Source: Sporosarcina oncorhynchi (GTDB taxonomy: Bacteria; Bacillota; Bacilli; Bacillales_A; Planococcaceae). Taken from it: a DNA stretch of 64,000 bases. How positions within the stretch are numbered: the first letter of the stretch is position 1; the number at the start of each line of letters is the position of its first letter. A program made the position numbers and the translations under genes. Where the stretch lies: NCBI RefSeq assembly GCF_033304615.1, contig NZ_CP129118.1:244001-308000 (forward strand), in the 5' to 3' direction. The notes beneath the pieces were generated by a model. The model saw only the letters and a program-made list of their open reading frames with translations, was not told where the DNA came from and made no database searches. This document shows positions 1 to 64,000 of this stretch, one piece after another.

Positions 1-470
1 ATATCCCGATCATCATGCTTAGTGCGAAGGTGGAGGATTCAGACAAAATCCACGGGTTGTCTGTCGGTGCAGATGACTATGTGACAAAACCCTTCCATCC
101 GCTTGAACTGATGGCGCGCGTCAAATCGCAGCTTCGTCGATATGTCCAGCTAGGCACATATGACGGTCAGAAAAAGATTGAAATTGACGGGCTTGAATTA
201 GATGAAGAGGCGAAGGAATTATCGGTTGATGGGAAACCGGTGAAACTGACGCCAATTGAATATAAGATCACAGAATTGCTCATGAAAAACGCAGGGCGTG
301 TATTTTCCATCAATGAAATTTACGAACGCGTGTGGAATGAACAAGCATACAACGCAGAAAACATCGTCGCTGTCCACATTCGTAAAATCCGTGAGAAAAT
401 CGAAGCAGATCCGAAAAATCCGAGGTATGTAAAGGTGGTGTGGGGCATTGGTTACAAAATCGAAAAGTAG
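1..470 (+). CDS. OmpR/PhoB-family response regulator (5' truncated by window edge)
   Basis: The reading frame is open from base 3, so the gene begins outside the window; 155 residues remain. They cover the end of the receiver domain (PIIMLSAK, then the conserved Lys in GADDYVTKPFHPLEL) and a full winged-helix DNA-binding domain (ELLMKNAGRVFSINEIYERVW ending GIGYKIEK). The family acts as a cytoplasmic transcription factor phosphorylated by a membrane histidine kinase. A small membrane protein and then such a kinase follow within 160 bases on the same strand, so a three-gene unit is likely. The signal is unknown; the pair resembles the VanR/VanS-like group of Bacillales, but no target gene is visible nearby. 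Confidence 0.93.
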   Translation, partial: IPIIMLSAKVEDSDKIHGLSVGADDYVTKPFHPLELMARVKSQLRRYVQLGTYDGQKKIEIDGLELDEEAKELSVDGKPVKLTPIEYKITELLMKNAGRVFSINEIYERVWNEQAYNAENIVAVHIRKIREKIEADPKNPRYVKVVWGIGYKIEK

Positions 471-474
471 TCTT

Positions 475-630
475 ATGCCGCTTATCATGTCCATCCTATC
501 CATCGGCATCGCGCTGGTCAGCATCGGGTACTGCTTTCCGCTTGTCTACGACATAGTGACGGACGGATGGGAACGTTCGTCACGGACAATCGCCTATTTC
601 ACACGCATTATTAGAGGGGGCACGGCTTGA
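475..630 (+). CDS. Small membrane protein between response regulator and kinase (51 aa)
   Basis: The ATG lies four bases after the regulator stop. The 51-residue product starts with one hydrophobic segment (about residues 3-26, LIMSILSIGIALVSIGY) followed by a short basic tail ending TRIIRGGTA. Its TGA overlaps the ATG of the kinase (ATGA), which suggests translational coupling. I see no good ribosome site of its own, but the end of the regulator frame could feed it. Placement suggests an accessory subunit or modulator of the two-component system; that is inference from position only. It could also be a non-functional leader, though the coupled architecture argues against this. Confidence 0.6.
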   Translation: MPLIMSILSIGIALVSIGYCFPLVYDIVTDGWERSSRTIAYFTRIIRGGTA

Positions 631-2831
631 TGAAACACAGATCATTACTATTTATATGGGCGGCGCTCGTCGTCATCGTGCTCGTTTCGATTCTTTCATT
701 GAATCGACAAGGGTTTAATATGATTGGGAAAAACTTTGCTGAGTCAGGAAATGTTAGTTGGGGATTAGACGAATTTTATACAACCATTGGGCCGTCTGAA
801 CTGAACCCGATTGATCCAACAGAAGCGAAAAAACAAATTACGGTTACGGAAAATGAAATTGAGGAACACCGTACACGATATGGCGCCCTATCCAATCAGC
901 TGGCGGATATTCAGGGCCAGTATAAGGATTTAATTGAAGAAGCCAAAAATGTATCAAATGAAGTGTTGGTCAATGCTTTGATCGAAGAACGGGACATTAA
1001 AATAGAAGACATCAAGATGAACTTCAAAGATGATACCCATGTTGAAGCGAAAATCCGTACAGAAAAAGAGCAGGAGTTGGCAAAATATTTACACGAAGTC
1101 AAAAGTGGTGCCTATTCATTGCCAATTGCTTATGAGTTAAAGAACGTGGATACAGGTGAAGTGTTTTCATCGGGAGATGTCTCGGTGCCGTCCATTTATA
1201 AAAAAGAGTTTAATTCTGGAAAGGGATATTTGAAGGCGCATTCCCTTCCCGGTCAAAATAATGACGAATGGACGTATTATGACTATGGGAATTCCGCGAT
1301 ACACGAAGATAATATAGAGGCTATGGCCAATCCCGTACAGTCTTTCGAAGGAACCGTCATCATCCCCAAAAAAGCTGTTGAAAAAGGCGGCGTCCTGTAC
1401 GCACAATACACAGATTTCAACAGAGGAAAATATGCACTCTATACCTTTTGGTTGCTGAGCACCCTTGCGTTAATTGCACTGTTCACTGTACTTAAATTCC
1501 GTAAAGAATGGGTGACGGGGACAGACTATGATGCAAGATATGGAGCTATGAAAATTGACATCAAAGTAATCGGGATGCTCGCTACTGCACTAATTCTCTT
1601 CATGTATGTAGATAGTGCTTCTTCAAGTGTCGTGAATTTGCTGCAATATCCACGTCTGGGTAGGTTTGGCAGTTGGACAGTCTCCTTCATTCTATTCGGA
1701 GTCCTTCCGACCGCGTTACTTGCGTTCCAAATCGTTCATGCAACAGAACGGTGGAAGAAAAAAGGAACAATCGAAGCCGATCTTAAAGATAGTTATGCAG
1801 TACAGTTCATGCAAGCTTTGCAAACAATGTTCCTGAGAAGGTCCATCGGAAGTCAAACGTTCATCCTGCTCATTGGGTTTTTCCTTGCAGGTATTGGTTT
1901 TATAGGAATGTTTATTCATCCGATATTGTTTGTCATCTATTGTTTATGCGTGTTATTCTTCGCCCTTCCGATCAGCTTCATCTTTGTCAGAAGAGCTGCA
2001 TACTTGAATAAAATCATTATCGCAACAGAAGCGATGGCGACTGGCCGTTTGAATGAAGAAATCAAAATCGAAGGGAAGTCACCACTTGCGAACCACGCGA
2101 GAAATTTGAACAATCTTCGTGAAGGCGTGCGCAGCTCAATGAGTGAGCAGGCGAAAAGTGAGCGGCTCAAAACGGAATTGATCACGAATGTGAGCCATGA
2201 TTTGAGGACGCCACTGACGTCGATCATCACATATACCGATTTATTAAAAGATGAAACAATTACACCGGAAGACCGTGCAAAATACGTCGATATTCTCGAC
2301 AAGAAATCACAACGTCTCAAAACGCTCATCGAAGATTTATTCGAAGTATCGAAAATGGCAAGTGGCAATTTGGAGTTGCACAGACAGCGGGTCGATTTGA
2401 CACAGCTCTTGCAACAAGCGCTCGCGGAACACGCCGATGATATTGCGCAATCAGGACTCGATTTCAGGACAGATATTCCGGAAGAAATGCTCACGGCCTA
2501 TGTGGATGGGCAAAGATGGTGGCGCGTCCTTGATAATCTAATTGTCAATGCCATTAAATACTCGCTGCCTGGAACACGTGTCTACGTTACGCTTCGGAAA
2601 ACTGGCAATATGGCAGAGTTCATCGTAAAAAACATTACAAAATATGAACTTGGTGAAAATGTCGATGAACTGTTCGAGCGCTTTAAACGTGCAGACGCGT
2701 CACGTCATACAGATGGATCGGGTCTTGGCCTCGCCATCTCGCAATCGATTGTTGATATGCACGGCGGAACAATGAAAATTGAACTGGATGGGGATTTGTT
2801 TAAAGTGACTGTCGCCATACCCATAAGCTAA
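630..2831 (+). CDS. Membrane sensor histidine kinase with large extracytoplasmic domain
   Basis: This 733-residue protein begins with a transmembrane segment (about 6-25) and has a roughly 245-residue outside domain rich in charged, coiled-coil-like sequence. Several membrane segments follow between about 272 and 460, then a HAMP-like linker, a dimerisation/phosphoacceptor helix (NVSHDLRTPLTS, His near 523) and an ATPase domain (N box DNLIVNAIKYS, G box GSGLGLAISQ). It should sense an envelope or outside signal and phosphorylate the regulator just upstream. The start is ATG 630 with GAGGGGG upstream; a TTG three bases earlier is also possible. Five or more membrane segments is more than the usual two for this class. 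Confidence 0.9.
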   Translation: MKHRSLLFIWAALVVIVLVSILSLNRQGFNMIGKNFAESGNVSWGLDEFYTTIGPSELNPIDPTEAKKQITVTENEIEEHRTRYGALSNQLADIQGQYKDLIEEAKNVSNEVLVNALIEERDIKIEDIKMNFKDDTHVEAKIRTEKEQELAKYLHEVKSGAYSLPIAYELKNVDTGEVFSSGDVSVPSIYKKEFNSGKGYLKAHSLPGQNNDEWTYYDYGNSAIHEDNIEAMANPVQSFEGTVIIPKKAVEKGGVLYAQYTDFNRGKYALYTFWLLSTLALIALFTVLKFRKEWVTGTDYDARYGAMKIDIKVIGMLATALILFMYVDSASSSVVNLLQYPRLGRFGSWTVSFILFGVLPTALLAFQIVHATERWKKKGTIEADLKDSYAVQFMQALQTMFLRRSIGSQTFILLIGFFLAGIGFIGMFIHPILFVIYCLCVLFFALPISFIFVRRAAYLNKIIIATEAMATGRLNEEIKIEGKSPLANHARNLNNLREGVRSSMSEQAKSERLKTELITNVSHDLRTPLTSIITYTDLLKDETITPEDRAKYVDILDKKSQRLKTLIEDLFEVSKMASGNLELHRQRVDLTQLLQQALAEHADDIAQSGLDFRTDIPEEMLTAYVDGQRWWRVLDNLIVNAIKYSLPGTRVYVTLRKTGNMAEFIVKNITKYELGENVDELFERFKRADASRHTDGSGLGLAISQSIVDMHGGTMKIELDGDLFKVTVAIPIS

Positions 2832-2842
2832 TAAGAAATGAA

Positions 2843-2870
2843 ACCGCATGCCTACCGCATGCGGTTTTTT
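2843..2870 (+). terminator. Intrinsic terminator after the two-component unit
   Basis: A perfect 9-bp stem (ACCGCATGC / GCATGCGGT) with a five-base loop is followed by six T. It lies just after the kinase stop and before the potassium channel's ribosome site, so it excludes the longer upstream start for the channel gene. Confidence 0.85.
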
Positions 2871-2948
2871 CATGATGTAACAAAGGTTTATCCGTATCCA
2901 TACAAAGGAATACTCATAACAACAGAGCAGAATCATGGAGGCGGTCGC

Positions 2949-3989
2949 TTGTACAGACATTGGTTGAAAATAAATATTCGTTACAGGCGGCTGATCTTCT
3001 TACTAGCGACAACAGTTTTACTCGTCGCAACCGCTGTAATCGGCTTTATGTATTTTGAAGAACTGTCCTTTTTCAATGCGCTGTGGATGACGATCGTCTC
3101 GATTATGACGATCGGTTACGGCGACATATATCCGACGACGGAGGAAGGACGTTGGTTTGCGCTCATTCTTGTGCCGCTCGGAGCAGGAATCGTTACATAT
3201 GGTCTTGGAATGGGTGCTTCCTATTTCATCGAACAGCATTTATCGGAGAAAGTGTGGGTGAAGAGGATGGAGAAACAGATTTCCAATTTGAGCGAGCATA
3301 TTGTCATCTGTGGCTTCGGCCGTGTTGCGCAGCAAGTGTATAAGCAATTAAGGGATGATGAAGAGGATGTCCCACTCATCGTCATCCATGACAATGAGGA
3401 AGATTTGAAAGAAGCTCTCGAACCCCATGTTCTCAGAATAATTGGGGATCCGACAGACAAGGAAACCTTGAGAAAAGCCCGCGTCGATCACGCCCAAGCA
3501 CTGATAACTGCACTGTCGAGTGATGCGGATAACGTCTTTATTACACTGACCGCAAAAAGTCTGAACGAAGACATCACAATTGCCGCCCGGGCTGAAAAAG
3601 ACGGTTCAGAAGACATCCTGACAAAAGCAGGTGCCACCAGTGTCATCAACCCGTCAATCATTGGCGGCCGCGAACTTGCCATGTCGATTATCAAACCGAC
3701 CGGCACGGTTTATATTAACGATCTGATCCGGTCTGAAGAGAAGGAATTCATGGTCGGTGAAATCGACTTGAATCAAGATGAATCCATTATAGGCTCAACA
3801 ATCGATGACGCGGATCTCCGCAAGGAATTTGACATTACCCTCGTCGCGATTTTACGGAAAGGGGAACTGATCAGCAACCCAGACCTCGATGAACAGCTAC
3901 AAGCGGGCGATAAGCTCATCGTTATCGGGAACCAAGAGAAAATCGAAGCCTTTACGATCAATAAAAATAAAGGATATAAACCCCAATAA
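2949..3989 (+). CDS. Two-TM potassium channel with RCK (TrkA-N/TrkA-C) domains
   Basis: The protein has 346 residues. Two membrane helices flank a pore loop with the selectivity filter TIGYGD (about residues 54-59). Then come a Rossmann-type RCK domain (VICGFGRVAQQVYKQL) and an RCK-C domain (MVGEIDL to KLIVIGNQEKIEAF). This is the MthK/YugO architecture, a ligand-gated K+ channel of the plasma membrane. I place the start at TTG 2949, behind GGAGG. The frame stays open further upstream, but that part runs through the terminator at 2843. The 3' end overlaps the convergent CPBP protease gene by 32 bases. Confidence 0.9.
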   Translation: MYRHWLKINIRYRRLIFLLATTVLLVATAVIGFMYFEELSFFNALWMTIVSIMTIGYGDIYPTTEEGRWFALILVPLGAGIVTYGLGMGASYFIEQHLSEKVWVKRMEKQISNLSEHIVICGFGRVAQQVYKQLRDDEEDVPLIVIHDNEEDLKEALEPHVLRIIGDPTDKETLRKARVDHAQALITALSSDADNVFITLTAKSLNEDITIAARAEKDGSEDILTKAGATSVINPSIIGGRELAMSIIKPTGTVYINDLIRSEEKEFMVGEIDLNQDESIIGSTIDDADLRKEFDITLVAILRKGELISNPDLDEQLQAGDKLIVIGNQEKIEAFTINKNKGYKPQ

Positions 3990-4608
3990 TCAAAATCCCA
4001 AAATCAGCGAAAAGATGAATGATCCAGGACGGCAAAATCGTCTTGCTTTTTTCGTTCGCCCATTGAAAAATCAATCCGCCTGCCCAGAGTCCTGCTACAG
4101 CAAGGGCAAGAATCGGCGGGCTGAACCACGGCAAAAAGATCGCTATGTGATAAATCGCGAAAAAGAGTGGTGGTAGTATGAAGCGCAACCGCGTTCCACC
4201 GAAAAGATCGGGCAAGATGCCGCGAAAGAAGAACTCTTCCATCATTGAATTGCCAAAAAGGATATACAAAGCAATGAATGGGAAGACTGAAGGTGTAATG
4301 CCTGACAACGTGAGATCCCTAATGAGTGCATCCAAATCAATATTTGTTTTTAGAAAAAGGAATGTCCCTATAATAGCAAGCATAATTGTAAAGCCTATAC
4401 CGATGGCAATTAGGATGCTGCGACCGTCCGTTTCTCGAAAACGCAGAAAGGCAAAGCGTGTCGCACGGAACAGCAGAAAAGGGACGACTAGGAACAGAAC
4501 GGCTTTTGCGCCGGTCTTCCATATGTATGAGACATGCATTCCTTGTTCAATCCAAAGCAAAAGAAAAATACTAACAATCGGGAATACCGAACCGAATACT
4601 TTTCGCAT
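3958..4608 (-). CDS. CPBP (CAAX/bacteriocin-processing) family intramembrane protease
   Basis: This 216-residue, strongly hydrophobic protein has about six or seven membrane helices. The family motifs are present: EEFFFRG (paired Glu and Arg), FAIYHIAIF with its His, and HLFAD with a second His. The family includes Rce1-like proteases and proteins linked to bacteriocin self-immunity; the substrate here is unknown. A strong AGGAGG precedes the ATG. It overlaps the 3' end of the potassium channel gene in convergent orientation and has no obvious operon partner. Confidence 0.88.
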   Translation of the reverse strand: MRKVFGSVFPIVSIFLLLWIEQGMHVSYIWKTGAKAVLFLVVPFLLFRATRFAFLRFRETDGRSILIAIGIGFTIMLAIIGTFLFLKTNIDLDALIRDLTLSGITPSVFPFIALYILFGNSMMEEFFFRGILPDLFGGTRLRFILPPLFFAIYHIAIFLPWFSPPILALAVAGLWAGGLIFQWANEKSKTILPSWIIHLFADFGILIIGVYILYFY

Positions 4609-4679
4609 ACCGTCACCTCCTGTAAGATAGGACGAAAATACAGATAATTTAGTTTCGTAAATTAATTTGCATGAAATAG

Positions 4680-4704
4680 GTTTAGTCGCTTTGAAAGAGG
4701 GAAT
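4680..4704 (+). promoter_or_regulatory. SigB-like promoter
   Basis: GTTTAG at 4680-4685, a 13-bp spacer, and GGGAAT at 4699-4704 match the general-stress sigma-B consensus (GTTTAA, 12-15 bp, GGGWAW) with one mismatch. It lies about 50 bases before the 113-residue protein, and the next transcription unit has a near-copy. Confidence 0.6.
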
Positions 4705-4751
4705 AGATAACTACTTATGGCTTGTTATTTGTAGAAAGGGTGGAATCCAAT

Positions 4752-5093
4752 ATGACGATTAAAGATGGAAAATATCCAAATAAGCGAGACCTTGAACCGA
4801 AAGTGTTGCATCCGGGAAAAGGATTTGAACCTACACACGAATTACCGCTGGCCGATCCATCAGACTCCAACTGGACAGATGATTTCAGGGAGAATGCTCA
4901 GGACAAAACTGGCAAACACGAACCATCCATATACAGCCAAAATAAACCGCCAATGAATCCAAATTATCATACCCTCAAACCAGGCGAACGCTTCCCGTTC
5001 GGTGATCAGGAAGAATATAACCGCAAATTCAATGACCATGCGCATGAACAATGGAACGAAAACCAAGATAAAAAACAATCAAAACAAGTGTAA
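4752..5093 (+). CDS. Hydrophilic stress protein sharing a domain with the adjacent channel's tail
   Basis: The 113-residue product is very hydrophilic and has no membrane segment or Cys. It carries the block ELPLADPSDSNWTDDFREN, almost repeated as ELPLSDPSDSDTTDVFRDN at the C-terminus of the channel protein encoded next (5249-7114). The surrounding order is also the same: YP start, the block, a Pro-rich PS segment, and PGE with a final YPY/FPFGDQ-like end. The start ATG 4752 follows GAAAGGGTGG. Function is unknown; a shared binding partner or surface is inferred. The SigB-like promoter suggests induction by general stress. Confidence 0.75.
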   Translation: MTIKDGKYPNKRDLEPKVLHPGKGFEPTHELPLADPSDSNWTDDFRENAQDKTGKHEPSIYSQNKPPMNPNYHTLKPGERFPFGDQEEYNRKFNDHAHEQWNENQDKKQSKQV

Positions 5094-5119
5094 GCAGCCT
5101 AAATAATGGGCTGCTTTTT
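5093..5119 (+). terminator. Intrinsic terminator
   Basis: AGCAGCC / GGCTGCT stem with a nine-base loop, followed by TTTT. It overlaps the stop region of the 113-residue protein and separates it from the channel gene. Confidence 0.75.
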
Positions 5120-5183
5120 GTGTGGGAAAAAGAGGAACTTCGTGTAGAAATAGATACGTTTTCCAATTTTGCAAGAATAATAG

Positions 5184-5209
5184 GTTTAGCCTCGCTCGTT
5201 TATAGGAAT
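5184..5209 (+). promoter_or_regulatory. SigB-like promoter of the multi-TM channel gene
   Basis: GTTTAG at 5184-5189 and AGGAAT at 5204-5209 are separated by 14 bp. This resembles the sigma-B consensus and repeats the context AGGTTTAG seen before the preceding gene. Confidence 0.5.
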
Positions 5210-5248
5210 AGTCCTTAATAGATTACTTAAACGAATGGAGGACACTTA

Positions 5249-7114
5249 ATGTTTAGAGACTTGTACTTTGCCAACCTATTAAGTTGGTTACCGGAATTGA
5301 TTCTCGGACTCGTTGTACTGCTCGTAGGTTTCTTTGTCGCCAAGTTGGTTGAGAATGCTGTCTACAAGCGTTTGAAAAAATCGAGGGTCAATGAACGACT
5401 TGATGTGAAGGAAGATAAATGGAATGTCGAAAAGATTATTAGTAAAGTCTTCTTCTTTGGTATTTTATTGTTAGCATTCCTGTTATTCTTCAACATTATG
5501 AACGCATCGATGATTGCCACACCGTTCATGACGATGTATTCAGGTATTGGAGGAGCGATTCTTAGTATCGTGAAAGCCGGCCTAATCCTGCTGTTAGCTT
5601 GGATTCTGGCGATGGTTGTGAAAAAGGTCATTTTGGCGCTTGGCCGCAAAATGAACCTTAATAAGTACGTCGCTAAAGTCGGTGCGTCCCCTGACGAAAT
5701 CGACAAATCCAAATGGGTTGAAACAGCTGCGAATATCGCGTTCTACATCATCTTGCTATTGTTCGTACCAGCTATTTTGCACGCGCTTGGTTTAAGCGGA
5801 ATTAGCGGACCGTTCGAAGGTATGCTCGCAAGCTTCATGAACTTCATTCCAAAACTTGTTGGAGCAGCACTGATCTTCGCAATTGGTTGGGTTGTTGCCA
5901 AGATTATCCGTAGTATCGTGACGAAATTGCTCGAAACAGTCGGAGTCGATCGTTTCGCAACGAAACTGAAAGTCACGTCTCCAGGCACGACTACTAGTAT
6001 TTCAGGTATTATCGGAACGATCGTATTTATTTTGATCATGTTGCCTGTAACAATTTCTGCGCTTGAAGTACTGGATCTGGAAGGTATTTCTCAGCCAGCC
6101 ATTGCCATGCTGAACGATATTATGACAATGTTGCCGAAAATTGCGGTAGCAATCGTTCTTGTACTTGTCGGTATTTACTTGGCAAAGTGGGTGAAAGGCG
6201 TTGTCGTTTCACTTCTTAACAACTTGGGCATCAATTCGATTTCTGGGAAAATGGGTATGCGTTCAAGCACATCAGCTTCCATGCCGTCATTCTCCCAGAT
6301 CATCGGAACGATCGTACAAATTGTCGTTATTCTGTTGTTCGTCGTTGAGGCGCTTCAAATTCTTGACTTGAACTTCATGGTGACTTTGGCAACTGGCATC
6401 TTCGCTTACTTGCCAATGGTCATTGCAGCAGTTGTCATCTTGGCAGTCGGCTTCTGGCTTGCAAATCTTGCAGAGAAGTTTGTCGGCAGCATTATGACGA
6501 CGAAATCAGGACAACCACATGTATTGCGCTATGTGGCGAAATACGCGATTCTTGCATTCGCATTCTTTATGGCACTTAGCCAACTTGGAATTGCACCTGC
6601 AATCATTAACGCAGCGTTCATCCTTACGCTTGGTGCAGTCGCACTTGCATTCGGTCTTGCATTCGGTCTAGGTGGTCGTGAACACGCTTCACGCTACTTG
6701 TCGAAAATGGAAGGCAGCTTGCAGGAAGCAGACGTTTCTAAAGAGAAATGGGAGCAGGAAAAGCAAGATATGAAACAAGACGCTAAGCAATCTGCACAAA
6801 ATGCACAGCGCGCAATGGATCAGACCGTGCGTGAGAAAAAAGTGAATCCGGCGGACACGTATCCAACGAAGGCTGATTATGAGCCGCGTACGGGTCAGGT
6901 TCCTTCTGACGAATTGCCATTGTCCGATCCATCCGATTCAGATACGACGGATGTGTTCCGTGATAATGAATATGGAACGACAGGCGTAAATAATCCGTCT
7001 ACGTTTGGTGAAAATAAAACAGACGACGGCTTCAATACACCAGATCCAGGCGAAGAATATCCGTATGATCCGAATCGCGGAGAAGATCCAACAGACGGTC
7101 CATTTAGACCATAA
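5249..7114 (+). CDS. Multi-helix mechanosensitive-channel-like protein (conserved TM-helix repeats)
   Basis: The 621-residue protein has repeated blocks of two to three membrane helices. Each contains a pattern like FxPKLVxAxxIFxIGWVVAKI, seen near residues 25, 115, 205, 300 and 395, and they are typical of the CmpX/YkuT-neighbour family with conserved TM-helix repeats. The MscS-like ending (LGAVALAFGLAFGLGGREHASRYL) sits near residue 470. A charged coiled stretch follows, then an acidic tail of about 85 residues homologous to the preceding small protein. It probably gates ions or affects envelope tension in the plasma membrane. Its start ATG follows ATGGAGGAC, and a SigB-like promoter suggests stress control. 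Confidence 0.8.
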   Translation: MFRDLYFANLLSWLPELILGLVVLLVGFFVAKLVENAVYKRLKKSRVNERLDVKEDKWNVEKIISKVFFFGILLLAFLLFFNIMNASMIATPFMTMYSGIGGAILSIVKAGLILLLAWILAMVVKKVILALGRKMNLNKYVAKVGASPDEIDKSKWVETAANIAFYIILLLFVPAILHALGLSGISGPFEGMLASFMNFIPKLVGAALIFAIGWVVAKIIRSIVTKLLETVGVDRFATKLKVTSPGTTTSISGIIGTIVFILIMLPVTISALEVLDLEGISQPAIAMLNDIMTMLPKIAVAIVLVLVGIYLAKWVKGVVVSLLNNLGINSISGKMGMRSSTSASMPSFSQIIGTIVQIVVILLFVVEALQILDLNFMVTLATGIFAYLPMVIAAVVILAVGFWLANLAEKFVGSIMTTKSGQPHVLRYVAKYAILAFAFFMALSQLGIAPAIINAAFILTLGAVALAFGLAFGLGGREHASRYLSKMEGSLQEADVSKEKWEQEKQDMKQDAKQSAQNAQRAMDQTVREKKVNPADTYPTKADYEPRTGQVPSDELPLSDPSDSDTTDVFRDNEYGTTGVNNPSTFGENKTDDGFNTPDPGEEYPYDPNRGEDPTDGPFRP

Positions 7115-7130
7115 TTATGTAAATTTAAAA

Positions 7131-7173
7131 AACTGCCATGCTATTAGCAACACGATAGCATGGCAGTTTTTCT
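7131..7173. terminator. Bidirectional terminator between channel gene and lia operon
   Basis: A perfect 14-bp inverted repeat (AACTGCCATGCTAT and its complement) with a ten-base loop has T-runs on both strands. It serves the channel gene (+) and the lia operon (-). Confidence 0.85.
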
Positions 7174-7180
7174 CTGTTCA

Positions 7181-7813
7181 TTATTCGACAAGATTATTCT
7201 TGAACGCATAAATGACCGCTTGCGTCCGGTCCTGCACTTCAAGTTTCGACAGCAAATTACTCACATGTGTCTTCACCGTTTTCAGCGCAATGAACAGTTC
7301 ATCGGCAATCTCCTGATTCGTTTTGCCTTTCGCAAGCAACAGAAGAATCTCCCGTTCGCGCTCCGTCAAGTCATCATGCAACCGATGGTCATTTCCCGTC
7401 CGCATCTTCTGCATCATCTTCGTCGTCACTTCAGGCTCTAGTACCGTCTGACCTTTCAACGTATCCCGAATGGCCTCTGCAATCCTTTTCGCATTGGACG
7501 TCTTCAAAATATAACTGACGGCACCTGCTTCGAGTGCAGGATACACTTTATCGTCATCAAGGAAACTCGTCACAATGACGATTTTCGCTTCCGGCCATTG
7601 CGCAATAATCGCGGCCGTCGCTTCTGCACCGTTCATGACGGGCATGACCATATCCATTAGAATAATATCCGGTCGCAACTCAAGGGCTTTATCGACCGCT
7701 TCTTTCCCATTCACCGCTTCACCGACGACTTCCATATCCGACTGTGTTTGTAAATATGTCGACACCCCGAGCCGTACCATTTCATGGTCATCCACTAATA
7801 GAATCCGGATCAT
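7181..7813 (-). CDS. liaR: LiaR response regulator (NarL/FixJ type)
   Basis: The product has 210 residues: a receiver with acidic DDHE, phospho-acceptor Asp in DIILMDMVMPVMNG and Lys in ILKTSNAK, and a LuxR-type HTH (LTEREREILLLLAKGKTNQEIADELFIALKTVKTHVSNLLSKL). In the family LiaR activates the liaIH promoter on cell-wall antibiotic stress, especially bacitracin and other lipid II binders. It overlaps liaS. I chose the ATG giving MIRILLVDDHE because the ribosome site AAAGGGAG sits correctly for it; an ATG nine bases upstream is too close. Confidence 0.93.
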   Translation of the reverse strand: MIRILLVDDHEMVRLGVSTYLQTQSDMEVVGEAVNGKEAVDKALELRPDIILMDMVMPVMNGAEATAAIIAQWPEAKIVIVTSFLDDDKVYPALEAGAVSYILKTSNAKRIAEAIRDTLKGQTVLEPEVTTKMMQKMRTGNDHRLHDDLTEREREILLLLAKGKTNQEIADELFIALKTVKTHVSNLLSKLEVQDRTQAVIYAFKNNLVE

Positions 7814-8831
7814 CGGCTTCATCTCCCTTTTTCGCAGGTAATTTCACTTCTACAATCGTCCCTTGTGAAGGCACTGAGACGATTTTGCAAGTCCCCCCAA
7901 TTTCGATTGCACGCTCCTTCACGTTCTGCAAACCGTACGATCCACCCTTGCCGTCAACTTCTTCGAATCCGACACCATTGTCCTGAACCCGGAAGATGGC
8001 GAGCCCGTCCCGTTCGACAAACAACACATCGACTTCAGTCGCCTGGGCATGCCGTAACGTATTCGATAGCGTTTCTTGCGCGATGCGGAATAAATGATCT
8101 TCAGCACCTTTAGATAAAGTCACTTCTTCCAGACGGAAGTGAATATCGAACGTTACTTTCTCTTTTAGCTCGACAAGCAACTCCTCAAGTCCTTGCGCCA
8201 ACGATTTATTGTTCAATGCGGCTGGTCGCAAATGCAACAACAGTGCACGCATTTCCAGTTGAGCCTGTTGGACGACGCGTTCAACTTGTACAAGTGGCTT
8301 CTTCACACGGTCATCCTGTTCACTTTCCGTCATTGCGGACAACAGCATCGAAGCCGCAAACAGTTGCTGGGAGACGGAGTCATGCAATTCACGCGCCAAT
8401 CGCTGGCGTTCTTGAACAATGCGCTCCTGGATCAGCTGATCTTGCGCTTCCGCCCGCTCATCCGTTATCCGCTGCAAGCTCTTCCGCTGTGTCGCCAATA
8501 TGGTGGAGATATCGAGAAGCGTCCGGTCGATTTTCGGCGAGAACCGCTTAAGTTTCAAAATCTCTTCATTTTGAATCAATCCTGTCAGTTTCCGTTCCAT
8601 TGCTTTATCCTTCGCACGACTAATCGTGCCCATCCAAAGCGCGATACTTGTACCAACCGTAATACTAGTAACGATAATCCAGGCGCCTAAAGGAACATTG
8701 GCATACTGCAAATCATAAAAGAGAATCCAGCTTTCTTCGATCGGCATATCGACTAATAGATAGAAGAAACCTGCGGCAATCGCAATAAATAAAAATGATA
8801 AAAAGAAACTCCGTCCAAATAGATTCCTCAT
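7788..8831 (-). CDS. liaS: LiaS sensor histidine kinase
   Basis: This 347-residue HisKA_3-type kinase has two membrane helices (about 9-28 and 47-68) with only a short outside loop, as expected for an intramembrane-sensing kinase. The phosphoacceptor segment is ERQRLARELHDSVSQQLF and the ATPase ends with VQDNGVGF and GGSYGLQNVKERA. The ATG overlaps the liaF stop (ATGA), and the 3' end overlaps liaR by 26 bases. In the family LiaS acts together with LiaF, which inhibits it until the envelope is stressed. Confidence 0.93.
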   Translation of the reverse strand: MRNLFGRSFFLSFLFIAIAAGFFYLLVDMPIEESWILFYDLQYANVPLGAWIIVTSITVGTSIALWMGTISRAKDKAMERKLTGLIQNEEILKLKRFSPKIDRTLLDISTILATQRKSLQRITDERAEAQDQLIQERIVQERQRLARELHDSVSQQLFAASMLLSAMTESEQDDRVKKPLVQVERVVQQAQLEMRALLLHLRPAALNNKSLAQGLEELLVELKEKVTFDIHFRLEEVTLSKGAEDHLFRIAQETLSNTLRHAQATEVDVLFVERDGLAIFRVQDNGVGFEEVDGKGGSYGLQNVKERAIEIGGTCKIVSVPSQGTIVEVKLPAKKGDEADDPDSISG

Positions 8832-9529
8832 TTGCGATTCACCTCGATATCACCAAACCAAGTAGCAATTGAGATAATCAGCTCTGCGTGCTCTCCAATC
8901 GGTCGATCATAACCGTCTTTATAATGCAGTGTTTCATTGACCATCCGTTTTGGAGAAATATCAAGTATCCGCGCTTCCCCAAATAATGTACTGTAATGGA
9001 CGCGCACGGGAATTTCATAAGGAAGATCGATTTTGACCCGACCAAAACCTTGCCGAATCGAAATCAATGAAGCGCGTTTCGGTAAAACCGTATCTGTCAC
9101 ATCAACGTGGATATCGCCGAACACACCCTGAATCTGCATATCCTCCCATTCATACGACGCGAAAGGGGAAGATTGTACAGAAAACAGTTTATTTTTCCAG
9201 ATTCCATTTGGCGTTTCTCTTTTCATTTCCTTCAAGGGCCGCATAATCTGATCTGCAGGAACGCCTTTCCATAGATTCACAAGGAGATAAACGAATGCCG
9301 CGAGTACAAGCATCCGCAAGCTCCATAGGTTAAGCAATGCCATGACAAAGAAAAAGAGTCCTAAAAACGTGACCCATTTGGAACGCCTTTTAAATCCCCA
9401 ATACATAAATCCGGCACCAAGAAGGAGGAAGATGATATTTCCGTTGGATAAAAACGCTGCCTCTATAAAAATCAGCAGTAAAAAAGCAATCATCCAAAAC
9501 GTCATCTTATTCGTATCTAGTCTTTGCAC
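8828..9529 (-). CDS. liaF: LiaF, inhibitor of LiaRS signalling
   Basis: The 233-residue protein has four closely spaced membrane helices in the first 90 residues and a C-terminal soluble LiaF/YvqF domain of beta-strand character (FGDIHVDVTDT, IRQGFGRVKIDLPY, ending WFGDIEVNRK). Its known role is to hold LiaS in the off state. The start is GTG 9529 behind GGAGG. A weak terminator lies between it and liaH, as expected if liaIH are made in excess over liaFSR. No liaG homologue is present. Confidence 0.92.
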   Translation of the reverse strand: MQRLDTNKMTFWMIAFLLLIFIEAAFLSNGNIIFLLLGAGFMYWGFKRRSKWVTFLGLFFFVMALLNLWSLRMLVLAAFVYLLVNLWKGVPADQIMRPLKEMKRETPNGIWKNKLFSVQSSPFASYEWEDMQIQGVFGDIHVDVTDTVLPKRASLISIRQGFGRVKIDLPYEIPVRVHYSTLFGEARILDISPKRMVNETLHYKDGYDRPIGEHAELIISIATWFGDIEVNRK

Positions 9530-9563
9530 AATTACAGCCTCCTTCTTGACGTCAGAATGAAAA

Positions 9564-9583
9564 GGGAAGGTGTCTGCCTTCCC
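9564..9583 (-). terminator. Partial terminator between liaH and liaF
   Basis: On the minus strand GGGAAGG and CCTTCCC form a 7-bp stem with a six-base loop, followed by TTTTCATT. The short T-run suggests incomplete termination, giving high liaIH and lower liaFSR transcript levels. Confidence 0.6.
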
Positions 9584-9648
9584 TAATTGACATAAGTTGT
9601 GTGAAAAGAAACCCTATAAGTCAGGAACCGTTCCCTATAGTACCTATC

Positions 9649-10287
9649 TTACACAATTTCTGCTTTCTGTGTGGCACTTTTCTCCAACGACTCTAATCTA
9701 CGTTCCATCGATGACGTTTCATACGCATTTGAAATCTTCTGATCGAGGTTTTCAATATAACTCTTCATTTCTTCAACTGATGAAATCTGTTTGTCCACCT
9801 GGTCAGGGGAGATGAACGTATCCATCCGACGATTGGCGCGTGTAACATTTTCTTTGCCCATCAATTGAAGCTGACGAACTTTCATATCTTTCACCTTGTG
9901 CTTCATTTCCTCAAATCTTCGCTCAAGAGACAGTAGTTCCTGTTCGGATTCCGTAATGCTGCCAGCCAAATCCGCTGCGCGTGTTTCATATGCATGAATT
10001 TCCGCTTGTGCAAAAGTGACAAGATCCTCTTCGCCTGTCGCTTCTGCCAATTGTAGTTGGGTACGACGTTTGTCGACCATCGACGCGGCTTCTGCATATT
10101 CTTTTTCAAGCGCTATTTTCAGTTGTCCTTGTCGTTCCAGCAACTTGCCAACAGAAGCTGTCTGTTTCTCTGCTTCTACAATGTATTGATTCAACATGGC
10201 AATCGGGTTTTTCTTTTCCTGTTTGTCGAGTACCGCGTGCAAATCCGCTTGCACCGTATATTTGAGTCTGTTCCATAATGAATTCAT
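9649..10287 (-). CDS. liaH: LiaH, PspA/IM30-family phage-shock protein
   Basis: At 212 residues, nearly all predicted as long charged helices, this is a PspA-family coiled coil (MNSLWNRLKYTVQADLHAVLDKQEKKNP opening, conserved IAMLNQYI segment). Such proteins assemble into large rings on the inner face of the membrane and protect it under cell-wall antibiotic stress. It is downstream of the liaI-like gene and upstream of liaF, the usual order. The ATG is preceded by AGGAGGACA. Confidence 0.93.
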   Translation of the reverse strand: MNSLWNRLKYTVQADLHAVLDKQEKKNPIAMLNQYIVEAEKQTASVGKLLERQGQLKIALEKEYAEAASMVDKRRTQLQLAEATGEEDLVTFAQAEIHAYETRAADLAGSITESEQELLSLERRFEEMKHKVKDMKVRQLQLMGKENVTRANRRMDTFISPDQVDKQISSVEEMKSYIENLDQKISNAYETSSMERRLESLEKSATQKAEIV

Positions 10288-10300
10288 ATGATTGTCCTCC

Positions 10301-10651
10301 TTATTTTGTCATTTCTTCCCACTGGCGTTCAAAATTAACGAACGGATCTCCGGATTGGGTTGTCGTAATGTCTTTGTTTTTTCCACCGTTCCACTCGCGC
10401 CATACATAATAGACACCAAGCAAAGCAAGAATGCCGATGAAAGCTGGAATGTTCGCGATAGCTGTCAACAAACCGACGAGCAGTACGACTCCCCAAAACA
10501 GTTTAAGTAAAACGGAATCAGTCTTCCTATAGTAATGAAACCCTGCAAAAGCGATTAAAGCGGAAATGGCCAACGCTACAATTGAACCTACATTCGATAG
10601 AACAACGATAGCTGCTACAATTCCAAGTATCGCAAGACCAAATTTTTTCAT
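10301..10651 (-). CDS. liaI: LiaI-like small membrane protein
   Basis: The 116-residue protein has membrane helices near residues 4-22, 24-40 and 50-80 and a charged tail ending WEEMTK. In the family LiaI anchors LiaH at the membrane. I use the ATG giving MKKFGLAILGI behind AGGAGG at spacing about nine; the frame stays open upstream but that stretch contains the promoter. It is the first gene of the operon. The symbol is by position and size; the protein is longer than typical B. subtilis LiaI. Confidence 0.8.
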   Translation of the reverse strand: MKKFGLAILGIVAAIVVLSNVGSIVALAISALIAFAGFHYYRKTDSVLLKLFWGVVLLVGLLTAIANIPAFIGILALLGVYYVWREWNGGKNKDITTTQSGDPFVNFERQWEEMTK

Positions 10652-10679
10652 TTGTTGTTCCTCCTTTCGTTGTACCCTA

Positions 10680-10707
10680 ATCATATATCGGGGCTGCGTT
10701 TGTCCAA
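10680..10707 (-). promoter_or_regulatory. Candidate liaI promoter
   Basis: On the minus strand TTGGAC (10707-10702) and TATGAT (10685-10680) are 16 bp apart and lie about 30 bases before the liaI ATG. A GGTC-containing stretch (GGTCGCAGGTCTTAG) lies about 30 bp upstream and may be the LiaR site; I did not match it to a verified consensus. Confidence 0.5.
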
Positions 10708-10849
10708 ACAGGCGTAAAGCGGATATTGGGCTAAGACCTGCGACCGATTTCCTTCTGATACTCCCGAAATGTATATGGAAATTGGCACCGCTTTCATGTA
10801 AGCTGTAACTATATGAACTATCAATCAATTCAGAGAATAGGGTGTGCTT

Positions 10850-11998
10850 ATGAAAGAAGTTGTTATCGTTGAAGGGGTAAGAACTGCAGTGGGCAGACGA
10901 AAAGGAGGATTTTCAGCGTATCGGCCGGACGAACTTGCCGCAATTGTCCTTGAAGAATTGATGAAACGTGCGGGTGTTGATAAAGCAGAAGTCGAAGATG
11001 TCATTTTAGGCTGTGTCACGCAAGCGGGTGAACAAGGAGGGAATATTGCTCGAACAGCTGCGTTAATTGCAGACTTTCCGATACATGTGCCCGGTGTAAC
11101 GATCGACCGACAATGTGGATCGAGCCAGCAGGCAGTCCATTTTGCATCACAAGCAATCGCATCAGGTGACATGGACATCGTCATCGCGGGAGGCGTCGAA
11201 AGCATGACACGTGCGCCGATGTTCTCCAATATGGGCGACGCAAAACCGAGCCCCAAACTGATGGATAAACACGAAATCATTAACCAAGGACTGTCTGCCG
11301 AACGGATCGCAGCGAAATGGGAACTATCGCGGGAAGACCTCGACAAATTTGCTTACGAAAGTCATCAGAAAGCCTTGGCCGCTATCGAACAAGGCAAGTT
11401 CCAGGACGAAATCGTGTCGGTTGAGGTGAATCGCGACGATGGTACCGTTGAAACCGTCACAACAGATGAAGGCCCGCGTCCAGATTCAACCCTGGAAGTA
11501 CTAGCCGGACTCAAAACAGTGTTCGATGAAAATGGCGTCATCACAGCCGGCAACGCTAGCCAAATGAGTGATGGTGCATCCGCCGTATTGCTGATGTCCA
11601 AAGAGCGAGCGGAAGACCTTGGCGTTCGTCCCCTAGCACGGATAGTCGCACGTTCCGTTGTCGGTTCAGATCCGACGCTTATGCTGACAGGTCCAATTGA
11701 AGCGACACGAAAAGTACTTATGAAAGCAGGTCTCACAATCGAAGATATAGATGTCTATGAAGTGAACGAAGCATTCGCACCTGTGCCACTTGCCTGGTTG
11801 AAAGAGGTCGGGGCGGATCCTGAAAAGTTGAATCCGAACGGTGGAGCGATTGCGCTAGGACATCCACTTGGGGCATCGGGTACGAAATTGCTTGTTTCGT
11901 TAATGAATGAGTTGAGACGAACGGGCGGACGTTACGGATTGCTTGCGATTTGTGAAGGCATGGGCATGGCGAATGCGACGATAATCGAGAGAATCTAA
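10850..11998 (+). CDS. Acetyl-CoA acetyltransferase / 3-ketoacyl-CoA thiolase
   Basis: The 382-residue thiolase has the nucleophile Cys in DRQCGSSQQAVH (about residue 88), His in GGAIALGHPLGASGTK and the second Cys in CEGMGMANATI. It catalyses thiolytic cleavage of 3-ketoacyl-CoA or the reverse condensation. I place the start at ATG 10850 behind AGGGTG rather than the GTG six bases earlier. It opens a four-gene same-strand cluster with an SDR, an acyl-CoA dehydrogenase and an acyl-CoA ligase, which together make a beta-oxidation-like pathway. The chain-length preference cannot be read from the sequence. Confidence 0.93.
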   Translation: MKEVVIVEGVRTAVGRRKGGFSAYRPDELAAIVLEELMKRAGVDKAEVEDVILGCVTQAGEQGGNIARTAALIADFPIHVPGVTIDRQCGSSQQAVHFASQAIASGDMDIVIAGGVESMTRAPMFSNMGDAKPSPKLMDKHEIINQGLSAERIAAKWELSREDLDKFAYESHQKALAAIEQGKFQDEIVSVEVNRDDGTVETVTTDEGPRPDSTLEVLAGLKTVFDENGVITAGNASQMSDGASAVLLMSKERAEDLGVRPLARIVARSVVGSDPTLMLTGPIEATRKVLMKAGLTIEDIDVYEVNEAFAPVPLAWLKEVGADPEKLNPNGGAIALGHPLGASGTKLLVSLMNELRRTGGRYGLLAICEGMGMANATIIERI

Positions 11999-12089
11999 AG
12001 CGGACACACGTATTCTTTTGAGGGCGTGTAAGGTCCGTAATGTTTATTCAGAACCATCTTGATGAGGAAGTTTTAAAGGGGATGAGTGT

Positions 12090-12860
12090 ATGGAGTTGCG
12101 TGAAACGATTGCGATCGTTACGGGTGGTGCATCAGGTTTAGGAGAAGCGACGACGCGCCGGATTGTAGCCGCGGGCGGGAAAGTGATGATTTTTGATCAG
12201 AATGAAGAACGTGGAAGTGCGTTAGTCCATGAGTTGGGGGCACATCAGGTTTCATTCCTGAAGACGGACGTGGCGAGTGCCGAAGAAGTAGAACGTCATG
12301 TTGCTGAAACGGTTTCGATTTTCGGTACGGTGAATGCACTCGTCAACTGTGCAGGCATTGCCACACCAGGGAAAGTCGTCTCAAAAGGCGGGCCAATGGC
12401 GCTTGAACGGTTTACACAGCTAATACAAGTGAACTTGATTGGTACGTTCAATGTCATTCGGGTGGCGGCAGCGGCGATGATGGACAACGAGCCGAATGAG
12501 GAAGGTGAACGGGGAGTAATCGTCAATACCGCTTCCGTCGCGGCATTCGAGGGGCAAATTGGACAAGCAGCATATAGTGCTTCCAAAGGCGGTGTCGTTG
12601 GAATGACGTTGCCGATTGCAAGGGAATTCGCGCCATACGGCATTCGCGTCATGACGATTGCGCCGGGATTAGTTGAAACACCGTTATTTGCGGGGCTGCC
12701 TGAGCCTGCTCAACAGGCGCTTGTCGATAGGACGCTATTTCCAAAACGTCTCGGTAAGCCGGAAGAATATGCAAAGCTCGTTGAAAGTATTGTGACCAAT
12801 CCGCTACTCAACGGCGAAGTCATCAGGCTGGATGGGGCAATCCGCATGCAAGCGAAGTAG
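12090..12860 (+). CDS. SDR-family 3-hydroxyacyl-CoA dehydrogenase
   Basis: This 256-residue short-chain dehydrogenase has the cofactor motif TGGASGLGEAT, an NAG-like segment (VNCAGIATPG), catalytic Ser in NTASVAAFEG and YSASK (Tyr, Lys). The overall form matches the HSD17B10 / type II 3-hydroxyacyl-CoA dehydrogenase group, which oxidises 3-hydroxyacyl-CoA with NAD+. The neighbours (thiolase before, acyl-CoA dehydrogenase 15 bases after) support that step of fatty-acid degradation. The ATG follows AAAGGGGATGAG. Substrate assignment is from context. Confidence 0.88.
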   Translation: MELRETIAIVTGGASGLGEATTRRIVAAGGKVMIFDQNEERGSALVHELGAHQVSFLKTDVASAEEVERHVAETVSIFGTVNALVNCAGIATPGKVVSKGGPMALERFTQLIQVNLIGTFNVIRVAAAAMMDNEPNEEGERGVIVNTASVAAFEGQIGQAAYSASKGGVVGMTLPIAREFAPYGIRVMTIAPGLVETPLFAGLPEPAQQALVDRTLFPKRLGKPEEYAKLVESIVTNPLLNGEVIRLDGAIRMQAK

Positions 12861-12875
12861 GAAAGGAGGAGTTGG

Positions 12876-14027
12876 ATGGCACGATATCGATTTGAAACGG
12901 ATGAACATGTCCTGTTCCGGGAAACGCTTCGGAAATTCCTCGTCAAAGAAGCTGTTCCACATTACGACAAATGGGAGAAGGATAAGCTCATTCCAATCAG
13001 TTTTTGGAAGAAGCTTGGTGAGATGGGGTTTCTTTGCCCACAAGTGGACGAAGCATACGGCGGACTTGGACTAGATTTCAGTTATGGAGTCATTATCGGT
13101 GAGGAGATGGAACGTGTCGGAGCAGGATTGACGGGAGTCGGGTTGCATAATGATATCGTCGTTCCTTATATCGAATCATTCGGAAACGAGGAGCAGAAAA
13201 AGCGGTGGCTACCCGGCTGTATCACTGCAGACATCATAACAGGCGTCGCAATGACAGAGCCTGGAACGGGTTCTGACCTCGCAAATATTCGAACGACAGC
13301 AAGTAAAGACGGCGATGTGTATATCGTCAACGGACAGAAAACATTCATTACAAATGGGGTGAATGGCAGTCTGTTTCTCGTTGTTGTAAAGACTGATCCA
13401 AATGCGAAGCCGAAACACCGCGGCATCAGTTTGTTAATGATTGAAGAAGGAACACCTGGTTTTACAAAAGGCCGGCAGCTCGACAAAGTAGGCATGCATT
13501 CGCAAGATACTGCAGAACTGTATTTTGAAGACTGCCGGGTACCTGCGGCTAATCTGATTGGCGAGGAAGGGAAAGGGTTCAGCTATCTAATGGAGAAGTT
13601 GCAACAGGAACGGCTTGTTGTAGCATTAGCGGCTCAGACTGCTTCAGAGGATATGCTCGAGATGACGCTTGAATATGTGAAATCGCGTGAGGCGTTCGGG
13701 AAGCCGGTTGGTTCATTCCAAAACACGCAGTTCAAACTTGCGGAGATCGCGACGAAAGTGGAGCTAGGGAAGACATTTTTGGAATCGCTCATTGAAGATC
13801 ATCTAGCAGGTAAAGATGTCGTTTCTAAAGTGTCCATGGCGAAGTATTGGATTACAGATACGGCACGGGACATTTCCGCTGATTGTATGCAGTTGCATGG
13901 CGGTTACGGTTATATGGAAGAATACAAAATTGCACGCAGATACCGGGATATTCCGGTTGCGTCGATTTACGCAGGGACGAATGAAATCATGAAGATGATC
14001 ATCGCGAAGAACATGGGGCTCGGCTGA
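12876..14027 (+). CDS. Acyl-CoA dehydrogenase (FAD)
   Basis: The product has 383 residues, the standard family length. It contains the signatures GVAMTEPGTGSDLANI and QLHGGYGYMEEYKIARRYRD, and the C-terminal IYAGTNEIMKMIIAKNMG. The catalytic base is probably the Glu of the GTNEI segment. It oxidises acyl-CoA to 2-enoyl-CoA, passing electrons to ETF. It starts 15 bases after the SDR gene behind AAAGGAGGAG, so the two are in one operon. No ETF or enoyl-CoA hydratase gene is in this window; they must be elsewhere. Confidence 0.93.
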   Translation: MARYRFETDEHVLFRETLRKFLVKEAVPHYDKWEKDKLIPISFWKKLGEMGFLCPQVDEAYGGLGLDFSYGVIIGEEMERVGAGLTGVGLHNDIVVPYIESFGNEEQKKRWLPGCITADIITGVAMTEPGTGSDLANIRTTASKDGDVYIVNGQKTFITNGVNGSLFLVVVKTDPNAKPKHRGISLLMIEEGTPGFTKGRQLDKVGMHSQDTAELYFEDCRVPAANLIGEEGKGFSYLMEKLQQERLVVALAAQTASEDMLEMTLEYVKSREAFGKPVGSFQNTQFKLAEIATKVELGKTFLESLIEDHLAGKDVVSKVSMAKYWITDTARDISADCMQLHGGYGYMEEYKIARRYRDIPVASIYAGTNEIMKMIIAKNMGLG

Positions 14028-14117
14028 CGGCATATGTACCGCGGACAAGACATAATATGCAAAGGGAATGGTTGTACAAGTAAGGCAAAATAGAGTCGGA
14101 AAAGGGGAATGTTCGTT

Positions 14118-15740
14118 ATGATGCAAACACCGTTACTATTGTCTTCTTTCATTAAAAGAGCAGAGTTGTTTTTCCCGGACAAGCTAATCATTTCACGTAC
14201 TGGGGAAGATACGATCCATCGTATTACGTATCGTGAATTTGCGAAGCGGACGCGGAAATTGTCTGACGCACTGACGAAGCTTGGGATGAAACACGGTACG
14301 AAAGTCGGTACGTTCGGCTGGAATCATCATCGACATCTAGAAGCTTATTTTGGCGTGCCGAGTGCTGGTGCTGTCCTCCATATGGTGAATATCCGTTTGT
14401 CGCCTGAGCATATTGCTTATGTCATCAATCACGCGGAAGATGAAATTATGCTCGTTGATGATAATCTGTTCCCGCATTTTCAGAAGTTGGCACCTTTATT
14501 AAAGACGGTGAAGCACTATGTCATTATGGGTGATAGTCGAGATGTGCCGGAGACGACGCTTGAAAATGTCCATTCCTATGAAGCGTTACTAGACGCAGCC
14601 TCAGATGATTTTGCATATCCGGAAGATTTGGATGAAAATACGCCGGCGGGGATGTGCTACACGTCCGCAACGACAGGCAATCCGAAAGGTGTCGTTTATA
14701 CGCATCGCGGAATTGTGCTGCATTGTTATGCATTAGGACTCGCAGATGCAATGGGAATTCGTGAAGCCGATGTCATGATGCCTGTCGTACCGATGTTCCA
14801 CGTCAATGCATGGGGCTTGCCATTTGCCGCGGTGTTTTTCGGGACGACCCAAGTGCTACCAGGTCCAGGACTCAATCCTGCCTTATTGCTGGACTTGATT
14901 GAACAGGAAAAAGTGACGATTACAGCAGGTGTGCCGACCATTTGGCTCGCTGTCGTGAAAGTGCAAGAACAGCAAGCGCGGGATCTGTCCTCATTGCGCG
15001 CCATCGTCTGTGGCGGTTCTGCTTCACCAAAAGGATTGATTCGTGCATTCGAGGAAAAACTGGGCGTGCCATTTATTGTCGGCTACGGAATGACCGAAAC
15101 TTCACCACTCGTCAGCTTGTCGGTTTACAAATCGGGGATGGAAGAGTTGTCGATGGATGAGCGGATCGATATCCGTGCACTGCAAGGATTGATTGTGCCG
15201 GGGCTTGAAGTCCGTATTATGAACGAAAATGGCGAAGTGCCATGGGACGGCAAAACAATGGGCGAGTTGACTGTACGTGGTCCGTGGATTGCGAGCGAAT
15301 ACTATAAAGATGAGCGGACAGCGGAAGCGTTCAAAGATGGCTGGCTCTACACAGGCGATATCGCCGTCATGACCGAATTCGGCTACTTGAAACTGATGGA
15401 CCGAACGAAAGATTTAATCAAGAGCGGCGGCGAATGGATCTCGTCCGTCGACTTAGAGAATGCATTGATGTCACATGAAGACGTTTTCGAAGCAGCCGTC
15501 ATCGCTGTGCCGCATGAAAAGTGGCAAGAACGACCGCTTGCGTGTGTTGTGTTAAATGAAGGAAGAACCGCCGATGACGCAATGAAACACCAGTTGCTCA
15601 GCTACTTGGAAGGGCAATTTGCAAAATGGTGGGTGCCGGAAGATGTTGTATTCCTCGATGAAATTCCAAAAACATCGGTTGGAAAGTTTTTGAAGAGAGC
15701 GTTGCGTGAACAGTTAAAAGGACATGAATTGAACGTGTAA
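14118..15740 (+). CDS. Fatty-acyl-CoA ligase (AMP-dependent synthetase)
   Basis: The 540-residue enzyme of the ANL family has the AMP-binding motif YTSATTGNPKGVVYTHR, GYGMTETSP, the hinge region YTGDIAVMTEFGYLKLMDRTKDLIKSGGEWIS, and the C-terminal catalytic Lys in PKTSVGKFLKR. It activates a carboxylic acid to acyl-CoA and would feed the thiolase/SDR/dehydrogenase genes upstream. ATG 14118 has GGGGAA eight bases upstream; the ATG at 14109 is too close to that site. It is the last gene of the cluster and is followed by a terminator. Confidence 0.92.
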   Translation: MMQTPLLLSSFIKRAELFFPDKLIISRTGEDTIHRITYREFAKRTRKLSDALTKLGMKHGTKVGTFGWNHHRHLEAYFGVPSAGAVLHMVNIRLSPEHIAYVINHAEDEIMLVDDNLFPHFQKLAPLLKTVKHYVIMGDSRDVPETTLENVHSYEALLDAASDDFAYPEDLDENTPAGMCYTSATTGNPKGVVYTHRGIVLHCYALGLADAMGIREADVMMPVVPMFHVNAWGLPFAAVFFGTTQVLPGPGLNPALLLDLIEQEKVTITAGVPTIWLAVVKVQEQQARDLSSLRAIVCGGSASPKGLIRAFEEKLGVPFIVGYGMTETSPLVSLSVYKSGMEELSMDERIDIRALQGLIVPGLEVRIMNENGEVPWDGKTMGELTVRGPWIASEYYKDERTAEAFKDGWLYTGDIAVMTEFGYLKLMDRTKDLIKSGGEWISSVDLENALMSHEDVFEAAVIAVPHEKWQERPLACVVLNEGRTADDAMKHQLLSYLEGQFAKWWVPEDVVFLDEIPKTSVGKFLKRALREQLKGHELNV

Positions 15741-15748
15741 TAGGTAGG

Positions 15749-15782
15749 CCACCCGTGATGTTAGTGTACGGGTGGTTTTTTG
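15749..15782 (+). terminator. Terminator of the fatty-acid cluster
   Basis: CCACCCGT / ACGGGTGG stem of 8 bp, 11-base loop, followed by a run of T. Confidence 0.85.
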
Positions 15783-15824
15783 GTATGTTTAATTTGCATG
15801 TAATCACCGATTTCTCTATGTGCT

Positions 15825-16463
15825 CATGCCCGTGGAAAACGTGTGTTAGCGGTCAAATAGCGGCGTTGTATATGCCCGTGCTAGCGGAAAACGTTCGCCC
15901 GCGGTCAAATAGGAGCGCTGTATATGCCCGTTCGAGCGGAAACCGGTCGCCCGCGGTCAATTAGGAGCGCTGTATATGCCCGTTCGAGCGGGAAACGGTC
16001 GCCCGCGGTCAAATAGCGGCGCTGTATATGCCCGTTCGAGCGGAAACCGTTCGCCCACGGTCAAATAGGAGCGCTGTAAATGCCCGTTCGAGCGGAAATC
16101 GATCGCCCGCGGTCAATTAGGAACGCTGTATATGCCCGTTCGAGCGGAAAACGTTCGCCCACGGTCAAATAGGAGCGCTGTAAATGCCCGTTCGAGCGGA
16201 AAACGTTCGCCCGCGGTCAAATAGCGGCGCTGTATATGCCCGTTGAAGCGGAAACCGTTCGCCCGCGGTCAAATAGGAGCGCTGTAAATGCCCGTTCGAG
16301 CGAAAAACGTTCGCCCGCGGTCAAATAAGAACGCTGTATATGCCCGTTCGAGCGAAAAACGGTCGCCCACGGTCAAATAGGAGCGCTGTAAATGCCCGTT
16401 CGAGCGGAAATCGATCGCCCGCGGTCAAATAGGAACGCTGTAAATGCCCGTTCGAGCGGGAAA
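15825..16463 (+). repeat. Tandem array of a 52-bp unit (12 copies plus a partial)
   Basis: Units begin (at the trinucleotide ATG of ATGCCCGTT) near 15871, 15923, 15975, 16027, 16079, 16131, 16183, 16235, 16287, 16339, 16391 and 16443, an exact 52-bp period; a degenerate 46-bp unit precedes at 15825. Each unit contains CGAGCGGAAA, then a variable six-base stretch, TCGCCCGCGG, TCAAATAGG and AGCGCTGTA. The six-base stretch is AACGTT, ACCGGT or ATCGAT in seven of eleven complete units, so it is often palindromic. There are no unique spacers and 52 is not a multiple of three, so neither CRISPR nor coding. It lies after a terminator and is intergenic. Confidence 0.95.
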
Positions 16464-16520
16464 CTAATGCCTCGCTAGTTTAATTCCTTGAAAATGAATA
16501 ATTTTCGGCAGAAAAACGCG

Positions 16521-16639
16521 AGTCGGTGGTAAACGGTCGAGAGTCGGTGGTAAAGTCGCCCGAGTCGGTGGTAAAGTACAGAAAGTCGGTGGTAAAGTAC
16601 AGAAAGTCGGTGGTAAACGCCTCCGAGTCGGTGGTAACC
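16521..16639 (+). repeat. 21-bp repeat array a (core AGTCGGTGGTAAA, 6 units)
   Basis: Cores start at 16521, 16542, 16563, 16584, 16605 and 16626, exactly 21 bp apart. The 8-bp parts between cores differ (CGGTCGAG, GTCGCCCG, GTACAGAA twice, CGCCTCCG). The last unit ends GTGGTAACCAC, a palindrome. It sits between the 52-bp array and the DUF4139 gene. Confidence 0.95.
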
Positions 16640-16786
16640 ACATTCGCCTGCTGCCAATCGACGCCAAACACAAAAAAAATCGCATGCCCACTAGCTTTAT
16701 TTTCAAAACAAGAGGGAATAGCGTATATACATACCTTAAATGGAGAGCGTAGAAGTAGCCGTTAAACTATTGAGGAGGTTTACGCC

Positions 16787-18070
16787 ATGGCGACACGCAT
16801 AACTACATCACAGAAGACGTCTTGTTCACTTACTGTGTATAATGACGGGTTCGCTTTAGTGAAAGATACCCGAACTATTCCACAGATTCAGTCGGGGGAA
16901 CGGATTCAATTTCTTGGGGTAGCAAGGAGGTTGGAGGCGAATTCCGTGATTATCGAGGGGATGAATGTAGCGGAGTTTGTGTTTGAATATGATCTGATGG
17001 ATGAATTGCGGTTGTATGAAAAATACTTGGGCAAGCAGCTTGTCATGTATGATGCGTATACGAAAGTGAGTAAGCCGTACACGCTTTTACGTGCGAGTGG
17101 TCCGATTGTGCTGCAGGACACGGAGACGAATGAAATCGTCATGAATCCGAAAGGGGAGTTACGGTTTCCCGAAACTGACGAAGGGTTCCATGCGGAGCCT
17201 ACGCTTGTCTGGCAGGTGGCGGAGCAGTTGAAAGAGCAAGTTTGCGTTTCGTATTTGACGGGCGGTGTTTCGTGGGAAGCGGATTACGTCATATCGATGC
17301 ATGGTGATCGTTTCGATATGTCTGGTTGGCTTGCGATGAGCAACTATTCAGGCGTGTCTTTTCAAGACGCAAAATTGCGTTTGATATCCGGCAAGTTAAG
17401 CAAGGCGGGCAATGAAAATGATGAAAAGAGCAAAGAGTTGTCGCAAGGCGAGTCGAAAGAAACCGATGCGTTTTCAGATTTCCATACGTACACATTCCCG
17501 CGTTCGATTGACTTAGAAGACAAGCAGACGAAACAGCTGCGTTTATTGTCAGCTATGAATTCAAAAGCAAGAATGATTTACGAAATTAATGAACAGACAG
17601 CCAATCCGGACATTTACATCGAATTCGATAATACGGCCGAAAATGGACTTGGCATTCCATTGCCTGCGGGCGTATTTAAAATGTATAGGACGAATCCGAA
17701 TGACGAAAGTGCAGAGTTTATCGGCGAATATCGCATCAAACATACCGAAGCAGGCGAGAAGGTCCGGTTAAAGTCGGGTGAAGCTTGTGATATTAAAGTG
17801 ACAACCAAAAAGTCGGGTAAGTATAAGGAAGGCGGTTATGAGTACACCGAATATGAGTATGCCATTTGCAACACGAAAGGCGTGCCTGTTGAAGCCGTCA
17901 TTCGCCAGAAAGTACCCGGCCACTTATGGACAGTCGATGAATCATCGCATGAATGGGAAAAGAAGCGAGACAAAATCCTTCTGCCGATTCATGTGCCTGT
18001 CGATCAGGAAGAAACAGTGAAATTCACAATCCGTCATGATCGCTCTGCGAGAAGGACGATTGGGTTTTGA
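16787..18070 (+). CDS. DUF4139 domain-containing protein
   Basis: The 427-residue protein has no signal peptide or membrane segment. The C-terminal half resembles DUF4139 (SYLTGGVSWEADYVISM, the LRLISGKL segment, FDNTAENGLGIPLPAGVFKMYR, and a final beta-rich domain). The N-terminal part (TVYNDGFALVKDTRTI) is the usual beginning in Bacillales members. The function of the family is not established. AGGAGGTTT precedes the ATG at good spacing. The gene stands alone between the repeat arrays and a convergent chemoreceptor gene. Confidence 0.8.
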   Translation: MATRITTSQKTSCSLTVYNDGFALVKDTRTIPQIQSGERIQFLGVARRLEANSVIIEGMNVAEFVFEYDLMDELRLYEKYLGKQLVMYDAYTKVSKPYTLLRASGPIVLQDTETNEIVMNPKGELRFPETDEGFHAEPTLVWQVAEQLKEQVCVSYLTGGVSWEADYVISMHGDRFDMSGWLAMSNYSGVSFQDAKLRLISGKLSKAGNENDEKSKELSQGESKETDAFSDFHTYTFPRSIDLEDKQTKQLRLLSAMNSKARMIYEINEQTANPDIYIEFDNTAENGLGIPLPAGVFKMYRTNPNDESAEFIGEYRIKHTEAGEKVRLKSGEACDIKVTTKKSGKYKEGGYEYTEYEYAICNTKGVPVEAVIRQKVPGHLWTVDESSHEWEKKRDKILLPIHVPVDQEETVKFTIRHDRSARRTIGF

Positions 18071-18111
18071 ATGAATGCTGCAAGATTACAACTGTGAAAT
18101 TCACAAAAAAG

Positions 18112-18152
18112 AATCTCGTCGAAAGGCTATTTGCCTTATGACGAGATTTTTT
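18112..18152. terminator. Bidirectional terminator
   Basis: AATCTCGTC / GACGAGATT stem (9 bp), 19-base loop, T-run on the plus strand and A-run before the stem. It serves both the DUF4139 gene and the convergent chemoreceptor gene. Confidence 0.8.
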
Positions 18153-18155
18153 AAT

Positions 18156-19871
18156 TTACTGTCCCTCATTAGTCATGTGATCGATTAATGAATTCAATAA
18201 TGAAAGCACTTCGGCTGAAGCTTGTTCAATGTGCTGTAAATCTAATTCGGCTTCGCTGATAAAGCCGTTCTGATAATGTTCGGCCGCTTTCTTGGCGTAA
18301 ACATGTACTGTTTCATGATGCTTATCAAGTTGTTTGAACTCCGGTAATTGGCCAAATCGTTCCGTTGTCCGTTGGTCGAAATACCATTTTCCGAGGCGGC
18401 ATTCCGTGTGGGCAGCGACATCTCCCGGATAGACCTCTTCAAGTCCAAGGAACATATTATAAATTTTCCATTTCCAAAGGATATGATCCGCTTTGGATAA
18501 TTGGAGAAGGGCGATGGAAGACAGTTCCGTATTGCTGTCTTTTACGACGCTCAATCTAAAGCGGTCGATTTCACGGCTCAATTCATAAATGGAGGAAGAC
18601 GTACTTTCTCCCAAAGATCTGATGTCATTCTGCAAATCGGTAATGCCGACCATCCGGTTTGCCACTTCATCGATGGCTGAAGCTTGCTGTTTCGAAATGG
18701 CAGCGGTATTTCCTACGTCCATATTGATGTCTTCCATTTCCTTTACAATGGAATTGATCAGTGGCAAGGATGTTTGAGCTTCAGACGTCGCTTTTGAAAG
18801 GATAACAGTCGTTTCTTCAATGGATATTGACACGTCGTTTGAATAACTCTTTAAATAATGGACGTTGTCCGAAATATCGCTGAGTGCGGAAACGGTGTTT
18901 TCGGCTAATTTTCGTACCTCCTGCGCGACGACCGAAAACCCTTTGCCGTGCTCGCCTGCCCTGGCGGCTTCGATGGAGGCATTCAATGCCAGAAGATTCG
19001 TTTGTGCTGCGATATCGTTAATGAGACCGGCAACATTTTCAATCGCATCAACGCGTTGTTGCAAGGAAGAAAATGTTTGGACGATAGTCTTGAACCGATC
19101 CTCTGTTTTAAAAATCTCTTCAAGCGCTTTTTCGATTGTCTGTTTGCTATGTATGGCATAGTTTACAGAATCCGTCGTTCTCTCTGCTATGCGGGAAGAC
19201 GATAGGGAAACTTCAGTGATCGAAGCAGTGATTTCCTCTGTAGCTGCAGAAGTTGTATGGATTTCCTCAGATTGTTTATCCAAACTGTAGATCAGGTCTT
19301 TCATGTACATGATTTTAGCGTTCGAATCAATTAGAGAAGAGATTTCCGTAATAACTTGGTCCATCGTTTTTTCACTCATCACTTCTGTCAGCAACTGCTG
19401 TTCAAGATTTCCTGCGGACTGGAGCGATTGGATCAAATTAAAAGACTTTGATAGTTTAAAGCTTCTTTGTTTCATCAGTTGTGTTGTTACGTAGAAGAAG
19501 AATTTATTGAAGAATGCAACGGTTTTACCCGCTTCAAACCGTTCTGAACGAAGCAACGCATAGAACGCCATCGACTGATTGAAATAATGCTCATCTCGAT
19601 TTTGATTGAAAAAAGAATGTATGTATTGATCGATGGTAGTTCGCTGAATAGGTTGTCCACCAACAGGAGTGATATCCAACAAGTTGTGGTAGAAAGTATC
19701 TTCGATGGTTGGATTAAGTGGTTGAAGCAGTTGATGAATTTTTCTTAAGTCGTTTATGTCATTTTGACGGATATTGTGATAAGCCAATGTTTCGTTCATA
19801 CGGCCTTCTATTACAATATCTGTGTCGCTTTCAAAATGGTCTGTAGCTGTTCTTGTTTTTAAATGTATCAT
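18156..19871 (-). CDS. Soluble globin-domain chemoreceptor with C-terminal CZB domain
   Basis: This 571-residue protein has no membrane segments. Residues about 20-180 resemble the protoglobin sensor of HemAT. The MCP signalling domain follows ([39 protein letters not shown] near 295-335). The C-terminus is a CZB-type zinc-binding domain ([15 protein letters not shown], and [16 protein letters not shown]). It should act in the cytoplasm on CheA/CheW, sensing a gas or redox/zinc state. In the segment where HemAT has its proximal haem His I read [10 protein letters not shown], with Tyr104 there, so haem binding is uncertain. The start is ATG 19871. Confidence 0.85.
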
Positions 19872-20063
19872 ACATAAGCCTCCAATAGATCTAGTTGAAA
19901 TAAGTATAACGTTCTGGATTACAGAAAAGAAGGTATTAAGTCAAATGTCATTTGTATAATCTATGTTGTATGTCATTAGACATAATCATTGACGTTATCA
20001 ACATGTGGACAACTTCAATTCATTTTTCAGAAGATATAAACAGTTTACCGGTATTATCCACGC

Positions 20064-20107
20064 TTTGCGGTGCATAACTATGCAAATCGAATGTTATGCA
20101 CCGCAAA
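20064..20107. repeat. Perfect 15-bp inverted repeat
   Basis: TTTGCGGTGCATAAC (20064-20078) is exactly complementary to 20093-20107, with a 14-base spacer. No T-run follows on either strand, so it is not a standard terminator. It is the main feature of the 340-base region between the chemoreceptor (-) and DedA (+) genes and may be an operator or RNA structure. Confidence 0.8.
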
Positions 20108-20214
20108 ATCCATTCATACTCTATACTATTCACACGTACACTCTTCATAACTATAGAAACTAGAAAGCAGATTGCATCGTCCTGTTTTTGAAGCTTACAA
20201 TAAAGGAGCGTTCA

Positions 20215-20826
20215 GTGGATAATTGGATTATGGAGTTCATCGGAGAACATGGTTATTTTGGTGTCTGTTTGCTGTTGCTTGTGGAAAACGTGTTCCCGCC
20301 GATTCCTTCTGAAGTCATATTGACGTTCAGTGGTTTTGTCACAACATTTTCGCTGATGACAAGGACAGGTGTCATCATTGCCGCAACGGTAGGCTCGGTT
20401 GTTGGCGCGATGATTCTATATAGTGTCGGGTTGGCGGTCGATGTTGAGAAGCTCGAGCGGTTGATTGAAAAACGTGGTCGTTGGTTGCGAGTGACGAAGA
20501 AGGATCTTCGCAGGGCAGAGCGATGGTTCGAAAAGTACGGGCCATGGACTGTATTCTTTTGTCGCTTGGTACCGCTCCTTCGTAGTTTGATTTCTGTTCC
20601 AGCGGGCATGGCACATATGAATTTCTTGTTGTTTCTTGTGCTCACAACACTTGGTAGCTTCATTTGGAATGCAATTCTTGTTACAATAGGGTTTGCAGTC
20701 GGTGAAAATTGGGAATCGATTATCTGGTATATGGATATCTATTCCACATTCGTTTATATTTTATTAGCAAGTAGTTGTGTCGCGGTTTTTATAGGTTATT
20801 ACCGCTTCCATAGAAAGAGGGCATAG
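20215..20826 (+). CDS. DedA-family membrane protein
   Basis: This 203-residue protein has about five membrane helices and DedA hallmarks: FPPIPSEVILTFSG, the amphipathic FEKYGPWTVFFCRLVPLLRSLISVPAG with two Arg, and GSFIWNAILVTIG. Some members (UptA type) carry undecaprenyl phosphate across the membrane. That fits this gene, because uppP follows six bases after its stop. I chose GTG 20215 behind AAGGAG rather than a TTG nine codons earlier with no ribosome site. Whether it is the UptA orthologue cannot be decided here. Confidence 0.88.
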   Translation: MDNWIMEFIGEHGYFGVCLLLLVENVFPPIPSEVILTFSGFVTTFSLMTRTGVIIAATVGSVVGAMILYSVGLAVDVEKLERLIEKRGRWLRVTKKDLRRAERWFEKYGPWTVFFCRLVPLLRSLISVPAGMAHMNFLLFLVLTTLGSFIWNAILVTIGFAVGENWESIIWYMDIYSTFVYILLASSCVAVFIGYYRFHRKRA

Positions 20827-20832
20827 GGAAAT

Positions 20833-21660
20833 ATGGAATTATTTGATTTGTTGAAGGCATTAATACTTGGTTTTGTAGAAGGGATGACGGAATTCGCTCC
20901 AGTCTCGTCAACAGGCCATCTCATTATCGTCGATGATATGTGGTTGAAAACAGAAGAGTTTCTAGGGAAGTATCCTGCAATCACTTTTAAAATCGTCATT
21001 CAGCTCGGTTCGATTCTAGCAGTTGTTTTCGTCTTCTGGAAACGTTTATTTAGTTTGGTCGGTCTATATAATATTGATGGTAAGAAAATGAACAATCGTT
21101 TTAATTTGTTGCATGTCATCGTTGGAATGTTGCCTGCCGTAATTCTTGGATTTGCGTTCAAAGACCTCATCGATGACTACCTATTTGGGATAGAAACTGT
21201 TATCGTTGCACTTGTAGCAGGTGCAATCTTAATGATTATTGCAGACAAATTCGGACCAAAAAGACCGAAAGTGCAGTCACTTGATCAGATTTCCTATCGA
21301 CAGGCATTTACTGTAGGACTCGTCCAATGTCTATCACTATGGCCTGGATTTTCACGTTCCGGTGCAACGATTTCAGGTGGTGTGCTATTCGGCATGAACC
21401 ACCGTACAGCGGCGGACTTCACTTTCATCATGGCCGTACCAATTATGATGGGTGCAAGCCTTGTATCGGTTATGAAGAACTGGGAATACATGTCGATGGA
21501 TCATATTTGGTTTTATGTCGTCGGCTTCTTGAGCGCATTCGTGTTCTCGCTCATTTCCATCCGTTTCTTCCTAAAACTGATTTCGAAAGTGAAATTAATG
21601 CCTTTTGCCATCTATCGAATTATTTTGGCGGTCATTTTAGCCGCAATTGTATTTTTATAA
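20833..21660 (+). CDS. uppP: Undecaprenyl-diphosphatase UppP (BacA)
   Basis: The 275-residue membrane protein carries the family motifs EGMTEFAPVSSTGHL (with the catalytic Glu and Ser) and PGFSRSGATISGG (with Arg and Ser), plus about eight helices. It dephosphorylates undecaprenyl diphosphate outside the membrane, recycling the carrier of peptidoglycan synthesis; overproduction gives bacitracin resistance. The immediate DedA neighbour suggests coupled dephosphorylation and flipping of the carrier. A terminator follows. Confidence 0.95.
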   Translation: MELFDLLKALILGFVEGMTEFAPVSSTGHLIIVDDMWLKTEEFLGKYPAITFKIVIQLGSILAVVFVFWKRLFSLVGLYNIDGKKMNNRFNLLHVIVGMLPAVILGFAFKDLIDDYLFGIETVIVALVAGAILMIIADKFGPKRPKVQSLDQISYRQAFTVGLVQCLSLWPGFSRSGATISGGVLFGMNHRTAADFTFIMAVPIMMGASLVSVMKNWEYMSMDHIWFYVVGFLSAFVFSLISIRFFLKLISKVKLMPFAIYRIILAVILAAIVFL

Positions 21661-21668
21661 TAAAACCT

Positions 21669-21704
21669 ACGACTCTTTCTAATGAAGGGTCGTTTTTTTA
21701 TTGC
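21669..21704 (+). terminator. Terminator of dedA-uppP
   Basis: ACGACTCTT pairs with AAGGGTCGT (one G-U pair), followed by seven T. Confidence 0.75.
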
Positions 21705-21799
21705 AAAGATCGTATGTGATGCACATCTCATTCAAATTATTCTCTCTGCAGCATTACTCAGTTACAATGAAAAAAACTGGCGCGTGATTAACTTGAAAG

Positions 21800-21957
21800 A
21801 AAAGCATTTATTAATGAAGAAGAGGATCGAAATGCACGTACGCATTTAAAAGGGAACTAGTAGTAACGCGGTTCACCTTTAAAGTGAAATAACGTCACAT
21901 TTAATTTGGATAACTACGGACAGCTGCCATACTGTCCGCTTTTATTTTTGAATCTAC
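21800..21957 (+). ncRNA. Possible degenerate, orphan T-box leader ending in a terminator
   Basis: The plus strand contains GAAGAAGAGGAT, then AGTAGTAACGCGG, which resembles the T-box sequence (GGTGGTACCGCG, about three mismatches), and ATAACGTCAC where T-boxes usually have TTCGTC. A real terminator stem follows (CGGACAG / CTGTCCG, then CTTTTATTTTT). No plus-strand gene follows: the next gene is the metallohydrolase on the other strand. The specifier stem is not recognisable. It may be a remnant of a lost aminoacyl-tRNA-controlled gene or a small RNA. The terminator is well supported, the T-box call is not. Confidence 0.3.
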
Positions 21958-22688
21958 ACTTCATAAACCTTCCCGACAACCGCCAATTCGGCAGGACTGG
22001 TATAGACGTTCGTTGCAGCATCTAAAATCATTTTCAAATCACCATGCAACGGCAGATGAGTCAACAGCAATTGCTTCGCACCAGCTAATTTCGCCAGTTT
22101 CCCCGCTTCACTGCCTGTCATGTGGCCAGGGGCTTTGCCAAGATGCTCTTCGTACAAATTCGCTTTGCTAATCAATAAATCTGTATCCTTTGCAAACAAG
22201 ACAAGTTCATCCCGCCATTCGGTGTCGGCCGTCAATGTGACAGAACGGCCATTTACAGTGAATCGCATCGCTAAGCAATAAGCTGGATGAATCGTTTCGC
22301 AAAATGTTACTTGAAAAGGTCCGATTTGGATAATATCTTTTTCCTGAATTGCCATGCCGACTGTCTGCTCTTTGTAGGAGAGCTTTTCAAAATTCTCTTT
22401 GTCCACGGTATGGGCGTAAATCGGCAAAGATGGCTGCGGTTTACCAAGATAGTAATTGATGAGCCTGCTATACTGCAAACTTCCGATATCCGCAATATGA
22501 TCTGCATGATAATGGCTTATTACGACCGCATCAAGCTGTTCAAGTTGAATATAATTTTGCAACGAGGAAAGCACTCCGCTTCCACAATCCACTAGACAAT
22601 GGAATCCGTCATGTTCAAGCAAAAAAGAAGAAGTTGCTCCATTCGCTTTAGGATACCCTCCCCATATACCGATCGGAATCACTTTCAT
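21954..22688 (-). CDS. MBL-fold metallohydrolase (RNase Z-like)
   Basis: The 244-residue protein has the metallo-beta-lactamase metal motif HYHADH (about residues 60-65), an upstream DCGSG, a TADTEW segment with Asp, and a final His in LLTHLPLHGD. Bacillales relatives (YhfI-like) are annotated as hydrolases of unknown substrate; true tRNase Z has extra exosite features that I do not see. The ATG follows GGAGGTGC. It is divergent from the glutaredoxin gene, and the intervening 90 bases hold the CsoR/CstR-like operator. Confidence 0.85.
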   Translation of the reverse strand: MKVIPIGIWGGYPKANGATSSFLLEHDGFHCLVDCGSGVLSSLQNYIQLEQLDAVVISHYHADHIADIGSLQYSRLINYYLGKPQPSLPIYAHTVDKENFEKLSYKEQTVGMAIQEKDIIQIGPFQVTFCETIHPAYCLAMRFTVNGRSVTLTADTEWRDELVLFAKDTDLLISKANLYEEHLGKAPGHMTGSEAGKLAKLAGAKQLLLTHLPLHGDLKMILDAATNVYTSPAELAVVGKVYEV

Positions 22689-22715
22689 ACGAACAGCACC
22701 TCCAGAACTAATTAA

Positions 22716-22744
22716 TTGAATGTATACCTGTGGGGGTATATAAT
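22716..22744 (+). promoter_or_regulatory. SigA-like promoter overlapped by a CsoR/CstR-like operator
   Basis: TTGAAT (22716-22721) and TATAAT (22739-22744) are 17 bp apart. The spacer contains TATACC-TGTG-GGGGTATA (22723-22740), which fits the ATACC-N4-GGGGGTAT type of inverted repeat recognised by the copper or persulfide sensors CsoR and CstR. A repressor here would block the glutaredoxin gene directly. The match is by eye; the cognate repressor is not in the window. Confidence 0.65.
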
Positions 22745-22776
22745 AAAATCAATACAATGAAAAAGGAGACATCATA

Positions 22777-23016
22777 ATGACAACAGCTACAGTATACACT
22801 ACAACAACTTGCCCATACTGCACAATGATGAAAGACTACCTCGACGAACAGAAAATTGCATACCGTGAAGTGAATGTACAGGAAGATAGACAGGCAGCTC
22901 AGGAGCTTGTCGACAGAACTGGACAGATGGGCGTTCCCCAAACAGAATTGAATGGGAATTGGATATTCGGATTTGACCCAGCAGCAGTACAAGCAGCATT
23001 ATCTGAGGATAACTAA
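22777..23016 (+). CDS. Glutaredoxin-like thiol protein (CPYC)
   Basis: The 79-residue protein is a minimal thioredoxin fold of the glutaredoxin / NrdH type: active site TCPYC (Cys 12 and 15), cis-Pro in MGVPQTELNG, and GFDPAAVQAAL at the end. It reduces disulfides or glutathione/bacillithiol mixed disulfides in the cytoplasm. AAAAGGAG precedes the ATG. Together with a 52-residue membrane protein it forms a small operon, apparently controlled by a CsoR/CstR-like repressor, which points to copper or reactive-sulfur stress. Confidence 0.88.
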   Translation: MTTATVYTTTTCPYCTMMKDYLDEQKIAYREVNVQEDRQAAQELVDRTGQMGVPQTELNGNWIFGFDPAAVQAALSEDN

Positions 23017-23017
23017 C

Positions 23018-23176
23018 ATGAAAAAACCTTCTCTTTTTAGCAAATCATGCTCGATCGGGACACCCGAATCGATGGAAGAGGAAATGAACAAACGCCTCTT
23101 CCCGAAGATATGCATGGGTCATGTGGGGTTGTTTTTGACAGGTGTATTTTTGGTGATTATGGAGTGGATGAATTAA
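23018..23176 (+). CDS. Small membrane protein in the glutaredoxin operon
   Basis: The 52-residue product starts one base after the glutaredoxin stop with TGAGG upstream. It has one hydrophobic helix (about residues 34-49, GHVGLFLTGVFLVIMEW) and two Cys (SKSCSIG and KICMGH). It is probably co-translated with the glutaredoxin. I know no family for it; a role as membrane partner is inference. Confidence 0.65.
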   Translation: MKKPSLFSKSCSIGTPESMEEEMNKRLFPKICMGHVGLFLTGVFLVIMEWMN

Positions 23177-23179
23177 GGG

Positions 23180-23222
23180 ATCCTTCATTGACGATTTGTT
23201 TACGTCAATGGAGGATTTTTTA
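23180..23222 (+). terminator. Terminator of the glutaredoxin operon
   Basis: ATCCTTCATTGACG pairs with CGTCAATGGAGGAT across a nine-base loop (one mismatch-like pair), followed by a run of seven T. Confidence 0.85.
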
Positions 23223-23380
23223 TTATGGAAAAATGATGAATCGATGGTGAAGCATAAGCTCAAGGGTTGTCAAATGCTTTTCTAATACTTTCCAACTCAA
23301 TAGTTTCAGCGAGTACTAGAAAACACAAAAAACGCTGAAATCCACTAGGGATTCGGCGTTTCTTTTGTAAATATATGGTC

Positions 23381-23500
23381 GAGCGGTGATGGAAAGTGAT
23401 TAAGCCGTGATAAATGCCATCTAAGCGGTGATAAAACCGGCTCGAGCGGTGATAGACAGCCCATAAGCAGTGATAGATCCACATCAAGCGGTGATAGCCC
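23381..23500 (+). repeat. 21-bp repeat array b (core AAGCGGTGATAGA, 6 units)
   Basis: Cores start at 23381, 23402, 23423, 23444, 23465 and 23486, exactly 21 bp apart. Units 2 and 5 carry single changes (AAGCCGTGATAA, AAGCAGTGATAG). It lies between convergent genes. The rest of the 320-base gap holds nothing else I recognise. Confidence 0.93.
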
Positions 23501-23545
23501 AATTTAACGTATGAATCTGGTCGGATAAACTACCATTATCGAATC

Positions 23546-23851
23546 CTATAAACCCGATTTCAATTCATTGATTAATTCCCCGAAAATCTTTTCATTCTCT
23601 GATATCATCCGATCGATTTGCTCGCCCATAGACTTTTGACTGGAATTCGGTTGACTTCGGGCATTCAGCCTAGTCATCTGAAGCTCTTTGTTCATAAGAA
23701 TATATAGAAGCAGCAAATTGATTGTTTTAGCGTCTAGATAGACAAAACTTTTTAATGCATTCTCATCCAAGTCAATTTCGCTCATCGGAAAGTTTTTGGT
23801 CAGCTCCTCGATAATCTTATGGAATGCTTCCTGTGTAAAATGACTAGTCAA
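23546..23851 (-). CDS. Conserved hypothetical protein, helical (101 aa)
   Basis: The 101-residue acidic protein has no membrane segment or Cys and looks helical throughout (NLLLLYILMNKELQMTRLNAR; GEQIDRMISENEKIFGELINEL). It starts at TTG 23851, overlapping the end of the upstream gene, behind AAGGAGAG. I do not recognise the family. It is the last gene of a three-gene minus-strand group that may encode spore-surface or envelope proteins; that link is only positional. Confidence 0.6.
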   Translation of the reverse strand: MTSHFTQEAFHKIIEELTKNFPMSEIDLDENALKSFVYLDAKTINLLLLYILMNKELQMTRLNARSQPNSSQKSMGEQIDRMISENEKIFGELINELKSGL

Positions 23852-23852
23852 T

Positions 23853-24422
23853 TCAAGGTCTCTCCTTTATTCGCATTGATCCGTTAATGTCGATGGAGTT
23901 GAGTGCAGGTATACCATTGGGAAACTGATTGCTGAAAAATAGAGCTGTCATGCTACCTGCATAAGTTTTAGAAGGTGACCATGTCAGCTGAAAATTAGTA
24001 AAAGACAATGTTTCACCAGGCCCTATCACTTCGTTTACAATGGGTTGCAAGTCAAACAAGAATTTGTCTGATGACTCATTGACACGTTGCCAGCCATTCG
24101 CCAACTTAGAGGAGAGAGTTGCTGCATTGCTTACAAACTTTCCGTGAAATGAAAAAGGTGCACCTTCGGATAGTGTAAACCGGATATGCGGGGTGGTAAG
24201 CGGAACCGTGCCGGTATTAAAGATATGATAAGAGCCGAGGCAAAAGCTTTCTTGCGAGACATCATGTGACAGCTGTAATGCATATGTAAAATAACTGATA
24301 CAGTCCGAACGATGTAACCTGGTGGATAGCGTTTTCCGCAGTTCAAGCAAGTGACCTTTCGTGGATTCGTGAAATCTATGTAGCTTATGGGTAATATCTT
24401 CAGTAGATGTGTGGATGTGCAC
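23853..24422 (-). CDS. Hypothetical beta-rich protein (189 aa, start uncertain)
   Basis: The N-terminal part is helical with many His (THKLHRFHESTKGHLLELRKTL). From about residue 60 it has a beta-sandwich-like pattern (FCLGSYHIFNTGTVPLTTPHIRFTLSEGAPFSFHGKF; IGPGETLSFTNFQLTW; YAGSMTALFFSNQFPNGIPALNSIDINGS). The frame remains open upstream, but that part contains a terminator stem, so I use GTG 24422; GAGGAGG lies unusually close (two bases), which leaves the start unsure. The neighbours encode Cys-rich proteins, so a structural, perhaps spore-surface, role is possible but not shown. Confidence 0.55.
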   Translation of the reverse strand: MHIHTSTEDITHKLHRFHESTKGHLLELRKTLSTRLHRSDCISYFTYALQLSHDVSQESFCLGSYHIFNTGTVPLTTPHIRFTLSEGAPFSFHGKFVSNAATLSSKLANGWQRVNESSDKFLFDLQPIVNEVIGPGETLSFTNFQLTWSPSKTYAGSMTALFFSNQFPNGIPALNSIDINGSMRIKERP

Positions 24423-24432
24423 AACCTCCTCA

Positions 24433-24468
24433 AAAAGTATAAAGAGAGAAAGCCGAAGCCTCTCTCTC
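24433..24468 (-). terminator. Terminator between two minus-strand genes
   Basis: On the minus strand GAGAGAGGC-TTCG-GCTTTCTCTC forms a stem with a stable tetraloop and one bulge, followed by TTTATACTTTTT. It separates the Cys-rich 220-residue gene from the gene after it. Confidence 0.65.
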
Positions 24469-24504
24469 CATGCTATGTTCTGACAAGTACAGTTAGTACG
24501 GTTT

Positions 24505-25167
24505 TCAGTCAGGGAAAACGGCATTGCAACTCGCTGGTCGTGTAGGGAGTGAACAAGAGGCAATTTCCAATTCAGCGCGCGGGTGGCAGTATTCCGCTAA
24601 AAATTCAACTGTCACCGGATACGTAGATTGGATGCTTTGACAAGTAGAAATTGTAACGACAAGATTGGAAAAATTAATTTCATCTCTGTCATTAGGTCCT
24701 CCTTGATAAATTCTTCCTGTCGAGCTGACGAAACACTTCAAATCTGTGTAAGTCACTGTGACTGTTGTCTCCTCTGGTGCGCAAAGGACGACTTGCTCCG
24801 AACGTGAGAGATAGATTGGATGGCTGCGGTGTACTGTGCAGTCTGGTAATGTCAGAACAATGACGAGCTTGAATCTTTTACGAATTGTCAGTTCCTGCAA
24901 AAGAACTGTTCTTCCGTCAATCATGAATTCACGGTTCTGTCGGTCTAAAATGACAACCGGATCATACGATGCGTCTACAGGTGTCACTTCACATGTGACA
25001 ATCGCATCTTCTAAGCTTTGATCGCTGAGATGGGTAGTGATGCATGGAAACTTGATGGGATTTCGCGGCGTGTATTCAAAACTGTTTTCCTTCATCACCC
25101 AGTCATATACTTTGTCGACGTTAATGCAGATCATTTCCTGATCGGGTCTTGGACGTTTTTCTTGCAT
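24505..25167 (-). CDS. Cys-containing conserved hypothetical protein, possible spore-surface protein
   Basis: The 220-residue product begins with a motif seen in many spore-former hypothetical proteins (ICINVDKVYDWVMKE). It has a repeated beta-strand character and nine or so Cys residues, several near the C-terminus (AEYCHPRAELEIASCSLPTRPASC). There is no signal peptide. ATG 25167 follows CGGAGGTG. Cys-rich, beta-rich, cytoplasmically made proteins of this kind occur in spore coats and appendages, but I cannot assign a named family, so the spore link is inference. Confidence 0.6.
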   Translation of the reverse strand: MQEKRPRPDQEMICINVDKVYDWVMKENSFEYTPRNPIKFPCITTHLSDQSLEDAIVTCEVTPVDASYDPVVILDRQNREFMIDGRTVLLQELTIRKRFKLVIVLTLPDCTVHRSHPIYLSRSEQVVLCAPEETTVTVTYTDLKCFVSSTGRIYQGGPNDRDEINFSNLVVTISTCQSIQSTYPVTVEFLAEYCHPRAELEIASCSLPTRPASCNAVFPD

Positions 25168-25339
25168 GAGTATAGTCACCTCCGTAATTTATTTGGCCTT
25201 GCATTCGTATCATATGTCGTAGAAAAGCCGCTATGTAGGCAAAGAAAAGGCTCGACTGCAACTCTTTCACGTTAAGTTTAGTGAGATGAGCAAGCTGTCC
25301 AGTAAAAGATGAATGAAGAGCTGTCAGATGGAGGAGGCG

Positions 25340-25912
25340 ATGAAATTGGCAGAATCAGATAGAAGAGATCTCGAAATCATGAAATTGAAACAACAGCTTG
25401 GACGATACCGAAGAGCGTTTGCTTCCATGAAAAAAGCAGCTCCTGTTTCGGAAGGCGATTATGAAAAGAGAATAGCTGAAATCGAAAAGAGTATTATGCA
25501 GTTAAATGAAGGTATGCAGGAAATCGCAAAGTTGCTTTCGGCAGGTCTTGATCAGCTGTCGGAAAGGGACGGTACGAAAGAGCCACCCATTCAACAGAGT
25601 GAAAGAGGGAAAGCTGAGAAAACGCTCGACCATAGTGTCTTGCCTTCTAGAAATGTGTCTTCAACGAAACAACCACACGCCCCTTCATTCAACCAATTGC
25701 GTGGTCTAGCAGCGCAATCCCCTTATCGGCAGGAAATGCCCGGTAACAGAACTACTCCTTCAGGAAACCCCAAATCGATAAAGGCGGCGACTCCGTTGCA
25801 AAATGTAACGAAGGAAATCGACTTGCCAGTAGAAAAGGGAGTAGTAAAATCTGCAGAAGCTATCGAAAAAAGCTCGATATCTTCATTCTGGCGAGCTCTA
25901 AAATGGAAATGA
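25340..25912 (+). CDS. Coiled-coil hypothetical protein (about 190 aa)
   Basis: The first 90 residues are charged heptad-like helix (RRDLEIMKLKQQLGRYRRAFASMKK; KRIAEIEKSIMQLNEGMQEIAKLL). The rest is low-complexity, rich in Ser, Pro, Gln and Lys. There is no Cys or membrane segment. The start is uncertain: GGAGGAG sits just before ATG 25340, and TTG 25346 has better spacing. It is divergent from the Cys-rich gene and precedes another small Cys-rich gene. Function unknown. Confidence 0.55.
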   Translation: MKLAESDRRDLEIMKLKQQLGRYRRAFASMKKAAPVSEGDYEKRIAEIEKSIMQLNEGMQEIAKLLSAGLDQLSERDGTKEPPIQQSERGKAEKTLDHSVLPSRNVSSTKQPHAPSFNQLRGLAAQSPYRQEMPGNRTTPSGNPKSIKAATPLQNVTKEIDLPVEKGVVKSAEAIEKSSISSFWRALKWK

Positions 25913-26002
25913 AAGTAGCTTCCTAGACGATAAACCGATAAATATCTGCCCGTCCTTCCTTGCGAATCTTGAATAAGATAGCGAAGAGGGGAGGTGTTTA
26001 GT

Positions 26003-26191
26003 ATGAGCTTTGAAAGAACGGGTTCCAGAGGATGCAGACATTGTGGGCATGTGCAATCCGACAGGCATTGTCCATTCCGCAGACGTTGTACAAACTTTGG
26101 CCCATTTGTCGCTAGAGATATCCATTGCGGAAACTCAATGATGATGTTGCAACCAGTGAGCGGAAGGACCGCTCATGAAACTTCTAATTGA
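26003..26191 (+). CDS. Small Cys/His-rich protein (62 aa)
   Basis: The 62-residue product has the pattern CRHCGHVQSDRHCPFRRRC followed by one further Cys (IHCGNS), resembling a zinc ribbon or a crosslinkable coat peptide. It has a strong GGGGAGG eight bases before the ATG. I do not know a family. It lies in the group of small Cys-bearing genes at 23.5-26.2 kb and is followed by a terminator. Confidence 0.6.
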   Translation: MSFERTGSRGCRHCGHVQSDRHCPFRRRCTNFGPFVARDIHCGNSMMMLQPVSGRTAHETSN

Positions 26192-26264
26192 CCAATAATT
26201 AACCTTATCAAATTTCATCAAATACTCACTGAGATGAAAGACGAGTCCCCCTCAATACTGTAGA

Positions 26265-26298
26265 TGCCTGCTTGCCCCCGCAAGTGGGCATTTTAAGT
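26265..26298 (+). terminator. Terminator after the Cys-rich gene
   Basis: TGCCTGCTTGC pairs with GCAAGTGGGCA (two G-U pairs) around CCCC, followed by TTTT. Confidence 0.65.
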
Positions 26299-26332
26299 GA
26301 CGTGAAAGCTTGTGAAAACCCATAATATGGGC

Positions 26333-26574
26333 AAGTGGTGATAGATTCGTTATGAGCGGTGATAGAAGGCCTATCAGCGGTGATAAAATACATTTAAGCG
26401 GTGATAGCCGATGGATCAGCGGTGATAGACTTTTTCAGGTCGATGAATCTTGGCGAGTCGGTGATAAAGTGTCAAGAAGCGGTGATAACAGGCCGAGAGT
26501 CGGTGATAAACTCACCCAAGTCGGTGATAACCTCGCCTAAGTCGGTGATAACACAGCAAGAGTCGGTGATAAAC
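26333..26574 (+). repeat. 21-bp repeat array c, grading between both core types (12 units)
   Basis: Cores start at 26333, 26354, 26375, 26396, 26417, then an 18-bp degenerate unit at 26438, then 26456, 26477, 26498, 26519, 26540 and 26561. The first five are the GCGGTGATAGA type; from 26456 most are the hybrid AGTCGGTGATAA. The period is 21 bp throughout except the one short unit. It lies between convergent genes. Confidence 0.93.
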
Positions 26575-26611
26575 CGTTTTCAAAAGAGTGTACTCCAGCT
26601 GTGCTTTACTT

Positions 26612-27856
26612 TCATCTAGTATATTCCTCCGCACTCTTCGTTAGTGTGAATGTATTCAACGTCAGAACGACCGTCACGATAATAATGATTGCGGAAAACA
26701 AGTTGACTGGGAAGTAAATCCCGCGTTGATATAAAAACCCATAGATAAGCGTTCCAATCGGCATAAGCACCATGGATAATGTGCCATTTATCGAAAAGAC
26801 CCTTCCTTTATAGTCATCAGGAATCGTTTTTTGCATGAAAGACGACATAGGAATCGATATAAATTGAAAGACTAGCGCCATCGATAACCCAATAAAACCG
26901 AGATAAATCATCGAGAAAAAGGTAATCATTTCAACATAGACAGGCAACGTGAATCCAAGTAACAAAATCGCAACAATGATGAACGCATACTTAACAATCG
27001 CAAAGGGGTTCTGAATCTTCATTTTGGATAGCATCAAACTGCCTATGAGTGATCCAATGCCAAAAATTGCACTAACAACTCCAACTTGATAGGGCTCGAA
27101 ATGGAGTTCTTTAATCATAATCGTGTCTGGCAGAATCCCGAAACTGGCGGCACCTACAGCGTTGATAATCATCGATAAGATTAATAGTTGCTTCAATGTA
27201 TGGGAGTTAACGACATAGTGATAGCCAGCAATCAGTCTACTTCCAAAACTTGTAAACCAACTGTCCAATTTCACGGAAGGGGCATCTGCAAGCGTAACCT
27301 CGCTAAACTTTAAAAAGAAATTGGAGACTAAAGAAATCAGTTGCATGATGAGAAATAAGAAAATCATCGCTTCTAATGTTAAAAATCCATAGAGAACACC
27401 CGCAATTACGGGCCCTAACAAAAGAATTGTCGTTCGATATGTGGCGATTTTTCCAATCGTCTGTTGAATATGTTCTTTATCAAAGAGCTGTGTCAAACTG
27501 GCTTCGAAGGCATTTGAAATGACGGGTGTAATGACAGACCGAATCGCAGTAATGAAGAATAGGACATAAATATGGAAACCGAAAACACTTATATAGATAG
27601 CGAGAAATAATAACGTCACAGCAGAGAGTGCCTCAAACGTTATGACAATCTTCTTCCGGTTCATACTATCGACAAAAACCCCGGATATCGGCAATGAAAG
27701 GATAGCACCAATGCTCAAAATTGCAGTATTGATCGAAAAATAAACAGACGATCCCGTCTCCTGTAATATAAAGTACGAAATAGCAAAAGCGTATGCAGTA
27801 CCGCCTAGAGACACGACGATCGTGCTTAGTATATAAATAAAATCGTTTTTTCTCAT
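26612..27856 (-). CDS. MFS transporter (macrolide-efflux-like), copy 2 of a pair
   Basis: This 414-residue protein has 12 predicted membrane helices and the MFS loop motif in the form GVFVDSMNRKKIV, typical of the drug-proton antiporter group that includes MefA-like exporters. It starts 33 bases after the neighbouring MFS gene's stop, behind GAGGGGG. The two MFS proteins are the same length and probably arose by duplication, although they are diverged. The substrate is unknown; control by the divergent XRE-TPR regulator is likely. Confidence 0.85.
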   Translation of the reverse strand: MRKNDFIYILSTIVVSLGGTAYAFAISYFILQETGSSVYFSINTAILSIGAILSLPISGVFVDSMNRKKIVITFEALSAVTLLFLAIYISVFGFHIYVLFFITAIRSVITPVISNAFEASLTQLFDKEHIQQTIGKIATYRTTILLLGPVIAGVLYGFLTLEAMIFLFLIMQLISLVSNFFLKFSEVTLADAPSVKLDSWFTSFGSRLIAGYHYVVNSHTLKQLLILSMIINAVGAASFGILPDTIMIKELHFEPYQVGVVSAIFGIGSLIGSLMLSKMKIQNPFAIVKYAFIIVAILLLGFTLPVYVEMITFFSMIYLGFIGLSMALVFQFISIPMSSFMQKTIPDDYKGRVFSINGTLSMVLMPIGTLIYGFLYQRGIYFPVNLFSAIIIIVTVVLTLNTFTLTKSAEEYTR

Positions 27857-27889
27857 TCACAAAACCCCCTCGTTTTATTCAAAACCGTA

Positions 27890-29134
27890 TTATTCCCCAG
27901 TAACCGCATCTTTCCCTGAAACTTTACGAATGCCGCGGATATCGCGATCGAACAACAAATAGAACGACAGCAGCAATATCCATATGCCCGCTCCGATGAA
28001 CAATTGATTAACCGGAACGCCCCATTCAGCAATGACGCCTCCCGCAATGGCAAAGCCGGGCATGAGAAATGTAGCGATTGCTCCATTCAACGTATAAACC
28101 CGTCCCCGAAATTTATCTTCCACTAGCACAATGAGAAGTGCATTGTATAAAATGCCATACACCGTCATAAGAGTGTTCATGACAACGTAGAGGGCAATCC
28201 CGATAGACAACACTGTTGTGATACCCATAAATATGAAAGCGATAGAGCTAATGGACAGCGTGATAAACATGACAATGAAGGGTTTTGCAAAGGATGAAAC
28301 CTTATCAGCAACCAATCCAATCAAGATTCCCGCAACAGCAGCAAATGCTCCGAATAAGCCGAATTGAAATGCATTCCCGCCATAATGATCGGATACCAAC
28401 ACAACAACCAATGCACCTGCAATCGTCGTTGCGTTCATTAAAGAGGCTAATAAAGTCAGTTTCAAAATGGGGCGATTGTTTCGTAAAACTGTCCATCCCT
28501 CTTTAAATTCAGAGACCATCGAACTCTTCTTTGCCGTCGCACTTTCCGTTTCTTCATCTTCTCGGGGCGCTGCGATATTAATGACGAAGATGAGAAGGAT
28601 GCTGGCGATGATATACACCCCCGAATGAAATAGCATGACACCGACAAACCCCATGAGCGTGATCAAAACGCCGCTAATCCCTTGGCCAATCAGATAAGCC
28701 GTTTGGCTCGTAGAAGATATATAACCGCTAACTTTAACGATTCGACTGACACCGACAATACGTGGCAGCAGTTTGTTCTTTGCCGGTCCGATGAACGTCA
28801 TGCAGATGTTATGAATAATAAGTACAACGTATATTGAAAACGCAACACCATCCAACCAAAAAAGATACGCCAAAGCCAATAACACGCCAACCACAACCAT
28901 CACGGCATAACCGATCTGCATGGACGATTTCGGTTCTCTCCGGTCAACGAGCACACCGATAATCGGTGAAATGAAAACACTCGTCAATGCGCCGACTGCT
29001 GTGATGAGCGCAGAGGATAGTGGTGACTGTGTAATGTCGTACATATACCACATGATAGAAATCGTGAAAATACTATCTGCAAGCACTGTTAAAAATTGGT
29101 TTGTCACGATTAAAGACATATTCCGTTTAATCAA
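27890..29134 (-). CDS. MFS transporter, copy 1 of a pair
   Basis: The 414-residue protein has 12 membrane helices and the loop motif GVLVDRREPKSSM. I place the start at TTG 29134 (MIKRNMSLIV), with GAGAGG nine bases upstream. The frame is open for 72 more codons, but that stretch runs through palindromic operator sites. It is the first gene of a two-gene exporter operon divergent from an XRE-TPR regulator. The substrate is unknown. Confidence 0.83.
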   Translation of the reverse strand: MIKRNMSLIVTNQFLTVLADSIFTISIMWYMYDITQSPLSSALITAVGALTSVFISPIIGVLVDRREPKSSMQIGYAVMVVVGVLLALAYLFWLDGVAFSIYVVLIIHNICMTFIGPAKNKLLPRIVGVSRIVKVSGYISSTSQTAYLIGQGISGVLITLMGFVGVMLFHSGVYIIASILLIFVINIAAPREDEETESATAKKSSMVSEFKEGWTVLRNNRPILKLTLLASLMNATTIAGALVVVLVSDHYGGNAFQFGLFGAFAAVAGILIGLVADKVSSFAKPFIVMFITLSISSIAFIFMGITTVLSIGIALYVVMNTLMTVYGILYNALLIVLVEDKFRGRVYTLNGAIATFLMPGFAIAGGVIAEWGVPVNQLFIGAGIWILLLSFYLLFDRDIRGIRKVSGKDAVTGE

Positions 29135-29152
29135 ATCTCTCAACCTCTCAGT

Positions 29153-29226
29153 GTTTAATATATTAAACATAGCACGCGAAGAAATTAAATTCAATATATT
29201 AAACAAAATAGTTTTGTAAATTAAAC
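29153..29226. promoter_or_regulatory. Three palindromic operator-like sites between exporters and regulator
   Basis: A perfect 16-bp palindrome GTTTAATATATTAAAC lies at 29153-29168. A near-copy (ATTCAATATATTAAAC) lies at 29189-29204, and a weaker one (GTTTTGTAAATTAAAC) at 29211-29226. They occupy the divergent intergenic region and would cover the promoters of the MFS operon and the regulator. The divergent XRE protein is the natural candidate to bind them. Confidence 0.65.
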
Positions 29227-29272
29227 AGTGGTATACTGAACGGAAGGAATACATCGAAAAGGGTGAATTGGA

Positions 29273-30553
29273 TTGACACATGTCGGAGAAAACATTAAGC
29301 GCATACGGACAGCGAAGAAAATGACGATTACGGATGTGGCGAACGAACATGTATCAAGAGGCATGATTAGTTTGATTGAAAACGGCAAAACACAGCCGTC
29401 CATCGAAAGGCTCCAACATATTGCCCGTCAACTGAATGTGGATATAGCGGAATTGGTTGAAACGGTGCCGCGAGAAGACATGCAACGGATTTTGAAAGAG
29501 GCAATTGACCTTTTTGATGAAGTCGGAAATGAGTCAGTAGTGAAAGTGGCTGCGTTATTAAAGCCAATTTTGAATAAAGACCCTGCGGGGTATGAAGCCG
29601 CACGTATGAATGAATTGTACGGACGGGCTTTATACCATCTGTATATTGTGGACATCGAACAATACAATAATATTGAAGAGAATAATTGGGAGGTATTCAC
29701 GAAAAAGGCGATTGGCATGTACAACGACTTACAGATGGAGTGGCGGGTTGTACGCTGTTATGGTTTCTTGGCAGATATCGAAGCAAATCGAGGAAATTAC
29801 CAAGCTGCAATTGACATCATCGAGCAGGCAACTAGTCGTTTGACGGTCATGGACAGCTTAGAGACGAGATCGATTTATATCCAATTGCAATCGTTAAAAG
29901 CGTTTGCACTGGATTCACTAGGACAGCGTGAAATTGCGCATGAACAGTTGGATGAAATCATCGAGTTTGCGCGTGAAAACATCATATTGGGTCAGTACTA
30001 TCACTTGCTTAACGCTAAAGCATGGCGTTATTATGATGATCAGAAACCAGAGAAAGCACGAAAGTATATTGAAGAATGTTATTTATTCACAAAGATCCTT
30101 AAAAATGAAAGTATGACACTTCAACATGAAATGAACCAGATCTTCATACAGGAATTCTTTGAAGGGGACTATGAAAAAGCCCTTGATATTGCAAAGGGTT
30201 TGGAAGGTAGGGCTGAAAATATAAGGGACTATCCACAAGAGACTATAAATGAATTCATTATGATGACAAATGATTTGGAAGCGAGAGTTTTAACGAGACT
30301 TGGACGATATGATGAAGCGCTTATCTTATTTGAAGAAAATCGTGTTGAGCTTAATGAAAGAAACTTAGGCCCGACGGACGTCGCAACAAGGGTCTTGTCC
30401 AAAAGCTATGAAGCCCTTTGCTATCTTCACATGGGAGATCAGGAAAAGGCTGAGGAACTTGCAAGGTATACAGTCGATAAGCTTCACAACTTGCCACATT
30501 CCTCTTTTTATCATTTTGCACGCGAGGTATTGACGAAGGTTGTGTCGAAGTAA
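29273..30553 (+). CDS. XRE-TPR transcriptional regulator (Rgg/PlcR/NprR-like architecture)
   Basis: The 426-residue protein has an N-terminal helix-turn-helix (IKRIRTAKKMTITDVANEHVSRGMISLIENGKTQPSIERLQHIAR) and a long C-terminal array of TPR-like helices (MNELYGRALYHLY, EKARKYIEECYLF, ALCYLHMGDQEKAEELARYTVDKL). This is the architecture of peptide-responsive RRNPP regulators, but I see no signal-peptide gene directly downstream. It starts at TTG 29273 behind AAAGGGTG. It probably binds the palindromes in front of it and controls the MFS pair. Confidence 0.8.
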   Translation: MTHVGENIKRIRTAKKMTITDVANEHVSRGMISLIENGKTQPSIERLQHIARQLNVDIAELVETVPREDMQRILKEAIDLFDEVGNESVVKVAALLKPILNKDPAGYEAARMNELYGRALYHLYIVDIEQYNNIEENNWEVFTKKAIGMYNDLQMEWRVVRCYGFLADIEANRGNYQAAIDIIEQATSRLTVMDSLETRSIYIQLQSLKAFALDSLGQREIAHEQLDEIIEFARENIILGQYYHLLNAKAWRYYDDQKPEKARKYIEECYLFTKILKNESMTLQHEMNQIFIQEFFEGDYEKALDIAKGLEGRAENIRDYPQETINEFIMMTNDLEARVLTRLGRYDEALILFEENRVELNERNLGPTDVATRVLSKSYEALCYLHMGDQEKAEELARYTVDKLHNLPHSSFYHFAREVLTKVVSK

Positions 30554-30651
30554 ATGAGCAGCAAATAGGGAGACGACATTGAAGCAGAATTATATTACCA
30601 GTGTCGTCCATTGCTGAATTTAAAAGTAATCTGAGATAGAAGGTTTTTGTG

Positions 30652-31522
30652 ATGAATCAAAACGTAAGAGAACTTATAGAAAAGGGAACCATTCCAAAAA
30701 AAGACTATGACATCAGAACGTTAAATAGTGGCACAACGGATGGACAGGTATATGTCATCGGAAAATGAAATCCCACTTTACACGTTAAAATATGATCACC
30801 CGAATGGAATTGAAATTGTTGAACGTTTTTTCAACACGTATGCCGATATCGACCTATTCCCAAAAGTGCACTATGTCGATCCAGACAAGAATTTTTTTCT
30901 CTATGATTACATAGAAGGAAATACACATATTAACCGTGGACTGAAGTCTGAATGGATGAAGCGATTGGTTCAAGGTTTATTCAATCATTACGAAAAAGTG
31001 GATTTACATATACCTTGGGGTAGATTAGGGGGAGAACCCCGTCAACAATGGCTGGAATTCAATAAGAAGAGTTTAGAATATGCATTTGAGAACATCGGGA
31101 ATTTATTGCCCTATGAAGATTATGTGAGCATGAAAGGTATTGTTGAGAGACTAGCAGTGCATGAATCCGATGAGGAGAAATATTATCTTCACGGCGATAC
31201 AGGCGTTCACAATTTTGTCTTTCAACACAATAATCTCGTTGGGGTTATCGATCCGTCGCCAATGATTGGTCCTGTCCTGTATGACTTCACTTATGCATTT
31301 TGCTCATCCCCGGATGATTTATCGATGGAAACTTTGCTATCCTCGTTTTCCTTGCTAGAGAATGTACACATACCAACATCATGATTAATTGAGGAAATCG
31401 TCTTTCAGTTATACACACGGATTGGGATTTGTAAAAAGGTCCATCCGCATGATTTGGAGGAGTACTTGAACGCATGGGATTATTGGAAACGTAAAATGCA
31501 GGATGGAGAGGACGAAAATTGA
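30652..31522 (+). pseudogene. Broken aminoglycoside phosphotransferase / kinase-like gene
   Basis: The N-terminus (MNQNVRELIEKGTI to QVYVIGK) is in one frame and stops at TGA 30766. The rest (NEIPLYTLKYDHPNG onward) continues in another frame, so a frameshift lies near 30765. The body holds the APH-type catalytic segment YYLHGDTGVHNFVF and VIDPSPMIGPVLYDFTYAF. A further in-frame TGA at 31382 interrupts it before the C-terminal helix (YLNAWDYWKRKMQ), which reads through to TGA 31522. Two lesions make loss of function likely. The intact protein would phosphorylate a small molecule; its substrate is unknown. Confidence 0.8.
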
Positions 31523-31562
31523 TAGTAGTTGTGAATTAAAATGAGGAAAATTTGGAGGGATT

Positions 31563-31859
31563 ATGTTGACAGCAGAAAAAGTTTTAAAGGTTTGTGAAAA
31601 AGGACATACGTTTTACAAAAGCAGTGAATGTACAAGTTGTCCAACCTGTGATAAGGAAAATAAACCTGAAAGTGGCTTCCTTTCGAAACTTAGTTCACCC
31701 GCAAGAAATGCATTGATTCACGAGAAGATTGACACTTTGCAAAAACTATCAACGTACACTGAAAAAGAAATACTAAAACTTCATGGGATTGGACCAGCTT
31801 CCTTGCCTACTATGAGAAGTTCATTGGAAGAAGAAGGGTTATCGTTTAAAGACTATTGA
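31563..31859 (+). CDS. RNA-polymerase alpha-CTD-like / helix-hairpin-helix small protein
   Basis: The 98-residue protein has an N-terminal four-Cys segment (VCEKGHTFYKSSECTSCPTC), probably a zinc site. A helix-hairpin-helix fold of the RpoA C-terminal-domain type follows (SPARNALIHEKIDTLQKLSTYTEKEILKLHGIGPASLPTMRSSL). Such stand-alone proteins are common in Bacillales and are sometimes annotated as RNA polymerase alpha subunit C-terminal domain proteins; the role is unknown. The ATG follows TTTGGAGGG. It may share a transcript with the msrA-like gene after it. Confidence 0.8.
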   Translation: MLTAEKVLKVCEKGHTFYKSSECTSCPTCDKENKPESGFLSKLSSPARNALIHEKIDTLQKLSTYTEKEILKLHGIGPASLPTMRSSLEEEGLSFKDY

Positions 31860-31890
31860 TATGCTTTATCAAACAAAAGGGAGAGTTAAT

Positions 31891-32361
31891 ATGGAAGTAG
31901 TCTATTTGGCAGGCGGATGTTTATGGGGAGTACAAGCTTTTATAAAAACATTACCTGGCGTGATGTTAACAGAGGCAGGAAGAGCGAATGGAACGAGTCA
32001 TACACTTAGTGGTGAGTATGATGGGTATGCCGAATGTGTGAAAACAGGATTTGATCCTACAGTGGTAACGGTTCAGGAGTTAATGGGGTATTTATTTGAA
32101 ATTATAGATCCATACAGTATGAATAAACAAGGACAGGATGTAGGCGAGAAGTATAGAACAGGAGTATATAGTGAAAATCCTGGGCACTTAAAAGTGGCGA
32201 AGGAATTTATTGGTGAGAGAGAGGATTATGACCGTATTGTTGTTGAAGTATTGCCGCTTACAAATTATGTGAGAAGTGCAGAAGAACATCAAGATCGGTT
32301 AGCTAGGTGTCCAAATGATTATTGTCACATTCCTGAAGAATTATTAACTAAATATAAGTAA
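31891..32361 (+). CDS. Peptide-methionine (S)-S-oxide reductase-like protein
   Basis: The 156-residue MsrA-family protein has the active-site segment YLAGGCLWGVQ; most MsrA have GCFWG, so Leu replaces Phe. The family region usually reading GYANG is GRANG here. EHQDRLARCPNDYCHIP at the C-terminus has the distal Cys residues. It would repair oxidised methionine. These changes suggest a diverged member. I use ATG 31891 behind GGGAGAG; an in-frame ATG ten codons earlier has no ribosome site. Confidence 0.8.
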   Translation: MEVVYLAGGCLWGVQAFIKTLPGVMLTEAGRANGTSHTLSGEYDGYAECVKTGFDPTVVTVQELMGYLFEIIDPYSMNKQGQDVGEKYRTGVYSENPGHLKVAKEFIGEREDYDRIVVEVLPLTNYVRSAEEHQDRLARCPNDYCHIPEELLTKYK

Positions 32362-32374
32362 GGGGCAAAACAAC

Positions 32375-32890
32375 ATACGAAAAGTTGAAGTAACACCCTA
32401 CTCAGTAAAATGGAAGTCTGATTTTGAAAAAGAGGCGCAAAAATTGCAGATAATCTACGGCTCTGAATTATACGCTATTCACCACATCGGAAGCACATCA
32501 GTGCAAGGACTATCCGCAAAACCAATCATCGATATAATGCCTGTTGTGAAAGATGTATCATTAGTCGACGCGTACGACGAAGAGATGGCGGGCATTGGTT
32601 ATGAAGCACTTGGGGAATTCGGGATTTCAGGTCGGCGGTATTTCCGCAAAGGCGGCAATGAGCGGACGCATCATATCCATCTATTTGAGGAAGGGTCTCC
32701 TCATATTGAAAGGCATTTGGCATTCCGAGATTTCTTACGGGAGCATCCGGATTACGCGACAGCATATGGCGAGTTGAAAGAAGGATTGGCGAAGGAATTC
32801 CCGAACGATATGGAAGCCTATATTGCGGGGAAAGCTGATTTTATAAAAGAAGTTGAGAAGATTGCGTTGGAATGGTACCGGAAGTTATGA
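32375..32890 (+). CDS. GrpB-family protein (nucleotidyltransferase-like), apparent ATA start
   Basis: The 171-residue GrpB/UPF0157 protein has HHIGSTSVQGLSAKPIIDIMPVV, FGISGRRYFRKGG and THHIHLF. The usual family N-terminus (RKVEVTPYSVKWKSDFEKEAQKL) is present, but the codon at the expected Met is ATA (32375), with AAGGGG eight bases upstream. The next standard start is TTG 32444, which would remove 23 conserved residues. Either AUA is used, or a point mutation has damaged the start. The stop overlaps the ATG of the next gene. The biochemical role of the family is unclear. Confidence 0.72.
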   Translation: MRKVEVTPYSVKWKSDFEKEAQKLQIIYGSELYAIHHIGSTSVQGLSAKPIIDIMPVVKDVSLVDAYDEEMAGIGYEALGEFGISGRRYFRKGGNERTHHIHLFEEGSPHIERHLAFRDFLREHPDYATAYGELKEGLAKEFPNDMEAYIAGKADFIKEVEKIALEWYRKL

Positions 32891-33447
32891 AGATTTTCAT
32901 TATGGGCATTGTCGCAAGCGGGAAGACGACGTACGCTAAAGAGCTATCAAAACAATGGGATATGCCTTTTGTCGAATTGGATTCTGTTGTTTATCATAAT
33001 GTGGATGGTATGCGAATTAAACGTTCGCCAGATGAACAAATAAAGGTGATTCTCGAAATGGATGCTGCAGGAAGTTGGATTGCTGAAGGTGTGTATCGCC
33101 CTTCCTATCATCTTTTATTAGATATGGCGGATGTTGTCATTTGGCTGGATCCTCCGTTGTGGAAACGGAAAGTTCGAATTCTGAGCAGGCATATAAAGCA
33201 AGTGATGGGAATTGAAAAATGTGCGTATAAACCGGACATGGAAATGCTTTTGAATATGTATACATGGACAAAAGCCTTCGAAGGAAGACGTGGTGAATTG
33301 AATGAAATCCTTCAACCGCATCTACATAAGCTACTAATCGTTCGGAATAATCCAAAGAATAATAGACGCTTGCAGGAATTGGATGTTAGTAAACGAGGGC
33401 GGGACGATTTACAAAGGTGTACGGGTATTCCACTGAAGTTTCGTTAG
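32887..33447 (+). CDS. P-loop nucleotide kinase-like (topology-modulation FlaR type)
   Basis: The 186-residue protein starts with Walker A in MGIVASGKTTYAKEL and continues with ELDSVVYH, WIAEGVYRP and DVVIWLDPPLWKRKVRILSRH, the pattern of the AAA_18/FlaR small-kinase group. The ATG overlaps the GrpB stop (ATGA). The last 20 or so residues (after NNRRLQELD) look unrelated to the family and probably come from a junction with the amidohydrolase remnant that follows. Substrate unknown. Confidence 0.78.
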   Translation: MKIFIMGIVASGKTTYAKELSKQWDMPFVELDSVVYHNVDGMRIKRSPDEQIKVILEMDAAGSWIAEGVYRPSYHLLLDMADVVIWLDPPLWKRKVRILSRHIKQVMGIEKCAYKPDMEMLLNMYTWTKAFEGRRGELNEILQPHLHKLLIVRNNPKNNRRLQELDVSKRGRDDLQRCTGIPLKFR

Positions 33448-33659
33448 CGCGGTCTTTGGGCTTCATTACCGGAGGCATCACGCCACTAAACGAAATAGGC
33501 GAACAAGTCTGGCCAAAAGTACAGGATGCAGCAACTTTCTTGTTAGTAGATGCAAGCTGTTCAGCGGAAGCTGTAGCGCGGAGATCTTCTCGGGAAGCGG
33601 TTTGGTTTGAAGGGAAGCTTGTGTATGAAAAAGCTCGGTTGAATGGGCTTGCGGTATGA
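33417..33659 (+). pseudogene. C-terminal remnant of a cytosine-deaminase-like amidohydrolase
   Basis: About 80 residues match the end of an amidohydrolase of the cytosine deaminase type (WPKVQDAATFLLVDASCSAEAVARRSSREAVWFEGKLVY). The metal-binding N-terminal domain and most of the barrel are absent. No ribosome site or plausible start is seen, and the frame overlaps the end of the kinase-like gene. It is best read as a deletion scar. Confidence 0.7.
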
Positions 33660-33721
33660 TATTCGTAAGCAATCGCTTGATGATGGATATTACGAAAGTT
33701 GTAATTGAGGTGGAATACAAA

Positions 33722-34501
33722 ATGACGGTTAAAACGATAACAGCTGCAGAACTATTTGATAAGATGGGTGCCCAAAAGGAACTTGTCCTTGTGGATGTAC
33801 GGGCGGAAGAAAAGTATAACGATTATCATATTGAACATCCAGGCGGAATCCATATTCCCAAAATAGACATCTTCAAGTTGGCCGAGGAGCCTGAACAAAC
33901 GATCTCTTCATTACCTATGAATCAAGAATTAATTATTACATGCACAACCGGAAATTCTGCAACGAAGTGCGCGAATATCCTTTCCAGTCGTTCGTATGAC
34001 GTTGCTGTATTAGAAGGTGGGATTACCGCATGGAAAGAATTTGTCAGCAAGAAGTCCATTACTGATCTATGGGCGGAGTTCAAGCAGCGTTATCCGAATG
34101 CGCCTGATAGTTACGAGGCGTGGGCATTTGGCGATTCAACAGAGATGGCGGATGAACTGGCCAAGTTGGTTTTAGAAGGGAAGAAAACAGCTACAGCTTC
34201 GAATTATACGCTCTATTCGTTGGAAAACGAACCGTTGCCGACAGCAGGGCTTCATAATGTTATTCTGGACGGGGATGGTAAAGCAATTGCCATCGTGGAA
34301 ACGACGGATGTAACAGTAGTACCATTTGATGAAGTAACCGAAGAACAAGCCTATCTGGAAGGGGAAGGTGATCGTTCATTGACATACTGGCGTGATGTGC
34401 ACGAGACATTCTTTGCGAAAGAGCTTGAAGGGATCGGTCAACGTTTTCATCAAAAAATGCCTGTTGTATGTGAAAAGTTTAAAGTGGTTTATAAAAAATA
34501 G
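33722..34501 (+). CDS. Rhodanese-ASCH fusion protein
   Basis: The 259-residue protein joins two domains. Residues about 5-105 are rhodanese (LVLVDVRAEEKYNDYHIEHPGGIHIP; active loop CTTGNSATKC with catalytic Cys; LEGGITAWKEF). Residues about 110-259 are an ASCH domain (YPNAPDSYEAWAFGDSTEMADELAKLVLEGKKTATAS; VVPFDEVTEEQAYLEGEGDRSLTYWR), like the stand-alone YqfB-type ASCH proteins. ASCH is thought to bind RNA or nucleotides and rhodanese carries persulfide sulfur, so sulfur chemistry on a nucleoside is a possible role. ATG 33722 follows GAGGTGG. The fusion is unusual to me. Confidence 0.85.
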   Translation: MTVKTITAAELFDKMGAQKELVLVDVRAEEKYNDYHIEHPGGIHIPKIDIFKLAEEPEQTISSLPMNQELIITCTTGNSATKCANILSSRSYDVAVLEGGITAWKEFVSKKSITDLWAEFKQRYPNAPDSYEAWAFGDSTEMADELAKLVLEGKKTATASNYTLYSLENEPLPTAGLHNVILDGDGKAIAIVETTDVTVVPFDEVTEEQAYLEGEGDRSLTYWRDVHETFFAKELEGIGQRFHQKMPVVCEKFKVVYKK

Positions 34502-34569
34502 ATTGAACCAGTTCGAAATTTATCTTTGGAAATCAAAAAGAGACTGGGTCATAATCAAGTGAAAATTGA

Positions 34570-34620
34570 AAAAGTGCATGAAATCAAAGTCATAAACCTG
34601 ATTTCATGCACTTTTCTTTT
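34570..34620 (+). terminator. Terminator after the rhodanese-ASCH gene
   Basis: AAAAGTGCATGAAATCA pairs perfectly with its complement at 34599-34615 (17 bp) across a 12-base loop, followed by TCTTTT. Confidence 0.85.
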
Positions 34621-34677
34621 TGAACAATTAGCAAGTTTTAATGACTACCTCTGTCCCGGCCTTGTTCCTTTTGTTCC

Positions 34678-34851
34678 TTAATAATGTTTGTCCCTCTCTG
34701 CTGTCTCCCGATGATTCGGCGTCATTTTCTCTTGCTTCGGCGCTAAATTTCCAAGTTCTGCGAGTTCCATCGAAATCTCTTCTTTTACTTCATTGCGATT
34801 CCCTGGTGTTTTTGGGTTGGAATATAGATTGCTATGTGCACCTTGTTTCAT
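34678..34851 (-). CDS. Small hydrophilic protein (57 aa)
   Basis: The 57-residue product (MKQGAHSNLYSNPKTPGNR at the start, ending ERDKHY) is charged and lacks Cys, Trp and membrane segments. It has a strong GGAGG seven bases before its ATG; an ATG three bases earlier is also possible. Small polar proteins of this kind occur in spores, but it lacks recognisable small acid-soluble protein motifs. Function unknown. Confidence 0.65.
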   Translation of the reverse strand: MKQGAHSNLYSNPKTPGNRNEVKEEISMELAELGNLAPKQEKMTPNHRETAERDKHY

Positions 34852-34965
34852 CATAAAACCTCCAGTATTGTGATTGCATTGCAACCTTAATATGGCTTGG
34901 TTTGTTTTTTTGATGTATACGTATGGGTTGAACATTGAAAATCCTTCGGAAATTCGTGATGCATG

Positions 34966-35553
34966 CTAAAACGTGTATTTGTTATTCACTAATTTATCCG
35001 CAACGAATGTGAAGTCTTCTAAGAATAACGTATATAAATTTGGACGGCGGCGAATGGCTAGTGGATGATAGGCAACTGTTGTTTGATAGCCTTTTACTTC
35101 ATGCCAACTACCGCGTAAACTTTTTACATCCACTTCGGTGTTTTCGAAAAAGGATTGTACAGCTACATTGCCTAAGCATAAAATTAGTGCGGGTTTTTGT
35201 AGTTTGAGTTGTTCATCCAGATGGCGATGCATGCAAATATCACGGGTTTGTTCTTTATCATACGCACGCACGGGTCTTCTTTTTAAAATATACGTTACAT
35301 AGATTTGGTCTTTACTTAAACCTACTTCATGAACGGCCTGCTGCAATGTCTGCCGCGTACCACACACCATCGTATTTCCTTCACGATCTTCTCTGGCACC
35401 AGGATTATCTAGAATCACCATGATTGGCGCCTTCGGATTTCCTTCTCCCCAAATCATTCGTGTTCCTTGTTGATACAGTCCGCAATCTTGGCAATCTAAT
35501 TCAATTGCCGGAGTTGTATCTTCCGGCCATATTTCTGGACAAAATGATGTCAA
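34966..35553 (-). CDS. Uracil-DNA glycosylase family protein (Fe-S type)
   Basis: The 195-residue protein has the superfamily motif IMVILDNPGAREDREG (type 4/5: GEAPG-like), Cys residues in CQDCGLYQQG typical of the 4Fe-4S glycosylases, ALILCLGNVAVQSFF, and the C-terminal TVAYHPLAIRRRP (HP motif). It would excise uracil or related bases from DNA, although substrate range differs between subfamilies. It starts at TTG 35553 behind AGGAGGG. It stands alone on its strand. Confidence 0.82.
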   Translation of the reverse strand: MTSFCPEIWPEDTTPAIELDCQDCGLYQQGTRMIWGEGNPKAPIMVILDNPGAREDREGNTMVCGTRQTLQQAVHEVGLSKDQIYVTYILKRRPVRAYDKEQTRDICMHRHLDEQLKLQKPALILCLGNVAVQSFFENTEVDVKSLRGSWHEVKGYQTTVAYHPLAIRRRPNLYTLFLEDFTFVADKLVNNKYTF

Positions 35554-35806
35554 ATTAATCGCCCTCCTATCATGTTAAGGTTTCCCCAATAGAAATCGTT
35601 CATACTGTGGTATTAAAGGAGAAAGACAGTGGCGTGGCGAAATGAGTCTGTATTGGTTTTGATAGGAGTCGTTTTACATGGAAGAATATTATGGAGAACT
35701 TTGTAGAAAAGTGTATGTACATACAATTGAGGATGGCTAGGGTGAAGGGAATGCATTTCAGGTTTTTGAGTGTTTAGTTTGAAAATTGTAAGCGGGGTGA
35801 GGACGT

Positions 35807-36577
35807 ATGTTATGACAGGAAGTAGCGGTTCAGAAGATAAGTGAGAGTCTGAAAAGTGATCCGCTTGTGCAGGCGATCTTTTTGAAAGGATCGATGGGGA
35901 GAGGCGAGCATGATGCGCATTCGGACATCGATTTGTATTGTTTGGTGAACGAGGAAGATAAAGAGAAGTTTCTTTCCAACCGGATGAAGCATGTACATGC
36001 GTACCGAGACACTATTTTAATGGAAGATATTTTCATTGTCGCGCCGCAGATTATTGCCATCTATGACGATATGTTGCATATTGATTTATTCACAGTGACG
36101 AAGGAATCGTTTGTTGGTGGGGATCATTTTGACGTGTTGTATGATCCTGAAAATGTGATGGATGCGTTTTTGCATACGCAAGGGCTGACGATTTCTGGGG
36201 AGCAATATCGTGATGATGTGTTAGATGTGGCATGGTTTTTGTATCAATATGAACAGTCAGCTGCACGGGGAAATGACATTTGGTCGGTGCGGATGTTGAC
36301 GAATGTTGTCAATCATCTCGGACGGGTTTTGTTATTCCGTTATACTCCGGAACGTGCAGCGCTTGGATTGAAGACACTTGAACGTTCATTGCCGGAATCA
36401 GTTGTGCTGGAACTCGAGGAGGTTATGGAATTCATTACTCCTCGGAAACATGCCCAGGCAGTGAAGCGGATCAGTGAATTGTTGGAACAAGAAGTTGAGT
36501 GGATGCAGGCGCAGTTTGCGGAAGATGAGCAGATTATGCGGTTTATGCGGTTGATGATTGGTGTCTGTGGAGAGTAA
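35807..36577 (+). pseudogene. Nucleotidyltransferase-fold protein with in-frame stop at codon 3
   Basis: The body (GSMGRGEHDAHSDIDLYCLV) has the nucleotidyltransferase motif GS-x-DxD, followed by a helical C-terminal domain; about 236 residues from GTG 35867. Family-like sequence extends upstream (QEVAVQKISESLKSDPL) to ATG 35807, which has GGGGTGAGG before it, but codon 3 is TGA. Expression therefore needs a weak internal start such as GTG 35867 with no clear ribosome site, or readthrough. The family modifies antibiotics or proteins; the substrate is unknown. It could still be an intact shorter gene. Confidence 0.6.
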
Positions 36578-36673
36578 TTGGTTTGTGGCAAAGCGCATCG
36601 TCAGCTTTGTCTTTTTTAATTGACTGAATGTTCTTTATGTAGTAATTTCAAGTGGAGAGGAAAGGAGTGAGCA

Positions 36674-37633
36674 GTGTTCATTTACAAAAAAAGAAGTGCG
36701 CCGTCAATGTTGGCGAGTTTGGATGCAGGTGTGCGACGTTTGTCGGATACCCATGAAATGATGCCGATTTTGTCGGTGAAGTATGCTGCTGTTCAAGCTG
36801 GCTTTGGTGGTGAACAGGAGTTGGACAAGGTTTTTGAAAGGTATTCATTTTCAATGAAGTATGGCGTTTTTCACGATATGTCTCTTATGTCGAGTACGTA
36901 CTTTCAAGTGGATACGTTGTTGGTGACGCCATGGTTTGCGGTTTTATTCGAAGTGAAGAATATTTCAGGTGAGCTTATGGTGACGGCAAATCCACCGCAG
37001 CTGATCCGCAAGTCCGATTCTGGCAAAGTGAGCGGCTTTAAAAGTCCACTTGCGCAATTGGAAAGCAACTGCGAGTTGTTTCAGGATTGGTTGACTAGTA
37101 GGGGCATTTCACTTCCTGTGTACGGCGCGGTTGTGCTTGCCTATGCAAAACAGCGAATTGACGTGTTCGACACGGACGTCCCGATTTTATTTCCCCATGC
37201 AGTCCCCACTTTTATCCGCAAAATCCCTACAGGATCCCCGTTGTTGGATGAAAAGACCTTTTCCAGGTTGTTGGCTGATCTGAGTACTAGTCATCGGCCA
37301 TACATTCCATCACCTATTAGCAGTATGTACAAAATTCCGAAGAATGATTTTCGCACGGGCGTGATATGTCCGGCATGTGGTCGGTTTGGGATGGAGAAGT
37401 ATATGGGTGGATGGCGCTGTTTGGCTTGCGGGGGGGCAAGTCGAACCGCGCATGAACAAGCCATTCGCGATTGGTTTCATTTGTTTGGAGGCGAGATGTC
37501 GAATGGGGATTGCAGGGAGTTTCTGCATGTGAATCGGCAGCAAACTGCGCATCGGTTGTTGGTGTCGATGGAGTTGGAGACGAGCGGGACTTATAGAGAT
37601 AGAGTCTATTGTATGCCAAATCGAGGAACATGA
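36674..37633 (+). CDS. NERD-domain protein with C-terminal zinc ribbon
   Basis: The 319-residue protein has a NERD nuclease-related domain (about residues 45-160: GGEQELDKVFERYSF, FQVDTLLVTPWFAVLFEVKNISGEL, with the PD-(D/E)XK-like D and ExK). A four-Cys zinc ribbon (CPACGRFGMEKYMGGWRCLAC) and a helical end follow. NERD proteins are thought to act on DNA or RNA; the role is not established. The GTG start follows AAAGGAGTG. A terminator and repeat array d follow. Confidence 0.85.
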   Translation: MFIYKKRSAPSMLASLDAGVRRLSDTHEMMPILSVKYAAVQAGFGGEQELDKVFERYSFSMKYGVFHDMSLMSSTYFQVDTLLVTPWFAVLFEVKNISGELMVTANPPQLIRKSDSGKVSGFKSPLAQLESNCELFQDWLTSRGISLPVYGAVVLAYAKQRIDVFDTDVPILFPHAVPTFIRKIPTGSPLLDEKTFSRLLADLSTSHRPYIPSPISSMYKIPKNDFRTGVICPACGRFGMEKYMGGWRCLACGGASRTAHEQAIRDWFHLFGGEMSNGDCREFLHVNRQQTAHRLLVSMELETSGTYRDRVYCMPNRGT

Positions 37634-37634
37634 C

Positions 37635-37662
37635 AAAAAGCGCACAGAATTGTGCGCTTTTT
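37635..37662 (+). terminator. Terminator after NERD gene
   Basis: AAAAAGCGCACA pairs perfectly with TGTGCGCTTTTT across a four-base loop. Confidence 0.85.
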
Positions 37663-37678
37663 GTTGTGGAAATTGACG

Positions 37679-37797
37679 AGTCGGTGGTAAAACTGTCCGA
37701 GTCGGTGGTAAAGTGTCGAAAGTCGGTGGTAAAGTGCTGAAAGTCGGTGGTAACCGCCAGAGAGTCGGTGGTAAACTCCTCCGAGTCGGTGGTAACG
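37679..37797 (+). repeat. 21-bp repeat array d (core AGTCGGTGGTAAA, 6 units)
   Basis: Cores start at 37679, 37700, 37721, 37742, 37763 and 37784, exactly 21 bp apart. The left flank GAAATTGACG is the same as at array e2. It lies between convergent genes. Confidence 0.95.
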
Positions 37798-37881
37798 CGA
37801 TTCGCCTTGGATCCTCGCCCGGTAGAGTGGTAATAACCTTCAGCATGGCAATCGCACCATCCCAATACGTTCACCTACTAC

Positions 37882-38772
37882 TCACTCCTCCTCAATCAAT
37901 CCACTTTCCACTAAAAAGTCATGTGCGACTTGTTCGACCATCATGCCGTCGTTGTCGACTTTTCCGTTCATTTTCTGCATCGCTTCCTCGTCGATCATAC
38001 CTGCGAGGGATTCGAGGACTTCTTCGATTTCAGGGTATTCCTTCAACGTTTCCTCGCGTACGAGCGGGAGGGCGTGGTAAGGAGGGAAGTACGATTTGTC
38101 GTCTTCTAGGACGCGCAAATCGAATTCCTGCAACTGGCCGTCTGTCGTGTACGAGTTAATGACGTCGACTTCATTCGCGTTGATGGATCGGTACATGATG
38201 CCGTGGTCCATCCCTTTGACGTCTTTGAATGTCAAATCGTATTCTTTTGAGAAGCCTGGCAAACCATCTGGACGGTCGATGAACTCGAAGACCGCACCGA
38301 GTATGAAATCATCGGAATGCTTCGCAAAGTCGCTAAATGTGACGATGCCAAGTTCTTCCGCTCGATCTTCCCATAAAGCTAATGTGTACGTGTTGTTGAA
38401 ACCGAATGTGTCGAAGGCGATGATGCCGTCTTCACCGACGAGACGGCGGGTCAACTCAAGCGTCTCATCCGCATCTCCGGGTTCTTCATGGTAATAGTTG
38501 ACGACAATCGTCCCGGTGTAATCTGGGATGACATCGATTTTATCGTTGATCATGGCGTTCCACACAACGTTGGAACCACCGAGATTTTCTTTATACAGTA
38601 CTTGGATATCTGTTTTATCCTCAATCAGCTGTCCCATCACATGCGACAAGATGATGCTCTCGGTGTTGTTGCGGGAACCGAGAATTAGCGAGTCTTTTTC
38701 GATGAAAATACAACCGCTCAGCAAAACTGTAACCATTGCAGCCGATAGGATGGCGAGAATGTGTTTCCTCAT
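37882..38772 (-). CDS. Osmoprotectant ABC transporter, substrate-binding lipoprotein
   Basis: The 296-residue lipoprotein has a signal peptide with lipobox LLSGC (Cys 21) and an OpuAC/OsmX-type fold (LILGSRNNTESIILSHVMGQLIE, VIPDYTGTIVVNY, DGIIAFDTFGFNNTYTLAL, NSYTTDGQLQEFDLRVLEDD). It binds glycine betaine, carnitine or choline-type solutes outside the membrane. Its ATG overlaps the stop of the permease gene (38769-38772). It resembles OpuCC; which solute is bound cannot be said. Confidence 0.9.
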   Translation of the reverse strand: MRKHILAILSAAMVTVLLSGCIFIEKDSLILGSRNNTESIILSHVMGQLIEDKTDIQVLYKENLGGSNVVWNAMINDKIDVIPDYTGTIVVNYYHEEPGDADETLELTRRLVGEDGIIAFDTFGFNNTYTLALWEDRAEELGIVTFSDFAKHSDDFILGAVFEFIDRPDGLPGFSKEYDLTFKDVKGMDHGIMYRSINANEVDVINSYTTDGQLQEFDLRVLEDDKSYFPPYHALPLVREETLKEYPEIEEVLESLAGMIDEEAMQKMNGKVDNDGMMVEQVAHDFLVESGLIEEE

Positions 38773-39428
38773 TCGGCTTTCAGTCCTTTCGGTGTCGTCC
38801 AGCGTTCAACGCCGCCGAAGAACAATTCGAGAACGATGGCTAATAAAGCTGCCGGGATTGCACCTAGCAAGATTAAACCATCAATTCCACGAGTAATACC
38901 GAGGAAGATGAAGTCCCCTAAGCCACCAGCACCGATGAATGCAGCAAGTGTTGCGTTACCGACGTTAATGACTGCGGCTGTTCGAATTCCGGCCATGATG
39001 ACTGGAATCGCAAGCGGCAATTCGACTTTGAATAAAATCTGGAAACTCGTCATGCCCATCCCTTTTGCCGCTTCGCGGGTTGCAGGGTCTACATCATTGA
39101 TGCCGGTATACGTATTCCGAATAATCGGCAAGAGTGAATAGAGGAATAGCGCGGCGATCGCCGTTTTAACGCCAATTCCAAATATCGGAATCATGAAACC
39201 GAGTAATGCAAGACTTGGAATCGTTTGCATAACACCGGCTCCACCTAGCACTAATGTCGATAATTTAGGTACACGTGTAACGAGTATCCCAAGTGACACG
39301 CCGAGTACGATAGCAATGAGCATGGAGAAGAAAACAAGTTGGATATGCACGGATGTCGCTTCCAACACTTCTCCCCAGCGCATTTGTAGTTGTTGTGATA
39401 GTTGTTGCCAAATTGATAAATTATTCAT
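38769..39428 (-). CDS. Osmoprotectant ABC transporter, permease
   Basis: The 219-residue permease has about six helices and the binding-protein-dependent motif (EAAKGMGMTSFQILFKVELPLAIPVIMAG, the EAA loop). It forms the membrane channel with the ATPase and lipoprotein of this operon. ATG 39428 follows GGAGG; the frame is open upstream only because it overlaps the ATPase gene. OpuB/OpuC systems usually have two permeases; only one is present here, so it may act as a homodimer. Confidence 0.9.
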   Translation of the reverse strand: MNNLSIWQQLSQQLQMRWGEVLEATSVHIQLVFFSMLIAIVLGVSLGILVTRVPKLSTLVLGGAGVMQTIPSLALLGFMIPIFGIGVKTAIAALFLYSLLPIIRNTYTGINDVDPATREAAKGMGMTSFQILFKVELPLAIPVIMAGIRTAAVINVGNATLAAFIGAGGLGDFIFLGITRGIDGLILLGAIPAALLAIVLELFFGGVERWTTPKGLKAE

Positions 39429-40554
39429 GAGTATCCTCCGTTTCTGTCCACTGGCTCGACATGGCGGATAGTAATGAACCTCGAGTGACAAGCCCGACGA
39501 CTTTCATCTTGTCATTGACGATTGGAATCATACCGAATGGTGATTCATCCATCATAATAATTGCGTCCTTTGCTGAAGTTGTATCTAATAAGAAATGCTC
39601 TACAGGTGTCATAACTTCTTCGATTGTCTGAATCGAATTGAGCTTCTTGATGACATCGTAAGCGGATACAATACCGAGCAGATGCTTTTCTTCATTCACA
39701 ATGATCAGGTCTGTAATTTTTCGCTGCCGGATTAGAGTAATTGCTTTTTCAGGAGAACTTTGAGGAAGCGTCGTGATGACTGATTCCGACATAATATCGA
39801 TGACAGGCATCAATTCTGGGTTTTGGATGATGCGGTGTTTTCCGATGAACTCTTCAACAAAACCGTGGGCAGGTTCATGAAGTAACTTTTCTGGAGTGTC
39901 CAATTGAAGAAGCTTGCCGTCTTTCATAATGGCGATGCGATCGCCCATTTTCAATGCTTCATCCATGTCATGTGTAACGAAAATAATCGTCTTATTCAGT
40001 TTTTTGTGTAATGAGATGAGCTCTCCCTGCAACTGTTCGCGAGTTAGCGGGTCAAGTGCGCTGAATGGTTCATCCATTAGAATGACTTCCGGATCGGATG
40101 CCAGTGCGCGGGCAATTCCGACTCGCTGCTGCTGTCCACCAGACAATTCCTTTGGATAGCGGCCTGCGAATATCGTAGGATCCAGTCCGACCAATTCCAT
40201 AAGTTCCATAACACGCGCCTTCGTCTTTTCAGCGCTCCAGCCATTCAGTTGAGGGACGATCGAGATATTCTTTTCAATCGTATAATGCGGGAATAAACCA
40301 ATCTGCTGGATAACATAGCCGATGCTTCTGCGAAGTTCAGATGCGACGTAAGAGTCTGTATCCTTCCCATTAATCGAAATGGTTCCGCTGGAATGGGGTA
40401 CCATCCGATTGATCATTTTCATCGTTGTAGACTTACCCGAACCACTAGGGCCGATGAGAACAAGCAGTTCGCCTTTCGGAATCTCAAAGCTGATAGAATC
40501 AACTGCTTTGAATCCGTCATCATACACTTTACTGACGTTTTGAAATTTTAACAT
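39421..40554 (-). CDS. Osmoprotectant ABC transporter, ATPase with two CBS domains
   Basis: The 377-residue protein has Walker A GPSGSGKST, signature LSGGQQQRVGIARAL, Walker B VILMDEPFSALDP and the switch His. Two CBS domains follow from about residue 255 (MSESVITTLPQSSPEKAITLI; EEVMTPVEHFLLDTTSAKDAI), which in OpuCA-type ATPases sense ionic strength. The permease gene begins eight bases before its stop. It is first in the operon; the leader carries a hairpin with a T-run (40623-40670), so attenuation is possible. Confidence 0.92.
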   Translation of the reverse strand: MLKFQNVSKVYDDGFKAVDSISFEIPKGELLVLIGPSGSGKSTTMKMINRMVPHSSGTISINGKDTDSYVASELRRSIGYVIQQIGLFPHYTIEKNISIVPQLNGWSAEKTKARVMELMELVGLDPTIFAGRYPKELSGGQQQRVGIARALASDPEVILMDEPFSALDPLTREQLQGELISLHKKLNKTIIFVTHDMDEALKMGDRIAIMKDGKLLQLDTPEKLLHEPAHGFVEEFIGKHRIIQNPELMPVIDIMSESVITTLPQSSPEKAITLIRQRKITDLIIVNEEKHLLGIVSAYDVIKKLNSIQTIEEVMTPVEHFLLDTTSAKDAIIMMDESPFGMIPIVNDKMKVVGLVTRGSLLSAMSSQWTETEDTHE

Positions 40555-40622
40555 ACGTACCTCCTATGTTTTTTACTAAATAGCTAGAAGCTAAATAGTA
40601 TATGAATAAATCAAATGTAGCT

Positions 40623-40670
40623 AAAAAAAGAAGACATATTTGTTGGCTGATTAGTCAGCAACCATGTCTT
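40623..40670 (-). terminator. Hairpin with T-run in the leader of the osmoprotectant operon
   Basis: On the minus strand AAGACAT pairs with ATGTCTT at the ends, GCTGA / TCAGC pairs inside, and CTTTTTTT follows. No minus-strand gene lies upstream for over 1 kb, so this terminator stands between a promoter and the ATPase gene, or ends a leader RNA. Confidence 0.6.
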
Positions 40671-41020
40671 GTAAATTAGTGTAACATAGATTCCATTGAA
40701 TTAAAATTACATAAATTGTAAATAGGCGCATTTAACAGGCGGACAACAGCCATAAAATTGGAAGAAGAAAACCCCTATAAAACGCTTGCTCTCAGTAGTT
40801 GACGAACAGTTCGGAGTTCGGAATAAACGGATGCTAAAATAATCGATAAATTTATTTTATTTTATGTGAAATTAAAGATTTTGGATGTAGAATGGGGATT
40901 TATCTCATTGGGAAGAAATCGATATTTTGTTGAAAATGTTCTTGAGTCGACTAGAAAAATGAGAATGTCTATAAAACTTTTCATTGATTTATTTTGATGG
41001 GAATATGGATGTAATTGGGT

Positions 41021-41118
41021 TAGTGGTGATAGAGCGACGGTGAGCGGTGATTAAGAGCTTTCAAGCGGTGATAGAGTGTGCGGAAGCGGTGATAGACTTT
41101 GAAGAAGCGGTGATAACA
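41021..41118 (+). repeat. 21-bp repeat array e1 (GCGGTGATAGA type, 5 units)
   Basis: Cores start at 41021, 41042, 41063, 41084 and 41105, exactly 21 bp apart. This is the first of two arrays in a divergent intergenic region (osmoprotectant ATPase on the minus strand, bceR on the plus strand). From 40671 to 41020 the region is AT-rich and I recognise nothing else in it. Confidence 0.93.
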
Positions 41119-41184
41119 GGATCCGGGTATCACTTTGGCGCAGACCGATTTTACTATTCCAGTTGCCAGGTGGCGAAATTGACG

Positions 41185-41325
41185 AGTCGGTGGTAATTCG
41201 CTTCAAGTCGGTGGTAAAGTCGTGCGAGTCGGTGGTAAGTCGCTTCAAGTCGGTGGTAAAGTCGTGCGAGTCGGTGGTAAATCGCTTCAAGTCGGTGGTA
41301 AAGTCCCCCGAGACGGTGGTAACCC
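41185..41325 (+). repeat. 21-bp repeat array e2 (AGTCGGTGGTAAA type, 7 units)
   Basis: Cores start at 41185, 41206, 41227, 41248, 41269, 41290 and 41311, exactly 21 bp apart. Variable parts alternate between TTCGCTTCA-like and GTCGTGCG-like, so pairs of units were copied together. The array ends 95 bases before the bceR start. Confidence 0.95.
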
Positions 41326-41419
41326 CCCTCCTCTTCTATAAATGCCATTATTCCACCTTCACAGTCGAAACTTGCATGGATTTACACGTATAATGCTATT
41401 TAGAAGGGATGTGCATCGG

Positions 41420-42103
41420 ATGGACATGACGATTTTTATTGTGGAGGATGACGAGGCGATTTTTGACTCATTGCGGGAGCGGCTTGGGCAATGGTCGTTT
41501 CAAGTGGAGGGGCCGGATGATTTCCAGGATGTGATGGGTGGATTCGTGGCGGCGAAACCGCAACTTGTGATTATGGATATTCAGCTGCCGGCGTATGATG
41601 GCTTTCATTGGTGCCGGGAAATACGCGCGGTGTCGAAAGTGCCGATTATCTTTTTATCGTCTCGTGATCATCCGATGGATATGGTAATGGCGATGAATAT
41701 GGGGGCGGATGATTATATTCAAAAGCCGTTCCATACGGATGTGTTGCTTGCGAAAATTCAGGCGACACTCCGTCGTACATATGCATATGCAGAGGAATCT
41801 GTCGATGTGCTCGAGTGGAATGGGGCTGTCATTGATATGAAGCGCGGCGTAATACGGAAAGACGGCATCGATATCGACATGACGAAAAATGAGTTTTTCA
41901 TTATGACCGTGCTTGTGCAAGCAAAAGATGAAATTGTCTCACGCGATGAACTGATCCGTAAATTATGGGATGACGAACGCTTCGTCAATGATAATACGCT
42001 GACGGTAAATATCACGCGGTTGCGGCAGAAACTGATGGATATTGGACTCGGTGACGCGATTATCACAAAAAAAGGGATGGGTTATATGGCGGTGACGCTG
42101 TAA
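41420..42103 (+). CDS. bceR: BceR-type response regulator
   Basis: The 227-residue OmpR-family regulator has receiver residues VEDDE, MDIQLPAYDG (phospho-Asp) and QKPF, and a winged-helix domain ending VNITRLRQKLMDIGLGDAIITKKGMGYMAVTL. In this family the regulator activates a bacitracin-type peptide antibiotic exporter. A kinase and the BceAB-type transporter follow. ATG 41420 has GAAGGGA about ten bases upstream; ATG 41426 is an alternative. A matching binding site lies before the ATPase gene. Confidence 0.9.
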   Translation: MDMTIFIVEDDEAIFDSLRERLGQWSFQVEGPDDFQDVMGGFVAAKPQLVIMDIQLPAYDGFHWCREIRAVSKVPIIFLSSRDHPMDMVMAMNMGADDYIQKPFHTDVLLAKIQATLRRTYAYAEESVDVLEWNGAVIDMKRGVIRKDGIDIDMTKNEFFIMTVLVQAKDEIVSRDELIRKLWDDERFVNDNTLTVNITRLRQKLMDIGLGDAIITKKGMGYMAVTL

Positions 42104-42116
42104 AGGAGGACTGAGG

Positions 42117-43139
42117 ATGTTCGTTTCCTATTTGAAGGACATGAAAAGTTGGATTGTTCTATTTGTAATTGCTCTTGTATTCACGGATATACTCGTCTGG
42201 ATGGATAAGGGAATCTCAATTCGACTGACTTCCCTCATCTATTTAAATGTATTGCTTGTGACAGGTTTTATCGTCTTCCTCCTGTGGCGTTCTAAAAAAG
42301 AGACTCGTTATACAAAGGAACTAGTACATATATCGAATGAAAATGACATGGATTGGCAGGAAGCGCTCCCTGAACCGGTATTCTACCGTGATCGGATGAC
42401 AAACGAATTTCTCAGTCAAGTTGCAGACGATCATTTAAGGAAGCTATCGGAAATGAAGACAGCAAATCTGATTGAAAGTGACTATACGGCTGCCTGGGTA
42501 CATGAGGTGAAGGCGCCGCTTACTGCGATGAAAATGACAATTGACGCAAATCGAGAGTATCCCCCCATGCGCAAAGTTGAAGCGGAATGGTTACGGGTGC
42601 ACCTGCTTATTGATCGCCAATTGTATATGTCGCGCATGCCAACACTTGAGACGGACTATATACTCGTAAAAACAGCTATCCATAGACTTGTAAAGGCTGA
42701 ATTGCGGGATTTGACGCCGTGGTGCTTAGAAAAGAATATTGGAATTGATATCGATGAGAGAGAGCTTGACGTTGTGACAGACAGTAAATGGTGCCGTTTC
42801 ATTATCCGCCAGCTGTTGACGAATGCTATTAAATATAGTCCTGCGGGTGGAACGATTCATATAACGATGAGCCGAAAAGCCAGTGGACACGGTGTTTTAT
42901 TAATAAAAGACGAAGGGCCTGGCATTGCTGCGCATGATTTGCCGAGGGTGTTCGATAAGGGGTTTACAGGGAGTACTGGTAGATTGCATAATGCAGCGAC
43001 GGGCTTGGGGCTCTATTTGGCTCAACAAGTGGCGATGAAAATCGGTATTCATCTTACAATTGAGTCGGAAATCGGTAAAGGGACGCTCGTTTCAATGACG
43101 TTTCCAATTGAAAATGAATTTGACGCGACACGAACGTGA
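42117..43139 (+). CDS. bceS: BceS-type intramembrane-sensing kinase
   Basis: The 340-residue kinase has two membrane helices (about 12-32 and 38-58) with almost no outside loop, so it relies on the transporter for sensing. The phosphoacceptor segment is WVHEVKAPLTAMKM, and the ATPase has N box LLTNAIKYSPAGG, G1 DEGPGIAAHDLPRVFDKGF and G2 TGLGLYLAQQV. It starts 13 bases after bceR behind AAAGGAGG. Its stop lies inside the BceR-like box of the next unit. Confidence 0.9.
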   Translation: MFVSYLKDMKSWIVLFVIALVFTDILVWMDKGISIRLTSLIYLNVLLVTGFIVFLLWRSKKETRYTKELVHISNENDMDWQEALPEPVFYRDRMTNEFLSQVADDHLRKLSEMKTANLIESDYTAAWVHEVKAPLTAMKMTIDANREYPPMRKVEAEWLRVHLLIDRQLYMSRMPTLETDYILVKTAIHRLVKAELRDLTPWCLEKNIGIDIDERELDVVTDSKWCRFIIRQLLTNAIKYSPAGGTIHITMSRKASGHGVLLIKDEGPGIAAHDLPRVFDKGFTGSTGRLHNAATGLGLYLAQQVAMKIGIHLTIESEIGKGTLVSMTFPIENEFDATRT

Positions 43140-43150
43140 CGAAAATGTAA
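43137..43150 (+). promoter_or_regulatory. BceR-like binding site
   Basis: TGACG-AAAA-TGTAA fits the known BceR pattern TnACA-N4-TGTAA with one change. It lies about 90 bases before the bceA start, where activation would be expected. Confidence 0.6.
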
Positions 43151-43240
43151 CATTGGCCGACCTGTTTGTCATCCAAATCAAACGACCATACAGCGAACAA
43201 TCGATAAGATAGGGGTATAGCAAACAGGGAGGCAAAAAAG

Positions 43241-44017
43241 ATGGAACAATATAAAACGATATTACATGCGCAAAACGTCCGAAAGTCATTCGGTACTCGA
43301 GGGAATGTCGTGCAAGTGTTAAAAGGAATCGATCTGCGTGTCATGGAAGGTGAATTTGTCGGCATTATGGGAGCGTCAGGTGCAGGGAAGACGACACTAT
43401 TGAACGTTCTTGCGACGATTGACCGTACGACGGAAGGGTCGATTTTAATTGGAGATTCGGATATTTCCAAAATGAAGGATCGGGAACTTTCAGCATTCAG
43501 GCGTGATCAGCTTGGATTCATTTTCCAAGATTACAATCTGCTCGATACGTTGACGGTGAAGGAGAATATCTTGTTACCCGTGTCGCTCGGCAAGATGAAA
43601 AAGCGAGTAGCAGAAGATCAGTTCAAAATGATTGCTGATTTATTGGGCATTAAAGAGCTTGCGGATAAATACCCGCATGAAATTTCTGGTGGGCAAAAGC
43701 AACGGACATCAGCAGCACGTGCACTCATTAACAAACCGTCATTGGTATTTGCGGACGAACCGACGGGCGCACTTGATTCGAAATCGGCGTCATCGTTGTT
43801 AGGGACGTTGGAGGATGTGAATAAACAACGCGGTGTCACAATCATGATGGTGACGCATGACCCTGTCGCATCAAGTTATTGCAGCCGTGTTGTTTTCCTG
43901 AAAGACGGTACTATATACTCGGAATTGTACCGCGGTGATAAAACGAGGCAAGCCTTCTTCCAGGAAATCCTGAAAGTACAAGGCGTGCTCGGGGGTGACA
44001 GCGTTGACGCTCTTTGA
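43241..44017 (+). CDS. bceA: BceA-type ABC transporter ATPase
   Basis: The 258-residue ATPase has Walker [10 protein letters not shown], signature [15 protein letters not shown], Walker [14 protein letters not shown] and MVTHDP. It is the MacB/LolD-like type. With BceB it forms a transporter that frees lipid II cycle intermediates from peptide antibiotics such as bacitracin and signals to BceS. GGGAGGC precedes the ATG, and its end overlaps bceB. Confidence 0.93.
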
Positions 44018-45953
44018 TCTCGTCATTCGCAGTATGCGAAAGAATATTAAACATTACTATTTGTACTTTTTTGCGTTGATTTTCAGTGTTGTGTTGTATT
44101 TTGTGTTTGCGACATTGCAGCATGATCCTTCGATTGTTGAGCAGTCGGGCGGTAAAATGGGCTCCGGTTTCAAGGCCGCAGGAATCCTTTTATTGTTCAT
44201 CTCTGGCATTTTTGTTGTCTATGCGAATTCGATCTTCTTGAAGCGCAGAAGTCGTGAAATTGGCTTGTATCAGTTGATTGGCTTGACGAAAAGTTCGGTG
44301 TCACGGTTGCTGGTCATTGAAAACACGTTATTGAGTGCGGGAGCGTTGGCAATTGGCATCGGTATCGGAATTCTTGTGTCTCGCGTATTTTTATTGCTAC
44401 TTATGAAATTGGTCGGTTTTGATGGATTCATCGAATTGAGCTTTTCCAAAGCGGCAGTCGTGCAGACAATCAGTGTATTCTTAGTAATCATCGTTTTGAC
44501 GTCGGCCCAAATGCTGTTTTCCGTTTACCGGTCGACGTTGCTTGGATTGTTCAATGCTGATAAAGCAGGGGAGAATCCGAAGAAACCGAAAGCCGTTCTG
44601 TCAGCGATTCTTGCAGTTTTAGGAATTTGCCTTATCATCTTCGGTTATTGGTTGTCGATGCGAATGATCAATTCGCTTTTATTCTTCAATATGATTGCTG
44701 TTATGGCGTCAACGATACTTGGAACCTATCTCATTTTCCGGGTGACAATCAGCTGGCTGTTTTATCGAATTCGACAGAGCAAGCAAGGTCATCTCGGTCT
44801 GCATAGCAGTTTATCGCTTGCGCCACTAATGCATCGAATGAAAGGGAACGCGAATTCGCTGACGATTATTACGGTTTTATCTGCGATGACATTGGCGATG
44901 CTAGCGGGGGCGTACTCGCTGTTTTATTCGACTGAAAAAGAGACGCGCCTCAGTTTGCCATTCGATTATATGTTTGACGAAGATATGTTTACGGTTGAAC
45001 TAGATAACGATGTAAAAGCATCTGCGGACAAATTCACTGCAGAGCTGACTGAGCTGGATATCCCATATACGTCTACGGAGATTGAAGGGTTGACGGTGGA
45101 AGGACAATTCGAGGAAGGTGCAACGCCAGAATGGATGTATAGCTCATTTGAGGGGACGGTCCTGAAAGCATCTGCATTGCGTGAAGCGGGGCTTGAAATT
45201 GATATGCCTGAAGCAGGAGAAGCTGTTTTTTACGATGCAACTTCCTATTTCATTTTAAAAACGATGGATCTCCCGTTTAATGTGAAGCTTTTCAATCCGG
45301 ATCAACAGGTGGATGTAGCTGTAACGAAACTGGGTGAAGGAAATGTAGTGAACAAGTTTTTCGGCGGTGTTCAGATTGTTGTAGATGATGCAATGTATGA
45401 GGAGTTGAAAACGCTATTTGGGGCAGATGATAGAGGTTCGCGTCTGACGTACATGCAGGCAATCAATGTGGTGGATCGTGATCGACTTGAAGAAGCCTCG
45501 GAAATCTTTAGACGCATCAATGAAGAAAGCGAACAATTCCGATTCGATTATTACACACAATACAATGAGGCCATGGAGAACAACGGCCTGCTAATCTTCA
45601 TTGCCGGTTTCCTTGGACTTGTGTTCCTCATTTCGACGGGCAGCATTCTCTACTTTAAGCAAATGACGGAAGCGGAACAGGAGAAGAAAAGTTATGCAAC
45701 GTTGCGTCAGCTTGGCTTCACTGTGAAGGATATCATGAGAGGAATTATGCGCAAGCAACTCTTCGTCTTCGGTGTGCCATTGATGATTGGTTTGTTGCAT
45801 TCTATCTTCGCCATCAAAGTGGCTTCGTTCCTATTCATATCGGATATTACAGTACCCGCGTCAATTGCAATGGGTATCTACGCGCTCATCTATCTCGTAT
45901 TCGCTTTCCTGACGGTAGGCTATTACCGGAAAACTGTGGATTCCGCATTTTGA
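44004..45953 (+). CDS. bceB: BceB-type ABC transporter permease
   Basis: The 649-residue permease has ten membrane helices: one, then three near residues 50-170, two near 195-250 and one near 290, an outside domain of about 200 residues (about 310-520), then three C-terminal helices. That is the BceB layout with FtsX-like segments. It confers resistance and, through the large outside loop, recognises the peptide. I chose TTG 44004 ([14 protein letters not shown]) behind GGGGGTG; a GTG three codons earlier lacks a site. Confidence 0.92.
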
Positions 45954-45981
45954 ACGGTGAAATGAAGTGCGGGAATGTGCG

Positions 45982-46100
45982 AGTAGGTGGTAAAGTCGGT
46001 AAAGGCGGTGGTAATCACCTGCGAGTCGGTGGTAAAGTCAGCCAAGTCGGTGGTAAATCGGTCAAAGTCGGTGGTAAAGTCGTCCGAGGCGGTGGTAAGC
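45982..46100 (+). repeat. 21-bp repeat array f (AGTCGGTGGTAAA type, 6 units)
   Basis: Cores start at 45982, 46003, 46024, 46045, 46066 and 46087, exactly 21 bp apart. It begins 29 bases after bceB, and the first plausible terminator is at 46255, so it is probably transcribed in the bceAB 3' UTR. Confidence 0.95.
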
Positions 46101-46254
46101 AAAGTAGCAGTGCTATCTCTGTGTTATCCTGCTAAAAGTGCTTGAACACTGTTTTGCACAGCAGCTCACTAGGAAAGAATCCTATCTTAATACGAATTCC
46201 ATTCCGGATTTAAAGGGGACTGAGTGTTGGGGAGAAGAAAAATAATAGCAGTAT

Positions 46255-46294
46255 AAACGATGGTGGGGCCTCCTTGGTCCTCCATCGTTTTTTG
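46255..46294 (+). terminator. Terminator downstream of bceAB and array f
   Basis: AAACGATGG pairs with CCATCGTTT, an inner GGCC/GGTCC part adds pairing, and TTTTTT follows. Confidence 0.75.
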
Positions 46295-46481
46295 TTGAGA
46301 TGAGTATTTTAAGTTCATTCACTTTCCGGTTTTGGACATAGTATTTGTTAATATCTTAGCAATTTGGAATTAATACCTAGTGAGTCTAAAGTAATTATAT
46401 TTAAATTACATATAAGTATATGTATCTATTGAGGAATCTGTTATACTAATCTAGTTGAAAATAAGTAGGAGGTATTACTAA

Positions 46482-48581
46482 TTGAAAAAACAAAGAAGCA
46501 TAGCCTGGAAGCTGTCCGGGCTTATAATCGGACTATTTCTCGTACTGTTTATTGCCTATACAGTCATTACGAACTCGATTCTATACGATAAAAGCGTGAC
46601 GGACGGGGAAGAGTATGCGATCGAGAACACGGAATTGAATGCCACGGTGCTTAGTGAACGGTTTAATAAGACAAATGAGATGTTGCGCACGACAAAACAT
46701 ATAGTGGAAACGTTGCAGGCACAAGGAAATTTGACGACAGATGAAATGATAGCAATCATTGAAAATAATTTGAAGAAAAATGAAGATGCTACCGGAATGG
46801 CTGCAATCTTCGAAAAAGGATCTATTCCGCTCACCCGGACAGATAGTAAGCTCATCGATTCATCGAAAAGATTCATTCCGTATCTTTATAAAGACGGATC
46901 GGATGTTGTAGTTGAAGGGTTGAGTGGGTATGAAGTTGCAGGTGAAGGGGATTGGTATTTAACTCCGAAAAGTGAGAAACGAGCAGTTCTGACAGAACCA
47001 TATACGTATAATGCAGGTGGGCAGTCGGTCTTAATGACGACGATTTCCGTTCCGCTCGTTACAGGGTCTGGCCAATTTTTCGGTGTCTTGACGACAGACA
47101 TTTCAATTGATTTCCTGAATGACCTCGTCACGACAATTAGCCCGGATGGTGGTTACGCGTCCGTCATTACAAATGGCGGGAATCTAACAGCGAATAGTTT
47201 GAAGGAAGAGATGAACGGCACAGATATGCGAAATTCAATCGATTGGGACAGCATGAAGTCACAGCTCGACCAGGGCAATGTCGGTACATTGTACGTCGAC
47301 TCCAAAAGCCTTGGTGAGCAGGCGTTCAATACATTCGCACCAATCAAGTTGGATACTATCGATGAAGTATGGAGTGTCCAAACGGTTCAGCCTAAATCGG
47401 AAATACTGTCGACATTTAATACACTACTATGGGTAACGATTATTGCAGCGGTCATCATGACAGTCGTCATGTCGGCAGCGACAGCAGTCTTTATCTTTAG
47501 ACTAATGAAACCCTTATCCTACTTGCAACGTTCAATCGAGCAGGCAGCAAAAGGGGATATGACAAGCTTAATTGATGAAAGACATATTAAAAATGATGAA
47601 ATCGGCGCAGTGTCTATTGCATATAATAATATGCTCCGCCAAACGAACGAGGCTATGAATGAAGTGCGTGCCTCTTCTACTGAATTGAATGACTCATCGA
47701 CACATGTGCATCAAGCGTTTGAAGAAATTGTAGCATCTAGCGAAGAAGTGTCACTTGCAACAAACGAAATTGCCCAAGGTGCATCTAAGCAATCCGAAGA
47801 TACGGAGGAAACAAGCAACAGCATCGCCGTACTGGCCGAACAGATTAACGCGTTATCCAGTCTAGCTGCCAGTATGGATAGATTGTCTGTTCAAACTGTT
47901 GAATCGACGGAAAAGGGAATGTCGGAAGTGCGGAATTTACGTGACCATAATGTAACTGCCAATGAAATGAATACGAAAGTTCAAGAACAGATGGATGCGT
48001 TGTCGACGAAAATCGAAGCGATCAATCAAGTAATTACATCCATTCAGGACATCACAGCGCAGACGAATCTGCTCGCGTTGAATGCGAGTATTGAAGCAGC
48101 GCGTGCAGGTGAACACGGCAAAGGCTTCGCAGTCGTTGCGGATGAAGTGCGTAAACTAGCGGAGCAATCAAGAGTGGAGACGGAAGTTATTCAAAAAACA
48201 GTTCATGAAATCATTGAAGAATCGAAACAGACCGTTGCTGTCGTCGAATCCAATGTGCAGTTGATGGAAGGGCAAAACGAATCTGTCACAGGTACGGAAT
48301 CTTCATTCATCCAAAATGTCGAGTTGACCGAGCAGATGAGCCAATCTATCAAAGAACTCACTGCTGAGCTTGCGGAAATGCTCACACACAAAGACCAAGT
48401 GATCGTATCCATCCAGAGCGTATCGGCCGTCTCTGAAGAAACCGCCGCTTCTGCAGAACAAGTGAGCGCGTCTTCAGTCGCTCAACAAAACGAATTGGAA
48501 CGCGTCGCGGATTCCACGACGCGTATGAAGAATATTGCCGGCGAATTGCAAAGCGTTGTAGAGCGTTTTAAATTGATTTAA
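46482..48581 (+). CDS. Membrane methyl-accepting chemotaxis protein with dCACHE sensor
   Basis: The 699-residue receptor has an N-terminal helix (about 9-31), an outside dCACHE-type domain (about 35-310: [42 protein letters not shown]), a second membrane helix (about 316-340), a HAMP domain and a signalling tip ([38 protein letters not shown] near 528-566). It starts at TTG 46482 behind AGGAGG. Ligand unknown. Its transcript appears to run through the repeat array that follows, up to the terminator at 49561. Confidence 0.92.
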
Positions 48582-48609
48582 CAAGGGGGGTTCGACGTTT
48601 ACTACGTTG

Positions 48610-49528
48610 CGTATCGAAACGTAACCCGGCCGCAACGAAACGTAGACGGCTCGTATCGAAACGTAACCCGGTCGCAACGAAACGTAGACGGCTCGTATCG
48701 AAACGTAACCCGGTCGTATCGAAAAGTAGCTACCGTATCGAAACGTAACCCGGTCGCAATGAAACGTAGACGGTTCGTATCGAAACGTAACTCGGTCGTA
48801 TCGAAAAGTAGCTGCCGTATCGAAACGTAACCCGGTCGCAACGAAACGTAGACGGCTCGTATCGAAACGTAACTCGGCCGTATCGAAAAGTAGCTGCCGT
48901 ATCGAAACATAACCCGGTCGCAACGAAACGTAGACGGTTCGTATCGAAACGTAACCCGGTCGTATCGAAAAGTAGCTGCCGTATCGAAGCGTAACCCGGT
49001 CGCAACGAAATGTAGACGTCTCGTATCGAAACGTAACTCGGTCGTATCGAAAAGTAGCTGCCGTATCGAAACGTAACCCGGTCGCAACGAAACGTATACG
49101 GTTCGTATCGAAACGTAACCCGGTCGCAACGAAACGTAGACGGCTCGTATCGAAACGTAACTCGGTCGTATCGAAAAGTAGCTGCCGTATCGAAACGTAA
49201 CCCGGTCGCAACGAAACGTAGACGGCTCGTATCGAAACGTAACTCGGTCGTATCGAAAAGTAGCTGCCGTATCGAAACGTAACTCGGCCGCAACGAAACG
49301 TAGACGGTTCGTATCGAAACGTAACCCGGTCGTATCGAAAAGTAGCTGCCGTATCGAAACGTAACCCGGTCGCAACGAAACGTAACTCGGCCGTATCGAA
49401 AAGTAGCTGCCGTATCGAAACGTAACCCGGTCGCAACGAAACGTAGACGGCTCGTATCGAAACGTAACTCGGTCGTATCGAATAGTAGCTGCCGTATCGA
49501 AACGTAACTCGGCCGCAACGAAACGTAA
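48610..49528 (+). repeat. Large tandem array with an 82-bp higher-order unit (21+21+21+19 bp subunits)
   Basis: About 44 subunits share a core like ATCGAAACGTA. Three types occur: A (21 bp, TATCGAAACGTAACCCGG), B (21 bp, CAACGAAACGTAGACGG) and C (19 bp, TATCGAAAAGTAGCTGC). They are mostly ordered A-B-A-C. C units start at 48715, 48797, 48879, 48961, 49043, 49167, 49249, 49331, 49392 and 49474, mostly 82 bp apart. It fills the gap between the chemoreceptor and argS genes. All three minus-strand frames are open through it because the unit has no stop on that strand. Confidence 0.95.
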
Positions 49529-49560
49529 CACCACCATCCCGTCATGCAATCCCAAAATAG

Positions 49561-49595
49561 ATCGTCCCGCCGATTATGGAGGGACGATTTTTTTA
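49561..49595 (+). terminator. Terminator after the 82-bp array
   Basis: ATCGTCCC / GGGACGAT stem of 8 bp with 12-base loop and seven T. It is the first plus-strand terminator after the chemoreceptor gene. Confidence 0.8.
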
Positions 49596-51257
49596 CATTT
49601 CTTTAGGCGCCTTCATGCCGAGTAAACGCATGGATTCTGTTAATACAATGGAAACAGACTGAATGAGTGCTACACGGTAAGGAAGATTCACATGATCCGT
49701 CAGCACTTTGATATTCCCATAAAAAGAATTGAATGCTTGCGCAAGGTCAATAGCATATTTCGCGATGATTGAGGGGTCTAAGTCATCTGTAGCGCGTTTG
49801 ACTGCGTTCGGGAACTGTTCCAGCAACTTAATGGTTTCCCATTCATAGTCATTCACTTCATCGATTTCTATGGGACCGATTGAACCTGATTTACGTAAGA
49901 CGGAATGAGCTCGGGCATTCGTATACTGAATATAAGGCCCCGTTTCACCTTCCACTTGCAGCATCGTCTCTAAATTGAATTCGATATCATGCTTGCGGTG
50001 TTGTTTGAGGTCGCTGAATAAAATTGCACCGACACCGACTGCTTCCGCTACTTCTTTTTGGTTGGCGAGCGTTGGATTCTTTTCTGCAATATTCCGTTGT
50101 GCAAGTTCAATCGCTTCTGTTAGCACTTGCTCAAGCAAGACAATCTTTCCTTTACGCGTCGACATCTTCTTGCCACCTTGCAAAATCAGTCCGAACGGCA
50201 CATGCTGCATATCATCGGACCATGTATGGCCCATCTTTCTAAGCACTTGCTTCACTTGTGTGAAATGAAGGCTTTGTTCATTCCCAACGACATAAATCGA
50301 TTTCACAAAGTCATACGTGTTTTTACGGTCCAACGCGGCAGTCAAATCGCGCGTCGCATATAATGTAGCCCCATCGGATTTTCTAATGAGGCAAGGAGGG
50401 ATGTTCTCGCCTAAATCGACGACTTGTGCCCCATCCGATTCTTCAAGCAGTCCTTTGTCCATCAGCTCTTGCACGATAGGCATCATCTTGTCGTTGTAGT
50501 ATGCCTCGCCGTTATACGAATCGAACTCCACACCAAGCAAGTCGTAAATCCGTTGAAACTCCTTCAACGACTCGGTCTTAAACCATGTCCATAGGTTCAG
50601 CGCATCTGCGTCGCCATCTTCGAGTGCCTTGAATGCAGCGCGACCTTTGTCGTTTAATGAAGGATCCTGTTCGGCCTCATCATGGAAACGAATATAAAGC
50701 TTCAATAACGTCTCAATAGGCGCATGGCGGACGTCCTGTTCATTCCCCCACAAGCGATAAGCAGTGAGCAACTTTCCAAACTGCGTGCCCCAGTCACCGA
50801 TGTAATTAATTTTCACAGGTTTAAAACCGCTTTTCTCGAGCAATAAAGCAATCGAATTACCGATAACCGTGGAGCGCAGATGTCCCATAGAAAAAGGCTT
50901 TGCAATATTGGGCGATGATAAGTCAATTGTCACAACACCATCATTGCCTTCATTCGAAGATCCGTACGAATTACCCTGTTCAATAATCGTACGTAGTATG
51001 TCACTTGAAATAGCTGTTCGATTCAAGAAGATGTTGACATAACCATTGACGGCTTCCGCTTTCAGGATGGATGGATGTGCTACAGAAGCGGCGATATCTT
51101 CAGCGATGATCGCAGGAGATTTCCGGAGAATCTTTGCAAATTGAAAACAAGGCATTGCGAAATCACCTAAATGCGCATATACCGGGCGCTCCAATGTGTG
51201 CGCCTCGAGTTGTATCGGACTGGCGGCTTGCAATGCTTGCAGAATACCATTTTTCAT
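49593..51257 (-). CDS. argS: Arginyl-tRNA synthetase
   Basis: The 554-residue class I synthetase has the HIGH-type motif in SSPNIAKPFSMGHLRST (MGHL), IGDWGTQFGKL, the KMSK-like segment KKMSTRKGKIVLLE, a C-terminal anticodon-binding domain (GPYIQYTNARAHSVLRK) and the ending LGMKAPKEM. It charges tRNA-Arg. I use ATG 51257, for which AAAGGGG is correctly spaced; an ATG two codons earlier is too close. A T-box in the leader has an Arg specifier codon. Confidence 0.95.
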   Translation of the reverse strand: MKNGILQALQAASPIQLEAHTLERPVYAHLGDFAMPCFQFAKILRKSPAIIAEDIAASVAHPSILKAEAVNGYVNIFLNRTAISSDILRTIIEQGNSYGSSNEGNDGVVTIDLSSPNIAKPFSMGHLRSTVIGNSIALLLEKSGFKPVKINYIGDWGTQFGKLLTAYRLWGNEQDVRHAPIETLLKLYIRFHDEAEQDPSLNDKGRAAFKALEDGDADALNLWTWFKTESLKEFQRIYDLLGVEFDSYNGEAYYNDKMMPIVQELMDKGLLEESDGAQVVDLGENIPPCLIRKSDGATLYATRDLTAALDRKNTYDFVKSIYVVGNEQSLHFTQVKQVLRKMGHTWSDDMQHVPFGLILQGGKKMSTRKGKIVLLEQVLTEAIELAQRNIAEKNPTLANQKEVAEAVGVGAILFSDLKQHRKHDIEFNLETMLQVEGETGPYIQYTNARAHSVLRKSGSIGPIEIDEVNDYEWETIKLLEQFPNAVKRATDDLDPSIIAKYAIDLAQAFNSFYGNIKVLTDHVNLPYRVALIQSVSIVLTESMRLLGMKAPKEM

Positions 51258-51279
51258 TTCCATAACCCCTTTTTTGGCA

Positions 51280-51540
51280 AAATAAAAAGCCTTCATCTCG
51301 TATAATGAGACGAAAGCTTGTTCCGCGGTACCACTCAAATTGCCCAGCATCTATGGCGGGCCCCTTTCTCCTAACGGCGAGACACCGGCTTCTCCTACTG
51401 AATTCAGAAAAGCATCTTCGAAGTGCGTTTCACAATCTTCATTCACCAGGCTTCCACCACCCCCGGCTCGCTTCGGAAATAAAAGACCATTACTCTCTTC
51501 GTCATTGATATTGTAGTTGAATGTACCAAAACGTGGAAGG
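51280..51540 (-). promoter_or_regulatory. T-box riboswitch of argS
   Basis: On the minus strand the leader has the stem I elements (GAAGAGAGTAATGG; AGCGAGCCGGGGGTGG), the specifier region GTGAAACGCACTTC with CGC (Arg), the T-box sequence AGTGGTACCGCGG, and a terminator (AGCTTTCGTCTC pairing with GAGATGAAGGCT, then TTTTTA). Uncharged tRNA-Arg should favour antitermination and argS expression. Confidence 0.92.
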
Positions 51541-51630
51541 CGTGTCAATAGGCGAAGAAGGGAAGAGTTTGTAACTTTGACTCAAATCATCCGTCTAACT
51601 TGATAGAGAGCTTGGATGAGGAGGATGAAA

Positions 51631-52803
51631 ATGAAACGAACATTACTCGCAACTGCTTTAGGCGTTGCATTAATTGTAAGTGGATGTGGAACAGGAGCAG
51701 GAGGAACGACTGGAACAGATGTGGGCGAAGAGGATGGATGGAAGACGATTAAGACGATTAGTGGCCGCGAAATTATAGCTGAACTCAAACAGACAGTGAA
51801 AGAGTCCCCTGAACGAGAGAAGCTGGCGGCTGAACAAGTGGATAGCGAGGATTATAAGGGGGGATTATTCGGAGATCCGTCGCCTGAACTGGCGGAAGAT
51901 ATGGCGGTGCAAGCCATTGAAGGACCTATCGCGCTTGAAGCACTTGGCAAAGTATACGGGGAGAATGGTTTTAGTGAAGAAGGTGTGATTTTCTTTGAAA
52001 ACCAGCGGAATGGAGCAGAACAGTCAGGTATTTGGTTTGGTGTGAAAAACCCGGACGAACGTCTTAACGAATTGCTTGCAGAGCTTCAACCGAAAGTGGA
52101 TGTAGGAGAAATCCTCGCCGCACCAATCTATATTTTCCGCAGCGCGCACACGGAAAAAGAGCTGAATGACATCCAAGACGAAGTGGCAGTGGCGTTGAAA
52201 GGAATGCACGCGAAGCGCGGATCCTATTCACTTAGCGTTGATGTGAAATCAGGCGAAATCGAACTGAATCATGATTTTCTAAAGGCTGAACAGCAAAAAG
52301 AATTAGAAGAGAAGTTCCCGGACTACACATTCCACTTTGAACAGGATGGAAGATTAGTAGCAGAACCAGGCGACTCTAGCATCATTCATCCGGAAAATAC
52401 ATTTACGGATATACCAGTGAATGATGGTGGCTTCATCTTGTCGGTAGAGGCAGGGAGGATTTTTGTAGCTGGCGGCAATGAAAGCGCAATTTATTATTCG
52501 TTCGAAGAAGCAGAAAAGCTGAAAGTCGGGCAACGTGTGAAAGTCGAGGCGTCGGGGATGATTATGGAATCGTACCCAGGGCAGGGGACTGCGAAATACG
52601 TGGAAATTCTACCCGATTACAAACCTGTCGGTGCTGAACTATCCGAATCGCAGGCTTTCGTGAAAGCAATGGAAAAGTTTACAGCAGAATCGTCTGGCGA
52701 AATGGATTTCATGGTCGTTAAAGAGGTCTCTTTTGATGAGAAAGAAGTGAAATGGATTTTCACGCTTGATGAAGATAGGAAAGTGGAAATTGAGGATAAA
52801 TGA
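51631..52803 (+). CDS. DUF3221-containing lipoprotein
   Basis: The 390-residue lipoprotein has a signal peptide and lipobox (LIVSGCG, Cys about 19). An N-terminal domain of unknown family follows. The region from about residue 245 (NDGGFILSVEAGRIFVAG, FEEAEKLKVGQRVKVEASG) matches the DUF3221 type of Bacillales lipoproteins (YobA-like). It should sit on the outer face of the membrane. ATG 51631 has GAGGAGG upstream; an ATG five codons earlier lies in that site. Role unknown. Confidence 0.75.
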   Translation: MKRTLLATALGVALIVSGCGTGAGGTTGTDVGEEDGWKTIKTISGREIIAELKQTVKESPEREKLAAEQVDSEDYKGGLFGDPSPELAEDMAVQAIEGPIALEALGKVYGENGFSEEGVIFFENQRNGAEQSGIWFGVKNPDERLNELLAELQPKVDVGEILAAPIYIFRSAHTEKELNDIQDEVAVALKGMHAKRGSYSLSVDVKSGEIELNHDFLKAEQQKELEEKFPDYTFHFEQDGRLVAEPGDSSIIHPENTFTDIPVNDGGFILSVEAGRIFVAGGNESAIYYSFEEAEKLKVGQRVKVEASGMIMESYPGQGTAKYVEILPDYKPVGAELSESQAFVKAMEKFTAESSGEMDFMVVKEVSFDEKEVKWIFTLDEDRKVEIEDK

Positions 52804-52821
52804 AATTTAGCAAGTGAAATT

Positions 52822-52857
52822 GCAACCGCCCTTGACTATGGGGCGGTTGTTTTTTGA
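52822..52857 (+). terminator. Terminator of the lipoprotein gene
   Basis: CAACCGCCC pairs with GGGCGGTTG, then TTTTTT. Part of it is duplicated at 52995-53020. Confidence 0.8.
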
Positions 52858-52882
52858 GGTTAATATCTCTTAATAATTGGGC

Positions 52883-52978
52883 GAGCGGTGATAGGATGTG
52901 TTCAAGCGGTGATAAAGATGCATAAGCGGTGATAAAGGGTGCAAAAGCGGTGATAACTCTCCGTAAGGCGGTGATAGG
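52883..52978 (+). repeat. 21-bp repeat array g (GCGGTGATAGA type, 5 units)
   Basis: Cores start at 52883, 52904, 52924, 52945 and 52966; one interval is 20 bp, the rest 21. Preceded by the end of the lipoprotein terminator. Confidence 0.9.
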
Positions 52979-52994
52979 ATATAGGACAACTGCA

Positions 52995-53059
52995 CTTGAC
53001 TATGGGGCGGTTGTTTTTAAGGTTAATGTCTCCTAATAATTGGGCGAGCGGTGATAGAC
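52995..53059 (+). repeat. Duplicated segment: terminator half plus array start
   Basis: CTTGACTATGGGGCGGTTG, a GGTTAAT-TCT-TAATAATTGG stretch and GCGAGCGGTGATAG occur at 52831-52895 and again here, with a few changes. The second copy leads into array h1. Confidence 0.85.
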
Positions 53060-53142
53060 TGACGTTGAGCGGTGATAGAATGTGTTTAAGCGGTGATAGA
53101 GGGTGCACGAGCGGTGATAGAACTTGTTCAAGCGGTGATGGA
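53046..53142 (+). repeat. 21-bp repeat array h1 (GCGGTGATAGA type, 5 units)
   Basis: Cores start at 53046, 53067, 53088, 53109 and 53130, exactly 21 bp apart. Confidence 0.95.
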
Positions 53143-53166
53143 AAAGGACGGCCGTGAAAAATGGCG

Positions 53167-53285
53167 AGTCGGTGGTAATTCCACTAGAGTCGGTGGTAAA
53201 GTCGTCAAAGTCGGTGGTAAACACACCTGAATCGGTGGTAATCCCGCCAGAGTCAGTGGTAATCTCACAAAAGTCGGTGGTAACC
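53167..53285 (+). repeat. 21-bp repeat array h2 (AGTCGGTGGTAAA type, 6 units)
   Basis: Cores start at 53167, 53188, 53209, 53230, 53251 and 53272, exactly 21 bp apart. The last unit ends GGTGGTAACCACC, a perfect palindrome. From 53286 to about 53735 I recognise only a degenerate unit (GGATTGGTGATAAAAT, 53385-53400). Confidence 0.95.
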
Positions 53286-53737
53286 ACCATAGCGCGCCAC
53301 TTTCTGGTGGGTTCTGCAAAAACTGAGGTTAGATTACTGTTTATTCACATTCTAGATCGCCAATCAAACAGTTTTTCATTTTGTCGGATTGGTGATAAAA
53401 TGATTCAGGTTGGCAAGGGTGATGCGGGAAAATTTCTTTCCCTATGCAATTAATATTTATTTTTCGACATGTCTCTTATTATTTCATGCATATTCGATAA
53501 AATGTATAGATCTGGAACAATCTTAACTATAAATGCACAATTCCTACTCATCCCCGAATGCTGTCGGGACTCCTCCAATTACCTCTTTGATTTTTATATT
53601 AATCATCCTTCTCAAAAGACCCATCACTACTTTGAAAGTTTGAAAATCATTAAAAACTTTCTACCTATTTACGATTAAGACACAACATGTTAGGGTAGTA
53701 AAAGAGAAAGAGACACTATATATAGTATTTTCGATGA

Positions 53738-53935
53738 AATGGTACCATTATCGGTTTAATAGGGAATCCGCTAGCCGGAGCTGTCCCCGCAACTGTAAAC
53801 GTAGACAACTGCATCACAAACCACTGCAATTTTGACTTGCGGGAAGGGGATGCGGAAGGAAGAAACGTCAGCCAGTAGACCTGCCATCCATCGACAAGCG
53901 ACACATTCTTCGGGGATTGAGGGGGTGGAAGCGAA
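53738..53935 (+). promoter_or_regulatory. Cobalamin (B12) riboswitch
   Basis: The B12 box AGCCAGTAGACCTGCC lies at 53870-53885. Upstream are typical conserved parts (AATAGGGAATCCG, GAGCTGTCCCCGCAACTGTAA near 53757-53800, GGGAAGGGGATG near 53840). It precedes the class I ribonucleotide reductase genes by about 150 bases. A following CCCCC stretch and CCCTTTTTT near 54030 could form the expression platform. Confidence 0.9.
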
Positions 53936-54040
53936 TAGGCTTAGTTATTCGTAATTAAACCCAGTTTGTTTCCAACATCCAGAATCCGACACCTGAAGTG
54001 ATGACTCCCCCTAAGCGGTAGATTCATCCCTTTTTTAATT

Positions 54041-54060
54041 CACCGGTTATCACCGGTTAT
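54041..54060 (+). repeat. Tandem CACCGGTTAT x2 before nrdE
   Basis: The 10-bp sequence CACCGGTTAT occurs twice in a row just upstream of the nrdE ribosome site. Its complement contains CCGGTGATAAC, close to the GCGGTGATA core of the repeat arrays, but in the opposite orientation. Confidence 0.6.
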
Positions 54061-54085
54061 TCATACTAGAAGGAGCGAGATTATA

Positions 54086-56308
54086 TTGACAATCATGCGT
54101 GAAAGAACAGACGGAGCCGATCTTCTCAACAAGCTGCAGGCGGAATATGGCGCGGAAAAAATTGAAGCATTGGTCGTGGCAAGCGACCGTTGGAAAGAGC
54201 GTCATCCAGAGGCAAATGTAACTGAATGGTCGAAAGCGATGATTTTGGAATCTCTCAGCAATATTGACGAGGCATCTTCTTATTGGACGTTTGTGGCGGC
54301 GCGCATTTATTTGGCTGATGTGTATGCAAGACAGGAGCAGATCAGAGGTGTAAAAGCGTATACAGATTTTGCGGAAAACGTAGAGAAACTCGTTAAAAGA
54401 GGCTTGTATACACCGGTTTTGACAGAGAAATATTCCTATGATGAGTTGGTAACTCTCGGAGGCTATTTACAACCTGAGCGGGACAAGCTATTTACATATA
54501 TAGGACTTAAAACGCTTGTGGACAGATACGTAGCTGTCGATTTCGATAAGACATCGGTCGAGTTGCCACAGGAACGATGGATGATCATCGCAATGACACT
54601 TATGCAAAATGAGACAGACAACCGTTTAGGGAAAGTTGCAGAAGCTTATTGGGCAATGAGTAATTTGTACATGACTGTTGCCACGCCGACATTATCCAAT
54701 GCAGGCAAACCGCATGGCCAGCTTTCAAGCTGTTTCATTGATACAGTGGACGATTCACTTCAAGGTATTTATGACAGTAATACGGATGTGGCAAACTTGT
54801 CGAAATACGGTGGCGGCATCGGTGTTTACATGGGCAAAGTGCGTTCACGCGGCTCTTCAATTAGAGGATTTAAAGGCGCGTCGAGCGGTGTACTTCCTTG
54901 GATTAAACAACTGAATAATACGGCAGTCAGCGTCGATCAGCTTGGACAGCGCCAAGGGGCAATTGCTGTGTACCTTGACGTTTGGCATAAAGATATCTTC
55001 ACTTTCCTAGACTTAAAGTTAAACAACGGTGATGACCGTCTTCGCGCGCATGATATCTTCACGGGACTTTGCATGCCGGATATCTTCATGGAGCAAGTGG
55101 AAGCTAGAGGGGACTGGCATTTATTCGACCCGCATGAAGTACGCACAGTGATGGGTTATTCGCTGGAAGATTTCTATGATGAAACAAAAGGTGACGGCAG
55201 CTTCCGTGAAAAGTATGAGGAGTGTGTCAATCATCCCGAGTTGTCCAAAGAAACCGTTCCGGCAATTGAAATTATGAAGCGTGTCTTGCGAAGCCAACTT
55301 GAAACGGGCACACCGTTCATGTTTTATCGTGATGAAGTGAACCGTGCGAATCCGAACAAGCATGAAGGTATGGTCTATTCTAGTAACTTATGTTCAGAAA
55401 TCATGCAAAACATGAGCCCGACAGAATTTGAGTCGGTTACACTTGAAGATGATATCGTTGTAACACGTTCAAAACCAGGTGATTTCGTTGTTTGTAACTT
55501 GTCATCCGTCAACCTAGGACGCGCTGTAACGGCTGACGTTCTTGAAAGACTGATCACTATCCAAGTACGTATGCTCGATAACGTAATTGATTTGAATAAA
55601 ATCCCGGTCGTCCAGGCACAACGGACAAATTCCCGTTACCGCGGAATCGGCCTAGGCACATTTGGTTGGCACCATCTGCTGGCGTTGAAAAATATCCAGT
55701 GGGAGTCCGATGAAGCGGTTGAATTCGCGGACGAGCTCTATGAAAAAATTGCTTATTTGACAATTAAAGCTTCAATGGAATTAGCTACTGAAAAAGGTGC
55801 TTATCCGTTATTCGAAGGCTCTGATTGGCATACAGGTTCGTATTTCGACCGACGCGATTACAAATCGAAAGAATGGCAGGAATTGCGTGCTGAAGTAGCT
55901 GATAAAGGGATTCGAAACGGCTACTTGATGGCAGTTGCGCCGAACAGTTCGACTTCGGTCATTGCAGGTTCAACGGCTTCCATCGATCCCGTTTTCAAAC
56001 CGTTTTACCATGAAGAAAAGAAGGACTATAAGTTGCCGGTCATTGCGCCTGATCTTAACCACAACACGTATGATGTATACCGCCGCTCCGCATATATTGT
56101 CGACCAACGTTGGTCCATTAAGCAGAACGCCGCTAGACAACGTCATATTGACCAGTCCATTTCGTTCAACGTGTATGTGCCGAACAATATCCGTGCATCT
56201 GTCTTGCTCGATCTGCATGTGCAGGCGTGGAAGTCGGGCATGAAGACGACGTATTATACACGTTCGACGGCATCTGACATCGAGGAGTGCGAATGGTGTC
56301 ATTCCTAA
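54086..56308 (+). CDS. nrdE: Class I ribonucleotide reductase, alpha subunit
   Basis: The 740-residue large subunit has TPTLSNAGKPHGQLSSCFIDTVDDS (first active Cys), SKYGGGIGVYMGKVRSRGSSIRG, SSNLCSEIMQ, VNLSSVNLG-like NLSSVNLG, MAVAPNSSTSVIAGSTASIDP, and a C-terminal redox pair in ECEWCHS. It reduces ribonucleoside diphosphates with the NrdF radical subunit. It starts at TTG 54086 behind AAGGAG. A B12 riboswitch controls it, so the operon should be off when cobalamin is abundant. Confidence 0.93.
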   Translation: MTIMRERTDGADLLNKLQAEYGAEKIEALVVASDRWKERHPEANVTEWSKAMILESLSNIDEASSYWTFVAARIYLADVYARQEQIRGVKAYTDFAENVEKLVKRGLYTPVLTEKYSYDELVTLGGYLQPERDKLFTYIGLKTLVDRYVAVDFDKTSVELPQERWMIIAMTLMQNETDNRLGKVAEAYWAMSNLYMTVATPTLSNAGKPHGQLSSCFIDTVDDSLQGIYDSNTDVANLSKYGGGIGVYMGKVRSRGSSIRGFKGASSGVLPWIKQLNNTAVSVDQLGQRQGAIAVYLDVWHKDIFTFLDLKLNNGDDRLRAHDIFTGLCMPDIFMEQVEARGDWHLFDPHEVRTVMGYSLEDFYDETKGDGSFREKYEECVNHPELSKETVPAIEIMKRVLRSQLETGTPFMFYRDEVNRANPNKHEGMVYSSNLCSEIMQNMSPTEFESVTLEDDIVVTRSKPGDFVVCNLSSVNLGRAVTADVLERLITIQVRMLDNVIDLNKIPVVQAQRTNSRYRGIGLGTFGWHHLLALKNIQWESDEAVEFADELYEKIAYLTIKASMELATEKGAYPLFEGSDWHTGSYFDRRDYKSKEWQELRAEVADKGIRNGYLMAVAPNSSTSVIAGSTASIDPVFKPFYHEEKKDYKLPVIAPDLNHNTYDVYRRSAYIVDQRWSIKQNAARQRHIDQSISFNVYVPNNIRASVLLDLHVQAWKSGMKTTYYTRSTASDIEECEWCHS

Positions 56309-56742
56309 TTGCGTATGCAACGTGGAGCGGCAATACGCAGGAAGTGGCGGAACTTGTAGAAGAGACATTGTTGACGCAAGGTATGGATGTGAAAGCGCAC
56401 CGAATCGGACTGGATCCACTGCCGGATCCCCGCCGATTCGACGCGATGATCATCGGCTCCTTCACATGGGATCAAGGAGCCACACCTGACGAAGTGAAAG
56501 ACTTCGTTGCGGATGTCGGCTATAAACCGGATAATGTCTACGTTTTTGGGACAGGCGACACGCAGTTTGGCGGAGACGAACTCTTTTGTCATGCTGCTGT
56601 GAAGCTGGCGAAGTTTTATGACTCGCGCTATGAACCGCTTAAAATCGAACAAAGCCCGCGCGGTACACAAGAAAAGACCGTGATTGACTGGTCGAAAGGA
56701 GTTTTACAACATTGGAAACACTCACACGCGTTAAGGTACTAA
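56293..56742 (+). CDS. Flavodoxin in the NrdI position
   Basis: The 149-residue protein starts with the FMN-phosphate loop (IAYATWSGNTQEVAEL) and continues like a flavodoxin (AMIIGSFTWDQGATPDEVKDF; VFGTGDTQFGGDELFCHAAVKLA). In other Bacillales the gene between nrdE and nrdF is NrdI, a flavodoxin-like protein that supplies oxidant for the Mn2-tyrosyl cofactor; this one looks closer to a true short-chain flavodoxin. It overlaps nrdE by 16 bases; ATG 56293 follows GAGGAG. Confidence 0.82.
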   Translation: MVSFLIAYATWSGNTQEVAELVEETLLTQGMDVKAHRIGLDPLPDPRRFDAMIIGSFTWDQGATPDEVKDFVADVGYKPDNVYVFGTGDTQFGGDELFCHAAVKLAKFYDSRYEPLKIEQSPRGTQEKTVIDWSKGVLQHWKHSHALRY

Positions 56743-57749
56743 ATCCGGCACATCCAAATAAATCCACAGCGATTTTCGGTGGGAAAGCGAGCGGAATTCT
56801 GAATTGGAACGACCTTGCCCACCCGCATTTCTATACATTAAGACAACGGATTCGTTCCCTTTTCTGGACGGCGAATGAAGTCGATATGACGCAAGATGTT
56901 AAACAATTTGGCAGTTTGTCGAAAGTTGAGCAGGAAGCATTCCTTAAAATTATCGGTTTGCTTGCGACACTTGACGGACCTCAAACAGTCATCGCGATGA
57001 AAATTGCGGATTTTGCGACGGATCCGTCCGTAAAGTCAATTATGGCAACAATTGCGGACCAGGAAAGTGAGCATAATCACAGTTATGCGTACGTCTTGTC
57101 TTCCGTTACGACGCTTGATAAGCAGATGACATCTTTCGAAATGGGACGAAGTGATGAAATCTTAATGAAGCGTAATGAGCGAATTGTAGAGATTTACAAC
57201 GAATTTGCGGAAAACCCGACGATTGAAACTGTATTGAAATCGATGGTGTATACGACGTTGTTGGAAGGCTTGTTCTTCTACAGCGGATTCGCATTCTTCT
57301 ACAATCTTGCACGTCACCAGAAAATGGTTGGAACTTCGACAATGATTTCATATATTAACCGTGACGAACTGCAACACGGGAAAGCCATCAGCGATATTTT
57401 CCGAGCGGCACTCGCTGAAAATCCTGAGCAGAACACAGAGGAATTCACAGAATGGATTTACGACCAATTCCGCCACTCAGTGGAGCAGGAAATCATTTGG
57501 AGTAACTATGTGCTTGACGGTATAGAAGGGATCGACCTTGAAGAAATGGCGGGTTACGTTAAGTACCGCGCCAATAAAATGCTACGGATGCTTGGATTAA
57601 GTGAAATTTATCCGGAGTTTACGGACAACCCGATGAAATGGATTCGTGCATATGTAGATAGTTTCGACGATACGAAAACCGATTTCTTTGAGCAAACGTC
57701 CAGACAGTATGTGAAAACAAGCGATCTGAACGGATTTGATGATTTGTAA
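56712..57749 (+). CDS. nrdF: Class I ribonucleotide reductase, beta (radical) subunit
   Basis: The 345-residue ferritin-like subunit has metal ligands in ADQESEHNHSYAYVL (EXXH), LEGLFFYSGFAFFYNLARH and INRDELQHGKA (EXXH). A Tyr near the first EXXH is the likely radical residue. It starts at TTG 56712 behind AAAGGAG, overlapping the flavodoxin gene by 31 bases, so the three genes are tightly coupled. A bidirectional terminator follows. Confidence 0.93.
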   Translation: METLTRVKVLNPAHPNKSTAIFGGKASGILNWNDLAHPHFYTLRQRIRSLFWTANEVDMTQDVKQFGSLSKVEQEAFLKIIGLLATLDGPQTVIAMKIADFATDPSVKSIMATIADQESEHNHSYAYVLSSVTTLDKQMTSFEMGRSDEILMKRNERIVEIYNEFAENPTIETVLKSMVYTTLLEGLFFYSGFAFFYNLARHQKMVGTSTMISYINRDELQHGKAISDIFRAALAENPEQNTEEFTEWIYDQFRHSVEQEIIWSNYVLDGIEGIDLEEMAGYVKYRANKMLRMLGLSEIYPEFTDNPMKWIRAYVDSFDDTKTDFFEQTSRQYVKTSDLNGFDDL

Positions 57750-57756
57750 AATTAAT

Positions 57757-57802
57757 ACGAAAAAAGCGGAGGGCATTTTGCACCTCCGCTTTTTCGTATC
57801 GT
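57757..57802. terminator. Bidirectional terminator after nrdF
   Basis: TACGAAAAAAGCGGAGG pairs with CCTCCGCTTTTTCGTA across a short loop, with A- and T-rich ends. Confidence 0.85.
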
Positions 57803-58479
57803 CATTTTTCTCCGGTCAACCGCTCTGACGCGTCAACGGTCTGTCCGTTAAGACGCTTTTCGAATGTTTTTCGCCAACTCGAAGACAATTCCTGTAAAGA
57901 AAGAATCTGTTCGATGCCAATTCTGTCGTCTTTGTCGTGATGCATGAGACGATTCGCTTCCTCAACTGAAATAGCCAGTTCAGGCCTAGAAATAGGAACT
58001 AATTCATCGTCAGCTGAAACGGACCCTTCTTGAAGCACTCTAAAATAAAACCCGGTATATCCCGTATTCTGCATGATGATCGGCAGTTCTTTTAATTCGT
58101 GAACGAGTGATAATTTGAAACACGGCTGACGCGGTTGACTCAGTTGAACGACGGCACCACCGATTTTAAACGTATCACCTATACAGACATTCGCTTCTGT
58201 CAATCCTCGTAACGTCAAGTTTTCACCGAACGAACCGGCGGGAAGGGGACGGTTCAATTCATTCTCCCAAAACGCGTAATGTTCGGAAGGATAGCAACAT
58301 ACCGCTTTCTCGAAGCCACCATGATGGACGAGGTCGCCTTGTCCGTCACCTTCAAAGTTTACAGCGGATAGAAAAAGTCTTTCGGAGGTGGGGGACTTAT
58401 GAAAGCCTGTCTCCACTTCTTTCCTGCCAAATTGCACAATCTTCGGTTTCCCGACATTTAAAGATACGATGTCAATCAT
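57802..58479 (-). CDS. MOSC-domain protein (YiiM-like)
   Basis: The 225-residue protein has the MOSC core GDLVHHGGFEKAVCCYPSEHYAFW, PAGSFGENLTLRGLTEANVCIGD and a conserved Cys in RQPCFKL, followed by a C-terminal three-alpha-helix part (ISVEEANRLMHHDKDD). YiiM-type proteins are linked to molybdenum cofactor-dependent reduction of N-hydroxylated compounds. GAGGTGAGC precedes the ATG. It is convergent with nrdF. Confidence 0.88.
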   Translation of the reverse strand: MIDIVSLNVGKPKIVQFGRKEVETGFHKSPTSERLFLSAVNFEGDGQGDLVHHGGFEKAVCCYPSEHYAFWENELNRPLPAGSFGENLTLRGLTEANVCIGDTFKIGGAVVQLSQPRQPCFKLSLVHELKELPIIMQNTGYTGFYFRVLQEGSVSADDELVPISRPELAISVEEANRLMHHDKDDRIGIEQILSLQELSSSWRKTFEKRLNGQTVDASERLTGEK

Positions 58480-58552
58480 GTGCTCACCTCATGGATTTTC
58501 ATTTGAACGGATGGAATTCCATTCCATTTCTTATCCTCAATTATACCACTTC

Positions 58553-59653
58553 TTATGAATGTGTATTTTCGGCTGCATCAATCATACAATCAATTAATCG
58601 CTTTTCCATTTCACCCCGCGAGTACAGTGGATGCCAGACGCCAAGCGCATTCCTTGCATCACGTAAATACTGAATTGATTGAGTAATATCGCCGTGTACA
58701 TAAGATAGAAGTGCATTCCGTTTTAAATCGATAATTTTATCGAGCTTGCTTATTTTTTGGAGGTGAGATTCGATTTCGGGATAATCAGTGATTTCATTGC
58801 CGAAAAAGAGAGCAGTAGCATAGGTGATATTGGTTATATCTGAGTAATAATCGGATTTCTGCACTTCATTTTTAAATGCAACAGGTTCCGCGAGCATTGA
58901 AATTTTCGCCGGTTCATTCGGTAAATAGCGATAACCGAGTGTTTGCAAGTAGACCCTACTCTTTGGATCATCACCTACCGATATTAAATTCTCTAGATTC
59001 TCAATCAATGCAGGCGACCACTGTTTTACGTCTTTTGTTGTTAACTCTTCTAGTAGCAGGGCGTAGCCAGTCAGTAGGACAGCGTAATCTGCTGGGTTAT
59101 CGGATTTCAACTTTTGAATAACCATTCCGTCGGTCATCACACTACCCGCCATAACAGGCTTCAAGTTCATGACACCTAAAAAAAGATTTACTAGAGCAAA
59201 AATGAGAAAAAAAGGATAGTTCAGTGCCGTGAAGGCAAGGATGAGGGAGAGGGTACCTAGGACAATATTCGTCATAGGCCCTCCGTAAATATAACGAATC
59301 AGTTTTTGCCGCATAATCTTTTCATCCAAGCGTTCAGGAAATACCATCATGACTCTACCGAGATACCCAAGTACGGATTGAACAACGTGAAAATGGTATT
59401 TACCTTCATGTCGTTCTATAACGAATGGACCGACACTCAAATTGAGTAAATGCATTCCTTGTGTAAGGCCTGAAAAAAGATGTCCACATTCGTGCAATAA
59501 TATGCTGAGCACAATGCCCACAAGTAGACTTGCCGCTATGACTAGCGCTGATCGTAGTGACCAAGGCTCCGGGTAGAAGATGAAGTAAAGGACGGCTAAG
59601 AATCCGATAGATCCGCCTAATAAAAACGATAATACATTCTTCAATAGAAACAC
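58553..59653 (-). CDS. M50-type membrane metalloprotease with long C-terminal domain
   Basis: The 366-residue protein has helices near 5-27 and 35-57, the zinc motif HECGH (about residues 54-58) and a later conserved loop (GVMNLKPVMAGSVMTDG, the NxxP-like third motif). A helical cytoplasmic domain follows from about 190. M50 proteases cut membrane-bound substrates such as anti-sigma factors or peptides. It starts at TTG 59653 behind GAGGTG, seven bases after a 26-residue membrane peptide, and is the last gene of an ABC-exporter operon. Confidence 0.82.
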   Translation of the reverse strand: MFLLKNVLSFLLGGSIGFLAVLYFIFYPEPWSLRSALVIAASLLVGIVLSILLHECGHLFSGLTQGMHLLNLSVGPFVIERHEGKYHFHVVQSVLGYLGRVMMVFPERLDEKIMRQKLIRYIYGGPMTNIVLGTLSLILAFTALNYPFFLIFALVNLFLGVMNLKPVMAGSVMTDGMVIQKLKSDNPADYAVLLTGYALLLEELTTKDVKQWSPALIENLENLISVGDDPKSRVYLQTLGYRYLPNEPAKISMLAEPVAFKNEVQKSDYYSDITNITYATALFFGNEITDYPEIESHLQKISKLDKIIDLKRNALLSYVHGDITQSIQYLRDARNALGVWHPLYSRGEMEKRLIDCMIDAAENTHS

Positions 59654-59659
59654 CTCAAA

Positions 59660-59740
59660 TTAGTTGAAAATGGATTTGAAAATGAAAACGACAATAACGG
59701 CTAATACAAGTGAAACAAGAATTTTTAATAATTCCTTCAT
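59660..59740 (-). CDS. 26-residue membrane micropeptide in ABC/M50 operon
   Basis: ATG follows the permease TAA by one base, with GGTGG upstream. The product (MKELLKILVSLVLAV to a C-terminal KSIFN) is one hydrophobic helix with Lys at both ends. It is followed at once by the ribosome site of the M50 protease. Its compact placement and start signal support a real gene. It could be a subunit of the exporter or a substrate of the protease; both are inferences. Confidence 0.6.
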   Translation of the reverse strand: MKELLKILVSLVLAVIVVFIFKSIFN

Positions 59741-59741
59741 A

Positions 59742-60449
59742 TTAATCCACCATCTTTCTACGGTATAAAGAACTTGTTACGATGAAGGAAACGATGACCC
59801 ATCCGGTGATGACTGCTAGTTCGACAAGCACGTCACCAAAACCTCCGCCGGCCTCCACTTTAGTAGCCAATTCAATGAGCTGGATATTTGGTAAGTACAG
59901 AGCGAATTTCAGGATTGGATAACTGTCCACGAAATTTGTAATGAATGAACCGAGTGAAAAGATCATGACAAAAGGCATGACAATAAGAGAAGCCTCCATA
60001 ACGGATTTAGAAAACAGTCCTAGAATAGTTCCTAATGCGATATAGAAAAGTGTAGATAATAAAATAGCGACCGCGACTACACCGACATTTGCAGGCTGAT
60101 AATCTGCCAACATAGTAGTTACATAGATGACAAATATCGTGAAGATAAGAGACAGCAAACTTTTGCCGCCGATAATTTCAGTTGAACTGGCAGGGGATAA
60201 CATTAAGCCACGCAATGTGTTTTTTTCCTTTTCTTCTGCAATCAAACAACATTGGACAAAAGTTGCTACCATCGCCATCGCTAAGTTGATAAGTAAGTAA
60301 TGGGATGAAAGGTCATGAACGCCACTGCGTCCGAACAAAAAGCCAAGGATAATGGGCATAAGAATGACCGAAGAAACCGCCCAGTTCCTTGAAAAGTCCT
60401 TTAAATCTTTCTGGAATATCGCATTCATGCGCTTTAATGAAATGTTCAT
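59742..60449 (-). CDS. ABC-2-type transporter permease
   Basis: The 235-residue permease has about six membrane helices (segments near 24-42, 54-70, 98-120, 130-155, 160-180 and 212-230) and the EKEKNTLRGLMLSPASSTEIIGGKSL loop typical of ABC-2 exporters. Its start overlaps the ATPase stop by four bases (ATGA). It exports or extracts a peptide, lipid or ion that cannot be named here. Confidence 0.85.
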   Translation of the reverse strand: MNISLKRMNAIFQKDLKDFSRNWAVSSVILMPIILGFLFGRSGVHDLSSHYLLINLAMAMVATFVQCCLIAEEKEKNTLRGLMLSPASSTEIIGGKSLLSLIFTIFVIYVTTMLADYQPANVGVVAVAILLSTLFYIALGTILGLFSKSVMEASLIVMPFVMIFSLGSFITNFVDSYPILKFALYLPNIQLIELATKVEAGGGFGDVLVELAVITGWVIVSFIVTSSLYRRKMVD

Positions 60450-61294
60450 GCTAATTTCCTCCCTGTCACTTCTACAAATATTTGTCCGAGCGTCGGTTCA
60501 TTTGAATGAATCGTTACGATTTGATTACTGTTCATATAGTCGAAGAGCTGCTGTGCGCCTTTAGCACCTGCTGGTAGAACAACCTTTTCATCGTTTAACA
60601 ATTCGACTGTAATTGTCGAATCTGAGTAGCTCTTCTTCAGTTTATCAGGCTTATCCAGCAGTTGAATGGATCCGTTATTCAAAAAGGCGATCCGATCACA
60701 TAATGTCTCTGCTTCGTGCATGTCATGTGTCGTTAGGAAAATTGTTGTGCCTTTTGCATTGAGTGCACGTAACCCTTCGTGGATGTGCAAGGAATTCGTT
60801 GGATCGAGTGCAGATGTTGGTTCATCTAGGAACAGCAACTCCGGTTCGTGGAGAAGAGCTCTTGCAAGTGTCACTCGCTGCGTCATTCCTTTAGATAGAG
60901 TAGAAACTCTTTTCGATTTGTCATTACGCAAATTTACAGTATCAAGCACTTCGTCAATTTTTGAAACCGGTACGTCATATAAATCGCAATATAGTTTCAA
61001 GTTGTCGTGAATAGACAATCTTCCATATAAACCGCTGTTATCTGTCAGTACACCGAAACGTCTACGGAATTCCGATTTCTTCATGTGGGATACGGATTCA
61101 CCGAATACGGTTGCTGTTCCGCTTGTTGGTGTTAACTGGCCAGTAAGTATTTTAATAGTTGTTGTTTTTCCAGATCCGCTCGGGCCAAGAAAACCGAATA
61201 TTTCGCCTTTTTCAACATGGAAGTCTACGTGTTCAAGCGCCTTTTCATTTCCGAAAACTTTTGCTAGTGCCTTCACTTCAATAATATTTTTCAT
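60446..61294 (-). CDS. ABC transporter ATPase (ABC-2 exporter)
   Basis: The 282-residue ATPase has Walker A GPSGSGKTT, the ABC signature as LSKGMTQRVTLARAL, Walker B LLFLDEPTSALDP, and the switch TTHD. A C-terminal extension follows (VLPAGAKGAQQLFDYMNSNQIVTIHSNEPTLGQIFVEVTGR). ATG 61294 follows AGGAGG; the frame is open 13 codons upstream without a site. It is first in the operon with a permease, a micropeptide and an M50 protease. Confidence 0.92.
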   Translation of the reverse strand: MKNIIEVKALAKVFGNEKALEHVDFHVEKGEIFGFLGPSGSGKTTTIKILTGQLTPTSGTATVFGESVSHMKKSEFRRRFGVLTDNSGLYGRLSIHDNLKLYCDLYDVPVSKIDEVLDTVNLRNDKSKRVSTLSKGMTQRVTLARALLHEPELLFLDEPTSALDPTNSLHIHEGLRALNAKGTTIFLTTHDMHEAETLCDRIAFLNNGSIQLLDKPDKLKKSYSDSTITVELLNDEKVVLPAGAKGAQQLFDYMNSNQIVTIHSNEPTLGQIFVEVTGRKLA

Positions 61295-61593
61295 TTCCAT
61301 CCTCCTGAATCGGTAGTTTGTTTCTGTATCCATAGATTAAAGCTAAATGGACAGCACCGCATTATAATTCAGGTGAAATGAGGATGGAGGGAGATGAATG
61401 GAGCAAAAAAGCAGTCGAATGGTTAACAGAAAATCTATGTTTAACAGTGCTATTGCTATATGAGTGCCAGATAGGCATCAGTTTGAGGATTAATATGCAA
61501 ACAGTGTTAATCTACATGAATGAAACGTCCACTATACAGTGATTATCTCCATCTCTTTTTATTTCCGAGGAAATAATACAATTTTCAACATAG

Positions 61594-62610
61594 TCAGAGC
61601 CCAAGCATTTCTTTAAGTTCCACCATTTTCGACTTCGATAATGGAATTGTCGATTTGTCCTTATTATCCAATACAAGACTGTAGCTGTTTCGAGTCCAAG
61701 TGATGACTTCACGCACTTTCTGCAAGTTAACGATATAGGAACGATGGCATCGGAAAAATCCGAAAGGTAGTAATCGTGCTTCTAGATCATTCAATGTAGC
61801 AGTTGATGGGAACGATTCTCCTTGAATATGTAAAAAAGATTGCCCTTCATTGCTTTCGACATAGTCGATTTCCGGCGGATCAAATAAGACGATTTTTTCA
61901 TTCACCTTTGTCGGGATCTTTTCAAAACGGACAGGGAGGACTGATTCTTCGGTAATCATAGTTTCTTCAAGATCGGGGGTAGTGGGTTCCTCCGTATCGC
62001 TAGACGTATGTATGGGGTGTAATCCATTTTCATCCAGGCGGAATACTTCATCAGCGGCGGTGATGGCGCTTTCCAGATTGCCCGTTACTATCAAAATACT
62101 ACGGTTCTGATGTTTGAGTTGATGCAAAATGCCTATAAGAATGCGCTTTGATTCCAAGTCGATGTTTTGATCGGGTTCTTCAAATATGTATATGGCTGGA
62201 TTTTGTAGAAGTAGGCATGCGAGTTGAACTCTTTTCTTCTCGGAATAAGATAGGTTCTTTACTTTAACACCGCGCTTATCCTCCAATTGAGTAGCTGCAA
62301 TTGCTTCATTTATAGGCATAGCAGAATTATATAAACGCCTCGTGAATTTCAGTATCTCTTCTATTGAAAGGCGCTCGTATAAACCGTCATGTAGAAAAAA
62401 GTAGCCGATTTGTTGTTTTGTATTTTTATCGAAACGGATTTCTCCCTGGGAGAGAATTGTTTTTCCAAGCAATAAGTTTATAAGCTGTTCCCTTACATTG
62501 ACGCTCGAATAGACGGCAACGATTGTCCCTTCACCGATTGTTAAATCAAAAGCAGGGAAAATGACAGCATCATGAATACGTTTTTCAGCTTTAATAAATT
62601 GAAGTGACAT
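61594..62610 (-). CDS. ABC-ATPase-like and LytTR fusion regulator
   Basis: The 338-residue protein has an ABC ATPase-like first half, but the Walker A site reads YSSVNVREQLIN instead of GxxGxGKS. The signature (LSYSEKKRVQLA) and Walker B (IYIFEEPDQNID) are only partly kept. After a linker, residues about 235-338 form a LytTR DNA-binding domain (IDYVESNEGQSFLHI, FFRCHRSYIVNLQKVREVI, IPLSKSKMVELKEML). It probably binds DNA near the adjacent ABC operon and senses nucleotide or transporter state without hydrolysis. ATG follows GAGGGC. Confidence 0.85.
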   Translation of the reverse strand: MSLQFIKAEKRIHDAVIFPAFDLTIGEGTIVAVYSSVNVREQLINLLLGKTILSQGEIRFDKNTKQQIGYFFLHDGLYERLSIEEILKFTRRLYNSAMPINEAIAATQLEDKRGVKVKNLSYSEKKRVQLACLLLQNPAIYIFEEPDQNIDLESKRILIGILHQLKHQNRSILIVTGNLESAITAADEVFRLDENGLHPIHTSSDTEEPTTPDLEETMITEESVLPVRFEKIPTKVNEKIVLFDPPEIDYVESNEGQSFLHIQGESFPSTATLNDLEARLLPFGFFRCHRSYIVNLQKVREVITWTRNSYSLVLDNKDKSTIPLSKSKMVELKEMLGL

Positions 62611-62752
62611 GTAGTGCCCTCTTTTCTGCGAAAATCTTTACTACCATTCTAGTATACAGAAGTGTGAAAGACTATGAAGACTTTGATTATGTTATGAACG
62701 GGTTTTATAAGCGTTGGTAAATGGTAAGAAATCTATCTAAGTTGGTGACAAC

Positions 62753-62795
62753 TGTGATATATATCACAATCCTTGGTGAAGGAATCATTTATGAT
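62753..62795 (+). promoter_or_regulatory. Fnr-type box and -10 element before the Fe-S repair gene
   Basis: The palindrome TGTGATATATATCACA at 62753-62768 is a perfect match to the Bacillus Fnr pattern TGTGA-N6-TCACA. TATGAT at 62790-62795 would place the transcription start near 62802, putting the box centre at -41.5, the position for anaerobic activation. The rest of the 280-base gap shows nothing else. Confidence 0.8.
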
Positions 62796-62891
62796 GAAAT
62801 GGACAGCTCGTGTATAGATAGGTAAAACCCTATATACGTTTGGATCAGCTTCTATTCATAACAATATGAAAAAACGAAGGAGGAATTCAGA

Positions 62892-63590
62892 ATGACCCAA
62901 TTTACTGTTAACACACAAGTCTCTGATATCGTCACGGCATTACCGCAAAGTGCGGATTTGTTTAGGAATTTACGTATAGATTATTGTTGCGGAGGGAAGA
63001 TTTCATTGGAAGAAGCGGCGGGGCAGCGAAATCTGGATGCATTTGAAGTTTTGAAAGATCTTCATTCAATTGAAGAGAAGCAGGAAGCGCGTGGGAGTCT
63101 AGAGCCCTCCAAATTTGGAGAGAAGACGCTGATTGCTTATATTCAGGAGAAGTATCATGCAGGTTTACGTGAGGAACTGCCCTTGTTGGCGCCTTATATT
63201 ACTAAGCTTGCGCGTGTACATGGTGAAAATCATTCACATTTACTCAGGGTCCAAGAGATATTCAAACTGTTGCGTGCTGAATTGCTGGATCATACGGATG
63301 ATGAAGATCTAAATGTATTTCCGCTCATTATCGATTTCCTGGCAAACCCGACGCCTGAAATGAAAGAGAAGTTAAGACCGCATGTAGTTGAACTAGAAGC
63401 TGAACATGATAACGCAGGTCAGCTGTTACATGAACTTAGGGAAATCACTGATAACTTCACTCCTCCTGAAGAGGCTTGCGGAACATACCGTCTCGTCTAC
63501 GCTAGACTTGAGCAGCTGGAAAAAGAGACATTTGAACATGTCCATCTTGAAAATAATATTCTTTTCGATCGTATTCGTCAGGCTGTTTAA
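62892..63590 (+). CDS. ric: Iron-sulfur cluster repair di-iron protein (RIC/ScdA/YtfE)
   Basis: The 232-residue protein has the N-terminal ScdA domain with DYCCGGKISLEEAA and a hemerythrin-like four-helix domain whose His and Glu ligands are in KYHAGLREELP, HGENHSHL, LLDHTDDEDLNVFPLI, AEHDNAGQLLHEL and EHVHLENNILFDRI. It repairs Fe-S clusters damaged by nitric oxide or oxidants. AAGGAGGAA precedes the ATG. The Fnr box upstream and narG downstream fit a role in nitrate respiration. Confidence 0.93.
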   Translation: MTQFTVNTQVSDIVTALPQSADLFRNLRIDYCCGGKISLEEAAGQRNLDAFEVLKDLHSIEEKQEARGSLEPSKFGEKTLIAYIQEKYHAGLREELPLLAPYITKLARVHGENHSHLLRVQEIFKLLRAELLDHTDDEDLNVFPLIIDFLANPTPEMKEKLRPHVVELEAEHDNAGQLLHELREITDNFTPPEEACGTYRLVYARLEQLEKETFEHVHLENNILFDRIRQAV

Positions 63591-63600
63591 TAAATGCCCG

Positions 63601-63635
63601 AAAAAAGTTGCCGCTAAGGTGACTTTTTTCTTTTT
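63601..63635 (+). terminator. Terminator after ric
   Basis: AAAAAAGTTGCC pairs with GGTGACTTTTTT (two G-U pairs), loop of five bases, followed by CTTTTT. Confidence 0.75.
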
Positions 63636-63775
63636 AAGGGAGTACCTTCTCAAATATAGGGAATTCCCTTATGGGATTATTCCGATTATTCTTTAGTATA
63701 TAGGGTATAAGGTAAGTATATTTATGACAACCGCCTTTTTTGCACGTAACTCTCATGAAGGAGTGAAAAAATTCA

Positions 63776-64000
63776 ATGTCTATGAACAAATTTAGCATGA
63801 AATATTTCAAGCCTGTGGAACGCTATTCTGGAAATTGGTCTGTGCTTGAAGAGAAGAGTAGAGACTGGGAAAACATGTACCGTCAACGATGGTCGCATGA
63901 CAAGGTTGTGCGTACGACACATGGCGTCAACTGTACGGGATCGTGCAGCTGGAAAGTATTTGTCAAGAACGGCATTATCACGTGGGAAAATCAGCAGATT
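63776..64000 (+). CDS. narG: Respiratory nitrate reductase alpha subunit (5' part)
   Basis: Only the first 75 codons lie in the window and the frame is open to its end. The N-terminus shows SGNWSVLEEKSRDWENMYRQRWSHDKVVRTTHG followed by VNCTGSCSWKVFVKNGIITWE, with the His and Cys ligands of the first 4Fe-4S cluster of NarG. The enzyme reduces nitrate at the cytoplasmic face with a molybdopterin cofactor. ATG 63776 has GAAGGAG about 11 bases upstream. The rest of the nar operon should follow. Confidence 0.93.
   Translation, partial: MSMNKFSMKYFKPVERYSGNWSVLEEKSRDWENMYRQRWSHDKVVRTTHGVNCTGSCSWKVFVKNGIITWENQQI

Follow-up and report, generated by a model that had tools for sequence, protein, structure and literature searches.

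The window analysed here, a stretch of 64,000 nucleotides from Sporosarcina oncorhynchi, contains 11 blocks of a short tandem repeat, totalling 63 units, in seven intergenic regions and all on the plus strand (two isolated matches, one at 23239 and one past 53284, are excluded from the 63). A preliminary description had the seven regions and the single orientation right, but counted nine blocks and about 58 units, with 5-12 units per block; blocks actually comprise 5-7 units, and 12 is reached only when adjacent blocks are summed. The arrays sit between ordinary genes, and the flanking genes share no common function (19 window proteins scanned). The elements are the following:

16521..16638, plus strand: A-type block, 6 units
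23381..23498, plus strand: B-type block, 6 units
26333..26429, plus strand: B-type block, 5 units
26456..26573, plus strand: A-type block, AGTCGGTGATAA form, 6 units
37679..37796, plus strand: A-type block, 6 units
41021..41117, plus strand: B-type block, 5 units
41185..41323, plus strand: A-type block, 7 units
45982..46099, plus strand: A-type block, 6 units
48610..49527, plus strand: separate array with a different core, CGAAACGTA, spacings 21 and 19
52883..52978, plus strand: B-type block, 5 units, with a single 20-bp spacing
53046..53142, plus strand: B-type block, 5 units; local copy of the 52883 block including its upstream hairpin, with a 164-bp period
53167..53284, plus strand: A-type block, 6 units

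Each unit comprises a 13-bp core, RRKYGGTGRTAAM, and eight nearly free bases, the spacer positions carrying only 0.05-0.24 bits each (n = 258 units). Matches to AGTCGGTGGTAAA (54, versus a shuffled mean of 15.4 and maximum of 28) and to AAGCGGTGATAGA (50, versus 16.6 and 25) are both above chance in the window, and a third core form, AGTCGGTGATAAA, is seen in one block only, at 26456. Within blocks, 51 of 52 spacings are 21 bp, in line with the near-universal spacing first described, and one is 20 bp; none of the core-to-core gaps between adjacent blocks (39, 80, 80 and 37 bp) is a multiple of 21. Variable sequences are indeed sometimes copied, as can be seen in part of the spacers of block 41185-41323. 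The array at 48610-49527 may or may not be part of the system formed by the 21-bp blocks. A second tandem array built on another word occupies positions 15849-16464, with a period of 52.

Several known types of repeat do not match these blocks. In CRISPR arrays the repeats are separated by unique spacers some 20-70 bp long, whereas the variable part here is 8 bp and the period 21 bp; no Cas family was found among the 19 window proteins scanned, although adjacent cas genes are not obligatory for CRISPR. Plasmid replication iterons are located on plasmids, beside rep genes, while our arrays are chromosomal and two queries had no match in plasmid records. Chi sites are frequent dispersed single words, but all AGTCGGTGGTAAA matches in the window (at most two mismatches) fall within arrays.

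Across all 3.48 Mb of the genome, there are 80 forward and 72 reverse occurrences of a two-unit pattern (control: 0 and 1), both strands being represented because orientation flips at the origin. The 21-bp spacing extends beyond the window: neighbouring cores lying 12-30 bp apart are separated by exactly 21 bp in 451 of 463 cases. Since this corresponds to two helical turns, the cores face the same side of the DNA. Block size is narrow as well, with 4-7 units in 47 of the 53 blocks listed under a chain rule that lets in weak terminal units.

Could these arrays be neutral or selfish minisatellites, in which slippage or unequal recombination multiplies units and replication asymmetry favours the emergence or survival of one orientation? 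Copied spacers and local duplications point in this direction, as do the longer arrays with near-identical pairs in G204, a genome from another genus of the family, and the region downstream of argS, where place and period are constant but the word is not. However, copying of whole units would preserve spacers too, yet cores are more alike; moreover, spacing hardly ever drifts and block size varies little. We consider a minisatellite origin unlikely.

The arrays are polar along the chromosome arms. Orientation was expected to depend on the position relative to the origin, and it does flip there, here as well as in S. thermotolerans. Of 43 array loci (few, and partly related by descent) in three Sporosarcina genomes, 37 have the leading-strand orientation (p = 1.6e-6 versus 0.5, but only p = 0.06 versus a null of 0.75), the terminus being taken throughout as the point opposite the origin. 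Without the two loci known only from contig 1 of G036, whose arm was assumed, the count is 35 of 41. Six of the 43 are reversed, and three species share one of these exceptions; its marker gene was found in the G036 and G061 stretches but not in that of G032, which is therefore not counted as sharing it. Both arms carry blocks; most of these lie at distances of 57-477 kb from the origin, and most point away from it. In two Sporosarcina genomes, 33 of 39 clusters lie less than 500 kb from the origin (17/18 and 16/21, with 29 and 27 percent expected), a count that excludes three-unit clusters of one block. Our totals of 60 clusters and 43 loci do include three-unit clusters, of which the one at 180675 in G000 coincides in part with a 397-aa ORF and could be due to chance.

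IS200/IS605 elements insert in one orientation relative to the replication fork. If the arrays derived from a small mobile element of this kind, as remnants or copies, this would fit both the fork-related polarity and the many positions observed here. Against this, no conserved sequence was noticed beyond the units and a short leader in the blocks read, many arrays occupy orthologous loci, and no similar DNA turned up among 72,556 plasmid records, searched with a single array and with a 631-bp composite, or among 50,697 phage records, for which the composite was the sole query; we regard a mobile origin as very improbable. In viral contigs, a three-unit pattern had two matches only, both of them repeats within the coding sequence of an unrelated phage protein.

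Array orientation is largely independent of the flanking genes. Leading orientation is observed for 46 of 55 clusters, versus 68 of 110 neighbouring gene sides (Fisher p = 0.004; three-unit clusters excluded), and arrays are still leading in 8 of 10 cases where both neighbours are lagging and in 18 of 23 where both are leading. This independence argues against arrays working in transcripts, as antisense-transcription terminators or sites for RNA-binding proteins, and a two-turn period would have no obvious use in RNA. On the other hand, hairpin-plus-T-run terminators precede some arrays (by eye), and the folding scores of individual arrays, though mixed, include some better than shuffles (z -2.8, -2.8 and -2.1). 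In 30 arrays drawn at random from those with at least four units and unbroken 21-bp spacing, the mean on the minus strand is slightly shifted (z -0.47, s.e.m. 0.13), whereas the plus-strand mean versus shuffled spacers is -0.01 (s.e.m. 0.20). Rfam has no match within arrays, hence no known structured RNA family; its only hits in the window, a T-box and a cobalamin riboswitch, are both outside. Altogether an RNA-level function seems improbable to us.

Arrays recur at orthologous places among Sporosarcina genomes, where they have been inherited. Core and spacer identities in orthologous arrays are 0.91/0.60 and 0.98/0.68, values that are no proof of unit-by-unit orthology, as core identity is high even between unrelated units. 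The idea that arrays spread by an unknown copying process gains little support from this recurrence, and the copying that we observed is local; in two cases a neighbouring gene was copied along. The pair pattern is present in 11 of 37 Sporosarcina genomes; the core is missing in most genomes of the genus and is therefore not essential to it.

What could be the function of such elements? We see an even chance that they are phased polar arrays for a putative protein that binds DNA cooperatively and probably works in the origin domain. Each block would present 5-7 predicted binding sites, two helical turns apart, with all cores on one DNA face. A putative host protein would most likely bind these cores cooperatively and form a directional filament or wrapped complex, by analogy with ParR on plasmid-centromere iterons. 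In that case the array set could serve as a label for the origin domain and tell in which direction each arm runs, for use in organising or segregating the chromosome, maybe during sporulation. Exact two-turn spacing and a higher identity of cores than of spacers in orthologous arrays agree with sites to which a protein binds cooperatively, and thereby with the earlier suggestion of landing pads for an oligomerising protein, but no protein binding the arrays is known or was found, and the preliminary interpretation as a whole is partly supported. The core would be a direct bait for this protein.

Dialects of the core with a 20-21 bp period, again two turns, exist in other genera of the family, in a survey whose stricter filters make it a lower bound. 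Polarity there ranges from good to absent: 9 of 11 clusters fit in G204, among clusters seen in the first 100 of 365 pairs, and 7 of 9 on the main contig of Fictibacillus BK138, where clustering near the origin was looked for and not seen, versus 3 of 7 in G164 and 0 of 5 in Fictibacillus phosphorivorans, two genomes with weak or no polarity. The notion of a directional chromosome signal, which agrees with the 37 leading loci, has to accommodate this range and the six reversed loci. More tentatively, and with some doubt, one may envisage a chromosomal centromere-like address system, in which dozens of phased polar iteron arrays label the origin domain and orient the arms, and the specificity of a putative filament-forming reader has drifted into genus dialects (CGGTGATAA, CGGTGGTAA, CGCTGATAA, perhaps GGATCATAA). 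The dialects would offer a natural test of co-evolution.

Searches of an open-access literature library brought up no description of these arrays. If read as polar binding platforms, they would add a class of origin-proximal, directional, helically phased chromosome-organising site, distinct from nearly palindromic RBMs (PMC6657595) and terminus-enriched AIMS (PMC5993296). A close parallel is with ParR/parC type II (pSK41, R1) and TubR/tubC type III centromeres, whose iterons are polar, arranged in tandem in one block or several, and are bound cooperatively and wrapped (PMC5016525). Our arrays are likewise polar tandem iterons; however, they form dozens of chromosomal blocks rather than a single plasmid locus beside a par (parMR) operon, and no par genes were found beside them among the 19 window proteins scanned. 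RBMs of Bacillus are likewise chromosomal sites close to the origin on either arm, at oriC-relative positions conserved within the genus (PMC6657595), but these RefZ-binding sites are five nearly palindromic single motifs, whereas our core is non-palindromic, tandem, polar and present at many more loci. AIMS and KOPS share the leading-strand bias, but are octamers rising in abundance towards the terminus (PMC5993296), unlike these phased, origin-enriched arrays of 13-bp cores. Borgs (PMC9605863) also have many intergenic tandem repeat regions and two replichores, with perfect repeats of unique words in units of up to 54 bp, some intragenic, instead of one degenerate word with free spacers. Finally, the TAACTGA repeats of Beggiatoaceae resemble our arrays in that a single short word recurs as direct repeats between genes throughout the genome; these heptamers mostly lie immediately before start codons and are proposed to have a role in translation (PMC4679880).

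Within its single-contig genome of 3.48 Mb, where it spans 244001-308000, the window holds 11 array blocks of 5-7 units each, 63 units in total. The seven intergenic regions of the preliminary description stand, but its nine blocks, about 58 units and 5-12 units per block do not. The uniform orientation and nearly exact unit spacing reported there are both recovered: all 11 blocks lie on the plus strand, and spacing within blocks is 21 bp in 51 of 52 cases and 20 bp in the other. Where exact cores neighbour each other at 12-30 bp in the Sporosarcina stretches (463 cases), the spacing is 21 bp in 451, 20 in 5, 19 in 4, 22 in 2 and 26 in 1. Core matches in the window greatly exceed chance, and the blocks are of two types: B, with RAGCGGTGATARA, and A, with AGTCGGTGGTAAA (one A block has AGTCGGTGATAAA instead). 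B is 5' of A in all three window regions with both types, and the same order occurs upstream of argS in four other stretches (L058, L060, L061 and L062). An A+T-rich leader with an end resembling TTGGCG tends to precede blocks, and a hairpin with a T-run was seen by eye immediately before some of them.

Counting cores on each strand genome-wide, as had been proposed, gave 80 forward and 72 reverse matches to a two-unit pattern (up to 3 mismatches), where the reversed-pattern control gave 0 and 1. A four-unit model that uses sequence alone, built from 38 stretches, matched 60 times in this genome at E<=0.001, 55 times in S. thermotolerans CP125968.1, and 42 and 43 times in two further genomes (G036 and G032). 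By ArgS the nearest named relatives are Sporosarcina, with S. quadrami at the top (86 percent; records of the genome itself are possibly missing from the list). Of 61 genomes, 11 have the pair pattern, and each of these is one of the 37 from this genus. At E<=1e-7 the model detects 12 of 151 family genomes and 4 of 19 genera, the genome under study included. Stretches from genus g28 carry CGGTGATAAA at 20-21 bp, and those from g31 and g38 carry CGCTGATAAA at about 21 bp; one g38 genome has 365 pairs (311 forward, 54 reverse). In one of the 20 fetched stretches (L180), our script revealed no such array.

Cores are better conserved than spacers. Among 258 units, each of the eight spacer positions holds 0.05-0.24 bits and core positions up to 2 bits, a value affected by YGGTG, which our selection rule fixes. 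In orthologous arrays, leaving out rows that pair arrays non-orthologous by place, core identity exceeds spacer identity, for example 0.91 versus 0.60 (window and S. quadrami) and 0.98 versus 0.68 (S. thermotolerans and S. highlanderae), despite a register picked to favour spacers. Among 15 loci examined, all 8 that bear a DUF3221 gene have an array at its 3' end, and two loci (L062 and L113) show the gene duplicated along with its array, at about 6.6-9.7 kb.

Orientation was to be compared with the origin, and it does switch strand there in both genomes concerned. We place the origin of this genome at about coordinate 0, with dnaN and recF at 461-3113 and genes resembling yidC and rnpA at the other end of the contig (names by reading); the nearest arrays are at 3.42 Mb (minus) and 178.7 kb (plus). 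In S. thermotolerans, with dnaN at 486-487 kb, arrays to its left are mainly on the minus strand (nearest 313.7 kb; a reversed exception at 263.7 kb) and those to its right on the plus strand (nearest 558.7 kb). In this complete genome dnaN (486090-487222) reads in two pieces with an internal stop in each, either a sequencing error or a frameshift.

In fetched stretches of these two genomes and G036, 51 of 60 clusters of at least 3 units are leading-oriented, pointing away from the origin; the other 9 are not. When adjacent genes are matched by reciprocal best hits, the clusters group into 43 loci, of which 37 are leading in every genome possessing them, 6 lagging and none mixed (p=1.6e-6 against a null of 0.5; p=0.06 against 0.75). 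The arm of G036 contig 1 is an assumption; minus two loci known from that contig alone, 35 of 41 are leading. Array orientation tracks the arm more than the genes, since leading arrays predominate whichever way their neighbours point (8 of 10 between two lagging genes, 18 of 23 between two leading ones, 20 of 22 in mixed settings; the clusters counted are partly orthologous to one another) and since 46 of the 55 clusters that have at least 4 units and a neighbour on either side are leading, versus 68 of 110 adjacent gene sides (Fisher p=0.004). Near argS, all 42 arrays, from the 11 of 26 related loci that have any, share the window's orientation relative to argS, but they also share synteny and are thus not independent. 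One reversed locus adjoins ABC-2 permease genes and is reversed in 3 of 3 species. It is a three-block array (L133 10660-11122, at 243 kb in this genome; L158; L141).

Clusters with at least 4 units or more than one block concentrate within 500 kb of the origin: 17 of 18 and 16 of 21 in the two single-contig genomes, for expectations of 29 and 27 percent.

The two-turn spacing, one-sided conserved core, nearly free spacers, narrow range of site number and lack of plus-strand RNA structure point to sites of a DNA-bound protein, predicted to sit on the cores and to contact neighbouring copies. Because of their polarity and clustering near the origin, the arrays may act when the origin domain is replicated or segregated. 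By analogy, ParR on parC (PMC5016525) would be the nearest mechanical model and RefZ motifs (PMC6657595) the nearest positional one. Among the open-access papers listed by searches for such repeats, none describes these arrays in its title or abstract opening; most subscription journals lie outside that scope, and an earlier description is possible.

Other repeats and regulatory elements accompany the arrays:

Window 15849-16464: tandem array with a regular 52-bp period and 12 units, a short way 5' of the A block at 16521
Window 48610-49527: C array, 43 CGAA(N)GTA cores between an MCP gene and argS
Window 51303-51514: T-box leader of argS
Window 53723-53901: cobalamin riboswitch preceding a gene for ribonucleotide reductase
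S. luteola NBRC 105378 (L119), 11815-12076 and 2734-2850: 21-bp arrays of very different words

The C array has 31 spacings of 21 bp and 9 of 19 bp. Downstream of argS, its word CGAAACGTA is found in the window and in S. quadrami (L057), a GGTGATAA core in L059 and L061, and, directly next to the gene, one of the S. luteola arrays in that species; place and period are kept and the word changes between genomes. The C-array word also occurs on the minus strand near 3.085 Mb (L053). In Fictibacillus and in records named Rossellomorea or Bacillus, arrays with a period of 20-21 bp use words like GGATCATAAA, AGGAACGTAAA or GGCCCAATAAA; since a TAAA end is common to the words, we would guess at homology. 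Three 20-bp Fictibacillus arrays (L084 17270, L096 17152 and L116 18086) each start with TTTGTCGAAAA, which we take to resemble a Spo0A box.

Follow-up and report, generated by a model that had tools for sequence, protein, structure and literature searches.

Iteron arrays and plasmid centromeres are built of direct repeats that share a conserved core, recur about every two helical turns, and are bound cooperatively; they occupy one or a few loci per replicon. The ram sites of the chromosome-binding protein RacA are short inverted-repeat sites, and the STRRs of cyanobacteria are tandem repeats dispersed among intergenic spacers. In Bacillus, centromere-like sites on the chromosome, among them the ram sites of RacA, have been described (PMC6593407), and cyanobacteria also carry LTRRs, another class of dispersed intergenic tandem repeats (PMC2408588). 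REPs are imperfect palindromes that alternate in orientation within BIMEs and are tied to RAYT genes, which are themselves flanked by REPs (PMC2817692).

Here, we analyze an array of short direct repeats that lies between two convergent genes in a window of 64,000 nucleotides (positions 244001-308000 of a 3.48-Mb Sporosarcina chromosome), and compare it with related arrays on that chromosome and in other Sporosarcina genomes. No published description of these repeats was found in the literature, of which coverage was incomplete. The focal locus comprises the following features (window coordinates):

46482-48581, plus strand: mcp, a methyl-accepting chemotaxis protein gene, upstream neighbour of the F1 array
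48610-49528, plus strand: the F1 array, with core CGYAWCGAAACGTAR and 45 units spaced 21/21/21/19 bp
49552-49598, strand not assigned: bidirectional intrinsic terminator common to mcp and argS, between the F1 array and argS
49593-51350, minus strand: argS, coding for arginyl-tRNA synthetase (second such gene in the genome) and converging on the F1 array

The argS gene at 49593-51350 is a second copy, with a distant homolog at genome positions 426289-427944, and has a T-box leader at 51303-51514 of the window. Of 68 Sporosarcina genomes, ~30 contain close relatives of this second copy, and this set largely coincides with the array-bearing species.

With the plus strand of F1 arrays defined as the one on which the core reads CGTATCGAAACGTA, a unit-by-unit reading of the focal array gave 45 cores separated by 34 steps of 21 bp and 10 steps of 19 bp. 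TRF reported a period of 82 bp in 9.7 copies at 48610-49405 (91% match) and a higher period of 370 bp across 48610-49527. The subunits A (CGTATCGAAACGTAACCCGGT), B (CGCAACGAAACGTAGACGGCT), and C (CGTATCGAAAAGTAGCTGC, 19 bp) follow one another as A-B-A-C, and the 82-bp higher-order structure (21/21/21/19) proposed in an earlier note on this DNA is thus borne out by both TRF and base-by-base reading. The same reading recovered the A-B insertion that the note had placed near 49090-49140 and the deletion it had claimed (a unit lost near 49331-49412), and it added one further irregularity, an additional A-B pair at the array start. The description of the array as a third repeat sequence on a 21-bp basis was right in substance, as another 21-bp family, F2, occurs in two sub-types at no fewer than seven positions of the window.

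The focal array belongs to a set of dozens of related arrays, dispersed through the intergenic spacers of chromosomes from a single Sporosarcina branch. BLASTN of the focal array against its own chromosome returned 25 matches on both strands, and the F1 family there, counted after retrieval of the flanking sequence, comprises 21 arrays with 558 units, all of them between called ORFs. Each unit consists of a ~15-bp core, CGYAWC(GA/AC)AACGTAR, and a variable rest, and the spacing is strict: 21 bp in 412 steps, 19 bp in 114, and 20 bp in none. Exactly three 21-bp steps separate consecutive 19-bp steps in 80 of 100 intervals in this genome and in 36 of 47 in S. quadrami, and each of the four slots of the 82-bp module has its preferred core variants across the F1 arrays of the genome. 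Over the 21 arrays, information reaches about 1-2 bits at positions 1-14 versus 0.2-0.7 at positions 15-21, the core value being raised somewhat since units were picked by their cores, while few slots lack a core.

Of the GTDB r220 genomes, S. quadrami alone matched a spacer-independent F1 pattern, in a search that may leave out records very near the window's own genome, and in a second collection the pattern occurred in two of 68 Sporosarcina genomes (152 matches in the own genome and 112 in S. quadrami, G057). An origin from phages or plasmids was considered and rejected: F1 had no match in viral contigs, phages, or plasmids, and the sole viral match of F2 (L071) spans two units. The species G023, which lacks the main F1 pattern, carries an F1-like variant array, GTATCACAATGTAAC (L045, 4041-4118), and its TATCACAA variant is also found inside some F1 arrays of the own genome (L022 and L033).

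Positions and cores of the F1 arrays are conserved between the two species, whereas spacers have turned over. For 17 arrays of the own genome, an F1 array stands at the orthologous position in S. quadrami, with cores that differ by 0.45 of 14 positions. Spacers of orthologous arrays, on the other hand, show 2.17 mismatches of 7, against 2.47 for other arrays, and the ortholog is the closest spacer match for only four of the 17. Four-fold sites of argS are 50% identical between these species, indicating that unconstrained sequence has largely been turned over. Copy numbers are unequal between orthologous arrays, those of S. quadrami being minimum values because its short-read contigs L054, L058, L062, L067, and L095 terminate within F1 arrays.

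The second family, F2 (core CGGTGRTAA, 21 bp), is more widespread: 27 of the 68 Sporosarcina genomes have matches, against near-zero control counts, and two genomes from another genus of the same family carry it at low copy. About 15 F2 arrays accompany the about 21 F1 arrays on the own chromosome. Within the window, they are distributed as follows:

16520-16645, plus strand: F2 array, 6 units
23422-23505, plus strand: short F2 array, 3 recognised units
26332-26580, plus strand: F2 array, 11 units
37678-37803, plus strand: F2 array, 6 units, between convergent genes and behind a terminator
41020-41330, plus strand: F2 array, 11 units in two blocks
45981-46106, plus strand: F2 array, 6 units, 3' of bceB
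52882-53300, plus strand: compound F2 array, 3' of the gene at 51616-52803

Short steps in F2 are 21 bp in 245 of 252 cases, and over 12 species the information reaches at most 1.9 bits in GGTGATAA versus 0.05-0.3 in the spacer. Just before the array at 16520 lies a separate 52-bp tandem array (15849-16464; 11.8 copies of GCGGTCAAATAGGAGCGCTG...CGAGCGGAAAACGTTCGCCC), whose unit contains CGAGCGG, resembling the core of the F4 family described below. F2 positions are also kept across species: the array behind the gene at 51616-52803 recurs in the same position and orientation in 11 other species, for which protein identity is about 57-63%, mostly as GTGATAAAC-type units, a gap of ~60-80 bp, and TCGGTGRTAA-type units, and in most cases the terminator of the gene precedes the array. 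In the own genome, this terminator and its F2 block are duplicated in tandem with a 164-bp period (52823-53119). A counterpart of the bceB array lies between bceB and argS in G067, G073, G023, and G041; an F1/F2 swap 3' of argS was therefore rejected, as the F2 array of these genomes adjoins bceB just as the one at 45981-46106 does here. F2 arrays are origin-proximal in the own genome, G065, and G073 (median 0.15-0.18 of the ori-ter distance; KS p of 5e-8 to 2e-4), and 35 of 43 are oriented with replication, which may just follow gene direction. An association of all families with the origin was rejected in favor of F2 only.

Two further families are of similar appearance, namely F3 (TTGAGCGCGGRA, 21/20 bp) in 13 and F4 (TACGAGCGGT, 20/21 bp) in four of the 68 Sporosarcina genomes. 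On an ArgS tree, of which several inner forks are open, F2 is widespread, F1 is confined to the own genome and S. quadrami, F4 to one well-supported clade of four, and F3 is found mainly in further relatives. Over half of the 68 genomes matched none of the four patterns. For the own genome, counts of arrays beyond the searched families are possibly incomplete. The clade-specific cores share slots. The gap between mcp and argS is occupied by F1 in the own genome and in S. quadrami and by about ten F3 units, ahead of the shared terminator, in G004, and it contains the terminator alone in G047 and G050; behind rplT, F1 of the own genome corresponds to F3 in G004, and behind a csaB-like gene, F2 corresponds to F3. 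Families can thus share slots, and slots can be empty, which together with the viability of array-free genomes indicates that the arrays are not essential one by one. A repeat of 41 bp that contains TCGCTTGAGCGA inverted repeats lies 3' of argS in G006 (L114, 3222-3304) and is perhaps a relative of F3. A common function of the flanking genes was rejected, as these encode 133 Pfam families, the commonest in three of 64 proteins.

The best reading of these data is that the arrays act at the DNA level as putative protein-binding arrays rather than as an RNA element. On a modest balance of probability, the focal array belongs to a genome-wide set of helically phased, double-stranded DNA binding arrays for a putative protein. 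Each 19-21 bp unit would present one core (about 15 bp in F1 and about 9-10 bp in F2) to a putative sequence-specific DNA-binding protein. Because units stand about two helical turns apart, bound proteins would lie on one face of the DNA, where cooperative binding is possible, and in gene-free spacers, often beyond terminators, the resulting nucleoprotein block would disturb no gene. We infer that the arrays would most likely serve to organise or segregate the chromosome, as the clustering of F2 around the origin suggests, or else to insulate gene ends. This reading draws on helically phased direct repeats (19/20/21-bp spacing) whose cores are conserved in contrast to the spacers, on array positions shared between species, on the frequent placement beyond terminators, on the variable orientation of F1 relative to genes, on RNA folding at the level of shuffles, and on the origin-proximal F2. 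Judged from sequence comparison, cores and spacing that are kept while spacers change are as expected of docking rows for a putative DNA-binding protein. Against it stand the genomes free of any pattern, the slots that are sometimes empty, the location of the focal array ahead of the terminator, and the placement of F1, which unlike F2 is not origin-proximal (KS p = 0.1), although no F1 array lies in the map quarter nearest the terminus. A further proposal, which we hold to be rather doubtful, is that a stable, origin-proximal F2 coexists with a fast-changing second family (F1, F3, or F4, depending on the clade) sharing slots, resembling satellite or centromere turnover, in which the putative protein would change specificity and the arrays would be rebuilt to match.

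Transcription deserves consideration at the focal locus: the stretch from the mcp stop (48581) to the array yielded no terminator, and the sole one in the gap, on the plus strand at 49559-49598, follows the array. The earlier note was right on this point, and the terminator moreover proved bidirectional, also serving the convergent argS. Preceding the terminator, and in mcp orientation, the array may be transcribed, and the proposed 3' UTR is plausible here but is not a property of the F1 family. An RNA element, transcribed as a 3' UTR with the upstream gene and serving to modulate stability, sponge up a protein, or assist termination, is nevertheless very unlikely. Many arrays are located beyond a neighbour's terminator, at a distance of up to about 60 bp, and several sit between two terminators that face the array; F1 has no fixed orientation relative to genes, with eight of 21 arrays between convergent genes and seven of the 11 in co-directional spacers antisense to both neighbours (simple ORF calls). 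Folding of 271 nt of each strand was no better than shuffles (z = +0.32 and +0.36), and Rfam matches in the window were limited to a T-box and a cobalamin riboswitch, with none in the array. The minus strand offers a coding-based explanation, a heptad-repeat protein encoded by its open frames. The claim that all three frames stay open nearly holds, in that one of them has a stop (0, 1, and 0 over 919 bp versus 18.6 ± 3.0 expected from dinucleotide shuffles), and minus frames are nearly stop-free across all F1 arrays. This openness simply follows from the composition of the columns, as 17 antisense-stop trinucleotides were observed versus 23.2 ± 2.5 with spacer columns permuted, a small difference. 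Since each 82-bp module shifts the frame and no Pfam family matched the minus-strand frames, coding is unsupported, and every codon position of the F1 core is conserved alike; such a protein is extremely improbable, and the warning that these frames can mislead gene callers was well founded.

A neutral or selfish satellite, arising through slippage and unequal exchange and occasionally spreading to other spacers with no host function, would survive there because nothing is disrupted. It would fit the unequal copy numbers of orthologous arrays, block duplications such as the inserted A-B pair and the 164-bp one at 52823-53119, the empty slots, and the clade-limited families, and it retains some standing mainly from the dispensability of the arrays in sister clades and from the want of a known protein. 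Drift, however, should affect cores no less than spacers, and gene conversion would carry spacers along with cores, whereas here cores and the 19/21-bp spacing are kept as spacers are turned over, and 17 F1 arrays, as well as one F2 array across 12 species, have stayed in place. We regard a satellite as somewhat unlikely. A REP/BIME-type element, made and moved by a RAYT-like Y1 transposase, would share with the arrays an extragenic location, high copy number, composite tandem structure, and clade-specific sequences, as in REPs (PMC2817692), and the own genome does contain one Y1_Tnp gene. Yet the units are direct repeats at 19-21 bp without palindromes: folding of six two-unit stretches from F1-F4 in single-stranded DNA form gave z of -1.7 to +1.2, and the F1 core is a near-palindrome at most (CGTATC/GAAACG). 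No array lies within 1.5 kb of the Y1_Tnp genes of the own genome, G057, G073, G018, and G053, of which G018 is array-free, and array positions are stable between species. This origin is very improbable indeed.

Taken at the DNA level, ~20 chromosomal sites with long direct-repeat arrays in helical phase, constrained cores, free spacers, and clade motifs that share slots point to an unrecognised DNA-binding system, possibly for organisation or insulation, and the arrays could serve as ready-made bait for fishing out the putative protein. In practical terms, they break short-read contigs, as in S. quadrami, and invite false minus-strand gene calls.

Among known systems, REP/BIME elements resemble the F1-F4 arrays in their proposed protein binding and chromosome-organisation role, and F1 is extragenic and high in copy as they are, but two of their defining features, the palindrome and the repeat-flanked transposase, were not found in the stretches folded and within 1.5 kb of the Y1_Tnp genes, respectively. 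The cyanobacterial LTRRs and STRRs are likewise dispersed intergenic tandem repeats of one bacterial group, with other unit lengths. RacA ram sites are like F2 in being numerous, dispersed, and most concentrated around the origin, and in belonging to a spore-former lineage of the Bacillota, while the Sporosarcina arrays are long, phased, direct-repeat arrays. Iterons and plasmid centromeres have direct repeats, helical phase, and a conserved core in common with the arrays described here, and differ from them in that the own chromosome alone holds about 21 F1 and 15 F2 arrays and the focal array is unmatched in plasmid and phage collections. By analogy, the arrays would work most like iteron or centromere-type arrays, with a putative cognate protein.
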